This document shows positions 1-64,000 of a DNA stretch of 64,000 nucleotides, piece by piece (position 1 is the stretch's first letter; the number at the start of each line of letters is the position of its first letter). Below the pieces are notes generated by a model. That model did not search any database. It worked only from the letters and a program-made list of their open reading frames with translations, and was not told the origin of the DNA. Source of the DNA: Nannobrachium achirus (Eukaryota > Chordata > Actinopteri > Myctophiformes > Myctophidae); contig OY997651.1 of NCBI GenBank assembly GCA_963921795.1, positions 55,694,142 through 55,758,141 on the forward strand, written 5' to 3'. Made by a program: the position numbers and the translations under genes.

Positions 1-54
1 ACAATAAATCAATTAGAATAAATTATGAAAAGAAAAAAAGAAAAAATAATAGGT

Positions 55-2199
55 CTATTGCAGATGAGCTATAGGAATAGCTATGAGGCTATTTCCCTCT
101 GAATCTGGATACAGGACACATTTACTGGTAATACAGCCAAGTCTACCAACCCCGGTAACATTAGACAACTCTCTAACCTTGTATGTCCCTATGCGTGAGG
201 ACTCACAGGGATATGTGTAATATGTTTCTTTGTGTCTGAAAGTTCTGTAGATTACATAGACCTCGTCACCTTCCTGGACTATATTCTGCACTACTGCGAT
301 TTCTTGTCCGACCTGAATACAATTATCCCCCTGCTTTATAGACAAGGTAAAACGACTATTGGTAACCTTTCTGTACTGTAGCGCAACACTGAAATGTTGT
401 GGAAGTGGACCATCAGTATGAAGGTGCAGCAAGACTGGTTCATCTGTTGCTAGTGGAACATCAACATGTGGAATTTCTGATAGCCTTTTGACAAGCTGTT
501 GTAGAGGTTGGTGTGGCTTGCGTAACATATGCTGGATTTGGCCTAGATAATTCTCAAAAGGGAATCCTGAAACATTATCTAAAGGTCCAAATTGTTTGTA
601 TTCATCTGCTAAATGTATAAGCTGGTGAACACTGTACACAATCTCATCCCTACCATACAACTGTCCAAAGTGTTCCACAAATGAAATCATCAATCTATGT
701 GCAAATTCCACCATTTGACCAGAAATTCCAGGAGACAAAAACAAATACATGGCCACTGAAAACAACATAAAGTTGTCATAAAACTCACTAGGAAGGCTGT
801 CCTTCAGCACTACAGGACCCCAGTATAACATGAAGGATCGGAGCTCTGAAGCTTTCCAGCGATCAAGCTCGTTTAAACCTCTAGGCTTGCGGTTGAATTC
901 ACAAGGCGTGTGGGAGTGCAACACCAGCAGCTTGCTAGATATACTGTTCACAGTTTGTGAAGGAAGCCTATAAGCTAGATTTCCCTTTAACCACATGTTC
1001 AATAGTTTCCTCATCAACCCAAGACAACAGAGGTGCATATAATCAATAGGGAATGAAGAAACCATCTTTACTATGCCTGCTAAAGGACTGAGTTTTTGTT
1101 TCAAGTGGTGTTCCTCATCAATCATGTCACAATAACTCGAGTCCGTCCTCAGCCTGACATTTGTTTCAGGATATGTCATTTTATAGTTCCTCCACACGCC
1201 CTCTTGGTCACACTTATCACACCCTGAATAACCATTATGTGATTTTATGTTCTTAACGTAGGCTCTGGCGGGAGCATCACACACAAATGAGGAAACCTGT
1301 ACATTCAACCGCTTACCATTATGAACAATGCCATTAGCCAGTACATTTTTAAGGTCACTAACAAATATCTGCAGATACTCAAATACACACTTTGGCTTGC
1401 TTAAGCCACAAAATATACCGACAATAAAAGGGGACTTGGTATAATCACATTTCAGCATTGAAAGTATAGGCCAGAATTGAAGTCTTGAACTCCTAAAGAG
1501 GGGGAGGCCATTTATGTTGAACTGCAAAGTAAGAGTTGTCAGGTTCACTGGTAAACTCAAACAATTCAATCGTGTAAGTATTCCCTGCACCAAACCAAAG
1601 TGATAGTACTCGCCACCTTCCATTGGAGTGGTTACAACATGAGATTGTGTTCCTAGTAGTGTCCTTCCATCTTTAGGGAGCTTAGGGTGAAATGGCTTTA
1701 AGATGGACAGCAGAGCAGACAAAGCAACCAGACTGATGGAGTAGGATGTTGCCCAATATCTTAGACTCCTTAAAAGCATATCCTCCTGACTAGGCAGATG
1801 CTCATCATCACTGTCAGAGTGAGAATCTGATTCATCTTCATCATTGCCAGCTACACTATCATCTATAAGATCATTTTCCATTTGCACATGATCTGGTTCC
1901 ACTTCATTTCCAGCTACTACACTACTATACGCATGGTTTTCCATTTGCCTGTAATCTGATGATTCAAATGCATCATTGCCAGCTACACTGCCATCAATAT
2001 AACTTTCTGTGTGTGTATGGGGTGATGGTGGTGTATTTAGTTGGGAATCATGAGATCTTGTAAAGGCAGGGTCCCCATGTGCACAGGGGTCTAGATCTTC
2101 CCTTTCATTATGCAAAGCGTCCTCATATTCCTTAAGGATATCTTTCTCTATGTCCCTTACAGTTCTGATGACTCGACGTCTTTTAGTCCAATAAGACAT
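55..2199 (-). CDS. Tnp2-like (CACTA-type) transposase, full ORF
   Basis: A single open frame of 714 codons ending in a stop at 55-57. Residues 1-140 are charged and acidic, with three short S/V-V-AGN repeats near residues 71, 95 and 115. The core has FVCDAPAR (305-312), a GYSGCDKC zinc-ligand-like motif (323-330) and FPIDYMHL (383-390). This order is known from animal transposases related to the Tnp2/Transposase_21 group, which would cut and paste the element in the nucleus. Where relatives usually have an Asp before Gly-Leu-Pro-Leu-Phe, this protein reads N-I-N-G (Asn 230), so catalytic activity is doubtful. The start is the first Met of the frame; a spliced 5' leader lies upstream. Superfamily assignment is from motif memory, not a search. 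The element's 3' end lies outside the window. Confidence 0.75.
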   Translation of the reverse strand: MSYWTKRRRVIRTVRDIEKDILKEYEDALHNEREDLDPCAHGDPAFTRSHDSQLNTPPSPHTHTESYIDGSVAGNDAFESSDYRQMENHAYSSVVAGNEVEPDHVQMENDLIDDSVAGNDEDESDSHSDSDDEHLPSQEDMLLRSLRYWATSYSISLVALSALLSILKPFHPKLPKDGRTLLGTQSHVVTTPMEGGEYYHFGLVQGILTRLNCLSLPVNLTTLTLQFNINGLPLFRSSRLQFWPILSMLKCDYTKSPFIVGIFCGLSKPKCVFEYLQIFVSDLKNVLANGIVHNGKRLNVQVSSFVCDAPARAYVKNIKSHNGYSGCDKCDQEGVWRNYKMTYPETNVRLRTDSSYCDMIDEEHHLKQKLSPLAGIVKMVSSFPIDYMHLCCLGLMRKLLNMWLKGNLAYRLPSQTVNSISSKLLVLHSHTPCEFNRKPRGLNELDRWKASELRSFMLYWGPVVLKDSLPSEFYDNFMLFSVAMYLFLSPGISGQMVEFAHRLMISFVEHFGQLYGRDEIVYSVHQLIHLADEYKQFGPLDNVSGFPFENYLGQIQHMLRKPHQPLQQLVKRLSEIPHVDVPLATDEPVLLHLHTDGPLPQHFSVALQYRKVTNSRFTLSIKQGDNCIQVGQEIAVVQNIVQEGDEVYVIYRTFRHKETYYTYPCESSRIGTYKVRELSNVTGVGRLGCITSKCVLYPDSEGNSLIAIPIAHLQ

Positions 2200-2506
2200 C
2201 TTAACTCATTTAGACCTGGTGCTACTCACATTAGTATTTGCTATACTTTTTTTTTTTATGATTTTCTTTTTTTATACAATTCTTTTTTTAATTTTTTTTT
2301 TTTTTTTTTTTTAATAAAATTTCTTTTTTTATAAGAATTTCAAAGTTTTCAGAAACCTTAGGTTAGGTTTTATAAGGCGTTCTTAGAATTGGCATCAGGT
2401 CTAAATGGGTTGAAAAATGAGGTGGTGCTCAGGTGCTGCTATTATTACATTACTTGGCCCAGTGAATCCCCTTGAGTGAGTGAGTGAGTCCTCTTGCAGC
2501 ACAACT

Positions 2507-3407
2507 CTGAAAATAGAAGAAAACAAATAAAAAACATTAATAAAATATACTGAATATATCAGTCAAATGATTTATTTATTTCTTCTCCAGGCCCTTCCAA
2601 TGTTTTAAAATATATTAACTTAAGGAGGAAACATTGCCCCATTGTAGTAAAGGCTTTAAAGTGCCTTCATTAAAATGTGCCAAGGCAAAAAGATTTACCC
2701 CAAGTATGAAGACGTTTCCACTGACTAACATTGGAAATCCTAGTTTATATTGTACAATGCGGTCGGGCGTATCCGCCTACCATATCCGGCACAAATTTAC
2801 ATGCAAACACGGTTGGCATTTCCGTATCCTGTCTAAACCGGAACTTCAACCTGCAGAGGGAATTGATTCCAGTTTACTTAGCTACGATAGCCTCCACTCC
2901 ACATCGTCCGAATGATTATTTCACCATTATAGATTAACGAACAGCTTCACAGTGATGTGGCTACAACAATGCTTATTTAACTATTAAAAACGGTAATTTT
3001 ATATACACTTATTTGCAAAGAAAAGATACGTTTCAATGCTAAAAACATGGCGGGCCGGGGAACATTAGCAGTGGTGTACTGTAAAGTAACTAGCTGCTAC
3101 TAGCATATCTAGCCAACAATATGCAGTCCTATTTTGCAAACAAGCTGCGCAAAGTTGCCACAACACTAATTCTTGAAGTTAACGTTTAGTCAAACGATGA
3201 AAGCCAGATGTTGGTGTCTGAACGAGACAATATTCACATAAGGACTCACCAACAGTTAGCTATTAGCTAGCATGCTAATCAATAAGCTACATACAAGGCG
3301 TGCGGTGGGTACTTTGTCAAAGTACGCACGGCCATAAGGATTACACCTAGCTGAGCCAGTTGATGGTATCTGAACGGCAAAATAAATTATATTCTCAAGG
3401 ACTTACC
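2507..3407 (-). promoter_or_regulatory. Putative spliced 5' leader of the transposase gene
   Basis: On the minus strand a strong acceptor (pyrimidine tract ending TTCTATTTTCAG) has its AG at 2508-2507. Two consensus donors lie upstream: GGTGAGTCC at 3250-3242 and GGTAAGTCC at 3407-3399. They would splice alternative short non-coding first exons to an exon that continues into the ATG at 2199. The T-rich stretch at 2246-2335 lies inside that exon. The same sites recur about 3,018 bp further on in the duplicate. This is inference from splice consensus only. The plus-strand frames of 93 and 68 codons in this stretch look like chance. Confidence 0.45.
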
Positions 3408-3557
3408 AATTTGTTTCAAACACTGAAGCGACACGTAAGAAGTGGTTAGCTGTGTTGTAGCCACTAAAGGGCGCCACGGCTTGCTTTGATGACTCAAGTC
3501 CCGTGAGGTCTCGCCGACTCTCGCGAGTTGCTTAAACTACCATGCCTCTCGGAGGGG

Positions 3558-3608
3558 AAGAGAGGGAGAGAGGAAGGGAGGGAGGGAGGGAGGGGAGTGG
3601 AGGGGGCG
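3558..3608. repeat. GGGA-rich purine tract
   Basis: Purine run of GGGAGA/GGGA units in the transposon 5' flank. It is repeated at 6574-6622 in copy 2 with fewer GGGA units. Low complexity, no coding signal. Confidence 0.8.
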
Positions 3609-3639
3609 ATCAGCAACAGACATTAAAACAATGTCTATT

Positions 3640-3830
3640 CAATGTAGGCCATTTCAACATTGAAAAAAAACATACATAGGTATACTACATTGATTCAACA
3701 ACATTTTTTCAATTATTGAAATGGTATCTGTAATTAAACATTGAATCAACATAGCTTTTTCAACCTCAACCAAAAATAACCAATCTGACCAAAATTCAAC
3801 ATTGAATCAACAGATTTTGCTATCTGGGTA
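3640..3830 (-). mobile_element. Terminal region of the Tnp2-like transposon
   Basis: AT-rich stretch built of repeated ATTGAATCAACA/TTCAACATTGAA words on both strands, ending in TACCCAGATAGCAAAA (minus strand). I take this as the 5' terminus of the transposon. The same end lies at 6655-6846. The opposite terminus is outside the window, so inverted repeats and target duplication cannot be checked. Confidence 0.5.
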
Positions 3831-5217
3831 ACACTGTTAGTTGATATTTTACATCGTTTGATACTGTCTGCTCTCCACCACCCTTCTCCTCTCTGTTAGA
3901 CAGGACGTGAACCATTACGACATCGACTAGCGCGTGGCACAGAGAAAGAGCTATAGATATACTGTTCACAGTTTGTGAAGGAAGCCTATAAGCTAGATTT
4001 CCCTTTAACCACATGTTCAATAGTTTCCTCATCAACCCAAGACAACAGAGGTGCATATAATCAATAGGGAATGAAGAAACCATCTTTACTATGCCTGCTA
4101 AAGGACTGAGTTTTTGTTTCAAGTGGTGTTCCTCATCAATCATGTCACAATAACTCGAGTCCGTCCTCAGCCTGACATTTGTTTCAGGATATGTCATTTT
4201 ATAGTTCCTCCACACGCCCTCTTGGTCACACTTATCACACCCTGAATAACCATTATGTGATTTTATGTTCTTAACGTAGGCTCTGGCGGGAGCATCACAC
4301 ACAAATGAGGAAACCTGTACATTCAACCGCTTACCATTATGAACAATGCCATTAGCCAGTACATTTTTAAGGTCACTAACAAATATCTGCAGATACTCAA
4401 ATACACACTTTGGCTTGCTTAAGCCACAAAATATACCGACAATAAAAGGGGACTTGGTATAATCACATTTCAGCATTGAAAGTATAGGCCAGAATTGAAG
4501 TCTTGAACTCCTAAAGAGGGGGAGGCCATTTATGTTGAACTGCAAAGTAAGAGTTGTCAGGTTCACTGGTAAACTCAAACAATTCAATCGTGTAAGTATT
4601 CCCTGCACCAAACCAAAGTGATAGTACTCGCCACCTTCCATTGGAGTGGTTACAACATGAGATTGTGTTCCTAGTAGTGTCCTTCCATCTTTAGGGAGCT
4701 TAGGGTGAAATGGCTTTAAGATGGACAGCAGAGCAGACAAAGCAACCAGACTGATGGAGTAGGATGTTGCCCAATATCTTAGACTCCTTAAAAGCATATC
4801 CTCCTGACTAGGCAGATGCTCATCATCACTGTCAGAGTGAGAATCTGATTCATCTTCATCATTGCCAGCTACACTATCATCTGTAAGATCATTTTCCATT
4901 TGCACATGATCTGGTTCCACTTCATTTCCAGCTACTACACTACTATACGCATGGTTTTCCATTTGCCTGTAATCTGATGATTCAAATGCATCATTGCCAG
5001 CTACACTGCCATCAATATAACTTTCTGTGTGTGTATGGGGTGATGGTGGTGTATTTAGTTGGGAATCATGAGATCTTGTAAAGGCAGGGTCCCCATGTGC
5101 ACAGGGGTCTAGATCTTCCCTTTCATTATGCAAAGCGTCCTCATATTCCTTAAGGATATCTTTCTCTATGTCCCTTACAGTTCTGATGACTCGACGTCTT
5201 TTAGTCCAATAAGACAT
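3820..5217 (-). pseudogene. Truncated duplicate of the Tnp2-like transposase
   Basis: A 465-codon frame. The first 421 codons match the full transposase except for one residue (Thr for Ile at 112). At the duplication junction (about 3955) the frame leaves transposase sequence and reads 44 codons of antisense flank before a stop at 3820. The last 290 or so transposase residues are missing. The core motifs FVCDAPAR and FPIDYMHL remain. The same antisense tail can be read again at 6836-6965, showing that it is flank and not part of the protein. Probably non-functional; a truncated protein could at most bind DNA or interfere. Confidence 0.85.
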
Positions 5218-6968
5218 CTTAACTCATTTAGACCTGGTGCTACTCACATTAGTATTTGCTATACTTTTTTTTTTATGATTTTCTTTTTTATACAATTCTT
5301 TTTTTAATTTTTTTTTTTTTTTTTTTAAATAAAATTTCTTTTTTTTATAAGAATTTCAAAGTTTTCAGAAACCTTAGGTTAGGTTTTATAAGGCGTTCTT
5401 AGAATTGGCATCAGGTCTAAATGGGTTGAAAAATGAGGTGGTGCTCAGGTGCTGCTATTATTACATTACTTGGCCCAGTGAATCCCCTTGAGTGAGTGAG
5501 TGAGTCCTCTTGCAGCACAACTCTGAAAATAGAAGAAAACAAATAAAAAACATTAATAAAATATACTGAATATATCAGTCAAATGATTTATTTATTTCTT
5601 CTCCAGGCCCTTCCAATGTTTTAAAATATATTAACTTAAGGAGGAAACATTGCCCCATTGTAGTAAAGGCTTTAAAGTGCCTTCATTAAAATGTGCCAAG
5701 GCAAAAAGATTTACCCCAAGTATGAAGACGTTTCCACTGACTAACATTGGAAATCCTAGTTTATATTGTACAATGCGGTCGGGCGTATCCGCCTACCATA
5801 TCCGGCACAAATTTACATGCAAACACGGTTGGCATTTCCGTATCCTGTCTAAACCGGAACTTCAACCTGCAGAGGGAATTGATTCCAGTTTACTTAGCTA
5901 CGATAGCCTCCACTCCACATCGTCCGAATGATTATTTCACCATTATAGATTAACGAACAGCTTCACAGTGATGTGGCTACAACAATGCTTATTTAACTAT
6001 TAAAAACGGTAATTTTATATACACTTATTTGCAAAGAAAAGATACGTTTCAATGCTAAAAACATGGCGGGCCGGGGAACATTAGCAGTGGTGTACTGTAA
6101 AGTAACTAGCTGCTACTAGCATATCTAGCCAACAATATGCAGTCCTATTTTGCAAACAAGCTGCGCAAAGTTGCCACAACACTAATTCTTGAAGTTAACG
6201 TTTAGTCAAACGATGAAAGCCAGATGTTGGTGTCTGAACGAGACAATATTCACATAAGGACTCACCAACAGTTAGCTATTAGCTAGCATGCTAATCAATA
6301 AGCTACATACAAGGCGTGCGGTGGGTACTTTGTCAAAGTACGCACGGCCATAAGGATTACACCTAGCTGAGCCAGTTGATGGTATCTGAACGGCAAAATA
6401 AATTATATTCTCAAGGACTTACCAATTTGTTTCAAACACTGAAGCGACACGTAAGAAGTGGTTAGCTGTGTTGTAGCCACAAAAGGGCGCCACGGCTTGC
6501 TTTGATGACTCAAGTCCCGTGAGGTCTCGCCGACTCTCGCGAGTTGCTTAAACTACCATGCCTCTCGGAGGGGAAGAGAGGGAGAGAGGAAGGGAGGGAG
6601 GGAGGGAGGGGAGTGGAGGGGGCGATCAGCAACAGACATTAAAACAATGTCTATTCAATGTAGGCCATTTCAACATTGAAAAAAAACATACATAGGTATA
6701 CTACATTGATTCAACAACATTTTTTCAATTATTGAAATGGTATCTGTAATTAAACATTGAATCAACATAGCTTTTTCAACCTCAACCAAAAATAACCAAT
6801 CTGACCAAAATTCAACATTGAATCAACAGATTTTGCTATCTGGGTAACACTGTTAGTTGATATTTTACATCGTTTGATACTGTCTGCTCTCCACCACCCT
6901 TCTCCTCTCTGTTAGACAGGACGTGAACCATTACGACATCGACTAGCGCGTGGCACAGAGAAAGAGCT
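3954..6968. repeat. 3-kb tandem duplication, copy 2
   Basis: Second copy of 936-3952. I see only a handful of differences: one missense change in the transposase (Ile to Thr at codon 112), poly-T and GGGA-run length changes, and single substitutions. The copy ends at 6968, where sequence common to the end of copy 1 continues into new flank. Such high identity means a very recent duplication or an assembly artefact. Confidence 0.95.
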
Positions 6969-8035
6969 GGCCCCGTTCCCAGACAGGAAACAGATGTCAA
7001 GCGAGAAAGTGACCATAATAACAAAATACAAATGATCCGACTCTACAAATGAAAGTTACAATGCAGAAGTTACTTCTGCATTTGTTGTTTTTCCATTTCA
7101 ACCAAAATTCCCCCATGTGTGTCTCTTCATAACAGGATGCAAGTGTGTGGTAATCCGTCCGTACATTTCCCGTCACATTTAGCCTCATTTCGCAACAACC
7201 CACACATAATATTCTGCTTAAACTGCTTTAAGTTGTACAAAGATGCTTGTCTTCAGCTTGATCTATAATTAAGGGAAAACAGGGTTGAAACGCTGATATA
7301 CAAGCCCAGTCTTGTAGACAGTAGCTGTATGTACGTTTTCTCAGATTTTTCTCCGCAACTCTTCATAGAATCTGAGGTAAAACTGACCAAATGTGTTCAT
7401 ATTGCTTAAAAAGCAGATGTTTTGTCATAACAGCCAGCTGTCACTGTAAAAGTAATAGTAAAGCTCATTTTCGGGTGTTGTCCATCTTGGAAATTTGTAA
7501 ATTAAAGGTCCAGACACACCCAATCATGAAGATAAGTATTCCATTGAGTTTCTCTTGATGTGAGACCATGAAATAGATATCACGTTTACTTGTCATTATA
7601 ACAAAAATTACAATCACTGACACTCACTTACATTGAAGCGTTTCCTTCAACAAATGTCCTACATTATATAATCTAAATTCGCATATGAGTATACTAAGGC
7701 ACCAATACTTGTTTCAGATGTTAGGTAGATGTATTTATGACATTTGAGAAAGATTTTGTGTTGCCAAAATCAGCAAAAACAGCAGCACAAGATTTTCATT
7801 TTGTTGTTATTCCCTTTGCTCTTGTTTTTGTTTTTGTTTTTTCCCTCTTATCTATCTTTTTCTTACGTCTCTGTAACTTTGTAAATAACTGTATACTGCT
7901 GTGCTACAACTTTCTTACTTACTATCAAGAGATCTTTCTAATGAAGCAAAGTTTATGTAGTGCCCATGGGGCGGGAACGAAACCGAACGATACCAGCCAC
8001 GCAATACGACCTACAGTATATGCACATTTCTAAAG
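6969..8035. other. Intergenic, no recognised feature
   Basis: AT-rich unique-looking sequence. The 98-codon plus frame at 7737-8033 is hydrophobic low-complexity translation with no homology I recognise. Nothing else seen. Confidence 0.5.
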
Positions 8036-8552
8036 TGACAATTGAAGGACTTTTTACTACCTCAAAATGGCAAATTAAACATTGGCCAAATTGTCAAATA
8101 TTAGAGGCAGAAATTGTGAAAATGTTCACGTGTTATACAAAATGTAAAGTCTCAACTTTTAGCACTCGTCAGGGTGGGGGTCCCAGGTTAAAATATGATT
8201 ATTTGGGGGGTCGTGGTCTGAGAAGGTTGAGAACCACTGATCTATACAATAATCAGAAAACATGAACAATGTCAGCATGTAATAAACACTGTGTTGCATA
8301 ATGTGCGTGCGTGAATGAACATCAGTATAATTAGTCAGTGAGCATGAATGGGCGTGTTCACAATCGTGTTCCTGTCAGATCAGGTCTTTTCATTGTCTGG
8401 ACATGTGATTGTAATAATCTGCACCTATATATTAGATACTGCAAGAAAATGCAGATCTACAAGCTCACAAAGCCTGCACAAAGACAGCCATGAGTGGACA
8501 ATAATACCAGAAACACATAAAGAGATGGACCTTAATGACCATAACAGGTCTG

Positions 8553-8621
8553 TAACTCTGAGAGTGTACAAATGGAAACCTCTTCAATCCATTTGGTTCC
8601 ATTTGTACACTCTCAGAGTTA
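8553..8621. repeat. 27/28-bp inverted repeat (hairpin)
   Basis: Arms 8553-8580 and 8595-8621 pair over 27 of 28 positions around a 14-nt loop. The structure is kept in block X copy 2 (about 41950-42017) with a 2-nt deletion in one arm and one change in the other. Confidence 0.85.
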
Positions 8622-8765
8622 AGGGGGTCCATGAAATAAAACATTTTAGATCCACTAGTACTATTGGACTAATATGCCATAGTGTCATTCATGATAGTAA
8701 ATCAGTTGCATACATAATCTGAAGAAATCCTGGAGACTGACATTCATTGGGTCTTATACTCCCTA

Positions 8766-9083
8766 AAGCCTGGATCAGAGTCTACGGTGGAGAGCTATCC
8801 ACCGCAAATTTGAGGTGGAAAGCTTTCCACCTCAAGTCAGAAAATGAGTGCAGGCCATCATAGTCGGCCCACGGTGAAGTCCTTTACCCCGGTCTAGACT
8901 GGTTCAGGTCGACCAATCAGTGAACGGGGTGTAGAGCCTGTCTGTCTGATAGTAAAAACAGAGAGATGTGTTGGGACTCGCGGTGGAAAGCTCTCCACCG
9001 CGAGGAATGATGTAACGTTGTAGTTTCATGACTCAAAAAGACTCGAAAAGACTACACCGCGGACCCGACTATGATCCGGGCTT
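8766..9083. mobile_element. MITE with AAGCCYGGATCAKAGTC termini
   Basis: A 318-bp segment bounded by AAGCCTGGATCAGAGTC and the inverted AAGCCCGGATCATAGTC. It has internal palindromes (GGTGGAGAGCT...; GGTGGAAAGCTCTCCACC). Block X copy 2 (42152-42160) reads straight through with CCCT joined to CAGTC and no clear target duplication. Non-coding; superfamily not assigned. Confidence 0.75.
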
Positions 9084-9278
9084 CAGTCACCTAGTCTCGC
9101 GTGGCCAGACTGTTGACTCCTGCACTTTGCAAATGCTTCTGTCTGTCTTTGATTAGGTTTAATAGTGACATAAGTCTATCTGAATCCCTTATCCATGTGT
9201 CATTGTTCTTAGCTGTATGTTTATCAATTTTGAATTGTAAAAGTTAGTTTTACTTAGGCTACTTTGCATCAGAGGAAA

Positions 9279-9347
9279 GCAAATCTACAAGCTGACAACA
9301 TGTCTGACTGCAGCAGATTGTGAGCTTGTAGATCAACTATCTTCGGC
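9279..9347. repeat. Dispersed hairpin, copy 1
   Basis: Arms AATCTACAAGCTGACAA and TTGTGAGCTTGTAGATC-type around a roughly 15-nt loop, followed by AACTATCTTCGGC. It is one member of the dispersed hairpin family described in the findings; the block X copy 2 version is at 42356-42420. Confidence 0.85.
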
Positions 9348-9641
9348 AAGCAGGGTATTTAGCCCCCCCCCCCTGGTGGAGGCTTAGCCCTCCCTAAGCC
9401 CCCCCCCTACCCACAAAACCAGTTGTGATGAAAGATATTTATGGGATAAATAAATGAAATATTGAAATATATATGAATTATAGCTGTCAGAATTATAGTG
9501 GCAGTAATTAATTGTGTTAAAATATTTGACATAAAGAATGCCCAGAATAACAGCCCTGTTCACTGATCAGAAGTGCATTCTCTCAGTAGAAGACGTGGTA
9601 AGGTCAGCAGCCACTTAATTCTCCCCCCTCCCCCCTCCCGT

Positions 9642-9697
<56 letters not shown>

Positions 9698-10031
9698 CGA
9701 GGAGAAGAGACAGCTGCCGTCTCAAAAGAGAGTGAAGTTGTTTTAAACGTAGGTACTTCTACCTTTGTAGCTGTTGTCATCTCAAAGTAAAATCCACAAT
9801 TTTATTCTCCAACTTGCTTGGATTAGAATCCAGAGAAGTGATCATGGTGAATGCATTTTCAACACTAGATTGCCAGCCAGCTGTGTTGGGTTAACGAGGC
9901 TCGTTGAGAATGACCCTGATTTGACATAGATGCGCAAATAAGGCACTGTCTTTTATGGCAAGACATTTTAACTTTTAGTATTTTGTCTGTGCATGTGTGT
10001 CAACTGAGAATGGTTTCTCTGTAGCCTAGGT
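9348..10031. repeat. Low-complexity stretch with (AC)n at 9645-9692
   Basis: Contains a C-rich run (9363-9408), a pyrimidine run (9622-9640) and about 24 uninterrupted AC units (9645-9692). No coding signal seen up to the hAT terminus at 10032. Confidence 0.8.
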
Positions 10032-10130
10032 CAGGGGTTTTCAACAGGGGGTCCTCAGAGTTACTACAGGGGGTCCTCCAAATCTTTGCGTGATAGAAAC
10101 CTTTTTTCCTCCTTTTTTATATTAACCACT

Positions 10131-10211
10131 TGCCAAAAATAGCCGATCTACAAGCTCACAACTTCTCGTGCTGAAAGGCCTTGTGAGCTTGTAGATCGGC
10201 TATTTTCGGCA
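10131..10211. repeat. Dispersed hairpin, best-preserved long copy
   Basis: Left arm 10131-10161 and right arm 10181-10211 pair over about 30 bp with one mismatch (CCAAAAATAG against CTATTTTCGG). The core is GATCTACAAGCTCACAA and its complement. The loop is 19 nt. Confidence 0.9.
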
Positions 10212-10723
10212 AAGAGGTTTTGTAGAGGGAGGAAAGAGTAGACTAGTACAGAGTGAAAGGTCAGATGTATTCAATATTGACAATTCAAGTGGTTAAATAT
10301 ATGAAAACACATCGACATGGATCCAAAATACCCTGATGATTGTGCTGTCAAACAATGAAGTAGGCATAGGCGATTCTAGCCTCTTCCAGCGGGGGGTGCA
10401 CGACCTCTATTACCTCATGCACGCGCGCGCAGCGCGCGCCTCATGCACGCACGCGCGCGCAGCGGTTTTGTAATGTTGTTTTAGCGGATTTCTGCAGTTA
10501 ATTTTGTACCCAAATGTAACACAATATAAACAAAAAAAGTGTAAAACAGGTGCTTCTCTTTCTAGACACCATGAGCATGTCTAGTATAGGATTTATTTAC
10601 TTATTTTGCAGACAGAGGCAGCAAAGCCAAACATCAAGTTAATCATCATTCATCAAGCAATCAAGCAGTCATTTACAGTGTCAAATAAGCATTTCACAAA
10701 AACAAATAGTAGACACATCCTTA

Positions 10724-11410
10724 TTACACAATGAACTGCAGCCTCCGGGTTTTGACACTTGCAAACCTTTCAATTATTTTCTGCACTTTAATTTCGTGTA
10801 TTTTCTCAATCTGTAAAATGCCTATATCTGACACTCTTTTATCAGTCATGGTTGTCCGTAAATACGTTTTTAGTTGTCTCAAAGTAGAGAAACTGCGCTC
10901 AGCTGAAGCACTCGTAACTGGTATGGTGAGGTACAGTGTGTAGACGTGTTTTAATGTACCAAATGAATCAGAATTATGCATTCCCTTCTCTTGAAAAAAA
11001 GCAAGTTTCTTTTCAAACAGTGTTGTGTCCTCCATTTCTTTTTTTTTGCGCACATTCTCTTCCCTGTACATGGAAGTCATTACAGAGATTTCAGCTTTCA
11101 GAACATCTGCATCAAGAGTGTATGTTTGACATACGTCTGTCACACTTTTTTCTGAAGGGCTATCTGAGGTTACAACATCAGCAAGACACTGGAGGATATG
11201 AAAATCGTTTTCAGAAAAGCGCCCCTCAAGCTGTTGTATGAGTGTGTCCAGTGTTCTATACAGAATATCACATCGGTAATAATCCGCTGCTGTGTTCGGT
11301 TCTACACGGCGGCAGAACCATTTTGGGCTTAATATAATAGGGTTTATAAAAGCATGATCTGACTGTCTTAGTCTTACCTTGGGCTGGTCAGGAGGAAATG
11401 GTTCAGTCAC
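10724..11410 (-). pseudogene. hAT transposase, C-terminal part
   Basis: A 228-codon frame. The C-terminal half contains LTIPVTSASAERSFSTLR followed by LRTTM and a short helical tail, the hallmark of the hAT C-terminal dimerisation domain (Dimer_Tnp_hAT). The section before it (ADYYRCDILYRTLDTLI) resembles the linker seen in ZMYM1/P52rIPK-like hAT proteins of fish. The N-terminal BED-type zinc finger and most of the RNase-H-like catalytic core are absent. Upstream codons could lie in other exons, but none with recognisable homology was found up to the element's 5' end at 14287. Most likely a broken gene. Confidence 0.8.
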
Positions 11411-13812
11411 GCACAGTGAGACAAGAGTCCTGGCTGATAGAGCCTGAGGTCTGTGTTTTGTAGAGGAAAGTCAGGTACAAAATGATCCTCTCCATGTGAT
11501 GTTTCAGGGCAAGCAGCTATATTATAATATCTACCGGTAGTCACGTCCATAGTAGTGAAGAGCTCGAACTCCATGCTTTATTTTTAACAGATGTTGGCTG
11601 AATCTCAATGTGGATTCTTGTCTAGTCTTGGGTCCTCCTGAACTTGTGTTACGTCATCAGTCTCTGCCCAAGTACCCTTCCAATCTCAAGTCTGCGTTTG
11701 ACCAAGTAGAGACCAAATTCCCGGATGTGAACTTGATCCTCCCACTTTACAGAGGATGCATCGGAGCTGACTTCTGTAGACTTTCCACAGCAAATGGCCC
11801 AGAATGCAACACGACCCGGATAGGACCGCCCACAAGAGAGCCAGAAAAAAACAAACCAGTATGGCTGACACAGACGGACCCATGGACGGACCGCAGTACA
11901 GTCCGAATATTTTTTTCGTTTTGCCACAGAGTGTCCTTTTATGATTTATTTTAGGCTTGAATGTTGTAAATTAACTTCAAACCGGTGCACCGAACGTGTG
12001 GACGCTTGAGTCGCCGCCAGCCGCCGCTAACCTGACTGCAGATGACCGGCCATCAGGACTACACTGTTCCAAGCAATTCCAAGCAAGAGGAATTCGTCCA
12101 GAGAAATATGCATGTGTTTATTCATATTTATTATTTGGGGTGTGTGAGTGTGTAGGGCAACTGTTTATAGGACTAAAGTTGCATTAATAGTTTTCACACC
12201 TCTTAACAAAAGCTGTCAACAATGTGTGTCAATGCGATATAATGTAGGAATGGAATATGCATATGAATGGTCCATTCATTGTGTGTCATGCTAAGTACAG
12301 TAGACGAATGGTCCATTGTGTGTCATGCATGCTAAGTAGGCTACAGTATACGAATGGTCCATTGTGACATGTGTGACATACAAGTACAGTAGACTGAAGC
12401 AGTCCAAAGATGTTTTGATAATGGATTCATGAATTCAGCTTACGTCTGCAAGGTGTGTGACATTTGGCTCCATCCATAATCAGGTAAATAGAATAACATT
12501 ATGCAGTGTTAATAAATAGGCCTACACATTAAAGAGGTTATCAGCAATTGTTTACTTCATGTCATATAGAGTACAGTACATCATTCATGAATGTCATTCC
12601 TCTCCTCTTTCTTTCTATCCATCAATTTCATTCTGTTTTGGGAATAAAATTTGAGATCATCTCCTATGCCTGTGGTTTGTGTGCGATTTTGTCTTATAGG
12701 CCACTTTATGTGTGAACGTAAGTTTTAACTTGCTTTGGTGTGCAGAATTAAATTGTAGACACAGTGATATTTTCAAATAATACCATTAGTCTCTGCTAAA
12801 TATTGAATGTTTATTTTGTTTAGTTCTATATTCTATTATATAGCCTACTACTTTATACACAGTGGGGGAAATACATTATTACTAATAGCCACCCTAAACC
12901 TACAATGATCAACATTATTCCAAACGAGCTCCCAGACCTTCAAAGATGCAGGCAGCAAGCTTCTCTCCTCACCTCCTCCATACACCAGAGGTATGACAAC
13001 GGATGCAGGATGCGATAATGGAATAATAATAGCATACAGCATAGGTGGGCACGAAATGGCAGTGGCACTGTAATGTAAAAATTGCTGTTTTGTCAAAATG
13101 TTAAATGGAATATTTTATAAATGGTCTGAACTCTGAAGTAATGTAAAGTAAGCCTGACAGTACTGTCTCATTTTCGTTTTACATTGGATAGACATTCATA
13201 TGGCATATTGATAATGTGTCATAAATAATGCCACATTAAAAATAATGCCACACGAAAGGCTATCCAATGTAAAACAAAGATGAGTTCATAAAAGAATATG
13301 CTCCCCTTAGAATGTTGGCTGTGGAAGTGGCCAGTGATAATAACCTGCACTGCAGGCTACTGTTTCGATGTGTTTACAGTAGGCCTATATCTATGTAACA
13401 TAATGGCATGCCATATACTTTCCAAAGTTTGGTGCGCAAATCATGAAAAAAGAAAACGACGCATTGCTCTATTGTTCTGATGGCAATGCATTAGGGTCTG
13501 TACTAAGGCTCTCATAAATTACACAATCGGGCAGCCGCCTATCATAATAAATGCCAAGTCGTGTATTTATTTTCCTGGCTGATAGGCCTAACCCTACATT
13601 ATAAGCATATTAACAAAAACGTTTTAACATTTATATAATTATAGAGAATATAGGCTACGTTGTGGTTTTATGTCCTCACTTTATTTGAATAGCTCTGGAT
13701 TAAGAGCACCTGCTAAATACCTATATTGTACATTATAAACAGTGGTGTTTGTATAATATTTTTATATTGTAAAGTGCATGTGCCTATGCCTATTTTATAC
13801 TACAAAGAAACC
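11411..13812. other. Non-coding interior of the inner hAT element
   Basis: No convincing coding exon. At 11590-11960 a segment starting GGCTGAATCTCAATGTGG has the look of a further MITE end. At 12265-12395 the words GAATGGTCCATT and AGTACAGTAGAC recur three times in a loose repeat of about 50-60 bp. At 13174-13278 the pair TTTTACATTGGATAG / CTATCCAATGTAAAAC forms an inverted repeat about 100 bp across. Confidence 0.5.
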
Positions 13813-13862
13813 TGATCTACAAACTAACAATGCTTTGCATAGAGTTGTTAGTTTGGAGATCT
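13813..13862. repeat. Dispersed hairpin, diverged copy with matched arm changes
   Basis: Arms TGATCTACAAACTAACAA and TTGTTAGTTTGGAGATC. Relative to the family core, GCTCACAA has become ACTAACAA on the left and TTGTGAGC has become TTGTTAGT on the right, so pairing is retained. Confidence 0.85.
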
Positions 13863-14382
13863 GCACTGGGCATCTCCACACAGAGAACAAGCTGAGGTGG
13901 TGACGTCACCGAGTACGCTGCAGGAAGTACTGTTCCAAACCCAGAATCAGCGACGTGCGTCCTCCCGTCCCTGGAAGTTCTTACTCCCAAGGCGAACCTG
14001 CAAGTCTGAACTACCAAGGACCCAAGGACCCAGTTACCAAGCCTGCGATTGAGAAACAGCCGTTGTTTTCAATTTCAATACTGGCGCGTGGATATGACAT
14101 CACATCAGGAGGGGAGGGGGGGGGGCTGCCTGGAGCTGCCAGCCTCTATCACTACCACTAGGGGGTGTTGTTGTATTCGGTCTGAGTGGATGTAAAGTTA
14201 CATTACAAAAAAAAAAAAAATCAAAATGGCCGCCTGGCGGCCAGGGGTTGCACGTGCACCCTAGGACACCCCTTAAAATCGCCTATGGAAGTAGGCTATA
14301 TGGAAGAAAAGCTTGTGGGGGGGTCCCTGCTTCATCTCTCTCAACTAAGGGGTCCTTGGCCTGAAAACGTTGAAGACCCCTG

Positions 14383-14950
14383 GCATAGTTATCAAGTAAT
14401 TCCCTTTTAGTGTGTAGCCTACTGGGTTTTTCTGGGTAGATCCTCTCCCCTCTATAAACTTGAATAAAATTACTTGTAATTTCCAGTTGTCCTCAAATAG
14501 GCAACTTTATCAAGCCTAATAATAATAATACATGCTCACTGTATGATAAATGTATGCCTTATTACACCTATATCTTTCCATTCCCACAACAATATAGGCT
14601 AAGGAAAGAAATTGCTTATTTTGGACATAGTTTGATTTGTGATTAATCATGATTAATTCATTTTTAAGCTGTGATTAAAAAAATAGTAATCATTTGAAAG
14701 CCCTAATATTAATATGTGAAAGACAACTGACTGACTTCTATGTAAACCATATGGACAGTTTGTTCTGCATGTCACTATGCTGGAAAGCGTCTTCAGCCTC
14801 ACAAAAACCATATCACCTACAGTACATTCCACAGATTTGGAGCTGGCATCTGCCAATGATCTGGTCTGTTCAGATCAATACCCTACGCGAGAGAACTGCG
14901 TTTTTCGTATTAGTATTATTCATTATATTTGTTGCCAAAAATCATTAGGC
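14383..14950. other. Intergenic, no recognised feature
   Basis: AT-rich sequence with short ATTAAT runs. The small frames on both strands have no recognisable homology. Confidence 0.4.
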
Positions 14951-14952
14951 TA

Positions 14953-15102
14953 GGGCTCCACCGGGAGCGTTGCATTATCCCAGCGTAAATTTGAGCATCC
15001 GGCGTCGAGCGCAATGTCGCCAGTGGAGCACCCTTCGTTAATTAAAATGGGAGCGTTCCGAGCGTTGGCGCTGACGTGGTGCTCGACGTGCCCGGTGGAG
15101 CC
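14953..15102. mobile_element. Short MITE with GGGCTCCACCGGG termini
   Basis: About 150 bp. It starts GGGCTCCACCGGGAGCGT and ends with the imperfect inverse ACGTGCCCGGTGGAGCC. GC-rich and non-coding. Target duplication not resolved. A further short repeat word (AAATGGTAAATGGT, 15123-15136), common in fish genomes, follows it. Confidence 0.65.
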
Positions 15103-15708
15103 GGGGGGTTAGCCCCCCCTCTAAATGGTAAATGGTAATTGGTGCATTTATATAGCGCTTTTATCTGGGGTACGTGTATGCACACATATGTGTGTGCGCG
15201 CGAATAAATGTGCGTGGACATTTTTAGGGTAATATTTTTTTCTGTTCAAATCAGGCAGTAACTATGAACAATTGTCTTGCTTGTTTGGTAGAAAGTCACT
15301 CCACACAGTAGATTGAGCGATGCAGAGCCCAGGCCCAGCACGGGGAAATCTCGCTTTTTCAACGGCCCATCATTTTGACCAATAGGGTTAGGTTTAGGCA
15401 TAGTTTTACTGAGGTAAGGGTTAGGTTTAGGCATAGTGGTTAACATTCACCAGGTTAGCATTCACCAGCATTGGCAGGTTAGCATTTCACCAGGTTAACA
15501 TTCACCCACGTCGAAAAGATGTGCCGTCGAAAATATGCCATGTCAAAATGATGACACGCTCCCACCCAGCACAAGCGTGTGTGTGTGTGAGTCGGGTGGT
15601 CAGACAGAGAGAGAGAACTAGCAGCAGGGGAGGAGGAACCGAGCTGAGGCGAGGAAGCCAGAGAGAGAGATAAAGAGACACGCCATGCACGTTTGTGTGA
15701 GTCACTGT

Positions 15709-15767
15709 CTCACTGAGGAGCAGGCAGCCAGCACACGGAGGCAGAGTGCTGCCTGCTCCTCAGTGAG
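15709..15767. repeat. 20-bp perfect stem hairpin, conserved in all unit copies
   Basis: Arms 15709-15728 and 15748-15767 are exact complements around a 19-nt loop. Counterparts lie at about 20340-20398 (B, one arm change), 24780-24838 (C) and 44354-44412 (D). Confidence 0.9.
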
Positions 15768-15832
15768 AGAGAGTAGTCTGAGAGGGAATAGTAAGACACA
15801 TTTGGGTTTTATCTCTGGCTCCTGTCAACAAT

Positions 15833-16067
15833 ACTGCCCTACAAAGGCAGAGTGCAGTAACTACGAACAGAAATTTCACCAAAAATCACTGATCAGCCAA
15901 ATGAGATATAGGCATAAAAGTGATATTACGCTGATTTTATATATGTTCTTGAGCTAATTGTGTATCCCTCAAGATCATGAAGGCTAATTTGACATTTGGG
16001 GCACAAACATAAGTCGGTGTGTCCAAAAACGTAGTTAGGCCTACTGCACTCTGCCTTTGTAGGGCAG
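15833..16067. mobile_element. 235-bp MITE with 24-bp perfect inverted termini
   Basis: Starts ACTGCCCTACAAAGGCAG and ends with the exact inverse; 24 bp pair perfectly. It is flanked by AAT on both sides, and copies B (around 20462) and C (around 24902) read CAACAATATGTG or equivalent with one AAT. A 3-bp target duplication would fit the PIF/Harbinger group. Copy D carries the same element at 44478-44718. Confidence 0.85.
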
Positions 16068-16231
16068 AATATGTGTCCCCAAATCACCAGAAAAAGTATC
16101 TAGATTTGTCGCTAGAAGCTTTTCAGTAATAAAGTCTCTAGATAAATCTAACGAAAAATCCCCTAAGTTGTCAACACTGTAAGGACTTGTTCTTTCCACT
16201 CCCCCACAGACAGTACAGTCTACAGAGAGGT

Positions 16232-16310
16232 TCCTTCCAATTCAATTCAAGAAGCTTTATTGGCATGACAAAACATACGTTTACATTGCCATGGCAAGTT
16301 TCAAAACATA
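16232..16310 (-). mobile_element. LINE-type 3' tail
   Basis: Minus strand reads CATGCCAATAAAGCTTCTTG then ATTGAATTG, the style of tail found at the 3' end of fish L2-like LINEs. Copy D has it at 44886-44955; copies B and C join across the site. It directly abuts the 43-bp VNTR. Confidence 0.5.
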
Positions 16311-16334
16311 ATAAAAACTAAATGGGGAACATAT

Positions 16335-16840
16335 ACAGTTGGAGGGGGTACAGCAGTGTGTAAACAGAACATATTATATACAGTTGGAGGGGGTACAGCA
16401 TTGTGTAAACAGAACGTACATACATTTGGAAGTACAGCATTGTGTAAACAGAACATATGTACAGTTGGAGAGGGTAGGTTACAGCATTGTGTAAACAGAA
16501 CATAATATACAGTTGGAGGGGGTAAAGCATTGTGTAAACAGAACATAATATACAGTTGGAGGGGGTACAGCATTGTGTAAACAGAACATAATATACAGTT
16601 GGAGGGGGTACAGCATTGTGTAAACAGAACATAATATACAGTTGGAGGGGGTACAGCATTGTGTAAACAGAACATAATATACAGTTGGAGGGGGTACAGC
16701 ATTGTGTAAACAGAACATAATATACAGTTGGAGGGGGTACAGCATTGTGTAAACAGAACATAATATACAGTTGGAGGGGGTACAGCATTGTGTAAACAGA
16801 ACATAATATACAGTTGGAGGGGGTACAGCATTGTGTAGAC
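16335..16840. repeat. 43-bp VNTR, array A (about 11-12 units)
   Basis: Unit starts ACAGTTGGAGGGGGTACAGC and continues with ATTGTGTAAACAGAACATAA plus TAT. The spacing measured between interior units is 43 bp, and edge units are shorter or longer. Minus-strand frames of 88-210 codons are a by-product of repeats lacking stops, not genes. Arrays of other lengths occupy the same place in copies B, C and D. Confidence 0.95.
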
Positions 16841-17711
16841 AGAGCTATGTCACATTTTGTCGTTATGTACAGTATATACACGGTATGAAGCTTTTTGGAA
16901 CAAATATCAGCATTTCTGTTTTTTCTCAATACGATTTCAATAGTATACATTGAAGGAAGAAAAACATTAAAACATGTTTAAAGGTAGCAGCTCTTATACT
17001 GTATGTGCAGTAGGTCTGGATGTCGTTCAATGGTTCGCAGTCCTTAGAGTGGCTGTATTCCATTTGCTAGCCTTATTTTATCACAACAGTTCACAAATCG
17101 TGCGGCTGTGTTCACACAGACAGTACAGCATACACTGCAGAGAGGCGGGACAACTGTGACACAAGATAGAAAAGAAATGATCAGGAAGGAAGGAACCATT
17201 TTAAGACACGACAACGGCATGTTCACATGACTAAACTAAACTGAACTAAACTAAACTAAGCAGGACCAAACAGGACCAAAGCTAAGCGGTTAATGTAAAG
17301 TAAGTGTTGTTTTAATAAATAATAATAATAATACTACAATACCACTTGATTCGCTTCAGACAGAAACTGTTTTCCTACTAACTTCTTCTAGTGTGTTGGG
17401 GAAATCTAGATATTTATATGTATCATTAATTAAAGGGTTAGGGTTTGGGCATAGTGGTTAACATTCACCAGGTTGGAATTCACCAGCTTCGGCAGGTTAG
17501 CATTTCACCAGGTTAACATTCACCAGGTTAGCATTCACCAGCATCTAACATATTATATCACAATATGGACACGCTCCCGTCTGTGTTTACTGCTCTTAGT
17601 GCTTCATTATGACATCATCACCAACATATGAACATGTAGAGCAGAGCATTCTGACATCATAATATGTGCGTTATTTAATGCTAGGAAGTGTAAAATATTA
17701 TGACATTTTCA

Positions 17712-17975
17712 AGGAGTAGTTCACCCCCAAAATGACTTTTTGCTATTGATTACTCATGCCATGGAGACTTGAGTTCAATAATGTTTTTGGATTTTGTCGC
17801 CATTATTCTGTCGACAATAATTTGACAATAAAATGACCACCAGATACATTTACTATAATCAATTTTTTGTCTTAGGAATGCGACAAATAAAAAAATATAT
17901 TATTGAACCCAAGTCTCCATGCATGGCATGAGTAATCAATAGCAAAAAAGTCATTTTGGGGGGTGAGCTACTCCT
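17712..17975. mobile_element. TTAA MITE (Angel-like), copy A
   Basis: Ends AGGAGTAGTTCACCCCCAAA and the near-inverse TTTTGGGGGGTGAGCTACTCCT. Long imperfect arms fold almost end to end, with GTCGACAATAATTTGACAATA in the centre. TTAA follows at 17976; the left TTAA has decayed to TTCA. It resembles the TTAA-inserting palindromic Angel elements described in zebrafish, but the family name is not verified. Confidence 0.8.
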
Positions 17976-17979
17976 TTAA

Positions 17980-18162
17980 GGACGCGGTCACAGTGCACGT
18001 TATTCTACCTGTTGAGGGTGGATTCTGACAATGCATTTCAATAGGAATGGAGAGGTTTTTTGCAGAAATCCTCAAATGGCTTCAAACCACTCCATTCCCA
18101 TTGAAATGCATTGTCAGAATCCTCCCTCATCGGTAGAATAGTTTTCCGGTGTGACCGAGCCC
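17980..18162. mobile_element. Palindromic MITE with GGTCACA termini, copy A
   Basis: Begins GGACGCGGTCACAG and ends TGTGACCGAGCCC. Arms AGGGTGGATTCTGACAATGC / GCATTGTCAGAATCCTCCCT are nearly perfect complements, so the whole 183 bp folds. It starts immediately after the TTAA of the neighbouring MITE. Copies: 22035-22217, 37383-37565, 46756-46938. Its own target duplication is not visible. Confidence 0.75.
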
Positions 18163-18733
18163 TACTGCATCTTTCTGTCCCTCTCTGTTGAAACCATGCT
18201 GGTTTACATTGTGAGTTTAACAGTGAGATCCGGCCTAGAGCCCGCCTGCTGTATCCTACTGTATCTGCTACATTTGACCGCACAAAGCACGTTATGCAGC
18301 GTGACACAAGCAGCGTTTCCGTATCCGCTCTAAGACGTGGAACGGATCTGCAACCTGAACCTGATCACCAGCCGTTCTAACACTACTAGTCAGGGTTGAC
18401 AGGTCTGCATATTTTAAGCGATGTGTGCTTGTTTTTCCTGGAAAGTCTACTGTATAATGAATATTGATAGTTGTGGGTTGCGTTATGTTGGCTTGTTAGT
18501 GAAGTGTAGTTGTTAATTTTGTCTTGTTTCTAAAGTGTAATTGTCCTAGTGTGAGCTTGTAGATCTGCTATGTTAACAGTGGTTAACTGACTTGGCTTTT
18601 CACCCACGCTTTGTATGAGCAACGCTGGTCTTGAGGAAACCACAAACTTCCTGTCTGCCTTCAGACGGTTGCATCTCAAAAACCAACTGCTGGTCTGAAT
18701 TATAGCTTTCAGTAGCTCTAAATGCAACATGCA

Positions 18734-19165
18734 ATATGCAGCTAGAGGCTCATTACGTCTCTAATAAACACACTTACTGTGAATATGGATGAATATACGC
18801 TGAATATGAATTACCTGTAGAGGCTACATTCCATCATAGAATGTAGGCTATATTACTGTACAGCCTATGAGTTAACAGAAAAATGCAGGCGTTTTAAACA
18901 TGTTCTCATATGGAATCAGCCGGATGAATGATAATCTATAGAATGTTTACAGTCATACCAACATAACATAACTTGGATGTTTGTTTGATTGATTGATTGA
19001 TTGAATACTTTATTATCATTTCTCATAGTAAAAGCACAGTACATTTCAGATACAAGGTCTACTAATAGGATTGAAAACCCAGAAAGCATTATGGCTTGTT
19101 TACATTGTTTACATTGGGGTCCTTTGTAATGGATTCATAGAGACATTAAATGACACTATGCAGTT
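18734..19165. repeat. Block Y, copy 1 (paralogue at 42751-43765)
   Basis: Shared with 42751-43765 and placed just before a unit copy in both cases. It includes a (TTGA)n stretch at about 18984-19004 followed by ATACTTTATTATCA, which looks like a LINE 3' tail. No coding signal. Confidence 0.8.
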
Positions 19166-19433
19166 GCCAACTCCCCAGTGGGAGCGTGTCGCTGTTACTA
19201 CATGTCATCTTTTCGACACCCGACTCTAACCCTCACCCTAACCATAACCTCCGTGGAGTGAGTCGCTAACCCTCCGGTCGAAATGATGGGCGTTCGCAAA
19301 AGCGAGATTTCCCCCTCGATGCGATGCAGAGCCCAGGCCCAGCACGGGGAAATCTCGCTTTTTCGACAGCCCATCATTTCGACTTGGGGTTAGGTTTAGG
19401 CATAGTTTTACTGAGGTTAGGGTTAGGTTTATG

Positions 19434-20085
19434 AAATGAAATGAAATACCTACTCATCCCGCGAGGGAAATTCAGATATCGCAGCCCAACCCAGCTTAAC
19501 CCAGCTGAACCCAGTGCTGCTCACAAGGAGCGCGGGGGAGAGGGGAGCAGTGATAGCTGGAGCGGGGAATCGTACCTGCGACCTCTGGGGCCTCCGGATT
19601 CCTAGGTATTAGAGTTGTTACGGATCAATCGGCAATGGATCGGATCGGGCCGATCAAAGCGTGATCGGCGATAATCGGTGGTTTAGATCAAAAGGTAAAT
19701 TCACCGATCCGATCCGATCGGTGCATCCGATCAACCAGCCGTTCAGTATGCCCACTTGAGGCCATTTTGGGGTATTGATTTCCACAGTGCTGAAGGAATA
19801 ATTAGTTACTGCTATGATAATAAATACATAGTAATGCTGGTAAATAACTATAAGGCAAATATATAAATGAATTCATGAGTGAATTAATTAATTAAAGTTA
19901 AAACATTAACATTTAGAAAATATAAATAATATATAAATAATAACTTGTTCGGATCGGTGATTGATCGGTATCGGGTGATCAAACTTTTGTGATCGGTGCT
20001 CGGTGATCGGTTCCAAAAAACCTGATCGGACCATCCCTACTAGGTATGGACACTAACCACTCAGCCATCACTGCTCATAGTGGCA
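19434..20085 (-). mobile_element. tRNA-derived SINE, split by a hAT MITE
   Basis: Read on the minus strand: GATGGCTGAGTGGTTAGTG (polymerase III A-box-like, tRNA Ser/Leu style) around 20055-20075, interruption at 19610-20039, then GCAGGTACGATTCCCC (B-box-like) near 19568-19583. A body follows, ending in an ATTTC repeat at 19434-19448. The tRNA part has no intact cloverleaf, so it is a SINE and not a tRNA gene. Confidence 0.7.
19610..20039. mobile_element. hAT MITE with 8-bp target duplication CTAGGTAT
   Basis: Flanked by CTAGGTAT at 19602-19609 and 20040-20047. Ends TAGAGTTGTTACGGATC and the inverse of TAGGGATGGTCCGATCA, an imperfect terminal pair. The interior is rich in GATCGG words. Inserted into the tRNA-like head of the SINE. 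Confidence 0.85.
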
Positions 20086-20611
20086 TAGTGGTTAACATTC
20101 ACCAGGTTAGCATTCACCAGCGTCGGCAGGTTAGCATTTCACCAGGTTAACATTCACCCACGTCAAAAAGATGTGCTGTTGAAAAGATGCTATGTCAAAA
20201 TGATGCCCAGCACAAGTGTGTGTGTGAGAGAGAGACAGAGAGAGAGAACTAGCAGCAGGGGAGGAGGAACCGAGCCGAGGCGAGGAAGCCAGAGAGAGAG
20301 ATAAAGAGACACGCCATGCACGTTTGTGTGAGTCACTGTCCCACTGAGGAGCAGGCAGCCAGCACACGGAGTCAGAGTGCTGCCTGCTCCTCAGTGAGAG
20401 AGAGTAGTCTGAGAGGGAAAAGTAAGACACATTTGGGTTTTATCTCTGGTTCCTGTCAACAATATGTGTCCCCAAATCACCAGAAAAAGTCTAGATTTGT
20501 CGCTAGCAGCTTTTCAGTAATTAAGTCTCCAGATAAATCTAGCGACAAATTCCCTAAGTTGGCAACACTGTAAGGACTTTCAAAACATAATAAAAACTAA
20601 ATGGGGAACAT

Positions 20612-20892
20612 ACAGTTGGAGGAGGTACAGCATTGTGTAAACAGAACATATATATGTACAGTTGGAGGGGGTACAGCATTGTGTAAACAGAACATAATAT
20701 ACAGTTGGAGGGGGTACAGCATTGTGTAAACAGAATATACAGTTGGAGGGGTACAGCATTGTGTAAACAGAACATAATATACAGTTGGAGGGGGTACAGC
20801 ATTGTGTAAACAGAACATATATACAGTTGGAGGGGGTACAGCATTGTGTAAACAGAATACAGTTGGAGGGGGTACAGCATTGTGTAGACAGA
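20612..20892. repeat. 43-bp VNTR, array B (about 7 units)
   Basis: Same unit as array A with more length variation between units (some lack CATAATAT or are shortened to about 30 bp). Confidence 0.95.
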
Positions 20893-21764
20893 GCTATGTC
20901 ACATTTTGTCGTTATGTACAGTATATACACGGTATGAAGCTTTTTGGAACAAATATCAGCATTTCTGTTTTTCTCAATACGATTTCAATAGTATACATTG
21001 AAGGAAGAAAAACATTAAAACATGTTTAAAGGTAGCAGCTCTTATACTGTATGTGCAGTAGGTCTGGATGCCGCTCAATGGTTCGCAGTCCTTAGAGTGG
21101 CTGTATTCCATTTGCTAGCCTTATTTTATCACAACAGTTCACAAATTGTGCGGCTGTGTTCACACAGACAGTACAGCATACACTGCAGAGAGGCGGGACA
21201 AATGTAACACAAGATAGAAAAGAAATGATCAGGAAGGAAGGAACCATTTTAAGACATGACAACGGCATGTTCACATGACTAAACTAAACTGAACTAAACT
21301 AAACTAAGCAGGACCAAACAGGACCAAAGCTAAGCGGTTAATGTAAAGTAAGTGTTGTTTTAATACATAATAATAATAATACTACAATACCACTTGATTC
21401 GCTTCAGACAGAAACTGTTTTCCTACTAACTTCTTCTAGTGTGTTGGGGAAATCTAGATATTTCTATGTATCATTAATTAAAGGGTTAGGGTTTGGGCAT
21501 AGTGGTTAACATTCACCAGGTTGGAATTCACCAGCTTCGGCAGGTTAGCATTTCACCAGGTTAACATTCACCAGGTTAGCATTCACCCGCATCGAACAAA
21601 TGTTGTATCACAATATGGACACGCTCCCGTCTGTGTTTACTGCTCTTTGTGCTTCATTATGACATCAACACCAACATATGAACAACATGTAGAGCAGAGC
21701 ATTCTGACATCATAATATGTGCATTATTTAATGCTAGGAAGTGTCAAATATTATGACATTTTAA

Positions 21765-22030
21765 AGGAGTAGTTCACCCCCAAAATGACTTTTTTGCTAT
21801 TGATTACTCATGCCATGGAGACTTGAGTTCAATAATATTTTTGGATTTTGTCGCCATTATTTTGTCGACAATAATGTGACAATAAAATGACCACCAGATA
21901 CATTTACTATAATCACATTTTTGTCTTACGAATGCGACAAATAAAAAAATATATGATTGAACCCAAGTCTCCATGCATGGCATGAGTAATCAATAGCAAA
22001 AAAGTCATTTTGGGGGGGTGAGCTACTCCT
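21765..22030. mobile_element. TTAA MITE (Angel-like), copy B
   Basis: Best-preserved copy: exact TTAA at 21761-21764 and 22031-22034, with both AGGAGTAG termini intact. Confidence 0.85.
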
Positions 22031-22034
22031 TTAA

Positions 22035-22217
22035 GGACGCGGTCACAGTGCACGTTATTCTACCTATTGAGGGTGGATTCTGACAATGCATTTCAATAGG
22101 AATGGAGAGGTTTTTTGCAGAAATCCTCAAATGGCTTCAAACCACTCCATTCCCATTGAAATGCATTGTCAGAATCCTCCCTCATCGGTAGAATAGTTTT
22201 CCGGTGTGACCGAGCCC
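22035..22217. mobile_element. Palindromic MITE with GGTCACA termini, copy B
   Basis: Same ends and arms as the copy at 17980-18162, again starting directly after the TTAA. Confidence 0.75.
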
Positions 22218-22612
22218 TACTGCATCTTTCTGTCCCTCTCTGTTGAAACCATGCTGGTTTACATTGTGAGTTTAACAGTGAGATCCGGCTTAGAACCTGC
22301 CTACTGTATCCTACTGTATCCGCTACATTTGACCGCACGAAGCACGTTATGCAGCGTGACACAAGCAACGTTTCCGTATCCGCTCTAAGACGTGGAACGG
22401 ATCTGCAACCTGAATATGATCACCAGCCGTTCTAACACTACTAGTCAGGGTTGACAGGTCTGCATATTTATAAGCGATGTGTGCTTGTTTTTCCTGGAAA
22501 GTCTACTGTATAATGAATATTGATAGTTGTGGGTTGCGTTATGTTGGCTTGTAAGTGAAGTGTAGTTGTTAATTTTGTCTTGTTTCTAAAGTGTAATTGT
22601 CCTAGTGTGAGC

Positions 22613-22757
22613 TTGTAGATCTGCTATAGTTAACAGTGGTTAACTGACTTGTAGATCTGCTATGTTAACAGTGGTTAACTGACTTGTAGATCTGCTATGT
22701 TAACAGTGGTTAACTGACTTGTAGATCTGCTATGTTAACAGTGGTTAACTGACTTGG
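22613..22757. repeat. 35-bp segment, four tandem copies
   Basis: Unit CTTGTAGATCTGCTATGTTA followed by ACAGTGGTTAACTGA, four times in a row. Copies A (18555) and C (38863) have it once. The unit contains one arm of the dispersed hairpin family and a GTTAACAGTGGTTAAC inverted word. Confidence 0.95.
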
Positions 22758-23563
22758 CTTTTCACCCACGCTTTGTATGAGCAACGCTGGTCTTGAGGAA
22801 ACCACAAACTTCCTGTCTGCCTTCAGACAGTTGCATCTCAAAAACCAACTGCTGGTCTGAATTATAGCTTTCAGCAGCTCTGAATTCAACGGTGATTCAT
22901 TTAATTTAGTTTAGAATGTAAGATTGAGGAGAATCCAAGGTGTTGCATAAATCAACAGCATCACATTGTTCTTTCACACAGACAAACATAATTCTCTCCT
23001 CCACACAGACACATACGCTTTCACTTCCTTCCTAGAGATTACACTACAGACTGGTTTCAACCAGTTCTCACGTGAACACTGACAAGACAGACAGAGGAAA
23101 CAGTGGTACAGTCAGCTGGGCTGGGGCATTAAGGTTACTTAGGCCTCAGGACATGCCATTTTTTTGAGGGGCACAAGGTCAAACTGAGGGGCAACGACGG
23201 CCATGGCCTTCATGGCCTCCATGAAATTCCTGCCCTGGTTGGTAGTATTGAGTATTATTGCTTGTGTTTGACTGACTAGCATTGACTGTTTGGAAACGTT
23301 TTAGTTTGGCACTGCATTGATTAGTTGTGCTTTAATTATTACTATTTGTGTTGTGATGTGACACTTCTGAGTGTTGACTGCTTTGACATTAAATGTCAAT
23401 TAGATGTGTTATATGTCAATATTTACATAAAGATGTTATGTAAATATTCTTCTTTTTGGTGCCTTACTCTTTTCACTGTACACAACAGTACTTTTTTCAT
23501 ACTTCTGTTCTGCTGTGCTGCCTTAGTCTGGGCGACTGATTTCCCCCTTGGGATAATAAAAGG

Positions 23564-23565
<2 letters not shown>

Positions 23566-23635
<70 letters not shown>

Positions 23636-23638
23636 GGT
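23566..23638. repeat. (CTGT)n microsatellite
   Basis: About 17 CTGT units in copy B; the paralogous run in copy C is at 40526-40577. The overlapping 167-codon frame with repeated Val-Cys-Leu-Ser is a repeat artefact. Confidence 0.95.
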
Positions 23639-23659
23639 CGCTACATTGACACAGCAACC

Positions 23660-23820
23660 ACCAGCAGGTAGACTTTTGCAAAATACATTTTTGGAACACA
23701 ATGCCTCAAATCATGCTTGCAGAGTCCCCCTTTCACATTGTCCTATGATAGCACCACCAGGAGGCCACGATAACCTACCTGACCTGGCGGAGACTTGTGC
23801 TCGGAAGAGCACTGTTGTAG
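23660..23820 (+). mobile_element. Helitron-like 3' end, degenerate
   Basis: Contains TTGCAAAATACATTTTTGG and AGCACCACCAGGAGGCC (shared with the repeats at 24494-24753), then ACCTGACCTGGCGGAG. A hairpin GTGCTC-GGAA-GAGCAC (23797-23812) follows, then TGTTGTAGTTAA. A short GC hairpin some 5-10 nt before CTRR-T is the Helitron 3' signature. Here the terminal CTAG has decayed to GTAG. The better copy is at 54905-54951. Confidence 0.5.
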
Positions 23821-23828
23821 TTAATTAG

Positions 23829-24493
23829 GGTGTGGTTTCCTTTGAGCATGTTGTGTTTGTAAGTGTAGTATTTTAGTAGGGTGTGGTTTCATTTTAGTAT
23901 GTTGTTTGTGAGTGTAGTATTTTACAATCAAAATGATCCGATCAATAAAAACATTTTAATAAAAGGAACAGTTCTGAACCAGGCATCTTAAAGCCGTTTA
24001 GTGATTAAAACATAATTTTAACCATGGGAAGAATGTGTTAATAGAACTATTAAAATAATGTTATTATATATAGCTATATTAACCTAATAATGTTATTATG
24101 TTTAGTGCTATCAACACAATAATCCACAGCTGTTAGTTGTGCAGTTCAAACAGCATTGTTTCTGCTGGTTGCCTAGAGCTACTGCATGGATCTAGTGTAG
24201 TTCAGCTTGTTGGTGATATTGTTTCTTAGCAGGTTTACAGTTAAAGGTAGAGTTTGTTATTTTTCTTGGTTAAAAATAGTGTTAAATATCTCTATTATGA
24301 TAGTAGTCACTGCTATAGAGTGTTTGTTCAGATACAGTATTAAATAGCTCTATATTGTACCCCCTCCACTGCAGCTCACATAAAATGCCGTAACTCGGGC
24401 TAGGAGCGTCCGGGAGAGCCGGGGCCGGTACCTATTCGTCCGCCAAGGCAACGCGGAGACCCCACCCCTCATTTCTCACATGGCCCTCTTCTA
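23829..24493. other. Non-coding stretch with a short imperfect repeat
   Basis: At 23829-23923 the words GGTGTGGTTTC, TGTTTGT and AGTGTAGTATTTTA occur twice in a loose repeat of about 50 bp. The rest up to 24493 is AT-rich and shows no gene or known element to me. Confidence 0.5.
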
Positions 24494-24770
24494 GCGCCAC
24501 CATGAGGCCGATTCTTGCAAAACACATCTTTGGACACTGCTCCTACAATTTTTGCCCTAAAATCACGCAAATCGGTACACAGTATGTCTACACTCATTTC
24601 ATCAACTTGGATCTGTCCCATATTGCGCCACCTTCAGGCCGATTTTTAAAACACATTTTTCTCCACTGCTCCTACAATTTTTGCCCTAAAATCAGGCAAA
24701 TCGCTACACAGTATGTCTACACTCATCCCATCAACATGAATCTGTCCCATATAGCGCCACCTTCGGGCCG
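24494..24770 (+). repeat. About 130-bp direct repeat, two copies and a start of a third
   Basis: Units begin at 24494, 24625 and 24754 with GCGCCACCWTSRGGCCG and continue TGCAAAACACAT...CTGCTCCTACAATTTTTGCC...CACAGTATGTCTACACTCAT. They match the Helitron-like fragment at 23660-23760, so they are probably internal tandem repeats of that family. The 111-codon plus frame across them is repeat read-through. Confidence 0.75.
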
Positions 24771-25051
24771 ACTCACTGTCTCACTGAGGAGCAGGCAGCC
24801 AGCACACGGAGTCAGAGTGCTGCCTGCTCCTCAGTGAGAGAGAGTAGTCTGAGAGGGAAAAGTAAGACACATTTGGGTTTTATATCTGGCTCCTGTGAAC
24901 AATATGTGTCCCCAAATCACCAGCAAAGGTCTAGATTCGTCGCTAGCAGCTTTTCAGTAATTAAGTCTCCAGATAAATCTAGCGACAAATTCCCTAAGTT
25001 GGCAACACTGTAAGGACTTTCAAAAACATAATAAAAACTAAATGGGGAACA

Positions 25052-25129
25052 TACAGTTGGAGGAGGTACAGCATTGTGTAAACAGAACATATATACAGTT
25101 GGAGGGGGTACAGCATTGTGTAGACAGAG
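25052..25129. repeat. 43-bp VNTR, array C (2 units)
   Basis: Shortest of the four arrays; flanks identical in kind to the others. Confidence 0.9.
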
Positions 25130-25913
25130 CTATGTCACATTTTGTCGTTATGTACAGTATATACACGGTATGAAGCTTTTTGGAACAAATATCAGCATTT
25201 CTGTTTTTCTCAATACGATTTCAATAGTATACATTGAAGGAAGAAAAACATTAAAACATGTTTAAAGGTAGCAGCTCTTATAGCCTACTGTATGTGCAGT
25301 AGGTCTGGGTGCCGTTCAATGGTTCGCAGTCCTTAGAGTGGCTGTATTCCATTTGCTAGCCTTATTTTATCACAACAGTTCACAAATCGTGCGGCTGTGT
25401 TCACACAGACAGTACAGCATACACTGCAGAGAGGCGGGACAACTGTGACACAATAAATGATACAGTCAGGAAGGAAGGAACCATTTTAAGACACGACAAC
25501 GGCATGTTCACATGACTAAACTAAACTGAACTGAACTAAACTAAACAGGACCAAACAGGACCAAAGCTAAGCGGTTAATGTAAAGTAAGTGTTGTTTTAA
25601 TAAATAATAATAATAATACTACAATACCACTTGATTCGCTTCAGACAGAAACTGTTTTCCTACTAACTTCTTCTAGTGTGTTGGGGAAATCTAGATATTT
25701 CTATGTATCATTAATTAAAGGGTTAGGATTTGGGCATAGTGGTTAACATTCACCAGATTGGAATTCACCAGCTTCGGCAGGTTAGCATTTCACCAGGTTA
25801 ACATTCACCAGGTTAGCATTCACCCGCATCTAACATATTATATCACAATATGGACACGCTCCCGTCTGTGTTTACTGCTCTTAGTGCTTCATTATGACAT
25901 CACCACCAACATA

Positions 25914-26164
25914 GCGTCGTTGTCGGGTGAAAACCCTGTATGTGCAAAACTGTTCATTTTGCATTTATCATTTTAAAAATGATTTAAACTAGTGAAAACA
26001 GCCGATCTACAAGCACACGGTGCGAGGCGTTGTGTGCTTGTGCTAGATCTGCTGTTTTCACTACTTTAGTGCGACCGCCTTGTATGATGAAGCAGGGCTT
26101 TACTTTACTAAAGAACGTACACATTTGAAACTTGGAGATACAAGGTTTCCGCCCGACAACGACG
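25914..26164. mobile_element. MITE with CGTCGTTGTCGGG termini holding a hairpin
   Basis: Ends GCGTCGTTGTCGGGTGAAAA and the inverse of CGTCGTTGTCGGGCGGAAAC. ATA lies on both sides (25911-25913, 26165-26167), while copies A and B read CAACATATGAAC with no insertion. The dispersed hairpin sits at its centre. Copy D has the same element at 46160-46404. Confidence 0.85.
25991..26062. repeat. Dispersed hairpin inside a MITE (copy C)
   Basis: Arms AGTGAAAACAGCCGATCTAC plus AAGCACAC, and GTGTGCTTG...TAGATCTGCTGTTTTCACT with a 3-nt insertion. Relative to the family, CTCACA became CACAC on the left and TGTGAG became GTGTG on the right, and the outer AAAATAG/CTATTTT became AAAACAG/CTGTTTT. Both are matched changes. 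Copy D version: about 46235-46302. Confidence 0.85.
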
Positions 26165-26253
26165 ATATGAACAACATGTAGAGCAGAGCATTCTGACATC
26201 ATAATATGTGCATTATTTAATGCTAGGAAGTGTAAAATATTATGACATTTTAA

Positions 26254-26495
26254 CGGAGTAGTTAAATGACTTTTTTGCTATTGATTACTCATGCCATGGA
26301 GACTTGAGTTCAATAATATTTTTGGATTTTGTCGCCATTATTTTGTCGACAATAATTTGACAATAAAATGACTATAATCACATTTTTGTCTTAGGAATGC
26401 GACAAATAAAAAAATATATTATTGAACCCAAGTCTCCATGCATGGCATGAGTAATCAATAGCAAAAAAAGTTATTTTGGGGGGTGAGCTACTCCT
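26254..26495. mobile_element. TTAA MITE (Angel-like), copy C
   Basis: Left TTAA at 26250-26253 but the left terminus is worn (CGGAGTAGTTAAATGAC). The right end CTACTCCT is followed by TTAA at 26496-26499, which is also the target site of the large insertion starting at 26500. Confidence 0.8.
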
Positions 26496-26499
26496 TTAA

Positions 26500-26909
26500 A
26501 GGAAAATTCCAGAATAAAACATATTAATCCTTAATCAGCCTTTTATCACGTCTGTACATACCTGGTATGATGGATTTTTATCATAGTCCTTCCAGTTTTT
26601 ACTTCTCCTGGACTCCTCAGATCTCTCTCCCACAGCCAAAACGGCGGTCAATTGTGGTTCTCCCAAAGCGCTAATTTTCACCGCTGCAAAGTTACTTTTT
26701 TCTTCATAAATCTGCTATTTATAGTTCATTGAGAGCCAGTAATCCACTGTTTTATCGCGGGTTGAGGGAAATGGCCGTTGTTGACATGATCCCAATAGTA
26801 CTCACAGAAGAAGAATGAAGTCTCGCGTCTCGCGTGATTACCGCGTTTCCTTTAGCTTTTTCTTTAGCGCAAAAGAAAGCTTTCTCCTGGAGTTATTACA
26901 GCCAGTATG
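26500..26909 (+). repeat. Left terminal inverted repeat of the TTAA element
   Basis: 410 bp with near-perfect inverse at 36969-37378. It includes CTCGCGTCTCGCGTGATTAC and ends CAGCCAGTATG. The homology resumes after the foldback insertion (GTGACGTGACG at about 27660-27671 against the inverse near 36953-36963), showing that the repeat was longer and was interrupted. Confidence 0.95.
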
Positions 26910-27653
26910 TACACAACAAGGCATCGTGGTATATATATAAAAAATAAGAAAGCAGAAGAATATAATCTAGTTAGTCTATTGATCGCTAGAATCTAGTAAT
27001 ATGACTGAGAAGGATTCATAACAAAGCATTTTAACGGACTTCCTGTAGTCATAAGGTAATTCTATTACCTTTATTTATTTTATTTTTTCCTCAATACATT
27101 TCTTCGATTTTATTTATTATTTATTTATGGAATTACTTATAAAATAACTTTGACGTGTATTATTATTTGTAAACAATGTAGGCTACAATATAATCACAAA
27201 ATAATCGTATTTTCCTCAAGACATTCTGCAATGCCTCACCAAATAAACGTTAGGTAAAAAGTACCTCATGAAAGACACGTTTCTGTGGTCATGAAGTAAT
27301 TTTTACCTAAAGTTTATTTGGTGAGGCATTGCAGAATGTCTTGAGGAAAATACGATTATTTTGTGATTATATTGTAGCCTACATTGTTTACAAATAATAA
27401 TACACGTCAAAGTTATTTTATAAGTAATTCCATAAATAAATAATAAATAAAATCGAAGAAATGTATTGAGGAAAAAATAAAATAAATAAAGGTAATAGAA
27501 TTACCTTATGACTACAGGAAGTCCGTTAAAATGCTTTGTTATGAATCCTTCTCAGTCATATTACTAGATTCTAGCGATCAATAGACTAACTAGATTATAT
27601 TCTTCTGCTTTCTTATTTTTTATATATATACCACGATGCCTTGTTGTGTACAT
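26907..27653. repeat. 747-bp foldback palindrome
   Basis: Starts ATGTACACAACAAGGCATCG and ends with the exact inverse. Arms of about 360 bp are almost perfectly complementary around a short centre near 27280 (CATGAAAGACACG / TGTGGTCATG), with mismatches concentrated near the centre. Both arms hold TATATATATA near the outer end. No coding capacity. Target duplication unresolved (possibly ATG). It sits within the left inverted repeat of the TTAA element. Confidence 0.95.
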
Positions 27654-28713
27654 GGGTGGGTGACGTGACGTAACGTTTTCGCTGTCCTCGGTGTCAAACA
27701 TGTATAAATAAAAAATATATTTGTCAAAAACCTTCTGAATATTGTGCAGGACATTAAGCTTTATGTGAACTTACTCAAGATTAAAACATTTCATTCCTCA
27801 TTTCTTCAGAATCTTCAACCAAACATGGCAAAACTCATATGGTGTGACTGTCCTGACCTTGTTTCTCAATGTGGGAACTTGAATAAAACTAAGAAAAAGA
27901 ATTGCTAAAAATCATTTGAAAATGAATTTAGGCTAAAAAAAAATGTCTATTTTGAGCCTATATCTTTTCAAAGTCAAAGCATAATGTTTTCAGTCATTTC
28001 TGATCAAAAACATTTTGTCCCCCAACCCAAAATCATTTGGTGTGACACTAGTTTGGAAAAATTAAACAGGCAATTATTTGGACACCTATTGGCTAGAGAG
28101 GTCCTTCTTCTGTAAGGCTATTCAGCACTCCCAGCACAACTGCAAGACAGGTGTCTGAGGTGAGTTATGATTTTAACATTTTCATGAAATGCCATCTTGT
28201 TGAAACGTTGACAAACTCACCATTCTGGATGTCTTTTGGTGTGACACCTTTTCTTTAAAAAAAGCTTAAGTTATTTGAAGTTTTGGTCATATTTCCATGT
28301 AGATCTAGGCTGCTTTGTTATAGCTAGCATGCTGTTAGCATGCTAATGTGTACATAGTAGCCTCAAGGTAAACCTAAATGGAGAAAACAGTAATATGATG
28401 TGACACTTAATCATATGATGTGACATGTCTGCTTGTCACACCATATGACTTGACTGTCACACCATATGATTTATACTGTATTTAACTACAGATATAACAA
28501 CAAATAACAAAGTTCCATGTTTCTTTTGTACATTTAAACATTTGTTTTAAACATTTTTACATAAAATGTAATTTAGCTTCATTCAGTGATACTTCAAATT
28601 CATCAGACAGAGCAGAAACCCCTTCACAGAAACCTTAACATATTGTTTCAATCTAAACAATATTTTCTCTTTGTCTTAAACTATACATTGCATTTTCTTT
28701 TGTCAGCTGGAAA

Positions 28714-28908
28714 ATGACAAGTGCTGAGAGAACGAGAAAGTACAGGGAGAAACTAAACAATGACCCAGCAAGGAGAGAGGAGCCAAAGGGGCGAGACTGC
28801 ATTTTCTACGAAGAGCAGGAGGTTGTCTGTGGCATAGCAGAACCGCAACAAGGCAGCCGGTTTGCTACCCTCACCAAATACGACTGGCTGATGTACAATA
28901 CAGTCTAA
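28714..28908 (+). pseudogene. Remnant of the TTAA element's protein
   Basis: A 64-codon frame beginning MTSAERTRKYREKL, followed by NDPARREE. This is a basic start I associate with uncharacterised transposon-encoded proteins of fish, normally followed by a long body. Here it runs after PARREE into GRDCIFYEEQEVV, which looks like the end of such a protein, and stops after LMYNTV. This suggests an in-frame internal deletion. A good splice acceptor (TTTTCTTTTGTCAG) ends 7 nt before the ATG, so a spliced leader is possible. Identity of the parent family is not established. Confidence 0.5.
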
Positions 28909-29000
28909 ATGTATAATCTAATCTGATCTAATACTTTTGTACTTTCACTCACTGGACTGGACAGTGGACAGTGTTAAGGTAGGACCCGAGACAAAACTAG

Positions 29001-29067
29001 CGAAAATAGCTGATCTACAAGCTCTCAACACGTTGTGCTGCGAGAGCTTGTAGATCAGCTATTTTCG
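29001..29067. repeat. Dispersed hairpin with a perfect 26-bp stem
   Basis: Arms 29001-29026 (CGAAAATAGCTGATCTACAA then GCTCTC) and 29042-29067 are exact complements around a 15-nt loop. Compared with the family core, CCGATC to CTGATC and CTCACA to CTCTC are both mirrored in the other arm. Confidence 0.95.
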
Positions 29068-30026
29068 GAGTTGCGCAACCCAGCACTCTTTAGCTAGTGG
29101 AGATGTGGTGTAATGTCATGATTCCTAATTACATTTGTTCAACACAAAATGCTGTGTTCAAGTTCAGGAGACTTCGGAAAAAAGCAATTTACCTGAATGC
29201 TGAGTTCTGTTTCCACTAATTGGTGTTAATAAAATGTTGCCTTCAATGCCTTGGCTCCAAGTGTGGCTATGCGCCTTATTGTCCCTTTAGGATCCTTCTG
29301 CCGTGGGCCGGCAGAAGACTTAGGTGTGCGTAGCATTCCTGTGCACATCCTCATCATCCATCTACTACTACAATTCTTTCTTATCCCATGTTAAAGCCCT
29401 ACAATAATATCCTGTTCAGAAATATTAAGGCCATGTTATCCTGGGTAATTGTTTAATCAATCAGTAGTTCAGTTCAGTACTCACTAATAGGTAGGTTAAA
29501 ACACAGTTTGCTTTGACACATGAAGATATGATCATACGGTGTGACACTAAATCATTTGGTGTGACATTCCAAATAGTGAGAAATCATACCTTTATTAATG
29601 ATTAAACCAAAAAAATGTTTATGGATTACATAGAGAATATTATCAGGAAGAGTCACAAATATTTGTGTAATTTTAGAGAAAGTTTTAACAGAATACATTT
29701 AAAATATGTTGTAAGATCATGAACATGGGCCTCACACAGAGTGTCGATTATGAAAAAAATATACAGATATAATTAATTTTCAAAAAACTATAGTGGATCA
29801 CTGGTTAGTTATGATAAAGGACTTTGATAAAGTGAGTAACTTAAGAAAGATGTACTCCATTTTCATTTTATGAACAATTATTTTCATGTCACACCATATG
29901 ACGATTTTAGGCACAAGTACAACAAACTGCTGAATAAAGTCTGATTCCAATAAAATATCTAAAAACAAAATGTATTTCCATAAGGTTGAGAGTGAGTAGA
30001 ACAAAAGTAAATAACTTTTATGCCTG

Positions 30027-30979
30027 TGTTGTAAACCAGGGTTTTGGTACCATTTCTGTTGTTTCTGGGGAATAGCTCCTAACTTAGACTGAATTAGACT
30101 GAAATACCTAAAGGCCAAGAAGGACTTGAGAGGAAAGATGAATGAAAGCAGCAGAGTTGTTCCATAGCGTTGTTCCTTTATTGGCAGAGTATAGACCGAT
30201 TCCATGAGTCAATGCATTTCTGCTGAAGCCAGGAGCTACCAGCTTTCCTGACAGTCCTCCGCCGTTCGCGGGCCTCTCTCTCTGAGACACATTTTGCTAT
30301 CACCTTAAGTACAATTCAGATCAAACACAGAGGAGGGGTCAAAGACCCCTATGTCATAGGTCATCAGCTAATCTGAAACACACACAGACAACTGTCTCCG
30401 TCTCTCTCCCTGCTTACGAATAGAATCGGGTGTCGGTGCCCTGTAGTTTTCCGCTGCCTGTGGGCATGGGGGAGGTATACTGTAGGCACAGTTTATGACC
30501 TAATCCTTAGTTCACTATTTTTAACTCCAAGCAAATGTAATGTAAATGTCTCTTAACATAATGTCTACTTTAATATTCAATGTGTATATGTCTCACGTAT
30601 ATAAACCCAAACCCTTAAACATGTGTTTGCGTCTTACAATTTAAAGAGTGTAAACCTTAAATTATAATTACCATGTTAAAACGATCTACAGTATGTAAAA
30701 GAGGACAGGGGCTGAAACCACAAAGCCTCCAGCTAGATGAGAATCCCGACACCTAAGCAAGCCTCAAAGGGTTTAAAATAGAATGAGCCCTTTGTCATCC
30801 CTGCTTGCCACTACAGGTGGTCAGTCAATCAAGAGACCAGATCTAAATACAGAGTAACACAAATAATCCTTAAAGTTTGAGGGTCTTTTGTTGGTCTGAC
30901 TGGTCAACTTACGCTTAGATTGTAATAATTGATATTATTATGAATTATCATGCATTATTGTCTGCTCAGATATACTTCA
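30027..30979 (-). repeat. 3' LTR
   Basis: Begins (minus) TGAAGTATATCTGAGCAG and ends TTTACAACA. It carries AATAAA in the context CCAATAAAGGAAC (about 30176-30188) as polyadenylation signal and a TATA-like GTTTATATACG (about 30597-30607). Frames inside it are not genes. Confidence 0.95.
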
Positions 30980-30992
30980 CATCCCCTCTTCG
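30980..30992 (-). promoter_or_regulatory. Polypurine tract
   Basis: Minus strand GAAGAGGGGATG directly before the 3' LTR, the expected plus-strand primer position. Confidence 0.75.
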
Positions 30993-31952
30993 AAATATAA
31001 ACAATATATTTCGACACCCAACTGATCAGACATACATGATAACTACTGGTCTACATACATACAGTACAGCTTAAAATTACATTGTTCCAAAAACGATTCC
31101 ATCCATCCGTGTTAAACTCCAGAACTGTAGTACAATTAGACTATCAAGTTACTTAACTTCATAAAAATACCTAATAAAAATGTTCAAATTGTATCCTAGT
31201 TGACTGTCCCCTCTGGGCAGTGAAACAACTACAACACAATTTAGAACGTCAAAATATTTGAATAAACCTAAGGTATATGAGCTATATGGGAGTCCATAAA
31301 TTAACAGAAACATAATAAACCAATGTAGTTTGGATCATCGCCTGTAGTAGGATGCAGATAAATAATACCTTAATGAATGCAAAAGTAAGCCAGACATGGT
31401 AAAATTCATACACACCGAACTAGAAACAAGTATTCCTATCCACCTTTTTTTGGGCATGGCCAAAATGTTATCTGCCATGATTGTAGGGGAATTTACGGAA
31501 TTGTATCTGTAAAATCATAGACACACACTTCATAAGTTTCTTTTCCTGAGACTAAACGCAAAATGAATGTCTTTTCTTAAACTTAAAAAAAGGAAAAACG
31601 CGAAAAAGGATCTTCTTCTTTGTCTTCATGTACAAAATGCACACAAAAATATATGCGCTTTACTTTGGCCATACTGACTGAGCAAAAGATAGAAAGAAAG
31701 AGTTAGAGATTAGATAGAGCATAAGGATAGAGTGTGAAAGACACACGTGCCACAGGATAGCACTGAAAGGGGCCTTTAGGGGTTATAGTTGTGTCAAAAG
31801 TGACACTGGGGGCGGGGCAAGGGAACTGTCATCTTTCTTCTTTCAGGGAAAGGGGAATGACACATCAGGGGAAGGGGCGTGGCAGCAAGGATATGATGCT
31901 TGCTCTCCTCATCTTCTGACAGGGGAAGGGGCGTGGAGTCCTCCTCTCATCT

Positions 31953-34481
31953 TCACTTGTCCCAGGGATAGTAGTCATCCTCTCCATAATCAACTTCCCT
32001 CCAATTATTTGAATTTTGTCTGTAGAATAGACCCATCTGACGGCTCGTTGGCTCCATCTCCTTCTGTTGGGCAGCTAATCTCCAAGGTGGACACTGTTCC
32101 TCTCTTTGGTTGCACTGTCTCCAGAAGTGCGTTCTCTTGTGACAGATATAACAGGGTGCTTTCAATTTCCCTCGTCGTCTCTGCTGCCGTGGGAAAGGTG
32201 GACGCACTGCAACACAATCCCTTGTGAAATGGGTCATCTCTCCACAAGTGTAGCATCCGGCATAATACGATGGGATCTGTTGTAGTCTCTGGAACTGGTT
32301 TGGTTGATAAGCATCATACTCCGGAACTGTTGCATACTGCTGCACAAATGGGGGAATAGGCACCGATTGTGGCACCTTTTGCTCTGTGTGCGGGTAGCTG
32401 ACAGACTCATCAGCACCTGGCAAGGGCTGACTTCCTTGTGGTTGTCGTTTCTCCATGATCTCTGCAAGCTGTGCTTTCTGTAGCATCCTTTTTATGGCTA
32501 AAGCCTGCGACTTCTCGTCGGCCTCTCTCTTACGGACTAAATTCACCGCGTGTGCCACTTGTTTCGTGTAGGACTTAATGTTCATTGCAGAAAGTTCCGG
32601 TACAAGCTCAAGCTCAGATGTCATCGCTTCTGGTAGTCCCTGCATGATTTTTGATCTAACCAGGGCTTCATCAATGTCACTCCGGGTAGCATTTCTTCCT
32701 GTTAAATCTGCCCACTGCTCGTACACTCTGGAAATGTAGTTATTGGGATCCTCATCCTCTCGCAGTGGGTCAATGACTACAGAATCCAAGGTCCTATTCC
32801 ACGGATAGTGGACACTAAACGCACGCCCCAGCACACCCCTGTGCTCGGCGAAAGGGACTGCGTCATATTCTCCATTCTCAATAAATTGAGTAAGTCCTGC
32901 TTCGGTCAAGATGTCAGTCAACACCTGTTCTCCAGTGGGTCCAGTAGCACGTGTAACTAGCCTCTTAAAATCACCCATCGCTAATGGAATATCCAAGACA
33001 AGCTTCTCCAACTTGCTAAGCCATCCGCAAGCTCCTTCTTCAAGATTTGGCAAATGACGCTCAAGGTGTAAAACCTCCATGCTTGACAATGGCTTATAGT
33101 CCAGAATCTGGTCTCTGAGGAACACTGGTGCTTGTTTCACAGCGTATTGAGACCTCCTTTCATCCTCCTGTCTCGGTTCAGGACTCCTGCTCTGTGGTGC
33201 GCTTGCTCTTCTGATGACACGCTTGGTAGTTTGACAGTGGTCGTCATCTGTTCTTCTGCGCTTCCTCGTCTCCTGAGGGTTCATTAGGTTTTGACTCTCC
33301 TCAGCCATACTTCTTCGGTAAACACCTGACTTCTTAATCTTCCACAAAATGTCATCAAAAGTCATTGTTAGCTCAGCTTCTGCCGCTGAAAGCTGACTCA
33401 GTTTTTTAGTCAAGCGGACACACTGTGCTTGGTGTCTCTTCAACTTTTTGCCAATAGCAATCAAAGTCTCAAAAAGGTTTCTCTGCTCCTCATCGTCACT
33501 GTCCATCTGAGACTCCGTAGAATCTTCCTCTGCTGGGCTGGTGTCGTCTGGTAGACAGGAACGTTCTGTGCACTTCCTGCCACCATGGCGGGCATGCCAA
33601 TGTCCTCTGTCGTCACCGCGGTGAGCGCTCTCCTCACTGTTACGTCTGCTGTCATCGCGGTGTCTGCTGTCCTTGCTGCGGCGGTCAGCAGCTCCTCTCG
33701 CTGTAGTCATCATCACCTTTCTCTTGTGCAGGCTGTGGCCTGTTCTGCTTGGTTCAGGTAGGTCAGGTTGCACTGCTGGTGTCATCGCTGACTCCTCCTC
33801 TCCATGACTCGTCCTGGTGCTCAATCCAAAAGGTACTGCTGCAGCTGCTGTGGTCGTAGCTGGCTGCTTCTCCTCTCCTAATGGAGACTCTCCTTGTGCT
33901 GCCAGTGTCAATGTCTCTATACAGGGAGGTAGCCTGCTCTCTGCTCTCTGTGGCTGTGATAAGCATGGCAAAGGCTTAGGTTGAAAGAAATAAGGGTGCA
34001 TGGGGGGAAAGAGCTGTGGCTCTTCACATGCTGACAGATGTGATGTCACATGTTGTTGAGCTGCTTCGCATACTTTAGCAGAGCTAATCAGCCGCTTTGC
34101 CTCTCTAAAAAACAGATCCAAGACGGCCAGTTCCAGCTGTCTTTTCTTCTTTCTTTTCTCTGTTTTTTGTTCTGCTCTAAATGTACGGACTAATACATCC
34201 ATCGTCTTAATAAGTTTCATATCAAAACTCCCTTGCTCTGGCCATGCAGGTTCTATGTCACTCCACCTTATTGACCACTTTCTTGTGACATCAAATATAC
34301 CTAATGGACTGGATTCTTGTATGACCTCTGCCGGCGTCATAACTTTCTCAGAATCCATCTTAAAACTAAATGAGTAAAAAATAAACGAAGACAAAAAAAG
34401 TAATGGTGTCTTGTTTACAAAAGTCATAATAGTAGAGAAAGTGAAAGATAAAGAGAGAGAGTTAGTCACACACTCATTCAA
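31953..34481 (-). CDS. gag: Retroelement Gag polyprotein
   Basis: 842 codons from the first Met; the more likely start is Met 42 (ATG at 34358-34356), because residues 1-41 are hydrophobic read-through of leader and a T-rich ATTTAG acceptor-like site precedes Met 42. The N-terminal third is proline- and charge-rich. Residues near 255-330 are Arg/Ser/His-rich. A capsid-like helical region lies at roughly 455-675. Two CCHC zinc knuckles of CX2CX4HX4C type sit at 743-756 and 777-790, separated by a basic linker. Gag assembles particles and packages RNA. No protease motif or frameshift into pol follows the stop at 31953. The frame is intact, consistent with recent activity. Confidence 0.85.
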   Translation of the reverse strand: MNECVTNSLSLSFTFSTIMTFVNKTPLLFLSSFIFYSFSFKMDSEKVMTPAEVIQESSPLGIFDVTRKWSIRWSDIEPAWPEQGSFDMKLIKTMDVLVRTFRAEQKTEKRKKKRQLELAVLDLFFREAKRLISSAKVCEAAQQHVTSHLSACEEPQLFPPMHPYFFQPKPLPCLSQPQRAESRLPPCIETLTLAAQGESPLGEEKQPATTTAAAAVPFGLSTRTSHGEEESAMTPAVQPDLPEPSRTGHSLHKRKVMMTTARGAADRRSKDSRHRDDSRRNSEESAHRGDDRGHWHARHGGRKCTERSCLPDDTSPAEEDSTESQMDSDDEEQRNLFETLIAIGKKLKRHQAQCVRLTKKLSQLSAAEAELTMTFDDILWKIKKSGVYRRSMAEESQNLMNPQETRKRRRTDDDHCQTTKRVIRRASAPQSRSPEPRQEDERRSQYAVKQAPVFLRDQILDYKPLSSMEVLHLERHLPNLEEGACGWLSKLEKLVLDIPLAMGDFKRLVTRATGPTGEQVLTDILTEAGLTQFIENGEYDAVPFAEHRGVLGRAFSVHYPWNRTLDSVVIDPLREDEDPNNYISRVYEQWADLTGRNATRSDIDEALVRSKIMQGLPEAMTSELELVPELSAMNIKSYTKQVAHAVNLVRKREADEKSQALAIKRMLQKAQLAEIMEKRQPQGSQPLPGADESVSYPHTEQKVPQSVPIPPFVQQYATVPEYDAYQPNQFQRLQQIPSYYAGCYTCGEMTHFTRDCVAVRPPFPRQQRRRGKLKAPCYICHKRTHFWRQCNQREEQCPPWRLAAQQKEMEPTSRQMGLFYRQNSNNWREVDYGEDDYYPWDK

Positions 34482-35936
34482 ATCTCACTCACACACAGAT
34501 GTCACCCACACACACTCAGATCAGATCTCACAGGTCACAAACACAGGTCGGGGGTCAGTCACTCACAGTATGTCCCCTGCAGACACACACACACACACAC
34601 ACACACTCATTTGCATTGGGGGGAGGCCAATGTCTTCAACCACACACACACTCACACATTTGCGTACAGGCCTACTGTAATAAACCTTCCCTTATACTGC
34701 TTAAGACTTTCACACAAGGAAGAAGAAAAAAGGAGGAAGAAACAGCCTAGTCTCAAAGATAAAAAGACCCTAACCTTACTCACTCCTTCCCACTCAACTC
34801 ATTCACTAACCCTCTCACTCATACAACATATTGACCATTTGTCCCCAATGTAATTACTCCTACTTTTAATCTGAAAGTTAACCCTTTAAATTTTGAAATC
34901 CCAGCCAAATTATCAAAAATAGATATATATGAAATATACCTTGCCTACTGTCTGTTACTTTTAGTTACCTACTGAATAATTACTTCTGTTAAAGTGTAAC
35001 CTTTGTCTTCAAAATGTTTATCCCACATTAAAACCCCAATTACATTAATTTGCATGTTACTTCCTTTACAATCCCAATAAATCCCTATAAATAAATGATA
35101 TTGTTACGATCTATACCTATACCCTCCCCTCTTCGAGATATCACAAATATATCTCGACAACTTAAATCAATACTCCAAATAAACCATAATCTACCCCAAA
35201 TGTATCCTATAGCCAAGCTCAAAGCAAAAGCCGACCTGCAGAAACCCCTGATTACTGCATGCAGCCTATGCGCGGCCTTTGTGCCTCCTCACACACTCAT
35301 ATTCACACAAAGAGAATACCCCCTCTACATACCAGACATTCGAACAAACCTCTATCATACACACTCAGCCTAGTACCAGACAACGAACACACACACAAGA
35401 AGAGGAAAGGAAAAGGAAAGTTGTTCAATGAAAAGATTCAAATTATTCTAGCCAAACGGAGCTACTGAATTAGGTAAATTCACAGGAAGACGACCAAAAT
35501 CGCCTTATTGTCAAATTAAGGAGGTAGCAGCCCTCGGTTGTGCTCAACAACAATCAGAAACTTAAACATTGAACAAAGAAGAGTGAATGAAAAAAGAGAA
35601 TAAATGAGGAAAAAATTAAAAATATCCCCCCAAAAACCAATTAAAAAAATGGCTAAACCCTACGCTAACCGGTCCAACACAAAAGTGACTAGACAAAACG
35701 TAGGTCTAATACTGGAGTAACTAGAAGAATTATCACCAGAGTGACTAACAAAACATCTCGACATAAAAATGACCGAGGCCTACTCTACTCTAACACTGAC
35801 TGTCCTCTGCTCACGCCAATATACTCACAGCCAAAAAGTCCAAAAGGAACAAAACAACTGAACGTCATCACTCCATCAAAGTCCTCCTCGCGTCCTCCAG
35901 AAAGTTCTCTTGCGTGGAGTCCAAAAACCCCAGCAG
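34482..35936 (-). other. Leader of the Gag-only element
   Basis: About 1.5 kb between primer site and gag without a long frame. It contains CA-rich runs (34499-34660), AG-rich tracts, and at 35124-35160 a block (CTCCCCTCTTCGAGATAT...ATATATCTCGACA) closely resembling the purine tract and its flank at 30981-31017. The packaging signal presumably lies here. Confidence 0.6.
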
Positions 35937-35954
35937 CCCCGGGTTTCGGCACCA
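35937..35954 (-). promoter_or_regulatory. tRNA primer binding site
   Basis: Minus strand TGGTGCCGAAACCCGGGG, starting 3 nt inside the 5' LTR. It begins TGG, complementary to a tRNA CCA end. Which tRNA is not assigned. Confidence 0.75.
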
Positions 35955-35957
35955 TTT

Positions 35958-36910
35958 TGTTGTAAACCAGGGTTTTGGTACCATTTCTGTTGTTTCTGGG
36001 GAATAGCTCCTAACTTAGACTGAATTAGACTGAAATACCTAAAGGCCAAGAAGGACTTGAGAGGAAAGATGAATGAAAGCAGCAGAGTTGTTCCATAGCG
36101 TTGTTCCTTTATTGGCAGAGTATAGACCGATTCCATGAGTCAATGCATTTCTGCTGAAGCCAGGAGCTACCAGCTTTCCTGACAGTCCTCCGCCGTTCGC
36201 GGGCCTCTCTCTCTGAGACACATTTTGCTATCACCTTAAGTACAATTCAGATCAAACACAGAGGAGGGGTCAAAGACCCCTATGTCATAGGTCATCAGCT
36301 AATCTGAAACACACACAGACAACTGTCTCCGTCTCTCTCCCTGCTTACGAATAGAATCGGGTGTCGGTGCCCTGTAGTTTTCCGCTGCCTGTGGGCATGG
36401 GGGAGGTATACTGTAGGCACAGTTTATGACCTAATCCTTAGTTCACTATTTTTAACTCCAAGCAAATGTAATGTAAATGTCTCTTAACATAATGTCTACT
36501 TTAATATTCAATGTGTATATGTCTCACGTATATAAACCCAAACCCTTAAACATGTGTTTGCGTCTTACAATTTAAAGAGTGTAAACCTTAAATTATAATT
36601 ACCATGTTAAAACGATCTACAGTATGTAAAAGAGGACAGGGGCTGAAACCACAAAGCCTCCAGCTAGATGAGAATCCCGACACCTAAGCAAGCCTCAAAG
36701 GGTTTAAAATAGAATGAGCCCTTTGTCATCCCTGCTTGCCACTACAGGTGGTCAGTCAATCAAGAGACCAGATCTAAATACAGAGTAACACAAATAATCC
36801 TTAAAGTTTGAGGGTCTTTTGTTGGTCTGACTGGTCAACTTACGCTTAGATTGTAATAATTGATATTATTATGAATTATCATGCATTATTGTCTGCTCAG
36901 ATATACTTCA
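35958..36910 (-). repeat. 5' LTR
   Basis: Same length as the 3' LTR at a constant offset of 5,931 bp and with no difference seen on reading, implying a very recent insertion or gene conversion between the LTRs. Confidence 0.95.
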
Positions 36911-36968
36911 CCTGCAATTTAAAGTTTTTTTAAAAACACATTTTTTGGGGCGTCACGTCACTGACCCA

Positions 36969-37378
36969 CATACTGGCTGTAATAACTCCAGGAGAAAGCT
37001 TTCTTTTGCGCTAAAGAAAAAGCTAAAGGAAACGCGGTAATCACGCGAGACGCGAGACTTCATTCTTCTTCTGTGAGTACTATTGGGATCATGTCAACAA
37101 CGGCCATTTCCCTCAACCCGCGATAAAACAGTGGATTACTGGCTCTCAATGAACTATAAATAGCAGATTTATGAAGAAAAAAGTAACTTTGCAGCGGTGA
37201 AAATTAGCGCTTTGGGAGAACCACAATTGACCGCCGTTTTGGCTGTGGGAGAGAGATCTGAGGAGTCCAGGAGAAGTAAAAACTGGAAGGACTATGATAA
37301 AAATCCATCATACCAGGTATGTACAGACGTGATAAAAGGCTGATTAAGGATTAATATGTTTTATTCTGGAATTTTCCT
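36969..37378 (-). repeat. Right terminal inverted repeat of the TTAA element
   Basis: Inverse of 26500-26909, starting CATACTGGCTGTAATAACTC and ending GGAATTTTCCT next to TTAA. Confidence 0.95.
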
Positions 37379-37382
37379 TTAA

Positions 37383-37565
37383 GGACGCGGTCACAGCGCA
37401 TGTTATTCTACCTATTGAGGGTGGATTCTGAGAATGCATTTCAATAGGAATGGAGAGGTTGTTTGCAGAAATCCTCAAATGGCTTCAAACCACTCCATTC
37501 CCATTGAAATGCATTGTCAGAATCCTCCCTCATCGGTAGAATAGTTTTCCGGTGTGACCGAGCCC
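37383..37565. mobile_element. Palindromic MITE with GGTCACA termini, copy C
   Basis: Same element as 17980-18162. It now lies 10.9 kb from its former neighbour, the TTAA MITE, because of the large insertion. Confidence 0.75.
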
Positions 37566-37623
37566 TACTGCATCTTTCTGTCCCTCTCTGTTGAAACCAT
37601 GCTGGTTTACATTGTGAGTTTAA

Positions 37624-38536
37624 GGCGAGACACTACAGGTGAATAGGGTAAAAAAAATAACTAATAGCTACAAATATGAAACTTTTCCAGTTGATTACTT
37701 ACATCAAGACTAAGATTTTTTGAATTACAAGTTTTCTGAAATGATATGTTTAGATATGCAAATGAGGCATTATATGCGCTAATAATGCCTAATTTGCATA
37801 CTTTTTAGGTACATAAATCTGAAGATTGGATAATGCCAGGTTCAAAATTATTGTTTCCCTTTCTTAACATATTAGAGACAAAAAAAATTACAGAGGGGAT
37901 TTTGGATATCTCTTTTTATCACTCCATAAATCATAAAATAGTGTCAACAGTCATAAAAAAAACATTTTCGCCATGTTTTTTGTGATATAATGTGATGTAA
38001 ATCAGACTATGAATGATATATCAACAAACCCCTCTGTAAATATCTTCAGGATATAGATAAGAATAAAACTGGAAGGTTTGGTGTATGTGGGTGCAACTGA
38101 AGTGGAGATTTATGTACCTAAGTATGAGGAAAAACACATTTTGGGAAATGGCCTTTAAAGATTGGACACACCCCCATCCTATTCAAACCAATTGTAACTT
38201 CAAACTCCATTTTAATCATGTTAGATTCATCAAAAACACCTGTCCTCGGTTCTGGTGACTCATACTTCCCTCCTAATACGTGAGGGGGCCATGTTTCTTT
38301 GATTCATCTTTTATTTATTTTTTATTGTCTATATATATCTATATTTTGTAAAATATGTATGAAAACAAATGCTGTTAACTCGGCACTTTCACATATGAAA
38401 TGAACATCTATATGTGTATTTTGAACGTTAATTTTGCATTTGTTTGAAAGAAGGCATGTTTAGGAAGCAAAATAGTAAAAAATCTCATTTTTTTACATTT
38501 AGATTTTTTACATGTTTTCACCTGCCATGTCTCCCC
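37624..38536. mobile_element. 913-bp TTAA-flanked element
   Basis: Starts GGCGAGACACTACAGGTGAA and ends with the imperfect inverse (TTTTCACCTGCCATGTCTCCCC). TTAA at 37620-37623 and 38537-38540; copies A and B read GAGTTTAACAGTGAG uninterrupted. The interior has a GCAAATGAGGCATTAT/ATAATGCCTAATTTGC inverted pair but no real frame. Non-autonomous; Kolobok- or piggyBac-type by target only. Confidence 0.85.
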
Positions 38537-39553
38537 TTAACAGTGAGATCCGGCCTAGAGCCCGCCTGCTGTATCCTACTGTATCCGCTACATTTGACCG
38601 CACGAAGCACGTTATGCAGCGTGACACAAGCAGCGTTTCCGTATCCGCTCTAAGACGTGGAACGGATCTGCAACCTGAACCTAATCACCAGCCGTTCTAA
38701 CACTACTAGTCAGGGTGATGTGTGCTTGTTTTTCCTGGAAAGTCTACTGCATATTGAATATCAATATTCAATATAGTTGTGGGTTGCGTTATGTTGGCTT
38801 GTTAGTGAAGTGTAGTTGTTAATTTTGTCTTGTTTCTAAAGTGTAATTGTCCTAGTGTGAGCTTGTAGATCTGCTATGTTAACAGTGGTTAACTGACTTG
38901 GCTTTTCACCCACGCTTTGTATGAGCAACGCTGGTCTTGAGGAAACCACAAACTTCCTGTCTGCCTTCAGACGGTTGAATCTCAAAAACCAACTGCTGGT
39001 CTGAATTATAGCTTTCAGCAGCTCTGAATGCAACGGTGATTCATTGAATTTAGTTTAGAATGTAAGATTGAGGAGAATCCAAGGTGTTGCATAAATCAAC
39101 AGCATCACATTGTTATTTCACACAGACAAACATAATTCTCTCCTCCACACAGACACACACACTTTCACTTCCTTCCTAGAGATTACCCTACAGACTGGTT
39201 TCAACCAGTTCTCACGTGCACACTCATGCACCCACATGAACTCACATGAACTGTAATTTTCATCATTTTAGGGGCAAGGCCACTTGGGGTTACCATTTTT
39301 GAGGGCACAAAGGCCAAATGCCAGGGCAGGAAGGCCATCAAATAAAACAAGATTTTAGTCAATTGAAATAATTATTTCTTTAAGGAATTATGGATGATTT
39401 TAAATGTAATATGTTAGTAGATTTGGATTGTTTTACAAATGGGGACTCAAAAAGACACTGGTGTCCACATGACAAGAAAGAGACACAGATGAATACATGT
39501 TGACAAGACAGACAGAGGAAACAGTGGTACAGTCAGCTGGGCTGTGGCATCAA

Positions 39554-40115
39554 CCCTTTCCAAGCCACGGGGAGCCCCTTAATATTAAAACCGGAATATA
39601 CCGGACATCTGAGCAAGGGTGAGGCAGCCGCGCCGTCTTTTACCGTACTGTGTCATTAAAACCGCAATAAATTATTTTTATCCGAAAATCGGCGATCGTC
39701 TAACCTTCCCTAGTCACCGCTCGTCCATCGATAGCTCATGGCTGCTATGACATGAAGCAGAGGTGACGTCATGGCCCTTCATGCTTCCTTGCTGGCCGTC
39801 CATTTACTGTTTGGAGGATAACGTTAGCATAGCTGGAGTGCTAAGAGCTAAGCCAGCCAAAATGGTCACAACGACTGTCACAGGGAGATCGATGCTCGGC
39901 CAAAACTACCACTCTATCCCAACGGAGATCCAGATAATCACGGTGAGCTAATGACCTGGGGAAGAAAAATAAAAGAAAAAACAACGGCGCGGTTCAAGAA
40001 GGAGTGGTGGCGGGCTCATGTTTATAAACATAATATTATGTCTCAGATCACAATACAATAATAGAAATTTCACGGCTAATCTATCAACAGCCATTCTATT
40101 TCGGCTAGGAAAGTG
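39554..40115. mobile_element. 562-bp piggyBac-like non-autonomous element
   Basis: Ends CCCTTTCCAAGCC and the inverse of CACTTTCCTAGCC. Flanked by TCAA (decayed TTAA, 39550-39553) and TTAA (40116-40119). Copy B reads GGCATTAAGG at the same place (around 23130). A CCY terminus plus TTAA fits piggyBac. No transposase. Confidence 0.75.
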
Positions 40116-40524
40116 TTAAGGCCACTGTGGCCTCAGGACACGCCATTTTTTTGAGGGGCACAAGGTCAAACTGAGGCAACGACGGCCATGGCCTTCATGG
40201 CCTCCATGAAATTCCTGCTCTGGTTGGTAGTATTGAGTATTATTGCTTGTGTTTGACATGATGGTGAGATACTTGTGTAGCACTGACTAGCATTGACTGT
40301 TTGGAAACTTTTTAGTTTAGATTGATTAGTTGTGCTTTAATTATTGCTATTTGTGTTGTGATGTACGTGACACTTCTCAGTCTTGACTGCATTGACATTG
40401 TATGTAAATATTCTTCTTTTTGGTTCCTTGCTCTTTCTCACTGTACACAACAGTACTTTTTTCATACTTCTGTTCTGCTGTGCAGCCTCTGGGCGACTGA
40501 TTTCCCCCTTGGGATGATAAAAGG

Positions 40525-40525
<1 letters not shown>

Positions 40526-40573
<48 letters not shown>

Positions 40574-40577
40574 GTCG
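40526..40577. repeat. (CTGT)n microsatellite, copy C
   Basis: About 12 units, shorter than the paralogous run at 23566-23638. Confidence 0.95.
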
Positions 40578-40671
40578 CTACATTGACACAGCAACATCAT
40601 GGAGCTTAGACTGATTCATCCAGAAGGTCAATTTCATTCTTCTTTTTTTCTTATACTACTGACCAATTCAG

Positions 40672-40803
40672 ACCACATCATGTTCAGTGCAGTACACTGT
40701 ATCAATGTTTGTAAGATGAGGTTCAGTGACTGTATCAATGCTTGTAAAGTGGTTCAGTGCAGTACACTGTATCAATGCTTTTAAGGTGGTTCAGTGCAGT
40801 ACA
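40672..40803. repeat. Short array of the 39-bp minisatellite
   Basis: Three to four units of GTTCAGTGCAGTACACTGTA / TCAATGCTTGTAAG, the same family as the long array at 47636-48350, here in diverged form. Confidence 0.85.
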
Positions 40804-40889
40804 TAACATAGGTAGACCACGCACCTAATCAGTGAAAAACTTTTCTAAAAACTAAAGCTATACTATCTAGCTTCATGTGTGGTCATCGA

Positions 40890-41190
40890 GGGAAGGGGAG
40901 TGTTACAATACGTGCTATGGGTTTAGGTGGAGTCTGAAGAAGTGAGTCTTCAGTCCACGGTGGAAGCTAGGGAGTGAGTCTGTTGTTCTAATGGAAGCTA
41001 GGGAGTGAGTGCGAAAGGGAGTTTATTCCACAGTTTGGGGGCCAGGAGGGCAAATTGTCTAGGACGAGTGTATTTTTGTCCTGGGGTTTTTAGCGAGGGT
41101 TCTGTCAGCTCCCTGTGCTGGCTGATCTGAGCCAACACTAAACAAACCATCATAAAGTTTAAGTGAATAGAGTTAGCCAAGCTTGTAAAC
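40890..41190 (-). pseudogene. LINE ORF2 C-terminal remnant
   Basis: Minus strand encodes RQFALLAPKLWNKLPFAL and, after a frameshift, DSLPSFHRGLKTHFFRL. This is the A-P-x-L-W-N-x-L-P ... FK-x-x-L-K-T-x-L-F pattern at the end of reverse transcriptase ORFs of L2/Jockey-type LINEs. Broken by a stop; no domain upstream. A 5'-truncated dead copy. Confidence 0.7.
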
Positions 41191-41679
41191 TCATCCAGAA
41201 GGCAAGTGACAATTGAAGGACTTTTTAATACCTTTAAAATGACAATTTAAACATTGGCCAAATTGTCAAATATTAGAGGCAGATCTACATCTGCTATGTT
41301 CACAATAGAACCGTGTTATACAAAATGTAAAGCCTCAACTTTTAGCACCCGTCAGGGTGGGGGGTCCCCAGTTAAAATATGATTATTTGGGGGGTCTAGT
41401 CTGAGAAGGTTGAGAACCACTGATCTAAACAATAATCAGAAAACATGAACAATGTCAGCATGTAATAAACACTATGTTGCATAATGTGCGTGCGTGAATG
41501 AACATCAGTATAATTATTCAGTGAGCATGAATGGGCGTTTTCACAAACGTGTTCCTGTCAGATCAGCTCTCATGTGTCATCATGACGTCTTTTCATTGTC
41601 TGGACATGTGATTGTAATAATCTGCACCTACATATTAGATGCTGCAAGAAAATGCAGATCTACAAGCTCACACCGCCTG

Positions 41680-41832
41680 CACAAAGACAGCATTTCCACA
41701 GTTCTGTCTACTTGTATTAGACTGTCAGTTATCCAGGTCATTTCTGTGTGACCTTTTGACCTCACATCCCAGACTAAATATGCGTGACTGCCGCCGATCA
41801 GCTGGATCAGCAGCCATGCTGGCTTGTGGTGG

Positions 41833-41864
<32 letters not shown>

Positions 41865-41885
41865 CATGCAAAGGACCTACAAAAT
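41680..41885 (+). mobile_element. Poly-A-tailed retroposed insert
   Basis: About 205 bp present here but not in block X copy 1 (which reads AAAGACAGCCATGAGTGG at 8480). It ends in an A run of about 25 at 41839-41864. Possible imperfect duplications TGCACAAAGACAG / TGCAAAGGACC flank it. Source transcript not recognised. Confidence 0.5.
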
Positions 41886-42355
41886 GAGTGGACAATAATA
41901 TTACCAGAAACAAATAAAGAGATAGACCTGAATGACCATAGCAGGTCTGTAACTCAGAGTGTACAAATGGAAACCTCTTCGATCCATTTGGTTCAATTTG
42001 TACACTCTCAGAGTTAAGGGGGTCCATGAAATAAAACATTTTAGAACCACTAGTACTATTGGACTAATATGCCATAGTGTCATGATAGTAAATCAGTGTC
42101 ATACATATTCTGAAGAAATCCTGGAGACTGACATTCATTGGGTCTTATACTCCCTCAGTCAACTAGTCTCGCGTGGCCAGACTGTTTACTCCTGCACTTT
42201 CCAAATGCTTCTGTCTGTCTTTGATTAGGTTTAATAGTGACATAAGTCTATCTGAATCCCTTATCCATGTGTTATTGTTCTTTGCTGTAGTGTACATTTA
42301 TCAATATTGAATTGTAAAAGTTAGTGTTACTTAGGCTACGTTGCATCAGAGGAAA

Positions 42356-42420
42356 GCAAATCTACAAGCTGACAACATGTCTGACTGCAGCACATTGTGA
42401 GCTTGTAGATCAACTATCTT
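42356..42420. repeat. Dispersed hairpin (block X copy 2)
   Basis: Paralogue of the hairpin at 9279-9347, with small differences in the loop. Confidence 0.85.
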
Positions 42421-42503
42421 CGTCAAGCAGCACCGGTGCTGCACAGACATGCTGCAACATGCTTTTCTTTTCTTTGTGGAGTTCAAGTTGGTCATGCTAA
42501 CAC

Positions 42504-42506
<3 letters not shown>

Positions 42507-42571
<65 letters not shown>

Positions 42572-42586
42572 TGTGTGTGTGTGTGT

Positions 42587-42679
<93 letters not shown>

Positions 42680-42693
42680 CGTGCGTGCGTGTG
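42507..42693. repeat. (GT)n microsatellite
   Basis: About 90 dinucleotide units interrupted by two GA steps and ending in GTGC words. The Cys-Val frames read through it are artefacts. The sequence after it (CATTTCCTCTTCT...ACAAACTTCCTT) resembles that after the GT run at 58930-58985. Confidence 0.95.
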
Positions 42694-42750
42694 TGTCATT
42701 TCCTCTTCTGAATCAACACAACTGTAAAGAGACAAACTTCCTTAAAGGAT

Positions 42751-43765
42751 ATGCAGCTAGAGGCTCATTATGTCTCTAATAAACAAACATACTGTGAATA
42801 TGGATGAATATACGCTGAATATGAATTACCTGTAGAGGCTACATTCCATCATAGAATGTAGGCTATATTATAGGGGTGTAACGATATAGTAACTGTATCG
42901 AAATATCGTTTTTAACTTAAAAAATCGAAGTAGATCGAAAACAGCTAAAACAGCTAAAATCGAATCGTATAGTTTTATTTTGTATCGTATCGAATTGGCA
43001 GTGCAAAGAATCGATTGTATCGATACTACCTACTTGTGCATTGTATTTAGCAATTTTAAGAAGAAAAATGTAAAAGGAGGGGTTTAATTACTTTTCCTTT
43101 CCATATAGCTACACTGGTCTATGGATAAATGTGTGTAATCTCTGGGTTCATGTCAAGGTGCAGGTTTGTCAATATACAATGTCCATGTATTTGGCAGATA
43201 ATCACTGTGTTTACTTATTTATATCCATAATAATACATGTTTCCCTTAAAAACCTGCACTATCCACACCTTTCACACAGATTTAATTTCTTTGCTAAATA
43301 GTTACTATATCGATTTTAAATCATTGAATCGAACCGTATCGTATCGCCATGAATGAACCAATATCGTCCATGTATCGTATCGTCAACCATGTATCGTGAT
43401 ATGTATCGAATCGCTATTAAAATGTATCGTTATGGCAGGCTATGAGTTAATATGAACTAACAGAGAAATGCAGGCGTTTTAAACATGATCTCATATGGAG
43501 TCAGCCTGATGAATGATAATCTAAAGAATGTTTACAGTCATACCAACATAACATAACTTGCTGTTTGAGAGTGATTGATTGATTGAATACTTTATTATCA
43601 GTTCTCATAGTAAAAGCACAGTACATTTCAGATACAAGGTCTACTAATAGGATTGAAAACCCAGAAAGCATTATGGCTTGTTTACATTGTTTACATTGGG
43701 GTCCTTTGCAGTGGATTCATAGAGACATTAAATTACACTATGCAGTTGCCAACTCCCCAGTAACG
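42751..43765. repeat. Block Y, copy 2, split by a MITE
   Basis: Paralogue of 18734-19165 with the insertion 42871-43436. It directly precedes unit copy D, as copy 1 precedes unit copy B. Confidence 0.8.
42871..43436. mobile_element. MITE with TAGGGGTGTAACGATA end
   Basis: About 566 bp, absent from block Y copy 1. It starts TAGGGGTGTAACGATA and ends ATGTATCGTTATGGCAG, an imperfect inverse. The interior is full of GTATCG words. TAGGGGTGTAACGAT termini are common on fish hAT-type MITEs; target duplication unclear here. Confidence 0.65.
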
Positions 43766-44477
43766 GAAGTAGCTCGTGGCTCTCCCAGAAGTAGCTAGAA
43801 GTGAAGGGTGGGGTACGTGTGTGCACACAAATGTGTGTGCGCGCGAATAAATGTGCGTGCACATTTTTAGGGTAATATTTTTTTTTCTTTTTTTTTCTGT
43901 TCAAATCGGGCAGTAACTATGAACAATTGTCTTGCTTGTTTGGTAGAAAGTCACTCCACACAGTAGATTGAGCGATGCAGAGCCCAGGACCAGCACGGGG
44001 AAATCTCGCTTTTTCAACGGCCCATCATTTCGACTTAGGGTTAGGTTTAGGCATAGTTTTACTGAGGTAAGGGTTAGGTTTAGGCATAGTAGTTAACATT
44101 CACCAGGTTAGCATTCACCAGTGTAGGCAGGTTAGCATTTCACCAGGTTAACATTCACCCACGCCGAAAAGATGTGCCGTCGAAAATATGCCATGTCAAA
44201 ATGATGACACGCTCCCACCCAGCACAAGTGTGTGTGTGTGAGAGAGACAGAGAGAGAGAACTATAGCAGCAGGGGAGGAGGAACCGAGCCGAGGCGAGGA
44301 AGCCAGAGAGAGAGATAAAGAGACAAGCCATGCACGTTTGTGTGTGTCACTGTCTCACTGAGGAGCAGGCAGCCAGCACACGGAGGCAGAGTGCTGCCTG
44401 CTCCTCAGTGAGAGAGAGTAGTCTGAGAGGGAAAAGTAAGACACATTTGGGTTTTATCTCTGGTTCCTGTGAACAAT

Positions 44478-44718
44478 ACTGCCCTACAAAGTGCAGTACA
44501 GAGTGCAGTAACTACGAACAGAAATGTCACCAAAAATCACTGATCAGCCAAATGAGATATAGGCATAAAAGTGATATTACGCTGATTTTATATATGTTCT
44601 TGAGCTAATTGTGTATCCCTCAAGATCATGAAGGCTAATTTGACCTTTGGGGCACAAACATAAGTCGGTGTGTCCAAAAACGTAGTTAGGCCTACTGCAC
44701 TCTGCCTTTGTAGGGAAG
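44478..44718. mobile_element. 235-bp-type MITE, copy D
   Basis: Paralogue of 15833-16067, flanked by AAT on both sides. Its terminal repeats have begun to decay. Confidence 0.8.
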
Positions 44719-44983
44719 AATATGTGTCCCCAAATCACCAGAAAAAGTATCTAGATTTGTCGCTGGAAGCTTTTAAGTAATAAAGTCTCTAGATAAATCT
44801 AACGACAAATCCCCTAAGTTGTCAACACTGTAAGGACTTGTTCTTTCCACTCCCCCACAGACAGTACAGTCTACAGAGAGGTTCCTTCCAATTCAATTCA
44901 AGAAGCTTTATTGGCATGACAAAACATACGTTTACATTGCCATGGAAAGTTTCAAAACATAATAAAAACTAAATGGGGAACAT

Positions 44984-45374
44984 ACAGTTGGAAGGGGTAC
45001 AGCATTGTGTAAACAGAACATATTATATACAGTTGGAGGGGGTACAGCATTGTGTAAACAGAACATACATACATTAGGAGGTACAGCATTGTGTAAACAG
45101 AACATATGTACAGTTGGAGGGGGTAAAGCATTGTGTAAACAGAACATATACAGTTGGAGGGGGTACAGCATTGTGTAAACAGAACATAGTTGGAGGGGGT
45201 ACAGCATTGTGTAAACAGAACATATACAGTTGGAGGTACAGCATTGTGTAAACAGAACATATGTACAGTTGGAGGGGGTAAAGCATTGTGTAAACAGAAC
45301 ATATACAGTTGGAGGGGGTACAGCATTGTGTAGACAGAACATAGTTGGAGGGGGTACAGCATTGTGTAGACAGA
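44984..45374. repeat. 43-bp VNTR, array D (about 10 units)
   Basis: Units often lack the TAATAT step, giving more length variants than array A. The three overlapping minus frames of 112-136 codons are artefacts. Confidence 0.95.
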
Positions 45375-46159
45375 GCTATGTCACATTTTGTCGTTATGTA
45401 CAGTATATACACGGTATGAAGCGTTTTGGAACAAATATCAGCATTTCTGTTTTTCTCACTACGATTTCAATAGTATACATTGAAGGAAGAACAACATTAA
45501 CATATGTTTAAAGGTAGCAGCTCTATTTATACTGTATGTGCAGTAGGTCTGAGTGCCGTTCAATGGTTCGCAGTCCTTAGGGTGGCTGTATTCCATTTTC
45601 TAGCCTTATTTTATCACAACAGTTCACAAATCGTGCGGCTGTGTTCACACAGACAGTACAGCATACACTGCAGAGAGGCGGGACAACTGTGACACAAGAT
45701 AGAAAAGAAATGATCAGGAAGGAAGGAAGGAACCATTTTAAGACACGACAACGGCATGTTCACATGACTAAACTAAACTGAACTAAACTAAACTAAGCAG
45801 GACCAAACAGGACCAAAGCTAAGCGGTTAATGTAAAGTAAGTGTTGTTTTAATACATAATAATAATAATACTACAATACCACTTGATTCGCTTCAGACAG
45901 AAACTGTTTTCCTACTAACTTCTTCTAGTGTGTTGGGGAAATCTAGATATTTATATGTATCATTAATTAAAGGGTTAGGATTTGGGCATAGTGGTTAACA
46001 TTCACCAGGTTGGCATTCACCAGCTTCGGCAGGTTAGCATTTCACCAGGTTAACATTCACCAGGTTAGCATTCACCCGCATCTAACATATTATATCACAA
46101 CATGGACACGTCTGTGTTTACTGCTCTTTGTGCTTCATTATGACATCACCACCAACATA

Positions 46160-46404
46160 GCGTCGTCGGGTGAAAACCCTGTATGTGCAAAACTGTTCAT
46201 TTTGCATTTATCATTTTAAAAATGATTTAAACTAGTGAAAACAGCCGATCTACAAGCACACGGTGCGAGGCGTTGTGTGCTTGTAGATCTGCTTTTTTCA
46301 CTACTTTAGTGCGACCGCCTTGTATGATGAAGCAGGGCTTTACTTTACTAAAGAACGTACACATTTGAAACTTGGAGATACAAGGTTTCCGCCCGACAAC
46401 GACG
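46160..46404. mobile_element. MITE with CGTCGTTGTCGGG termini, copy D
   Basis: Paralogue of 25914-26164, with ATA on both sides and the central hairpin at about 46235-46302 in a cleaner form (right arm without the 3-nt insertion). Confidence 0.8.
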
Positions 46405-46493
46405 ATATGAACAACATGTAGAGCAGAGCATTCTGACATCATAATATGTGCATTATTTAATGCTAGGAAGTGTAAAATATTATGACATTTTAA

Positions 46494-46751
46494 CGGAGTA
46501 GTTAAATGACTTTTTTGCTATTGATTACTCATGCCATGGAGACTTGAGTTCAATAATATTTTTGGATTTTGTCGCCATTATTTTGTCGACAATAATTTGA
46601 CAATAAGATGACCCCCAGATACATTTACTATAATCACATTTTTGTCTTAGGAAGGTGGCAAATAAAACAATATATTATTGAACCCAAGTCCCCATGCATG
46701 GCATGAGTAATCAATAGCAAAAAAAGTAATTTTGGGGGGTGAGCTACTCCT
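46494..46751. mobile_element. TTAA MITE (Angel-like), copy D
   Basis: TTAA at 46490-46493 and 46752-46755. The right-hand TTAA is empty here, whereas in copy C the same site carries the 10.9-kb insertion. Confidence 0.85.
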
Positions 46752-46755
46752 TTAA

Positions 46756-46938
46756 GGACGCGGTCACAGTGCACGTTATTCTACCTGTTGAGGGTGGATT
46801 CTGACAATGCATTTCAATAGGAATGGAGAGGTTTTTTGCAGAAATCCTCAAATGGCTTCAAACCACTCCATTCCCATTGAAATGCATTGTCAGAATCCTC
46901 CCTCATCGGTAGAATAGTTTTCCGGTGTGACCGAGCCC
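46756..46938. mobile_element. Palindromic MITE with GGTCACA termini, copy D
   Basis: Same element as 17980-18162. Confidence 0.75.
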
Positions 46939-47366
46939 TACTGCATCTTTCTGTCCCTCTCTGTTGAAACCATGCTGGTTTACATTGTGAGTTTAAAAGT
47001 GAGATCCGGCCTAGAGCCTGCCTACTGTATCCTACTGTATCTGCTACATTTGACCGCACGAAGCACGTTATGCAGCGTGACACAAGCAGCGCTTCCGTAT
47101 CCGCTCTAAGGCGCCGTTCACACTGCGTTTTGGCAACGTGAATAACGCAAAAGGAAAAGTCAGATAGGCCTTCCGTTCAGACGACAACGGCATTTTCGGG
47201 GGTTAAAAACGGAACGATCTGGATCCGCAGATTTGGGTGGAAAAGCTGACTCCTCTCTCCCCTTGCGTCACCAAGTGAACGGCATAAACGCAAGAAGCAA
47301 CGACGCACGTTAGGCTTTTTCTCTCCTACAAATAGATACAGAATACCCTCTTCAGCATTCTGTTTC

Positions 47367-47437
47367 AACGGCCGAGTGGTTTACGCATGGTGTTTCTGAT
47401 CCACGGGTCACAGGTTCGTGTCCCGCTTGTGTCTCTT
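47367..47437 (+). mobile_element. tRNA-like SINE head
   Basis: ACGGCCGAGTGGTTTACGC (A-box-like, Leu/Ser style) and ACAGGTTCGTGTCCCGC (B-box-like) about 40 nt apart. No proper acceptor stem or anticodon loop closes, so I call a SINE or tRNA pseudogene rather than a tRNA. The surroundings (47109-47630) show no gene; an A run at 47582-47597 may be its tail region. Confidence 0.45.
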
Positions 47438-47635
47438 CTTTTCACCACCACGAACAACTTTTCTTTTTTGTTTTGCGGCCATAAAGTCATTATTATTATC
47501 CATGACGGAGGTGATGAGCCGACTCAGCGCCGTTATCGAGTTATGTGAATAATGTAATAATAATAATAATAACTTTATCACAAAAAAAAAAAAAAAAGAC
47601 GTCTTATACTTCTGACCAATTCAGACCACATCATG

Positions 47636-48350
47636 TTCAGTGCAGTACACTGTATCAATGTTTGTAAGATGAGGTTCAGTGACTGTATCAATGCTTGTAA
47701 GGTGGTTCAGTGCAGTATACTGTATCAATGCTTGTAAGGTGGTTCAGTGACTGTATCAATGTTTGTAAGATGGATCAGTGCAGTACATTGTATCAATGCT
47801 TCTAAGTTGGTTCAGTGCAGTACACTGTATCAATGCTTGTGAGGTGAGGTTCAGTGCAGTACACTGTATCAATGCTTGTGAGGTGAAGTTCAGTGCAGTA
47901 CACTGTATCAATGCGTGTGAGGTGAGGTTCAGTGCAGTACACTGTATCAATGCTTGTGAGGTGAAGTTCAGTGCAGTACACTGTATCAATGCTTGTGAGG
48001 TGAAGTTCAGTGCAGTACACTGTATCAATGCTTGTGAGGTGAGGTTCAGTGCAGTACACTGTATCAATGCTTGTGAGGTGAGGTTCAGTGCAGTACACTG
48101 TATCAATGCTTGTGAGGTGAGGTTCAGTGCAGTACACTGTATCAATGCTTCTAAGTTTGTTCAGTGCAGTACACTGTATCAATGCTTGTGAGGTGAGGTT
48201 CAGTGCAGTACACTGTATCAATGCTTGTGAGGTGAAGTTCAGTGCAGTACACTGTATCAATGCTTGTGAGGTGAAGTTCAGTGCAGTACACTGTATCAAT
48301 GCTTGTGAGGTGAGGTTCAGTGCAGTACACTGTATTCAATGCTTGTAAGA
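47636..48350. repeat. 39-bp minisatellite (about 18 units)
   Basis: Unit GTTCAGTGCAGTACACTGTA / TCAATGCTTGTGAGGTGAR. 39 bp is a multiple of three and lacks stops in several frames, so long frames open on both strands (129-165 codons); these are not genes. Confidence 0.95.
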
Positions 48351-48630
48351 TGAGGCCCATGGCACCAACTGGAAGCGTTGCTACTGTGCTCTGAGGAGAG
48401 ATCACCCATCGACACACACCAGTATGTTTTCTTTCTTGTTTCTTTCTTTTTTTCACCACTAAGTGACTCCTACATAGAACAGCACAGTTTCAGAACGCCA
48501 AGCAGGACATCAACCAAGTTTTGGTTGCGCAATGGTGTTAAGCAGATAACATTAATGTGTGTGCATATGTGTTGCAAGGCACAGCTCAGAAGGGCAGCCG
48601 CCACCGATTACATTTTGTATTCATTATTAC

Positions 48631-48666
<36 letters not shown>

Positions 48667-48859
48667 TTTTTTTATTGGATGCAATTGTGAACAATAGCCA
48701 TGCAAGATAATGTATACACCATCCATTGGCCAATCATAATGTTCACTGCAGCTCAACAGTCAGTGTGAGGGGTGGTCAGGAGATGTCTATGAACTCTGTG
48801 TTTAAAGGCTTGAAGACATCAGCAAGGGGAGAAGACGACAGCCAGCCCCATGGCCTCCC
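48351..48859. other. Non-coding stretch with (TA)n
   Basis: T-rich sequence with a TA run at 48634-48662. No gene recognised. Confidence 0.5.
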
Positions 48860-49069
48860 CTAAGTAACAAGAAATCTTGTGAAATAAAATGTTGTCAACC
48901 AATCATCAAGGATGATGATACACAAAAGAAGAAGAAGAAGGCCATTGTCTGTGATGGAGTCGACCACATGCTCTGGTAGGCTGTTCCACACCCGGACAGC
49001 AGTGTGGAGAAAGGTTCTGTCCAGTATGCGTGTCTTGGAGTCTGGGAGGCTCAGAGCATGTTCTGGCAT
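48860..49069 (-). pseudogene. LINE ORF2 C-terminal remnant
   Basis: Minus frame contains RTFLHTAVRVWNSLPEHVVD, the conserved V-R-x-W-N-S-L-P signature at the end of LINE reverse transcriptase ORFs, then a (CTT)n stretch (48928-48941) and end. A 5'-truncated fragment just outside the TIR element that starts at 49085. Confidence 0.7.
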
Positions 49070-49371
49070 TTTTTATATATATATCGTCACCTTATTAAAC
49101 AAACCTTTTTCAAGGTTTTCAGGAAACACAAAAAACTGTGCCAAATGTAGAATATATTATATTTCTTAATTATTTCAATTCCAAAAAACATGAAAAAATA
49201 TGACTATTGACATACAAATAAAGGTGTATGTCAATCATGTAACATAAAAAAAATATAAAATAAAATGACTTAGGCCAATATCTGAACATGTCATTTTAAC
49301 TTAGGCAATTATAAACCTTATTTAGGCCAAATTATTTCTGCAGTAAGTGACTTAGGCAAAATGTTTTTGTC

Positions 49372-50469
49372 TGTGAGGGCCCCTAGTAGTCTGTGAGGAC
49401 CCACTAGAAGTCTGTGAGGGCCCCTAGTAGTCTGTGAGGGCCCACTAGAAGTCTGTGAGTGCCCCTAGTAGTCTGTGAGGGCCCACTAGAAGTCTGTGAG
49501 GGCCCACTAGAAGTCTGTGAGGGCCCCTAGTAGTCTTTTAGGGCAACTAGTAGTCTATGAGGGCCCACTAGAAGTCTGTGAGGGCCCCTAGTAATCTGTG
49601 AGGGCCCCTAGTAGTCTGTGAGGGCCCACTAGAAGTCTGTGAGGGCCAACTAGAAGTCTGTGAGGGCCCCTAGTAGTCTGTTAGGGCAACTAGTAGTCTG
49701 TGAGGGCCCACTAGAAGTCTGTGAGGTCCCCTAGTAGTCTGTGAGGGCCCACTAGAAGTCTGCGAGGGCCCCTAGTAGTCTGTGAGGGCCCACTAGAAGT
49801 CTGTGAGGGAACCTAGTAGTCTTTGAGGGCCCCTAGTAGTCTTTGAGGGCAACTAGTAGTCTGTGAGGTCCCACTAGAAGTCTGTGAGGGCCCCTAGTAG
49901 TCTGTGAGGGCCCACTAGAAGTCTGTGAGGGACAACTAGAAGTCTGTGAGGGCCCCTAGTAGTCTGTGAGGTCCCACTAGAAGTCTGTGAGGGCCCCTAG
50001 TAGTCTGTGAGGGCCTACTAGAAGTCTGTGAGGGAACCTAGTAGTCTTTGAGGGCCCCTAGTAGTCTGTGAGGGCCCCTAGTAGTCTGTGAGGGCCCACT
50101 AGAAGTCTGTGAGGGCCAACTAGAAGTCTCTGAGGGCCCCTAGTAGTCTGTGAGGGCCCACTAGAAGTCGGTGAGGGCCCCTAGTAGTCTGTGAGGGCCC
50201 ACTAGAAGTCTGTGAGGGAACCTAGTAGTATTTGAGGGCAACTAGTAGTCTGTGAGGGCAACTAGTAGTCTGTGAGGGCCCACTAGAAGTCTGTGAGGGC
50301 CCCTAGTAGTCTGTGAGGGCCCCTAGTAGTCTGTGAGGGCCCCTAGTAGTCTGTGAGGGCCCACTAGAAATCTGTGAGGGCCAACTAGAAGTCTGTGAGG
50401 GCCCCTAGTAGTCTGTGAGGGCAAATACTAGTCTGTGAGGGCCCACTAGAAGTATGTGAGGGCCCACTA
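49372..50469. repeat. 20-bp minisatellite (about 54 units)
   Basis: Unit AGTCTGTGAGGGCCCCTAGT alternating loosely with AGTCTGTGAGGGCCCACTAG(A). Variants have AACCTAG or CAACTAG. The array continues on the other side of the LINE at 53898-54056. It is not a CRISPR array: there are no unique spacers. Confidence 0.95.
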
Positions 50470-50695
50470 CGATACGATACGATAGACTTTATTGATCCCA
50501 CATGGGGAAATTCATAGTTCTCACAGGAGCTCAACCAAGGGAAACACGATACAACATACATACACACAAACAGTATCAACACCAACACACGCTAAGCACA
50601 TCACTAAAACAGCTAAAAAACCATCGCTTCCCTAGATAAAAACACTTAAAATGCTACCAAAATTCCTTGCCTGCTAATATTTCATGCAGGTACTA

Positions 50696-50810
50696 AGTAA
50701 GTGCACAGCAGAGATAAAGTGCACAGCAGAGATAAAGTGCACGGCAGAATAAAGTGCACAGCAAATAAAGTGCACAGCAAAATAAAGTGCACAGCTGATA
50801 AAGTGCAGAT
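50696..50810 (-). repeat. Tandem repeat in the LINE 3' UTR
   Basis: Six or so units of AGTGCACAGC(AGA)(A/G)ATAA with 15-21 bp spacing just after the ORF stop. Confidence 0.85.
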
Positions 50811-50859
50811 GTAATTTCACAAGTTACAAAGTAGCTTCATAAGTCATAGCTCACAAGCT

Positions 50860-53577
50860 TCATAAGTTCCTATTATACACCTTAATGGCAGCCGGCACGA
50901 AGGAGCCACCAAACCTATCAGTCTTAATTCGAGGGAGTGTGAGTCTCTGGCTAAAAACACTTCTCCTCAGGCTCAGCTCACGGAAGAGGGGGTGGGAGGG
51001 GTTGTCCAGGATGGACAACAGCTTGCTGCTCATCCTTCTCTCCGCCACCACTTCCAGGCTGTCAAGTCCCCCTCCTACAACAGAGTTGGCTTTCCTCACG
51101 ATTTTGTTGAGTTTGTCCTTGTCGGCCTTCCTGAGACCACCGCCCCATACGGCCACAGAGAAGAACAGAGCACTGGCCACTATGGAGTGGTAAAACTGTG
51201 TCAGCAGTCTCTTGCACACATCGAAGGACCTGAGCCTCCTCAGAAAGAAAAGTCTGCTCTGGCCCTTCTTGTAGAGTGCATCTGCGTTGTCCGCCCAGTC
51301 CAGTCGGTTGTTCAGGTGGACCCCCAGGTACTTGTAGGTACCAGCCATTTCCACCACGTTGCCCTTGATGGTGATGGGAGTATGGGGGGGCAGGTTTTTC
51401 CTGCGTCGCAGGTCCACAACGAGCTCCCTAGTCTTGCCCGCATTGAGCAGGAGGTGGTTCTCCTCAGCCCAGGCAACAAAGTTCTTGACTGTGCCTCTAT
51501 ACTCCTCCTCATCTCCTTCCTTCCCAATGCAGCCCATGATAGTGGAGTCATCAGAGAACTTCTGGAGATGGCAAGACTCCGTGTTGTAGCTGAAGTCGGC
51601 GGTATAGAGGGTAAAAAGGAAGGGGGACAGTACCGTCCCCTGGGGGGCACCAGTGTTACTAGTGAGCACCATGGACCTGCAGTCATGAAGCTGGACATAC
51701 TGGGGCCTGCCCGACAGATAGTCTGTGATCCAAGCAATCAGGTCCGGTTGCACCCTCATGGCCGCTAACTTCTCCGCCAGCCTAGACGGCCATATTGTGT
51801 TAAACGCACTGGAGAAGTCAAAGAAGGTAATCCGTACGTACCCCCCCGACTTCTCCAGGTGCGTGTAGGCCCTGTGAAGAAGGTGGATGACTGCATCCTC
51901 GACTCCCATCTTGGCCCGGTAGGCGAATTGGAGTGGGTCGACGTAATCCTTGACCAGCGGTCTCAGGCGTCTCAGGCAGAGCCTCTCTAGGACCTTACTG
52001 GCGTGAGCCGTCATGGCTACAGGCCTGAAGTCGTTAAGGGCGCTGGGGCGGGCTTTTTTAAGAAGTGGGATAATCCCTGCGGTTTTCCACGGCAGTGGGA
52101 ACTTGCTCCTCCTCTTGGAAAGGTTGAAGAGGTGTGTGAACACCACGTCAAGCTGCTCAGCACAAGTCTTGAGTAGCCTTGGCCTGATCCCGTCCGGCCC
52201 TGCTGCCTTCCTCACCGACAGGCGCCTCAGCTCCCCTCTGACCTCGTACCTGGAGAACTGGACCGTGCCGGAGTCAGGCTGTAGGGCGGAGGGGGGGAGA
52301 CGGGGGTGGTGGTCAGCGGCTGGCTCCCCGGATGGGGGGGGGGGGGGGGAGAGGGGGGTGGGATCAGATGTATCAAAGCGGTTGAAAAACTGATTCAACT
52401 CATCAGCTTTTTGACGCCCGCCTTCAACCACAGCCGCCCCTTTTCCCTGACCAGTGATGTTTTTCAAGCCGCGCCAGACCTCTCTGCTTGAGTTGGACTC
52501 CAGCTTACTCTCCACCTTGTCCTTGTAGTCCCTACGTGCTCTCCTTAGCTGCCTCTTCAGTTCCTTCTGGATGGCATGCGCTTCCTCCCTATTCCTAGCC
52601 ATAAAGGCCTGCTTCTTGCGGTTCAGGAGGTCTTTAATGTCTTTGGTGATCCACGGCTTGTTGTTGGAAAAACAGCACACCGTCTTGGTAGGGACAATGC
52701 TCTCCTCACAAGCCTTGATGTAGAGAGTGACACACTCAGTCAGGCCATCAATGTCATCAACAAAGTCATTATAAAACAGGTCCCAGTCCGTAGCCTCAAA
52801 GCAGTCTTGTAACCTGGACTCGACCTCCTCAGACCAAACCTGTACTGTCATGGTGGTAGGTGGCTGCCGCCTACAAACAGGCATGTAGGTAGGTGTCAGG
52901 CAGACCAGGTCATGGTCAGAGGTGCCAAGGGGTGGAAGAGCCATGGAGCTGTAAGCATCCTTAACGTTAGCATACATGAGGTCCAGTGTTCTATTTCCCC
53001 TGGTCGCACACCTCACATACTGTGTAAACCCAGTAAGTGTCCGAGTCAATGAGGCATGGTTGAAATCACCATTAATCACAATAAGTGCGCAGGGATGCTT
53101 AGTTTGGAGACCAGAGACGAGTGAATGGATGACGTCACAGGCAGTCGCAGCCCGCGCTGAGGGCGGAATGTAGGTTGTTATCACAATAATATGGGAGAAC
53201 TCACGGGGGACATAATAAGGTCTCAAACCTATCGCAAGTAATTCCACATCAGGCGTACAGATCCTAGCTTTCACAGTGATATGGCCGGGATTACAGTACC
53301 TGTTGTTCACGTAAGTAATCACTCCTCCGGCCGTCGATTTTCCAGAGGCTGCTCTGTCTCGGTCCTGTCGGACAGGCGTAAACCCCTCGAGATGTAAATC
53401 GCTATCTGGGGAGCTCGATTCTCTCCACGTCTCCGTAAAGCAAAGCAAACTCGCCTCCCTGAACTCGCGTTGGCACGCCGTCAGTCCCTCCAGCAAGTCC
53501 ATCTTGTCACTGTTCAGAGATCTCACATTCCCCATAACCAGTGACGGCAGACAGGGTTTAAACTTGCGTTTCACCAT
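50860..53577 (-). CDS. LINE endonuclease / reverse transcriptase
   Basis: 905 codons. The N-terminal apurinic-type endonuclease shows GNVRSLN (16-22), FTETW (47-51), INGDFNH (168-174) and SDH (220-222), all expected catalytic positions. A basic linker follows (about 310-360), then reverse transcriptase with FFDFSSAF (motif A, 585-592), GAPQGTVLSP (motif B, 643-652) and FSDD (motif C, 674-677), then a thumb and C-terminal region with VWGGGLRK. It nicks target DNA and copies its own RNA there (target-primed reverse transcription). No frameshift or stop, so it may be active. FSDD in place of the common YADD still keeps both aspartates. Clade CR1/Rex1-like by style; not searched. Confidence 0.9.
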   Translation of the reverse strand: MVKRKFKPCLPSLVMGNVRSLNSDKMDLLEGLTACQREFREASLLCFTETWRESSSPDSDLHLEGFTPVRQDRDRAASGKSTAGGVITYVNNRYCNPGHITVKARICTPDVELLAIGLRPYYVPREFSHIIVITTYIPPSARAATACDVIHSLVSGLQTKHPCALIVINGDFNHASLTRTLTGFTQYVRCATRGNRTLDLMYANVKDAYSSMALPPLGTSDHDLVCLTPTYMPVCRRQPPTTMTVQVWSEEVESRLQDCFEATDWDLFYNDFVDDIDGLTECVTLYIKACEESIVPTKTVCCFSNNKPWITKDIKDLLNRKKQAFMARNREEAHAIQKELKRQLRRARRDYKDKVESKLESNSSREVWRGLKNITGQGKGAAVVEGGRQKADELNQFFNRFDTSDPTPLSPPPPPSGEPAADHHPRLPPSALQPDSGTVQFSRYEVRGELRRLSVRKAAGPDGIRPRLLKTCAEQLDVVFTHLFNLSKRRSKFPLPWKTAGIIPLLKKARPSALNDFRPVAMTAHASKVLERLCLRRLRPLVKDYVDPLQFAYRAKMGVEDAVIHLLHRAYTHLEKSGGYVRITFFDFSSAFNTIWPSRLAEKLAAMRVQPDLIAWITDYLSGRPQYVQLHDCRSMVLTSNTGAPQGTVLSPFLFTLYTADFSYNTESCHLQKFSDDSTIMGCIGKEGDEEEYRGTVKNFVAWAEENHLLLNAGKTRELVVDLRRRKNLPPHTPITIKGNVVEMAGTYKYLGVHLNNRLDWADNADALYKKGQSRLFFLRRLRSFDVCKRLLTQFYHSIVASALFFSVAVWGGGLRKADKDKLNKIVRKANSVVGGGLDSLEVVAERRMSSKLLSILDNPSHPLFRELSLRRSVFSQRLTLPRIKTDRFGGSFVPAAIKVYNRNL

Positions 53578-53897
53578 AAGTTTATTTTTCCTTGCTTCCT
53601 TGGCAATAATCCCTGCTCGTTTCCCTCGTTTAGTCCTTCTTCGTATTTCGCTGGGGAGATCACTCTAGCTGGAAACACCATGTTGTTGTTTGGCTGCGAG
53701 CGAACAGAGGAATTCACAGGAGTAGCGAGCAAAACACATCTTGCCCGTATACGCTAAAAAAGTGGCCAAGCTAAGCTAAACTGGGTGATCTAACTAGTGC
53801 AATAGCGTGTTTAGAGGAACAAACAAACACTGTAAAACACAAAAACACACGGAGCCCCGAGAGAATGCAGCCAGCCGGAAACAGCGGTGCAACGTAA

Positions 53898-54056
53898 ACT
53901 AGAAGTCTGTGAGGGAACCTAGTAGTCTTTGAGGGCAACTAGTAGTCTGTGAGGGCTCACTAGAAGTCTGTGAGGGCCCCTAGTAGTCTTTGAGGGCCCC
54001 TAGTAGTCTGTGAGGGCCCACTAGAAGTCTGTGAGGGCCAACTAGAAGTCTGTGAG
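53898..54056. repeat. 20-bp minisatellite, part beyond the LINE
   Basis: Eight units continuing the array of 49372-50469 in the same phase after the target duplication ACTA. Confidence 0.95.
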
Positions 54057-54413
54057 AGCGCTAACCTTTTTTACAGTAAAAGTTATAACCAATAGGGGGC
54101 AAGGCCTGAACCATGGAAATAACATCTTGAAATGATATGTTTTTGTTTCTTCTCCTGGAAGACGCCATTTTGAAAGGTGTGTTAAAATGGCCTAAGTCAC
54201 ATTTTATTATGACTTAGGCAAAATAAAATGGCCTAAGTCTCGAGTTTGTCTCGTCTTGACATAGGCAATTGTTTTAATAGGGTGTAACAGGAAGGCCTTT
54301 TAAGTTGGGACTTAGGCGCTTTTACCAGAGGTGGCAAGCATCATCAGGAGGTGATTTAGGCCAAAAACTCATTTTCAGAAAAAATGACTTAGGCCATTAG
54401 TTTAATAAGGTGA

Positions 54414-54415
<2 letters not shown>

Positions 54416-54473
<58 letters not shown>
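54416..54473. repeat. (TA)n microsatellite
   Basis: About 28 TA units immediately outside the right end of the TIR element; a shorter run (49072-49084) abuts the left end. Confidence 0.95.
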
Positions 54474-54475
<2 letters not shown>

Positions 54476-54900
54476 TTTATATATATTTATATTTCTTTCC
54501 ATGCATTAGCCCCAAATGCAATAGCCCCAAAATATAGGCTTTTTAACTGTCCCTCAAGAGTGCCTTGGTCTAACTGTTTTTGCATCAATTTTGTCACCTG
54601 GCTACCAAAGAGATTTTTACTCTACAGCCAAACAGATGCACTCCTTACCCTCTGTTTTCTACATGTTCTGGCATGGCTAGGGTTGCCACCTTTCAGAAAC
54701 TGAAATAAGGGACACCTCTTCCAGCCATGCGGTGGCCTGCGTTCCGGGCTCGCTACACTGCCGCGTGCCGGGAAAAATGTTTTTAGTTCCGAAACCCTAA
54801 AATACATAGAATAGTTATAACTAACACACAATATTGTGTAAGCTTTTTGCAGTTTGAAATCGGCAATTGTTTCCAAAATATGAACATTTTAATTGTATGA
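54474..54900. other. Non-coding stretch with a MITE-like end
   Basis: At 54675 GGCTAGGGTTGCCACCTTTC resembles the start of a common fish MITE, but its other end was not found. No gene seen. Confidence 0.4.
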
Positions 54901-54904
54901 ACAT

Positions 54905-54951
54905 CCTACCTGACCTGGCGGAGTCCCGTGCTCCGAGGAGCATTTTTCTAG
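54905..54951 (+). mobile_element. Helitron-like 3' terminus
   Basis: CCTACCTGACCTGGCGGAG, then a perfect hairpin TGCTCC-GA-GGAGCA (54929-54942), then TTTTT and CTAG, followed by T. This is the expected hairpin plus CTRR arrangement. The 5' end (TC...) was not located, so this may be a truncated copy. Confidence 0.55.
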
Positions 54952-55068
54952 TTAATATATATTTTGTCAGGTCATTCAAGATGTGTTGTTGAAATGTTTC
55001 AAAAATAAAATGTTCAAATTCAAAGACATTTAGAAAAATGGCAACGTGCCACATTGCAACACAGTAGC

Positions 55069-55360
55069 TGCGTTTACATGACAGCTTCATTCCAATCTGA
55101 TCTAAATAAACCCGATTGAAGGTATTGGATCAAGTGTTTACATGGGGTGAGATCAATCCGATCAGGTGTTTACATGTGCCCACTTTTAAATCGGGTTGTG
55201 ACGCAAATGATTAAATAGATTTCCCTGTAAACATTAATAATAATAACAATAATAATGGAGCCTAATGCAAATGCACAGCCCCACCAAAGTGAAAAAATAA
55301 GCTGCAATGCTCTTTTAATTAGATTATTGGGGATGTGCGTTGTTCTGTTTACATGTAGAC
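55069..55360. mobile_element. Probable hAT-type MITE with TTTACATG words
   Basis: Begins TAGCTGCGTTTACATGACAG. GTTTACATG recurs several times and CTGTTTACATGTAGAC lies near the end. Ends and target duplication are not resolved. Confidence 0.35.
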
Positions 55361-55805
55361 CTATTAGGCCTATATTATAATTTTTATAATCATCACATGA
55401 CATCACTTATAGGCTAAACAATCCATATTTGCGCCCAACGGCCCATAGAACATAATAGGCTTCCTGGACAAGTGCATTCACGATAATCAATCAATGCCTA
55501 TGTGGCAATGTGGCAATGCCTATGCGGTATGCGCCTGGAACAGTAGGCCAGCGGGCGCCCCAAGACAAAGCGAATTTAGCCTGTTTCCATTAAACTGATG
55601 AAATGCGATTCTTGGGAGATCCTGCCTGAGTTCGTCTGACGGACGTGCTGTAAATACTTCCCGCGGGCTTGCACACAGTGCACAGAGCTCGGATGGGGCT
55701 GATTTTTTTTTTCAGACCGAGAGTACGTGAGCACTGCTGTGACTCGCTGCACACTCATCTGACCCAGAGCCGGTCGTGACGCACCGCCGCGGAGAAGTTG
55801 CGCCC

Positions 55806-56101
55806 AAGCCCCCAGAACCCAGGGCTAGATTTGAAGCAACCCCGATGGTGGCCAAAGTTGGAACTGCAGCCTAAACGCGCATTTTGGCCCCGCCCCCTCC
55901 ACTCCAGACAATCCTTCCTCTGAGCGGAGAGCAGCGTGACGTCATTTTGGAACCAGAGCTGGTTCCAATTTCCCCCAGAATGCACCTGGATTAGCTACAT
56001 GCTAGCACGTAGCCGTTGCTTCAAAACGCCACTGAGCACTTGCATTGAAATGATAGGGGGGGCGGGGCTCGTCCGCTCTCTATTTTATATATACTCTATG
56101 G
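55806..56101. mobile_element. 296-bp insertion with 8-bp target duplication TTGCGCCC
   Basis: TTGCGCCC at 55798-55805 and 56102-56109. The partner segment reads AAGGTGCGCCCGGCGG uninterrupted (60138 and 61285). It starts AAGCCCCCAGAACCC and ends ATATATACTCTATGG, with no inverted termini or A tail seen. The 8-bp duplication suggests hAT, but a SINE-type insertion is not excluded. Confidence 0.7.
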
Positions 56102-56202
56102 TTGCGCCCGACGGGGGAACAGAGGAAGCGGGCGGCCGACCCGCAGCCGGGTTGAGTACTCCGGGCAGACTGCATCCTGCAACGTCGCAGATGCGAGCTG
56201 CT

Positions 56203-56230
56203 GTGAGCTTGTAGATCGGCCACTTTTGGC
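56203..56230. repeat. Half-copy of the dispersed hairpin
   Basis: TGTGAGCTTGTAGATCGGCC followed by ACTTTTGG, that is, only a right arm. Identical half-copies lie at about 60311 and 61458 in the partner segment. Confidence 0.8.
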
Positions 56231-57823
56231 ACGGCAACACGGTGTGATGACGAAGGGTCACTTTGTGTGTAACAACCGGTTTGTTTTGTAGGCTAACACT
56301 ATACAATGGAGGTTAATTAAGCGGCGGGGGAAAGTGTTATAGGAGGACGATATGGACCAGAACGTCATAATTTATTCGCATTTATTATCTGACCCGTTTC
56401 CATTCACAAATGCGCATTTAGTTCATTCGATAAAGCCTTAAAATCCACCTCCTCCAAGCGGATATTTTTTTTTGCAGATAATGAAAGTTTATTCGCATTT
56501 TGAAGTGTTTCCATGAAAAAGATTTTGCGAATAAGCCTTAAATGCGCATTAAGAGGCTTTATGGAAACGCCAGTAATGATACAATTTGTAATCAAAGTAA
56601 TTTGCTACATTTTCTCTATTTTTAATAATTCTGTGCAATTTTTCCACAAAACACTAAAACAAACTAATGTACATTTGTCTGCTATTTGTCTGGGTTGTTG
56701 TCTATATGTCTGTCTGCTATCAAGTGGGATAACATTAAAGATAGCTGAGCACATCTCTCTTTCAATTGCTTCACAATGTTATTCATGACTTGGCCCACAT
56801 TCAACACAAATGGCTTTTTACAGAAAATAAACTTGTGACAGTATAGTTATGGCTAAGGAAAATCAAATCAAATCAAACAATCTACTTAAAATAGATTCCC
56901 AGACTGTTTAGCTAGCAAATGGCTAATGATGCAGTTGTACACAGAGCTACAGTAAACCGTCTCTCTTTCATTTGAGTTGCCTTAGGCCTACAATGCTGTT
57001 TTGGGTATGCTAATTAGTCGGGCAGAGCCACTAGTAAAAAATAATAATACATAAAAATAAAAAAACTGTGATTTCAGTGGCCGCTTTCAAGATGTTTTGG
57101 CCATTATCTCTGGAACGGAAGGTCCAATCTACTCAGTTTAAAGCTTGTTGGATGCGTGAATTCGAGGACACACGAGCCGGAGTTTGAGTATCACTGCATT
57201 AGACTCTCGTGCCGGCACTGCCAGTCAGTCAGTCCCTGGCACTCGTTGGAGGTGTCCTCCTACACATGGGCGCATGCAGCCAGCTGGGTGGCAGGCGACG
57301 GCTGGGAGAGCGCTGACATTTTGGCATGGAATACATTTTGACCAAAACTAGACTGCACTCTGTCGAGGTGCCAACTTGGTCAAGGTGCACTCGTGGCCTA
57401 CTTGTTGTGACAGTGGATTGGTTTCATCTAGCAAGGTGAGAATCAGTCGCGTGCAGAGATAATTGGAGGGATAGGTGCTTAAGTCTGAAAGGGGCACTTT
57501 TTTTGGGGGCTAAATATCCATATTTTTTGGAGGCTAAATATACATATTTAGAGGAATATCGTATTTTGAAATAACACTAGGAATACAGGATTATACTCAG
57601 GGGTGCACATAACTTTTGTGGGCTAGCACATGAAGGCTACAGTGCAAGCGTGTCAGTGCTGATGTGCAACAGTGCTATATGAATATTTTTGGTGCATTTA
57701 AAAGCAATGAATAGATGAAGAACTGACTGCAGTGCAGACTGTAGACTGCAGACTGTTCTTAGACCAACAGGGGTCTGCAGCTTGGCTGGCACTGGCAAGC
57801 AGCTGTCAGCCTGTCACTGATCT

Positions 57824-58072
57824 TGTGCCCGGGTAGCCCTAGCTCAGTCGGTAGAGCTCTCGCCTTAGTACCGCAAGGTTCGATTCCGGGCACTGCCAAC
57901 TCAGCGTATGAGTAGCACGGCTTGTCAAGTTGTGCGGCAAGTACTGGGAGCTGATGGTAGGTGTGGCACTCCACCTCAGCAGTCCATCTCCCAGGGGTCT
58001 AGCACATTGTAACGGGGACAGACTCCCGCGTGTTACCGGCTGATACTGACAATAAGCCACTCCCGACCTACT
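57824..58072 (+). mobile_element. tRNA-derived SINE with empty-site partner
   Basis: Flanked by TGATCT (57818-57823 and 58073-58078); the partner reads CACTGATCTGGTTAAG at 63015 without it. Near the start are TAGCTCAGTCGGTAGAGC (A box) and AGGTTCGATTCCGGGC (B box), tRNA-like but with no full cloverleaf. The tRNA-unrelated body ends without a poly-A tail. Confidence 0.85.
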
Positions 58073-58213
58073 TGATCTGGTTAAGAATCAGGAATTATTG
58101 ATTATCAATGAGAGAGAGGGCCTCCATCCATTCATTGATTGAATGCGAGTGGACATGTGCCGGCAAGGTTTCGATTGTGCATATACTTCGCTGCGCGTGG
58201 TATCGCGCACCAA

Positions 58214-58281
58214 AAATAGCCGATCTACAAGCTCAGAACATGTCGCGGCGCGACGCGTTGTGAGCTTGTAGGTCGGCTATA
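58214..58281. repeat. Dispersed hairpin
   Basis: Arms AATAGCCGATCTACAAGCTC and GAGCTTGTAGGTCGGCTAT around a CG-rich loop (TGTCGCGGCGCGACGCG). It lies in sequence not shared with the partner segment. Confidence 0.9.
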
Positions 58282-58355
58282 ATTAAGCAAGATCTTCTTT
58301 CTTCTACAGCCTGCAGGAACGCGGGCGGCAGGCTGTATTGATGTCTAGCCACCAA

Positions 58356-58422
58356 AAATAGCCGATCTACAGGCTCACAAAGTGTCGCTTCGCTTCGCGC
58401 TGTGAGCTTGTAAATCGGCTAT
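58356..58422. repeat. Dispersed hairpin
   Basis: Arms AATAGCCGATCTACAGGCTC / GAGCTTGTAAATCGGCTAT around a GTCGCTTCGCTTCGC loop. It is only 75 bp from the preceding hairpin and, like it, is followed by ATAATT. Confidence 0.9.
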
Positions 58423-58926
58423 AATTCTGTGTGCGCGCACTGCACGGCACTGCACGGCACTGCAGTTATTTCAACATAAATGTTGCATTCCAGTACAGTA
58501 CAGGAGAGTTAGAAAGAGGCAATTCTCTTGCATGTTGCCTTCTATTAGGGCACGGAGACTGGAGAGGGGGCTTTTGCGTTTATTTTCTTCACCATAGTAA
58601 AAGTAGTAAAAGGGCACTTTTTCTCTGACTGCCAAAAGGGCAGGTGCTCAAGCACCCTTTCATGTCTATGTCTGCACGTGCCTGGTGAGAATAGTTATAT
58701 ATACCAGCGAGGCTTGGCACACCACTTCCTGGTTTGATCACTGCCTTTGCTGCCGTTGCAACAAGACTTCTGCTTCATAGTTGTTGCAGAAACAGGAGTG
58801 AAATTAGCTGATAAGTTCAACATGTTGTGATCTTGCAGATCTGCTATTTTCAAAATGTTTCTAAATGATAATAACATGGATAACATTCAAGGTTTCTACC
58901 TGACCACAATAAGACAAAATACACAG

Positions 58927-58929
<3 letters not shown>

Positions 58930-58987
<58 letters not shown>

Positions 58988-59025
58988 CGTGCGTGCCTCC
59001 GTGCGTGCATGCGTGCGTGCGTGTG
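58930..59025. repeat. (GT)n with GCGT tail
   Basis: About 26 GT units, then GCGTGCGT words. A worn hairpin (58802-58853, GATCTTGCAGATCTGC) precedes it, as at 42356-42507. Confidence 0.95.
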
Positions 59026-59111
59026 TCAGTATCATTTCCTCTTCTTAAAGTTTCAACACAAAAGACGAGACAAACTTCCTTTCATGAATCTCAGTATGAT
59101 GTGTGTGGTAA

Positions 59112-59320
59112 AGGGGGGGGGATAGGAGGGGGAGGAGGGGGGAAGGAGGTGACTGTGTGTCTGTGTTAGTATACATGCTTTCTTTTATTTCTGCGCATCT
59201 GGGGTGGCGGGGGGGGGGGGGGGGGGGGTGGGAGGGAGGGTGGAGAGGTTGGCGGGTTTGGAGTGGAGGGGGTGAGGGTGAGGTGAGGGGGGTTGGAGGG
59301 GTGGAAGCGGGAAGGGGGTG
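59112..59320. repeat. G-rich low-complexity tract
   Basis: Several G runs of 4-20 bases on the plus strand (longest at about 59211-59228). Strong G-quadruplex potential; the proline-rich minus frame is an artefact. Confidence 0.85.
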
Positions 59321-59497
59321 ATTGTGTATCTGTGTTTGTACATGATTCCTTGTATTTCTGTGGTGGCGCTGGCGTGTGCTGGTGCTGCTCTGTGTTCACA
59401 CGGCGCTGCTTGGCGGCGATGTCCTCCATTAGAGCAGGGATACTCAAACTTCTGAACTTGTCTTCCACATTAGAAAAATGTCAAGGGGCCACGAGCC

Positions 59498-60643
59498 AGT
59501 TGATAAAATGACTTGATAACTTCTTTATTTTATTTGCTTTATCTCCACATAACATACCGGTATGAAAAGACAAGTGCAATGTGCATATTATGTTATGGCT
59601 TGGAATTCCATGTATATTCCGACAATAGCCATGTTTCCATAAACCTATTCGAATTAGGGAAGCGAATTATCAGAAATGCATATTAAGACACTTTTTTGTC
59701 TTATTTTGTATTTTTTTTTGGGGGGGGGACAGTAGACTTTGATAGGACAGTAGACTGATAGGAAATGAGGGGGAGAGATGGGGAGTGACATGCGGCAAAG
59801 GTCGGCCGGAACGGGAATTGAACCGGCGACGCCGTCACGCATCAATGCCTATGTGGCAATGCCTATGCGGTATGCGCCTGGACCAGTAGGCCAGCGGGCG
59901 CCCCAAGACAAAGCGAATTTAGCCTGTTTCCATTAAACTGATGAAATGCGATTCTTGGGAGATCCTGCCTGGGTCCGTCTGACTGACGTGCTGTAAATAC
60001 TTCCCGCGGGCTTGCACACAGTGCACAGAGCTCGGATGGGGCAGATTTTTTTTTCAGACCGAGAGACGTGAGCACTGCTGTGACTTGCTGCACACTCATC
60101 CCGACCCAGAGCCGGTCGTGACGCACCGCCGCGGAGAAGGTGCGCCCGGCGGGGGAACAGAGCAAGCGACCCCGGCCAGGGGGGTGGCGGGGGAACAGAG
60201 CAAGCGACCCAGGCTGGGGGGCGGCCCCGAGCCGAGGCGGCCAACCCGCCGCCGGGTTGAGTATACTCCAGGCAGACTACATCCTGCAGCGTCGCAGATG
60301 CGAACTGCTGTGAGCTTGTAGATCGGCCACTTTTGGCACGGCAACACGTTGTGATGACGAAGGGTCACTCTACTGTGTGTAACAACCGGTTTGTTTTGTA
60401 GGCTAACACTATACAATGGAGGTTAATTAAGCGGCGGAGGAAAGTGTTATAGGAGGACGATATGGACCAGAACGTCATAATTTATATGCATTTATTGTCT
60501 GACCCGTTTTCATTCACAAATGCGCATTTAGTTTATTCGATAAAGCCTTAAAATCCGCCTCCTCCAAGCGGATAATTTTTTTTGCAGATAATGAAAGTTT
60601 ATTCGCATTTTGAAGTGTTTCCATGAAAAAGATTTCGCGAATA
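59498..60643. repeat. 1,147-bp tandem duplication, unit 1
   Basis: Offset 1,146-1,147 bp to unit 2; the only change I see is one extra G in a G run. Junction GAATAAGTTGATAAAATG at 60640-60657, with AG shared between the break ends. Confidence 0.95.
59715..59905 (-). mobile_element. tRNA-derived SINE (unit 1)
   Basis: Minus strand: head GGGCGCCCGCTGGCCTACTG, then GTCGCCGGTTCAATTCCCG (B box), then CCTTTGCCGCATGTCACTCC and a pyrimidine-rich tail, a layout I know from fish SINEs. The copy in unit 2 is at 60862-61052. Segment 1 keeps only the head (about 55490-55565). Confidence 0.7.
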
Positions 60644-61790
60644 AGTTGATAAAATGACTTGATAACTTCTTTATTTTATTTGCTTTATCTCCACATAACA
60701 TACCGGTATGAAAAGACAAGTGCAATGTGCATATTATGTTATGGCTTGGAATTCCATGTATATTCCGACAATAGCCATGTTTCCATAAACCTATTCGAAT
60801 TAGGGAAGCGAATTATCAGAAATGCATATTAAGACACTTTTTTGTCTTATTTTGTATTTTTTTTTGGGGGGGGGGACAGTAGACTTTGATAGGACAGTAG
60901 ACTGATAGGAAATGAGGGGGAGAGATGGGGAGTGACATGCGGCAAAGGTCGGCCGGAACGGGAATTGAACCGGCGACGCCGTCACGCATCAATGCCTATG
61001 TGGCAATGCCTATGCGGTATGCGCCTGGACCAGTAGGCCAGCGGGCGCCCCAAGACAAAGCGAATTTAGCCTGTTTCCATTAAACTGATGAAATGCGATT
61101 CTTGGGAGATCCTGCCTGGGTCCGTCTGACTGACGTGCTGTAAATACTTCCCGCGGGCTTGCACACAGTGCACAGAGCTCGGATGGGGCAGATTTTTTTT
61201 TCAGACCGAGAGACGTGAGCACTGCTGTGACTTGCTGCACACTCATCCCGACCCAGAGCCGGTCGTGACGCACCGCCGCGGAGAAGGTGCGCCCGGCGGG
61301 GGAACAGAGCAAGCGACCCCGGCCAGGGGGGTGGCGGGGGAACAGAGCAAGCGACCCAGGCTGGGGGGCGGCCCCGAGCCGAGGCGGCCAACCCGCCGCC
61401 GGGTTGAGTATACTCCAGGCAGACTACATCCTGCAGCGTCGCAGATGCGAACTGCTGTGAGCTTGTAGATCGGCCACTTTTGGCACGGCAACACGTTGTG
61501 ATGACGAAGGGTCACTCTACTGTGTGTAACAACCGGTTTGTTTTGTAGGCTAACACTATACAATGGAGGTTAATTAAGCGGCGGAGGAAAGTGTTATAGG
61601 AGGACGATATGGACCAGAACGTCATAATTTATATGCATTTATTGTCTGACCCGTTTTCATTCACAAATGCGCATTTAGTTTATTCGATAAAGCCTTAAAA
61701 TCCGCCTCCTCCAAGCGGATAATTTTTTTTGCAGATAATGAAAGTTTATTCGCATTTTGAAGTGTTTCCATGAAAAAGATTTCGCGAATA
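60644..61790. repeat. 1,147-bp tandem duplication, unit 2
   Basis: Near-identical to unit 1. The paralogous segment at 55490-56530 has a single copy, so the duplication is derived (or an assembly artefact). Confidence 0.95.
60862..61052 (-). mobile_element. tRNA-derived SINE (unit 2)
   Basis: Duplicate of the SINE at 59715-59905 carried by the tandem duplication, not a second insertion. Confidence 0.7.
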
Positions 61791-62390
61791 AGACTTAAAT
61801 GCGCATTAAGAGGCTTTATGGAAACACCAGTAATGACACAATTTGTAATCAAAGTCATTTGCTACATTTTCTCTCTTTTTAATAATTATGTGCAATAAGC
61901 ATATTCCACACAAACACTAAAACAAACTAATGTACATTTGTCTGCTATTTGTCTGGGTTGTTGTCTATACGTCTGTCTGCTATCAAGTGGGATAACATTA
62001 AAGATAGCTGAGCACATCTCTCTTTCAATTGCTTCACAATGTTATTTATGACTTGGCCCACATTCAACACAATGGCTTTTTACAGAAAATAAACTTGTGA
62101 CAGTAGATAGTTATGGCTAAGGAAAATCAAATCAAATCAAACAATCTACTTAAAATAGATTCCCAGACTTTAGCTAGCTAATGATGCAGTTGTACACAGA
62201 GCTACAGTAAACCATTTCTCTGTCATTAGATGTGCGTTAGGTCTACAATGCCGTTTTGGGTATGCTAATTAGTCGGGCAGAGCCACTAGTAAAAAAATAA
62301 GAAAAATAAAAAATCTTGTTATAAAAAAGCTTGTTGGATGCGTGAATTCGAGGACACATGGGCCGGAGTTTGAGTATCACTGCATTAGAC

Positions 62391-63238
62391 TCTCGTGCCG
62401 GCACTGCCAGTCAGTCAGTCCCTGGCGCGCTCGTTGGCGGTGGCGCTCGTTGGAGGTGTCCTCCTACACGGCGGGCGCATGCAGCCAGCTGGGTGGCAGG
62501 CAACGGCTGGGAGAACGCTGACGTTTTGGCAAGGAATCAACTTTGACCAAAACTAGACTGCACTCTGTTGAGGTGACAACTTTGTCAAGGTGCACTCGTG
62601 GCCTACTTGTGACAGTGGATTGGTTTCATCTAGCAAGGTGAGAATCAGTCGCGTGCAGAGATAATTGGAGGGGCAGGTGCTCAAGTCTGAAAGGGGCACT
62701 TTTTTTGGGGGGGGGGGGGGGTGTCTTTTTTGGCACATAAATATCCATATTTAGAGGAATATCGTATTTTGAAATAACACTAGGAATACAGGATTATACT
62801 CAGGGGTGCACATAACTTTTGTGGGCTAGCACATGAAGGCTAATGCAAGCGTGTCAGTGCTGATGTGCAACAGTGCTATATGAATATTCTTGGTGCATTT
62901 AAAAGCAATGAATAGATGAAGAACTGACTGCAGTGCAGACTGTAGACTGCAGACTGTTCTTAGACCAACGGGGGTCTGCAGCTTGGCTGGCACTGGCAGG
63001 CAGCTGTCAGCCTGTCACTGATCTGGTTAAGAATCAGGAATTATTGATTATCGATGAGAGAGAGGGCCTCCATCCAGCGCCGGAGGAGACAGAAACGCCG
63101 CTGTAGGCAAGCACCGTCGGAGCCCCCCCCCCCCCCCGCGCGCGAATCGGCCCGCATCGCCGGTGGGTTTTCTAATCGAAACGTTAACATGGGACATTTA
63201 ACATAGGGCGCTTCACAAAGTAAAGTGTCCATAACCAA
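62391..63238. other. Flank shared with segment 1, then unique non-coding
   Basis: 62391-63075 matches 57205-58140. Beyond it is a GC-rich patch with a C run (63123-63137). No gene seen. Confidence 0.6.
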
Positions 63239-63320
63239 TAGGTTTGCTAAGTGTTGTAATCATTAACAAAAACGAATAGCGCTATTTGTTTTTGTTAATT
63301 ACAACACTTAGCAAACCTAT
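63239..63320. repeat. 82-bp near-perfect palindrome
   Basis: Starts ATAGGTTTGCTAAGTGTTGT and ends with the inverse, centred on TAGCGCTA. Arms of about 40 bp with one or two mismatches or a 1-nt gap. It could extrude as a cruciform. Confidence 0.9.
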
Positions 63321-64000
63321 ATTAACCAACTCCTCAAATGAAATAAGAAAAGTCCAATCTCTCTCCAACACACAAAGGTTAAGTCAGCACTCAGCACAGC
63401 CGCGTTGTGCATATACTGTAACCACACAAGCACATGACACACAAACTGTGTGCAGCCAGCAGCAGTCAGCAAGTTGACCACAGCAGCAAATAAAACAAAT
63501 AATAATGGGCAGCTGCCAGCCAGGCTTACCTTTCAGAAATGAACACGGCAGGCATTACTGTAATGAGCCTCTGAAAATCCTCTTGTATAATCATCCTTGC
63601 GGGTTGCGGCTGCACTTGGTTTTGGGTAAATTAATTCCTCTAACTCTGTGTGCCCTTCTCTGGTCTCTGGACACCGTGGACTCACAGCCTGATTATCTTT
63701 ATAGTTAGTCTTTTTGACATGTTTGCTATTTATATTCATTCGCTATTACTACCTGTCAGTGGTTCCTGTTTACTTCAGTTCAGACTTGGCGGGTGGGTGT
63801 GTGTTTACCAGGGCAGGGCTGCTGCTTGGCCATTACGTGGGCGCCTCTCCCTCCCCCGAGGCGGCTTCAGAGGCAGTGATTGGCACATTTATTAGCTGCA
63901 CGCAGGTTGGCCAACACTGCCACTGCCCGTTTTTCTTTTTTTTTTCTTTCTTCCCTCCCTCGCTCGTCCCTTGCTCGCCCTCGCTCGTCCCTCGCTCGCC
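63321..64000. other. Non-coding window end with (CCCTCGCTCG)n
   Basis: No gene recognised. The last 45 bases are tandem CCCTCGCTCG/CCCTTGCTCG units preceded by a T/C-rich run, running into the window edge. Confidence 0.6.

Follow-up and report, generated by a model that had tools for sequence, protein, structure and literature searches.

A palindromic hairpin carried by several kinds of repeat element, whose arms appear to change together without selection being needed to keep them paired

Among the described systems closest to the hairpin studied here are the Angel elements of zebrafish, reportedly the subject of work by Izsvak et al. in 1999. In the accessible part of PMC3636048 these are presented as short inverted-repeat elements, and selection is argued for the compensatory arm changes of two Angel copies located within lncRNAs. 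Template switching in inverted repeats is reported, in the excerpted text of PMC8604942, to yield both arm matching and loop inversion, while excerpts of PMC8604942 and PMC8794818 associate quasipalindrome correction, or short-range template switching, with arm homogenisation and the inversion of 2-5 bp spacers in inverted repeats whose arms exceed 9 bp. Finally, gadMor-hAT-1784 of Atlantic cod is described, in the accessible portion of PMC12368964, as a group of hAT-derived palindromic MITEs with internal inverted repeats that is linked to rearrangement.

Covariation between the arms of a hairpin is usually taken as a sign of a selected stem. The hairpin analysed here, in a 64-kb stretch of DNA (the window) and in its source genome (1.66 Gb), lies within non-coding repeat elements of several kinds and has tens of thousands of recognisable copies. 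Its arms appear to change together without selection being needed to maintain their pairing.

Hairpin copies in the window and in the genome

The hairpins of the window are real: the scan found all nine full copies and all half-copies listed in the original prediction, as well as one extra degenerate copy at 58825. However, two pairs of full copies (9279/42356 and 25991/46235) are duplicated loci, which leaves seven independent ones, and the half-copies are not separate but form duplicated sets (8451/41655, 18550/22610/38860 and 56203/60311/61458). The features are as follows, with a strand given for single arms:

9273..9343: hairpin copy, decayed (9279); duplicate of 42350-42420; matched change at outer pair -7
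10130..10212: hairpin copy with 32-bp arms (10131); flanks of family X (hAT-like ends)
13805..13870: hairpin copy (13813); pairs 10 and 13 carry matched changes; flanks resemble those of no other sampled copy
25985..26068: hairpin copy of family Y (25991); right arm with 3-nt insertion; duplicate of 46228-46308
29001..29067: family V copy of the hairpin; pair 14 carries a matched change
42350..42420: hairpin copy (42356); duplicate of 9273-9343
46228..46308: hairpin copy of family Y (46235); matched change at pair 12
58213..58283: hairpin copy (58214); stem crosses the supposed loop; 1-nt loop in the ungapped scan, with mismatches
58355..58425: hairpin copy (58356); centre differs from 58213-58283, arms common to both
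58825..58850, minus strand: further decayed copy, one arm recognisable
8445..8470, plus strand: single arm whose partner is lost or beyond recognition; duplicated at 41648
41648..41673, plus strand: single arm; duplicate of 8445
18549..18574, minus strand: single arm; set with 22605 and 38855
22605..22630, minus strand: single arm, followed by three more partial arms at 22641, 22676 and 22711; set with 18549 and 38855
38855..38880, minus strand: single arm; set with 18549 and 22605
56201..56226, minus strand: single arm; set with 60308 and 61455
60308..60333, minus strand: single arm; set with 56201 and 61455
61455..61480, minus strand: single arm; set with 56201 and 60308

No 26-nt arm match with <8 mismatches occurred in five first-order Markov windows, and no hairpin at the score used in three such windows. 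The window also holds an ORF (10724-11410) encoding a hAT dimerisation domain.

A pattern of two facing 11-nt cores placed 10-40 nt apart, GATCTACAAGCN{10,40}GCTTGTAGATC, matched 79,657 places in the source genome, and the reversed control none. In good genomic copies the palindrome is near-perfect, each arm measuring about 35-43 bp, and the stem continues for eight more pairs to a 3-nt loop; the “loops” of the window are therefore mostly inner stem. This qualifies the earlier statement that loops vary in sequence and length, since those of 58214 and 58356 do differ between common arms, but most represent decayed inner stem, which is still visible at 58214.

The size of the hairpin and the high stability of its predicted DNA fold would suit a precursor of small RNA or another curated structured RNA. 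Yet no Rfam family reached its gathering score in the window and decay mostly affects a single arm of a copy at a time, so that such a role is very improbable; a microRNA family was rejected for lack of evidence. In viral contigs the 17-mer core gave eight matches, six of which were one sequence; as their flanks were unlike, these were taken as chance rather than as relatives, and a 19-mer gave none there. Neither the hairpin nor the 20-mer patterns matched any GTDB genome, and the 17-mer core and its complement were not found printed in the main texts of the literature searched.

Carrier families

Single-linkage families based on BLAST extent were over-merged, and flank-only clustering was used instead (clusters 0 and 2 may remain over-merged). 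It was applied to 109 hairpins, comprising 100 from the start of contig C1 and the nine window copies. About 70 of the 109 fall into six repeat families with unlike flanks, while the flanks of eight matched nothing else in the sample. Across the core and inner positions, arm consensuses pair at 25/25 in X and Y, 24/25 in U and W, and 23/25 in Z (three copies); the Y group used in the consensus-arm comparison was contaminated by W copies, and its 19 matched changes were excluded. In this sample the stems of different families differ by largely matched changes, and the outer stems are likewise matched and family-specific. The variant seen at 25991/46235 is the signature of family Y, and the outer arms of this variant were found at 19,299 places in the genome; that at 29001 recurs in L052 and L068 between the same flanks (family V).

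Three of the six families (X, Z and W) consist of longer elements that contain the hairpin internally and have ends of their own; these ends look hAT-like by eye and are putatively of hAT type. By eye, X reads CAGGGGTCTTCAAC on the left in L026 and L044 and has GTTGAAGACCCCTG-like right ends in L044, L047, L056 and w10.1; Z reads CAGTGGTG on the left in L065 and L078 and, in L066 only, CACCACTG at the right; and the right end of W reads GT(T/C)TGAGAA(C/T)CACTG in L083 and L058. One X copy (L044) is bordered by an imperfect 8-bp duplication with one mismatch, CGATAGAT/CGGTAGAT, other examined copies being truncated or decayed. The view that the hairpin represents the ends of a known long transposon whose middle has been lost does not agree with its internal position in X, Z and W, and was rejected. 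An origin of the matched outer stem in palindromic target duplication would suit, by eye, the ACTAGT of Y but not X or Z, and was also rejected.

The sharing of one core by several families that differ in their flanks, the eight copies with unmatched flanks and the matched, family-specific outer stems would be explained if the hairpin were an independent mobile element, inserted repeatedly into other families and re-matched in its arms, with every transposition, through a single-stranded or hairpin intermediate. However, no target-site duplication around hairpins was recognised by eye, and the lone copies may belong to rarer families outside the sample. We regard this as unlikely, although it is compatible with the explanation preferred below.

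Matched arm changes and loop inversion

Eight window copies were tabulated pair by pair (duplicate 42356 included, 25991 excluded and position -1 unscored). Matched changes were found at pairs 10 and 13 of 13813, pair 12 of 46235, pair 14 of 29001 and pair -7 of 9279; pair 12 is also matched, by eye, at 25991, despite the 3-nt insertion in its right arm. The matched changes originally predicted at 13813, 25991 and 29001 are thus real, but they are few. One-sided changes number 28 (23 when 42356 is left out), and at another three pairs both sides changed but do not match.

From the 100 sampled hairpins, the 56 of 53-nt length (52 distinct) entered the pair table, in which position 18 had two matched changes and position 24 nine, eight of these nine being the signature of family W. 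Private changes of copies were mostly one-sided, both here and in a Y sample of 36 hairpins, drawn from 50 listed after dropping 12 of other length and two identical neighbours. A further pattern, whose smallest permitted gap was too long for the standard spacing, serves only for unusual subtypes. Independence of the arms, which had been named as a refutation, holds for most changes in resident copies and fails for some.

Genome-wide counting of double changes covered one stem pair, pair 7. One-sided changes numbered 2,396 and 2,463 on the two arms, and 197 hairpins were changed on both, against 74 expected from independence. This excess is confined to matched doubles (about 150 vs 31 expected), unmatched ones being close to expectation (about 47 vs 43). 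Among the first 50 doubles listed, 38 were matched, compared with 41% expected (binomial 7e-7), and after collapsing two subfamilies the proportion was 32 of 44 (2.5e-5). At this pair, then, the surplus over chance lies in the matched changes and not in the unmatched ones, a pattern expected from mutation rather than from selection.

Selection for pairing, as RNA or as extruded DNA, with a change in one arm compensated in the other, could account for the perfect 25-pair stem of 13 of the 36 standard-length Y copies and for the very stable predicted fold, and it is argued for two zebrafish Angel elements in lncRNAs in the accessible part of PMC3636048. Nevertheless, unmatched pair-7 doubles show no deficit, a one-arm variant has multiplied (it is common to 17 of 100 listed one-sided pair-7 copies), the -1 mismatch persists in the Y sample, and CpG decay in the sampled hairpins is frequently one-sided (10 one-sided and 0 matched changes at position 19, and 15 and 0 at position 23, among 53-nt hairpins), although positions 18 and 24 do show the matched changes given above. 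These observations render selection for the stem improbable.

Spread alone, in which the families go back to a small number of old palindromes, each with its own matched stem, and no re-matching followed, has more in its favour. Consensus stems differ between families by largely matched changes, private changes are mostly one-sided, and two of the three matched examples in the window (25991/46235 and 29001) proved to be family signatures, as expected from the spread of already-matched variants. Small subfamilies with a common matched pair-7 change exist (L135-137 and L138-140), and the T:A class, which provides 20 of the 38 matched doubles among the first 50 listed and shows the largest excess, could be one old subfamily, so that old subfamilies may supply part of the matched excess at pair 7. 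However, in a set of 20 deliberately chosen copies, matched pair-7 doubles were found with Y flanks (G:C, T:A and A:T) as well as with those of X, W and U, and in six doubles (five at pair 7, one at pair 17) the rest of the 25-pair stem is perfect. Moreover, the excess is limited to matched doubles and survives the collapse of two subfamilies, and spread would leave the first origin of matched stems unexplained.

Loop inversion bears on the same question. Among 26 Y copies in fixed orientation the loop read GGT in ten, ACC in five, GAT in five and otherwise in six; L051 (GGT) differs from L057 and L096 (ACC) by an inverted loop within flanks that are 97% alike, and with one flank anchored the Y loop was GGT at 6,933 and ACC at 3,219 places in the genome, an inversion of the spacer. 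X loops were AGC in four of ten copies and GCT in one of ten, while inversion of GAT loops was not seen in Y and none was seen in six W copies. Given the matched excess at pair 7, the several family backgrounds and the inverted loops, spread alone appears insufficient, and as a complete account it is possible but doubtful.

Both the surplus of matched pair-7 doubles and the inversion of the loop support conversion by template switching, and we consider it on balance probable that the palindrome is an internal module of non-autonomous families in which template switching occasionally re-matches the arms and flips the loop, and whose variants spread. The module would have multiplied with its carrier families to tens of thousands of recognisable hairpins, while resident copies, as seen in the sample, decay mostly arm by arm, especially at CpG. 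In a small fraction of cases, one arm may template the other while the palindrome is copied or repaired, a mechanism by which a one-sided change would become matched and the 3-nt loop would be flipped, as the observed patterns suggest. New matched variants would then spread with the carrier and could found new subfamilies, of which small examples were seen. Of the three causes originally offered for matched change, spread thus fits the family-level examples and arm conversion the pair-7 excess and loop inversion, whereas selection for the stem finds no support in unmatched doubles that occur about as often as independence predicts.

Implications and comparison with known systems

More broadly, we tentatively propose that in this palindrome of ~80,000 copies mutation alone, through recurrent template switching that rewrites arms and flips loops, could concert the arms, that perfect palindromes could found subfamilies and that the module may have entered, or been exchanged among, several hAT-type families. 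If so, covariation in repeats would be no evidence of a selected structure, and compensatory changes in repeats should be treated with caution, as weak ground for inferring function. The family could also be used to measure how often arms are rewritten and loops inverted in a large eukaryote genome. A second question is raised by the presence of one hairpin module in several repeat families with unlike flanks.

Compared by description with the accessible account of Angel, the hairpin resembles these elements in being a high-copy DNA element with long inverted repeats able to fold, and the stem-loop-forming long inverted repeats that characterise Angel are present here. Unlike Angel, for which that account argues selection in two copies, it shows no deficit of unmatched doubles at pair 7. 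The end letters of X, Z and W and the imperfect 8-bp duplication of one X copy recall non-autonomous hAT elements (MITEs), from which the hairpin differs in being an internal module common to families with unlike flanks. With gadMor-hAT-1784 of Atlantic cod, again compared by description and from the accessible text, it shares internal inverted repeats, in MITEs that are hAT-derived in cod and putatively of hAT type here, although the cod element is much longer, with 600-bp terminal repeats and tandem units of 167-169 bp. Finally, arm homogenisation and short spacer inversion are found here as in quasipalindrome template switching, the homogenisation exceeding chance at pair 7, where part of it may be inherited. 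Whereas the template-switch reports, in their accessible parts, concern yeast coding genes and RNA genes, the present case concerns one genome and a repeat that occurs in it tens of thousands of times.

Copies of the hairpin in the window and in the genome

A scan of the window recovered the core GATCTACAAGCTCACAA and its complement at the copies listed in the original prediction; five first-order Markov windows held no chance match closer than eight mismatches over 26 nt, and no random hairpin was found in three Markov windows at the score used. Those at 9279 and 42356, and those at 25991 and 46235, lie in duplicated segments, leaving seven independent full copies. The half-copies likewise belong to duplicated sets. 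By eye (8 loci), single exact arms such as L009, L010 and L013 (L-numbers denote hairpin copies fetched from the same genome) look like what remains of hairpins after damage to one arm or its loss. Arms were also found as short tandem arrays (window 22605-22736; L027, L028, L033-L035), with units of ~35, 31/52 and 43 bp.

Genome-wide, the 17-mer core has 122,021 exact occurrences (61,453 + 60,568) against none for its reversed control, and 79,657 places match a pattern in which two 11-mers face each other. A length of 53 nt, found in 56 of the 100 hairpins listed, corresponds to 25 pairs plus a 3-nt loop. The loop originally described as variable, of 19 nt, is therefore the CpG-rich inner stem plus loop, partly decayed, intact copies having a 3-nt loop. 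Off-length copies (33-61 nt) look like deletions or insertions at the palindrome centre. Outside GATC, pairing often extends for ~8-18 bp, and a composite hairpin assembled from observed copies of family Y (see below) is predicted to form 42 pairs, with a single mismatch next to GATC. At this position (-1), A faces C in several families and the site is unpaired (24 of 36 Y, 5 of 6 U and 3 of 10 X copies). In several copies (G000, contig C1: 5458434, 6217891, 7154111, 9616887, 10368994), small self-complementary insertions (TACCGGTA, TAGGCCTA), perhaps local fold-back events, sit at a similar position in the arm.

Other features of the window
936-6968: ~3 kb tandem duplication at 99.8% identity; two related long ORFs, one of 714 aa (no Pfam match) and one of 465 aa, overlap it
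8553-8621 and 15705-15771 (also 20336, 24776, 44353): two unrelated hairpins, near-perfect stems of 18-25 bp; both loops exactly 19 nt, as in several core-family copies
18013-18129, 22068-22184, 37416-37532, 46789-46905: another dispersed hairpin, arms of 45-46 bp, in duplicated segments
26907-27653: inverted repeat, arms of 365 nt, 99% complementary, spacing 17 nt
31953-34481 (-): 842-aa open frame, gag-like by eye, no Pfam match
50860-53577 (-): 905-aa open frame, LINE-like, reverse transcriptase domain and an endonuclease match below cut-off

Repeat families carrying the hairpin

Clustering used the flanks alone, hairpin excluded, of nine copies from the window and 100 from contig C1 (first 2.6 Mb), a sample that includes local duplicates (L017-L020, L021-L023, L100/L101). 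In the main groups left and right flank go together, and the flanks of 8 of the 109 hairpins matched no other in the sample.

Families defined by flank clustering (109 hairpins)
Y: 28
X: 12, plus 6 with one X flank only
U: 6
Z: 6
W: 4, plus 5 sharing one flank cluster
V: 3

Family X starts with CAGGGGTCTTCAAC and ends with GTTGAAGACCCCTG, and its copy L044 has an imperfect 8-bp duplication. In family Z, CAGTGGTG lies left of two copies and CACCACTG right of one, while two W copies have the right end GT(T/C)TGAGAA(C/T)CACTG. We take the end letters of these three families to resemble hAT ends. An ORF with a hAT dimerisation domain (window 10724-11410, minus strand) lies ~0.5 kb from the X hairpin at 10130. 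Some copies (L031, L071, L081, L064, L078) retain a single family flank and switch sequence at or close to the edge of the hairpin, behaviour to be expected if the palindrome is fragile. The flanks of the V copy at 29001 and of the copy at 58356 show weak similarity (score 53, z ~10 against shuffled flanks), despite which their stems are unlike at pair 14.

Matched arm changes and loop inversion

The tabulation of paired against unpaired substitutions proposed with the original prediction was run at pair 7 of the stem, a non-CpG site and the sole position tested genome-wide. Neither arm was changed in 79,657 hairpins and one arm only in 2,396 + 2,463; both were changed in 197, against 74 expected under independence. 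Among the 50 distinct doubles listed (the first ones, from contigs C1-C6), 38 were matched, i.e., the changed bases still pair, and 12 unmatched, against 41% matched expected from independent draws from the spectrum of the first 100 one-sided copies (C1). Scaled genome-wide from this sample, ~150 doubles are matched (31 expected) and ~47 unmatched (43 expected). Copies of differing age would push up both classes, and selection against mismatches would deplete the unmatched one; with unmatched doubles near independence, neither effect is visible. When each of two small subfamilies is counted once, 32 of 44 are matched (p = 2.5e-5). The excess is uneven across base-pair types (T:A ~79 against 9, G:C ~28 against 1, A:T ~43 against 21), so a sizeable share of it may come from an old T:A subfamily. 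Twenty copies were fetched by choice (16 matched and three unmatched pair-7 doubles, and one matched pair-17 double); the matched doubles comprise three different base pairs within family Y and occur on flanks of X, W and U as well, and in some cases on flanks unlike the clustered sample.

The loop varies as well. In 26 Y copies oriented by their flanks, six of them fetched for double changes, it reads GGT (10), ACC (5), GAT (5) or otherwise (6). GGT and ACC are unlike at all three bases yet reverse complements, so that one inversion would account for what otherwise takes three substitutions; the flanks of L051 (GGT) match those of L057 and L096 (ACC) at 97% identity. No inverted GAT loop was found among these 26 copies. 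A pattern anchored on one Y flank gave 6,933 GGT and 3,219 ACC places genome-wide, which may go back to a smaller number of separate inversions. Ten X copies include AGC (4) and GCT (1), the flanks of the X copies L044 and L109 being 93% alike, and no inversion was found in six W copies.

Comparison with known systems

The core was not found in the literature text searched. Template switching in short inverted repeats leads to arm homogenisation and short-spacer inversion, as described in PMC8604942, and the hairpin shows both signs. Cruciform repair or arm-to-arm recombination would leave much the same traces in these data. The same template-switch mechanism has been proposed for compensatory changes in RNA stems (PMC8794818). 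In zebrafish Angel, compensatory changes in two copies were explained by selection (PMC3636048). The present family has a multiplied one-sided variant, shared by 17 of the 100 one-sided copies listed; together with the mismatch beside GATC in 24 of 36 Y copies, this suggests that the hairpin's spread does not depend on perfect pairing.
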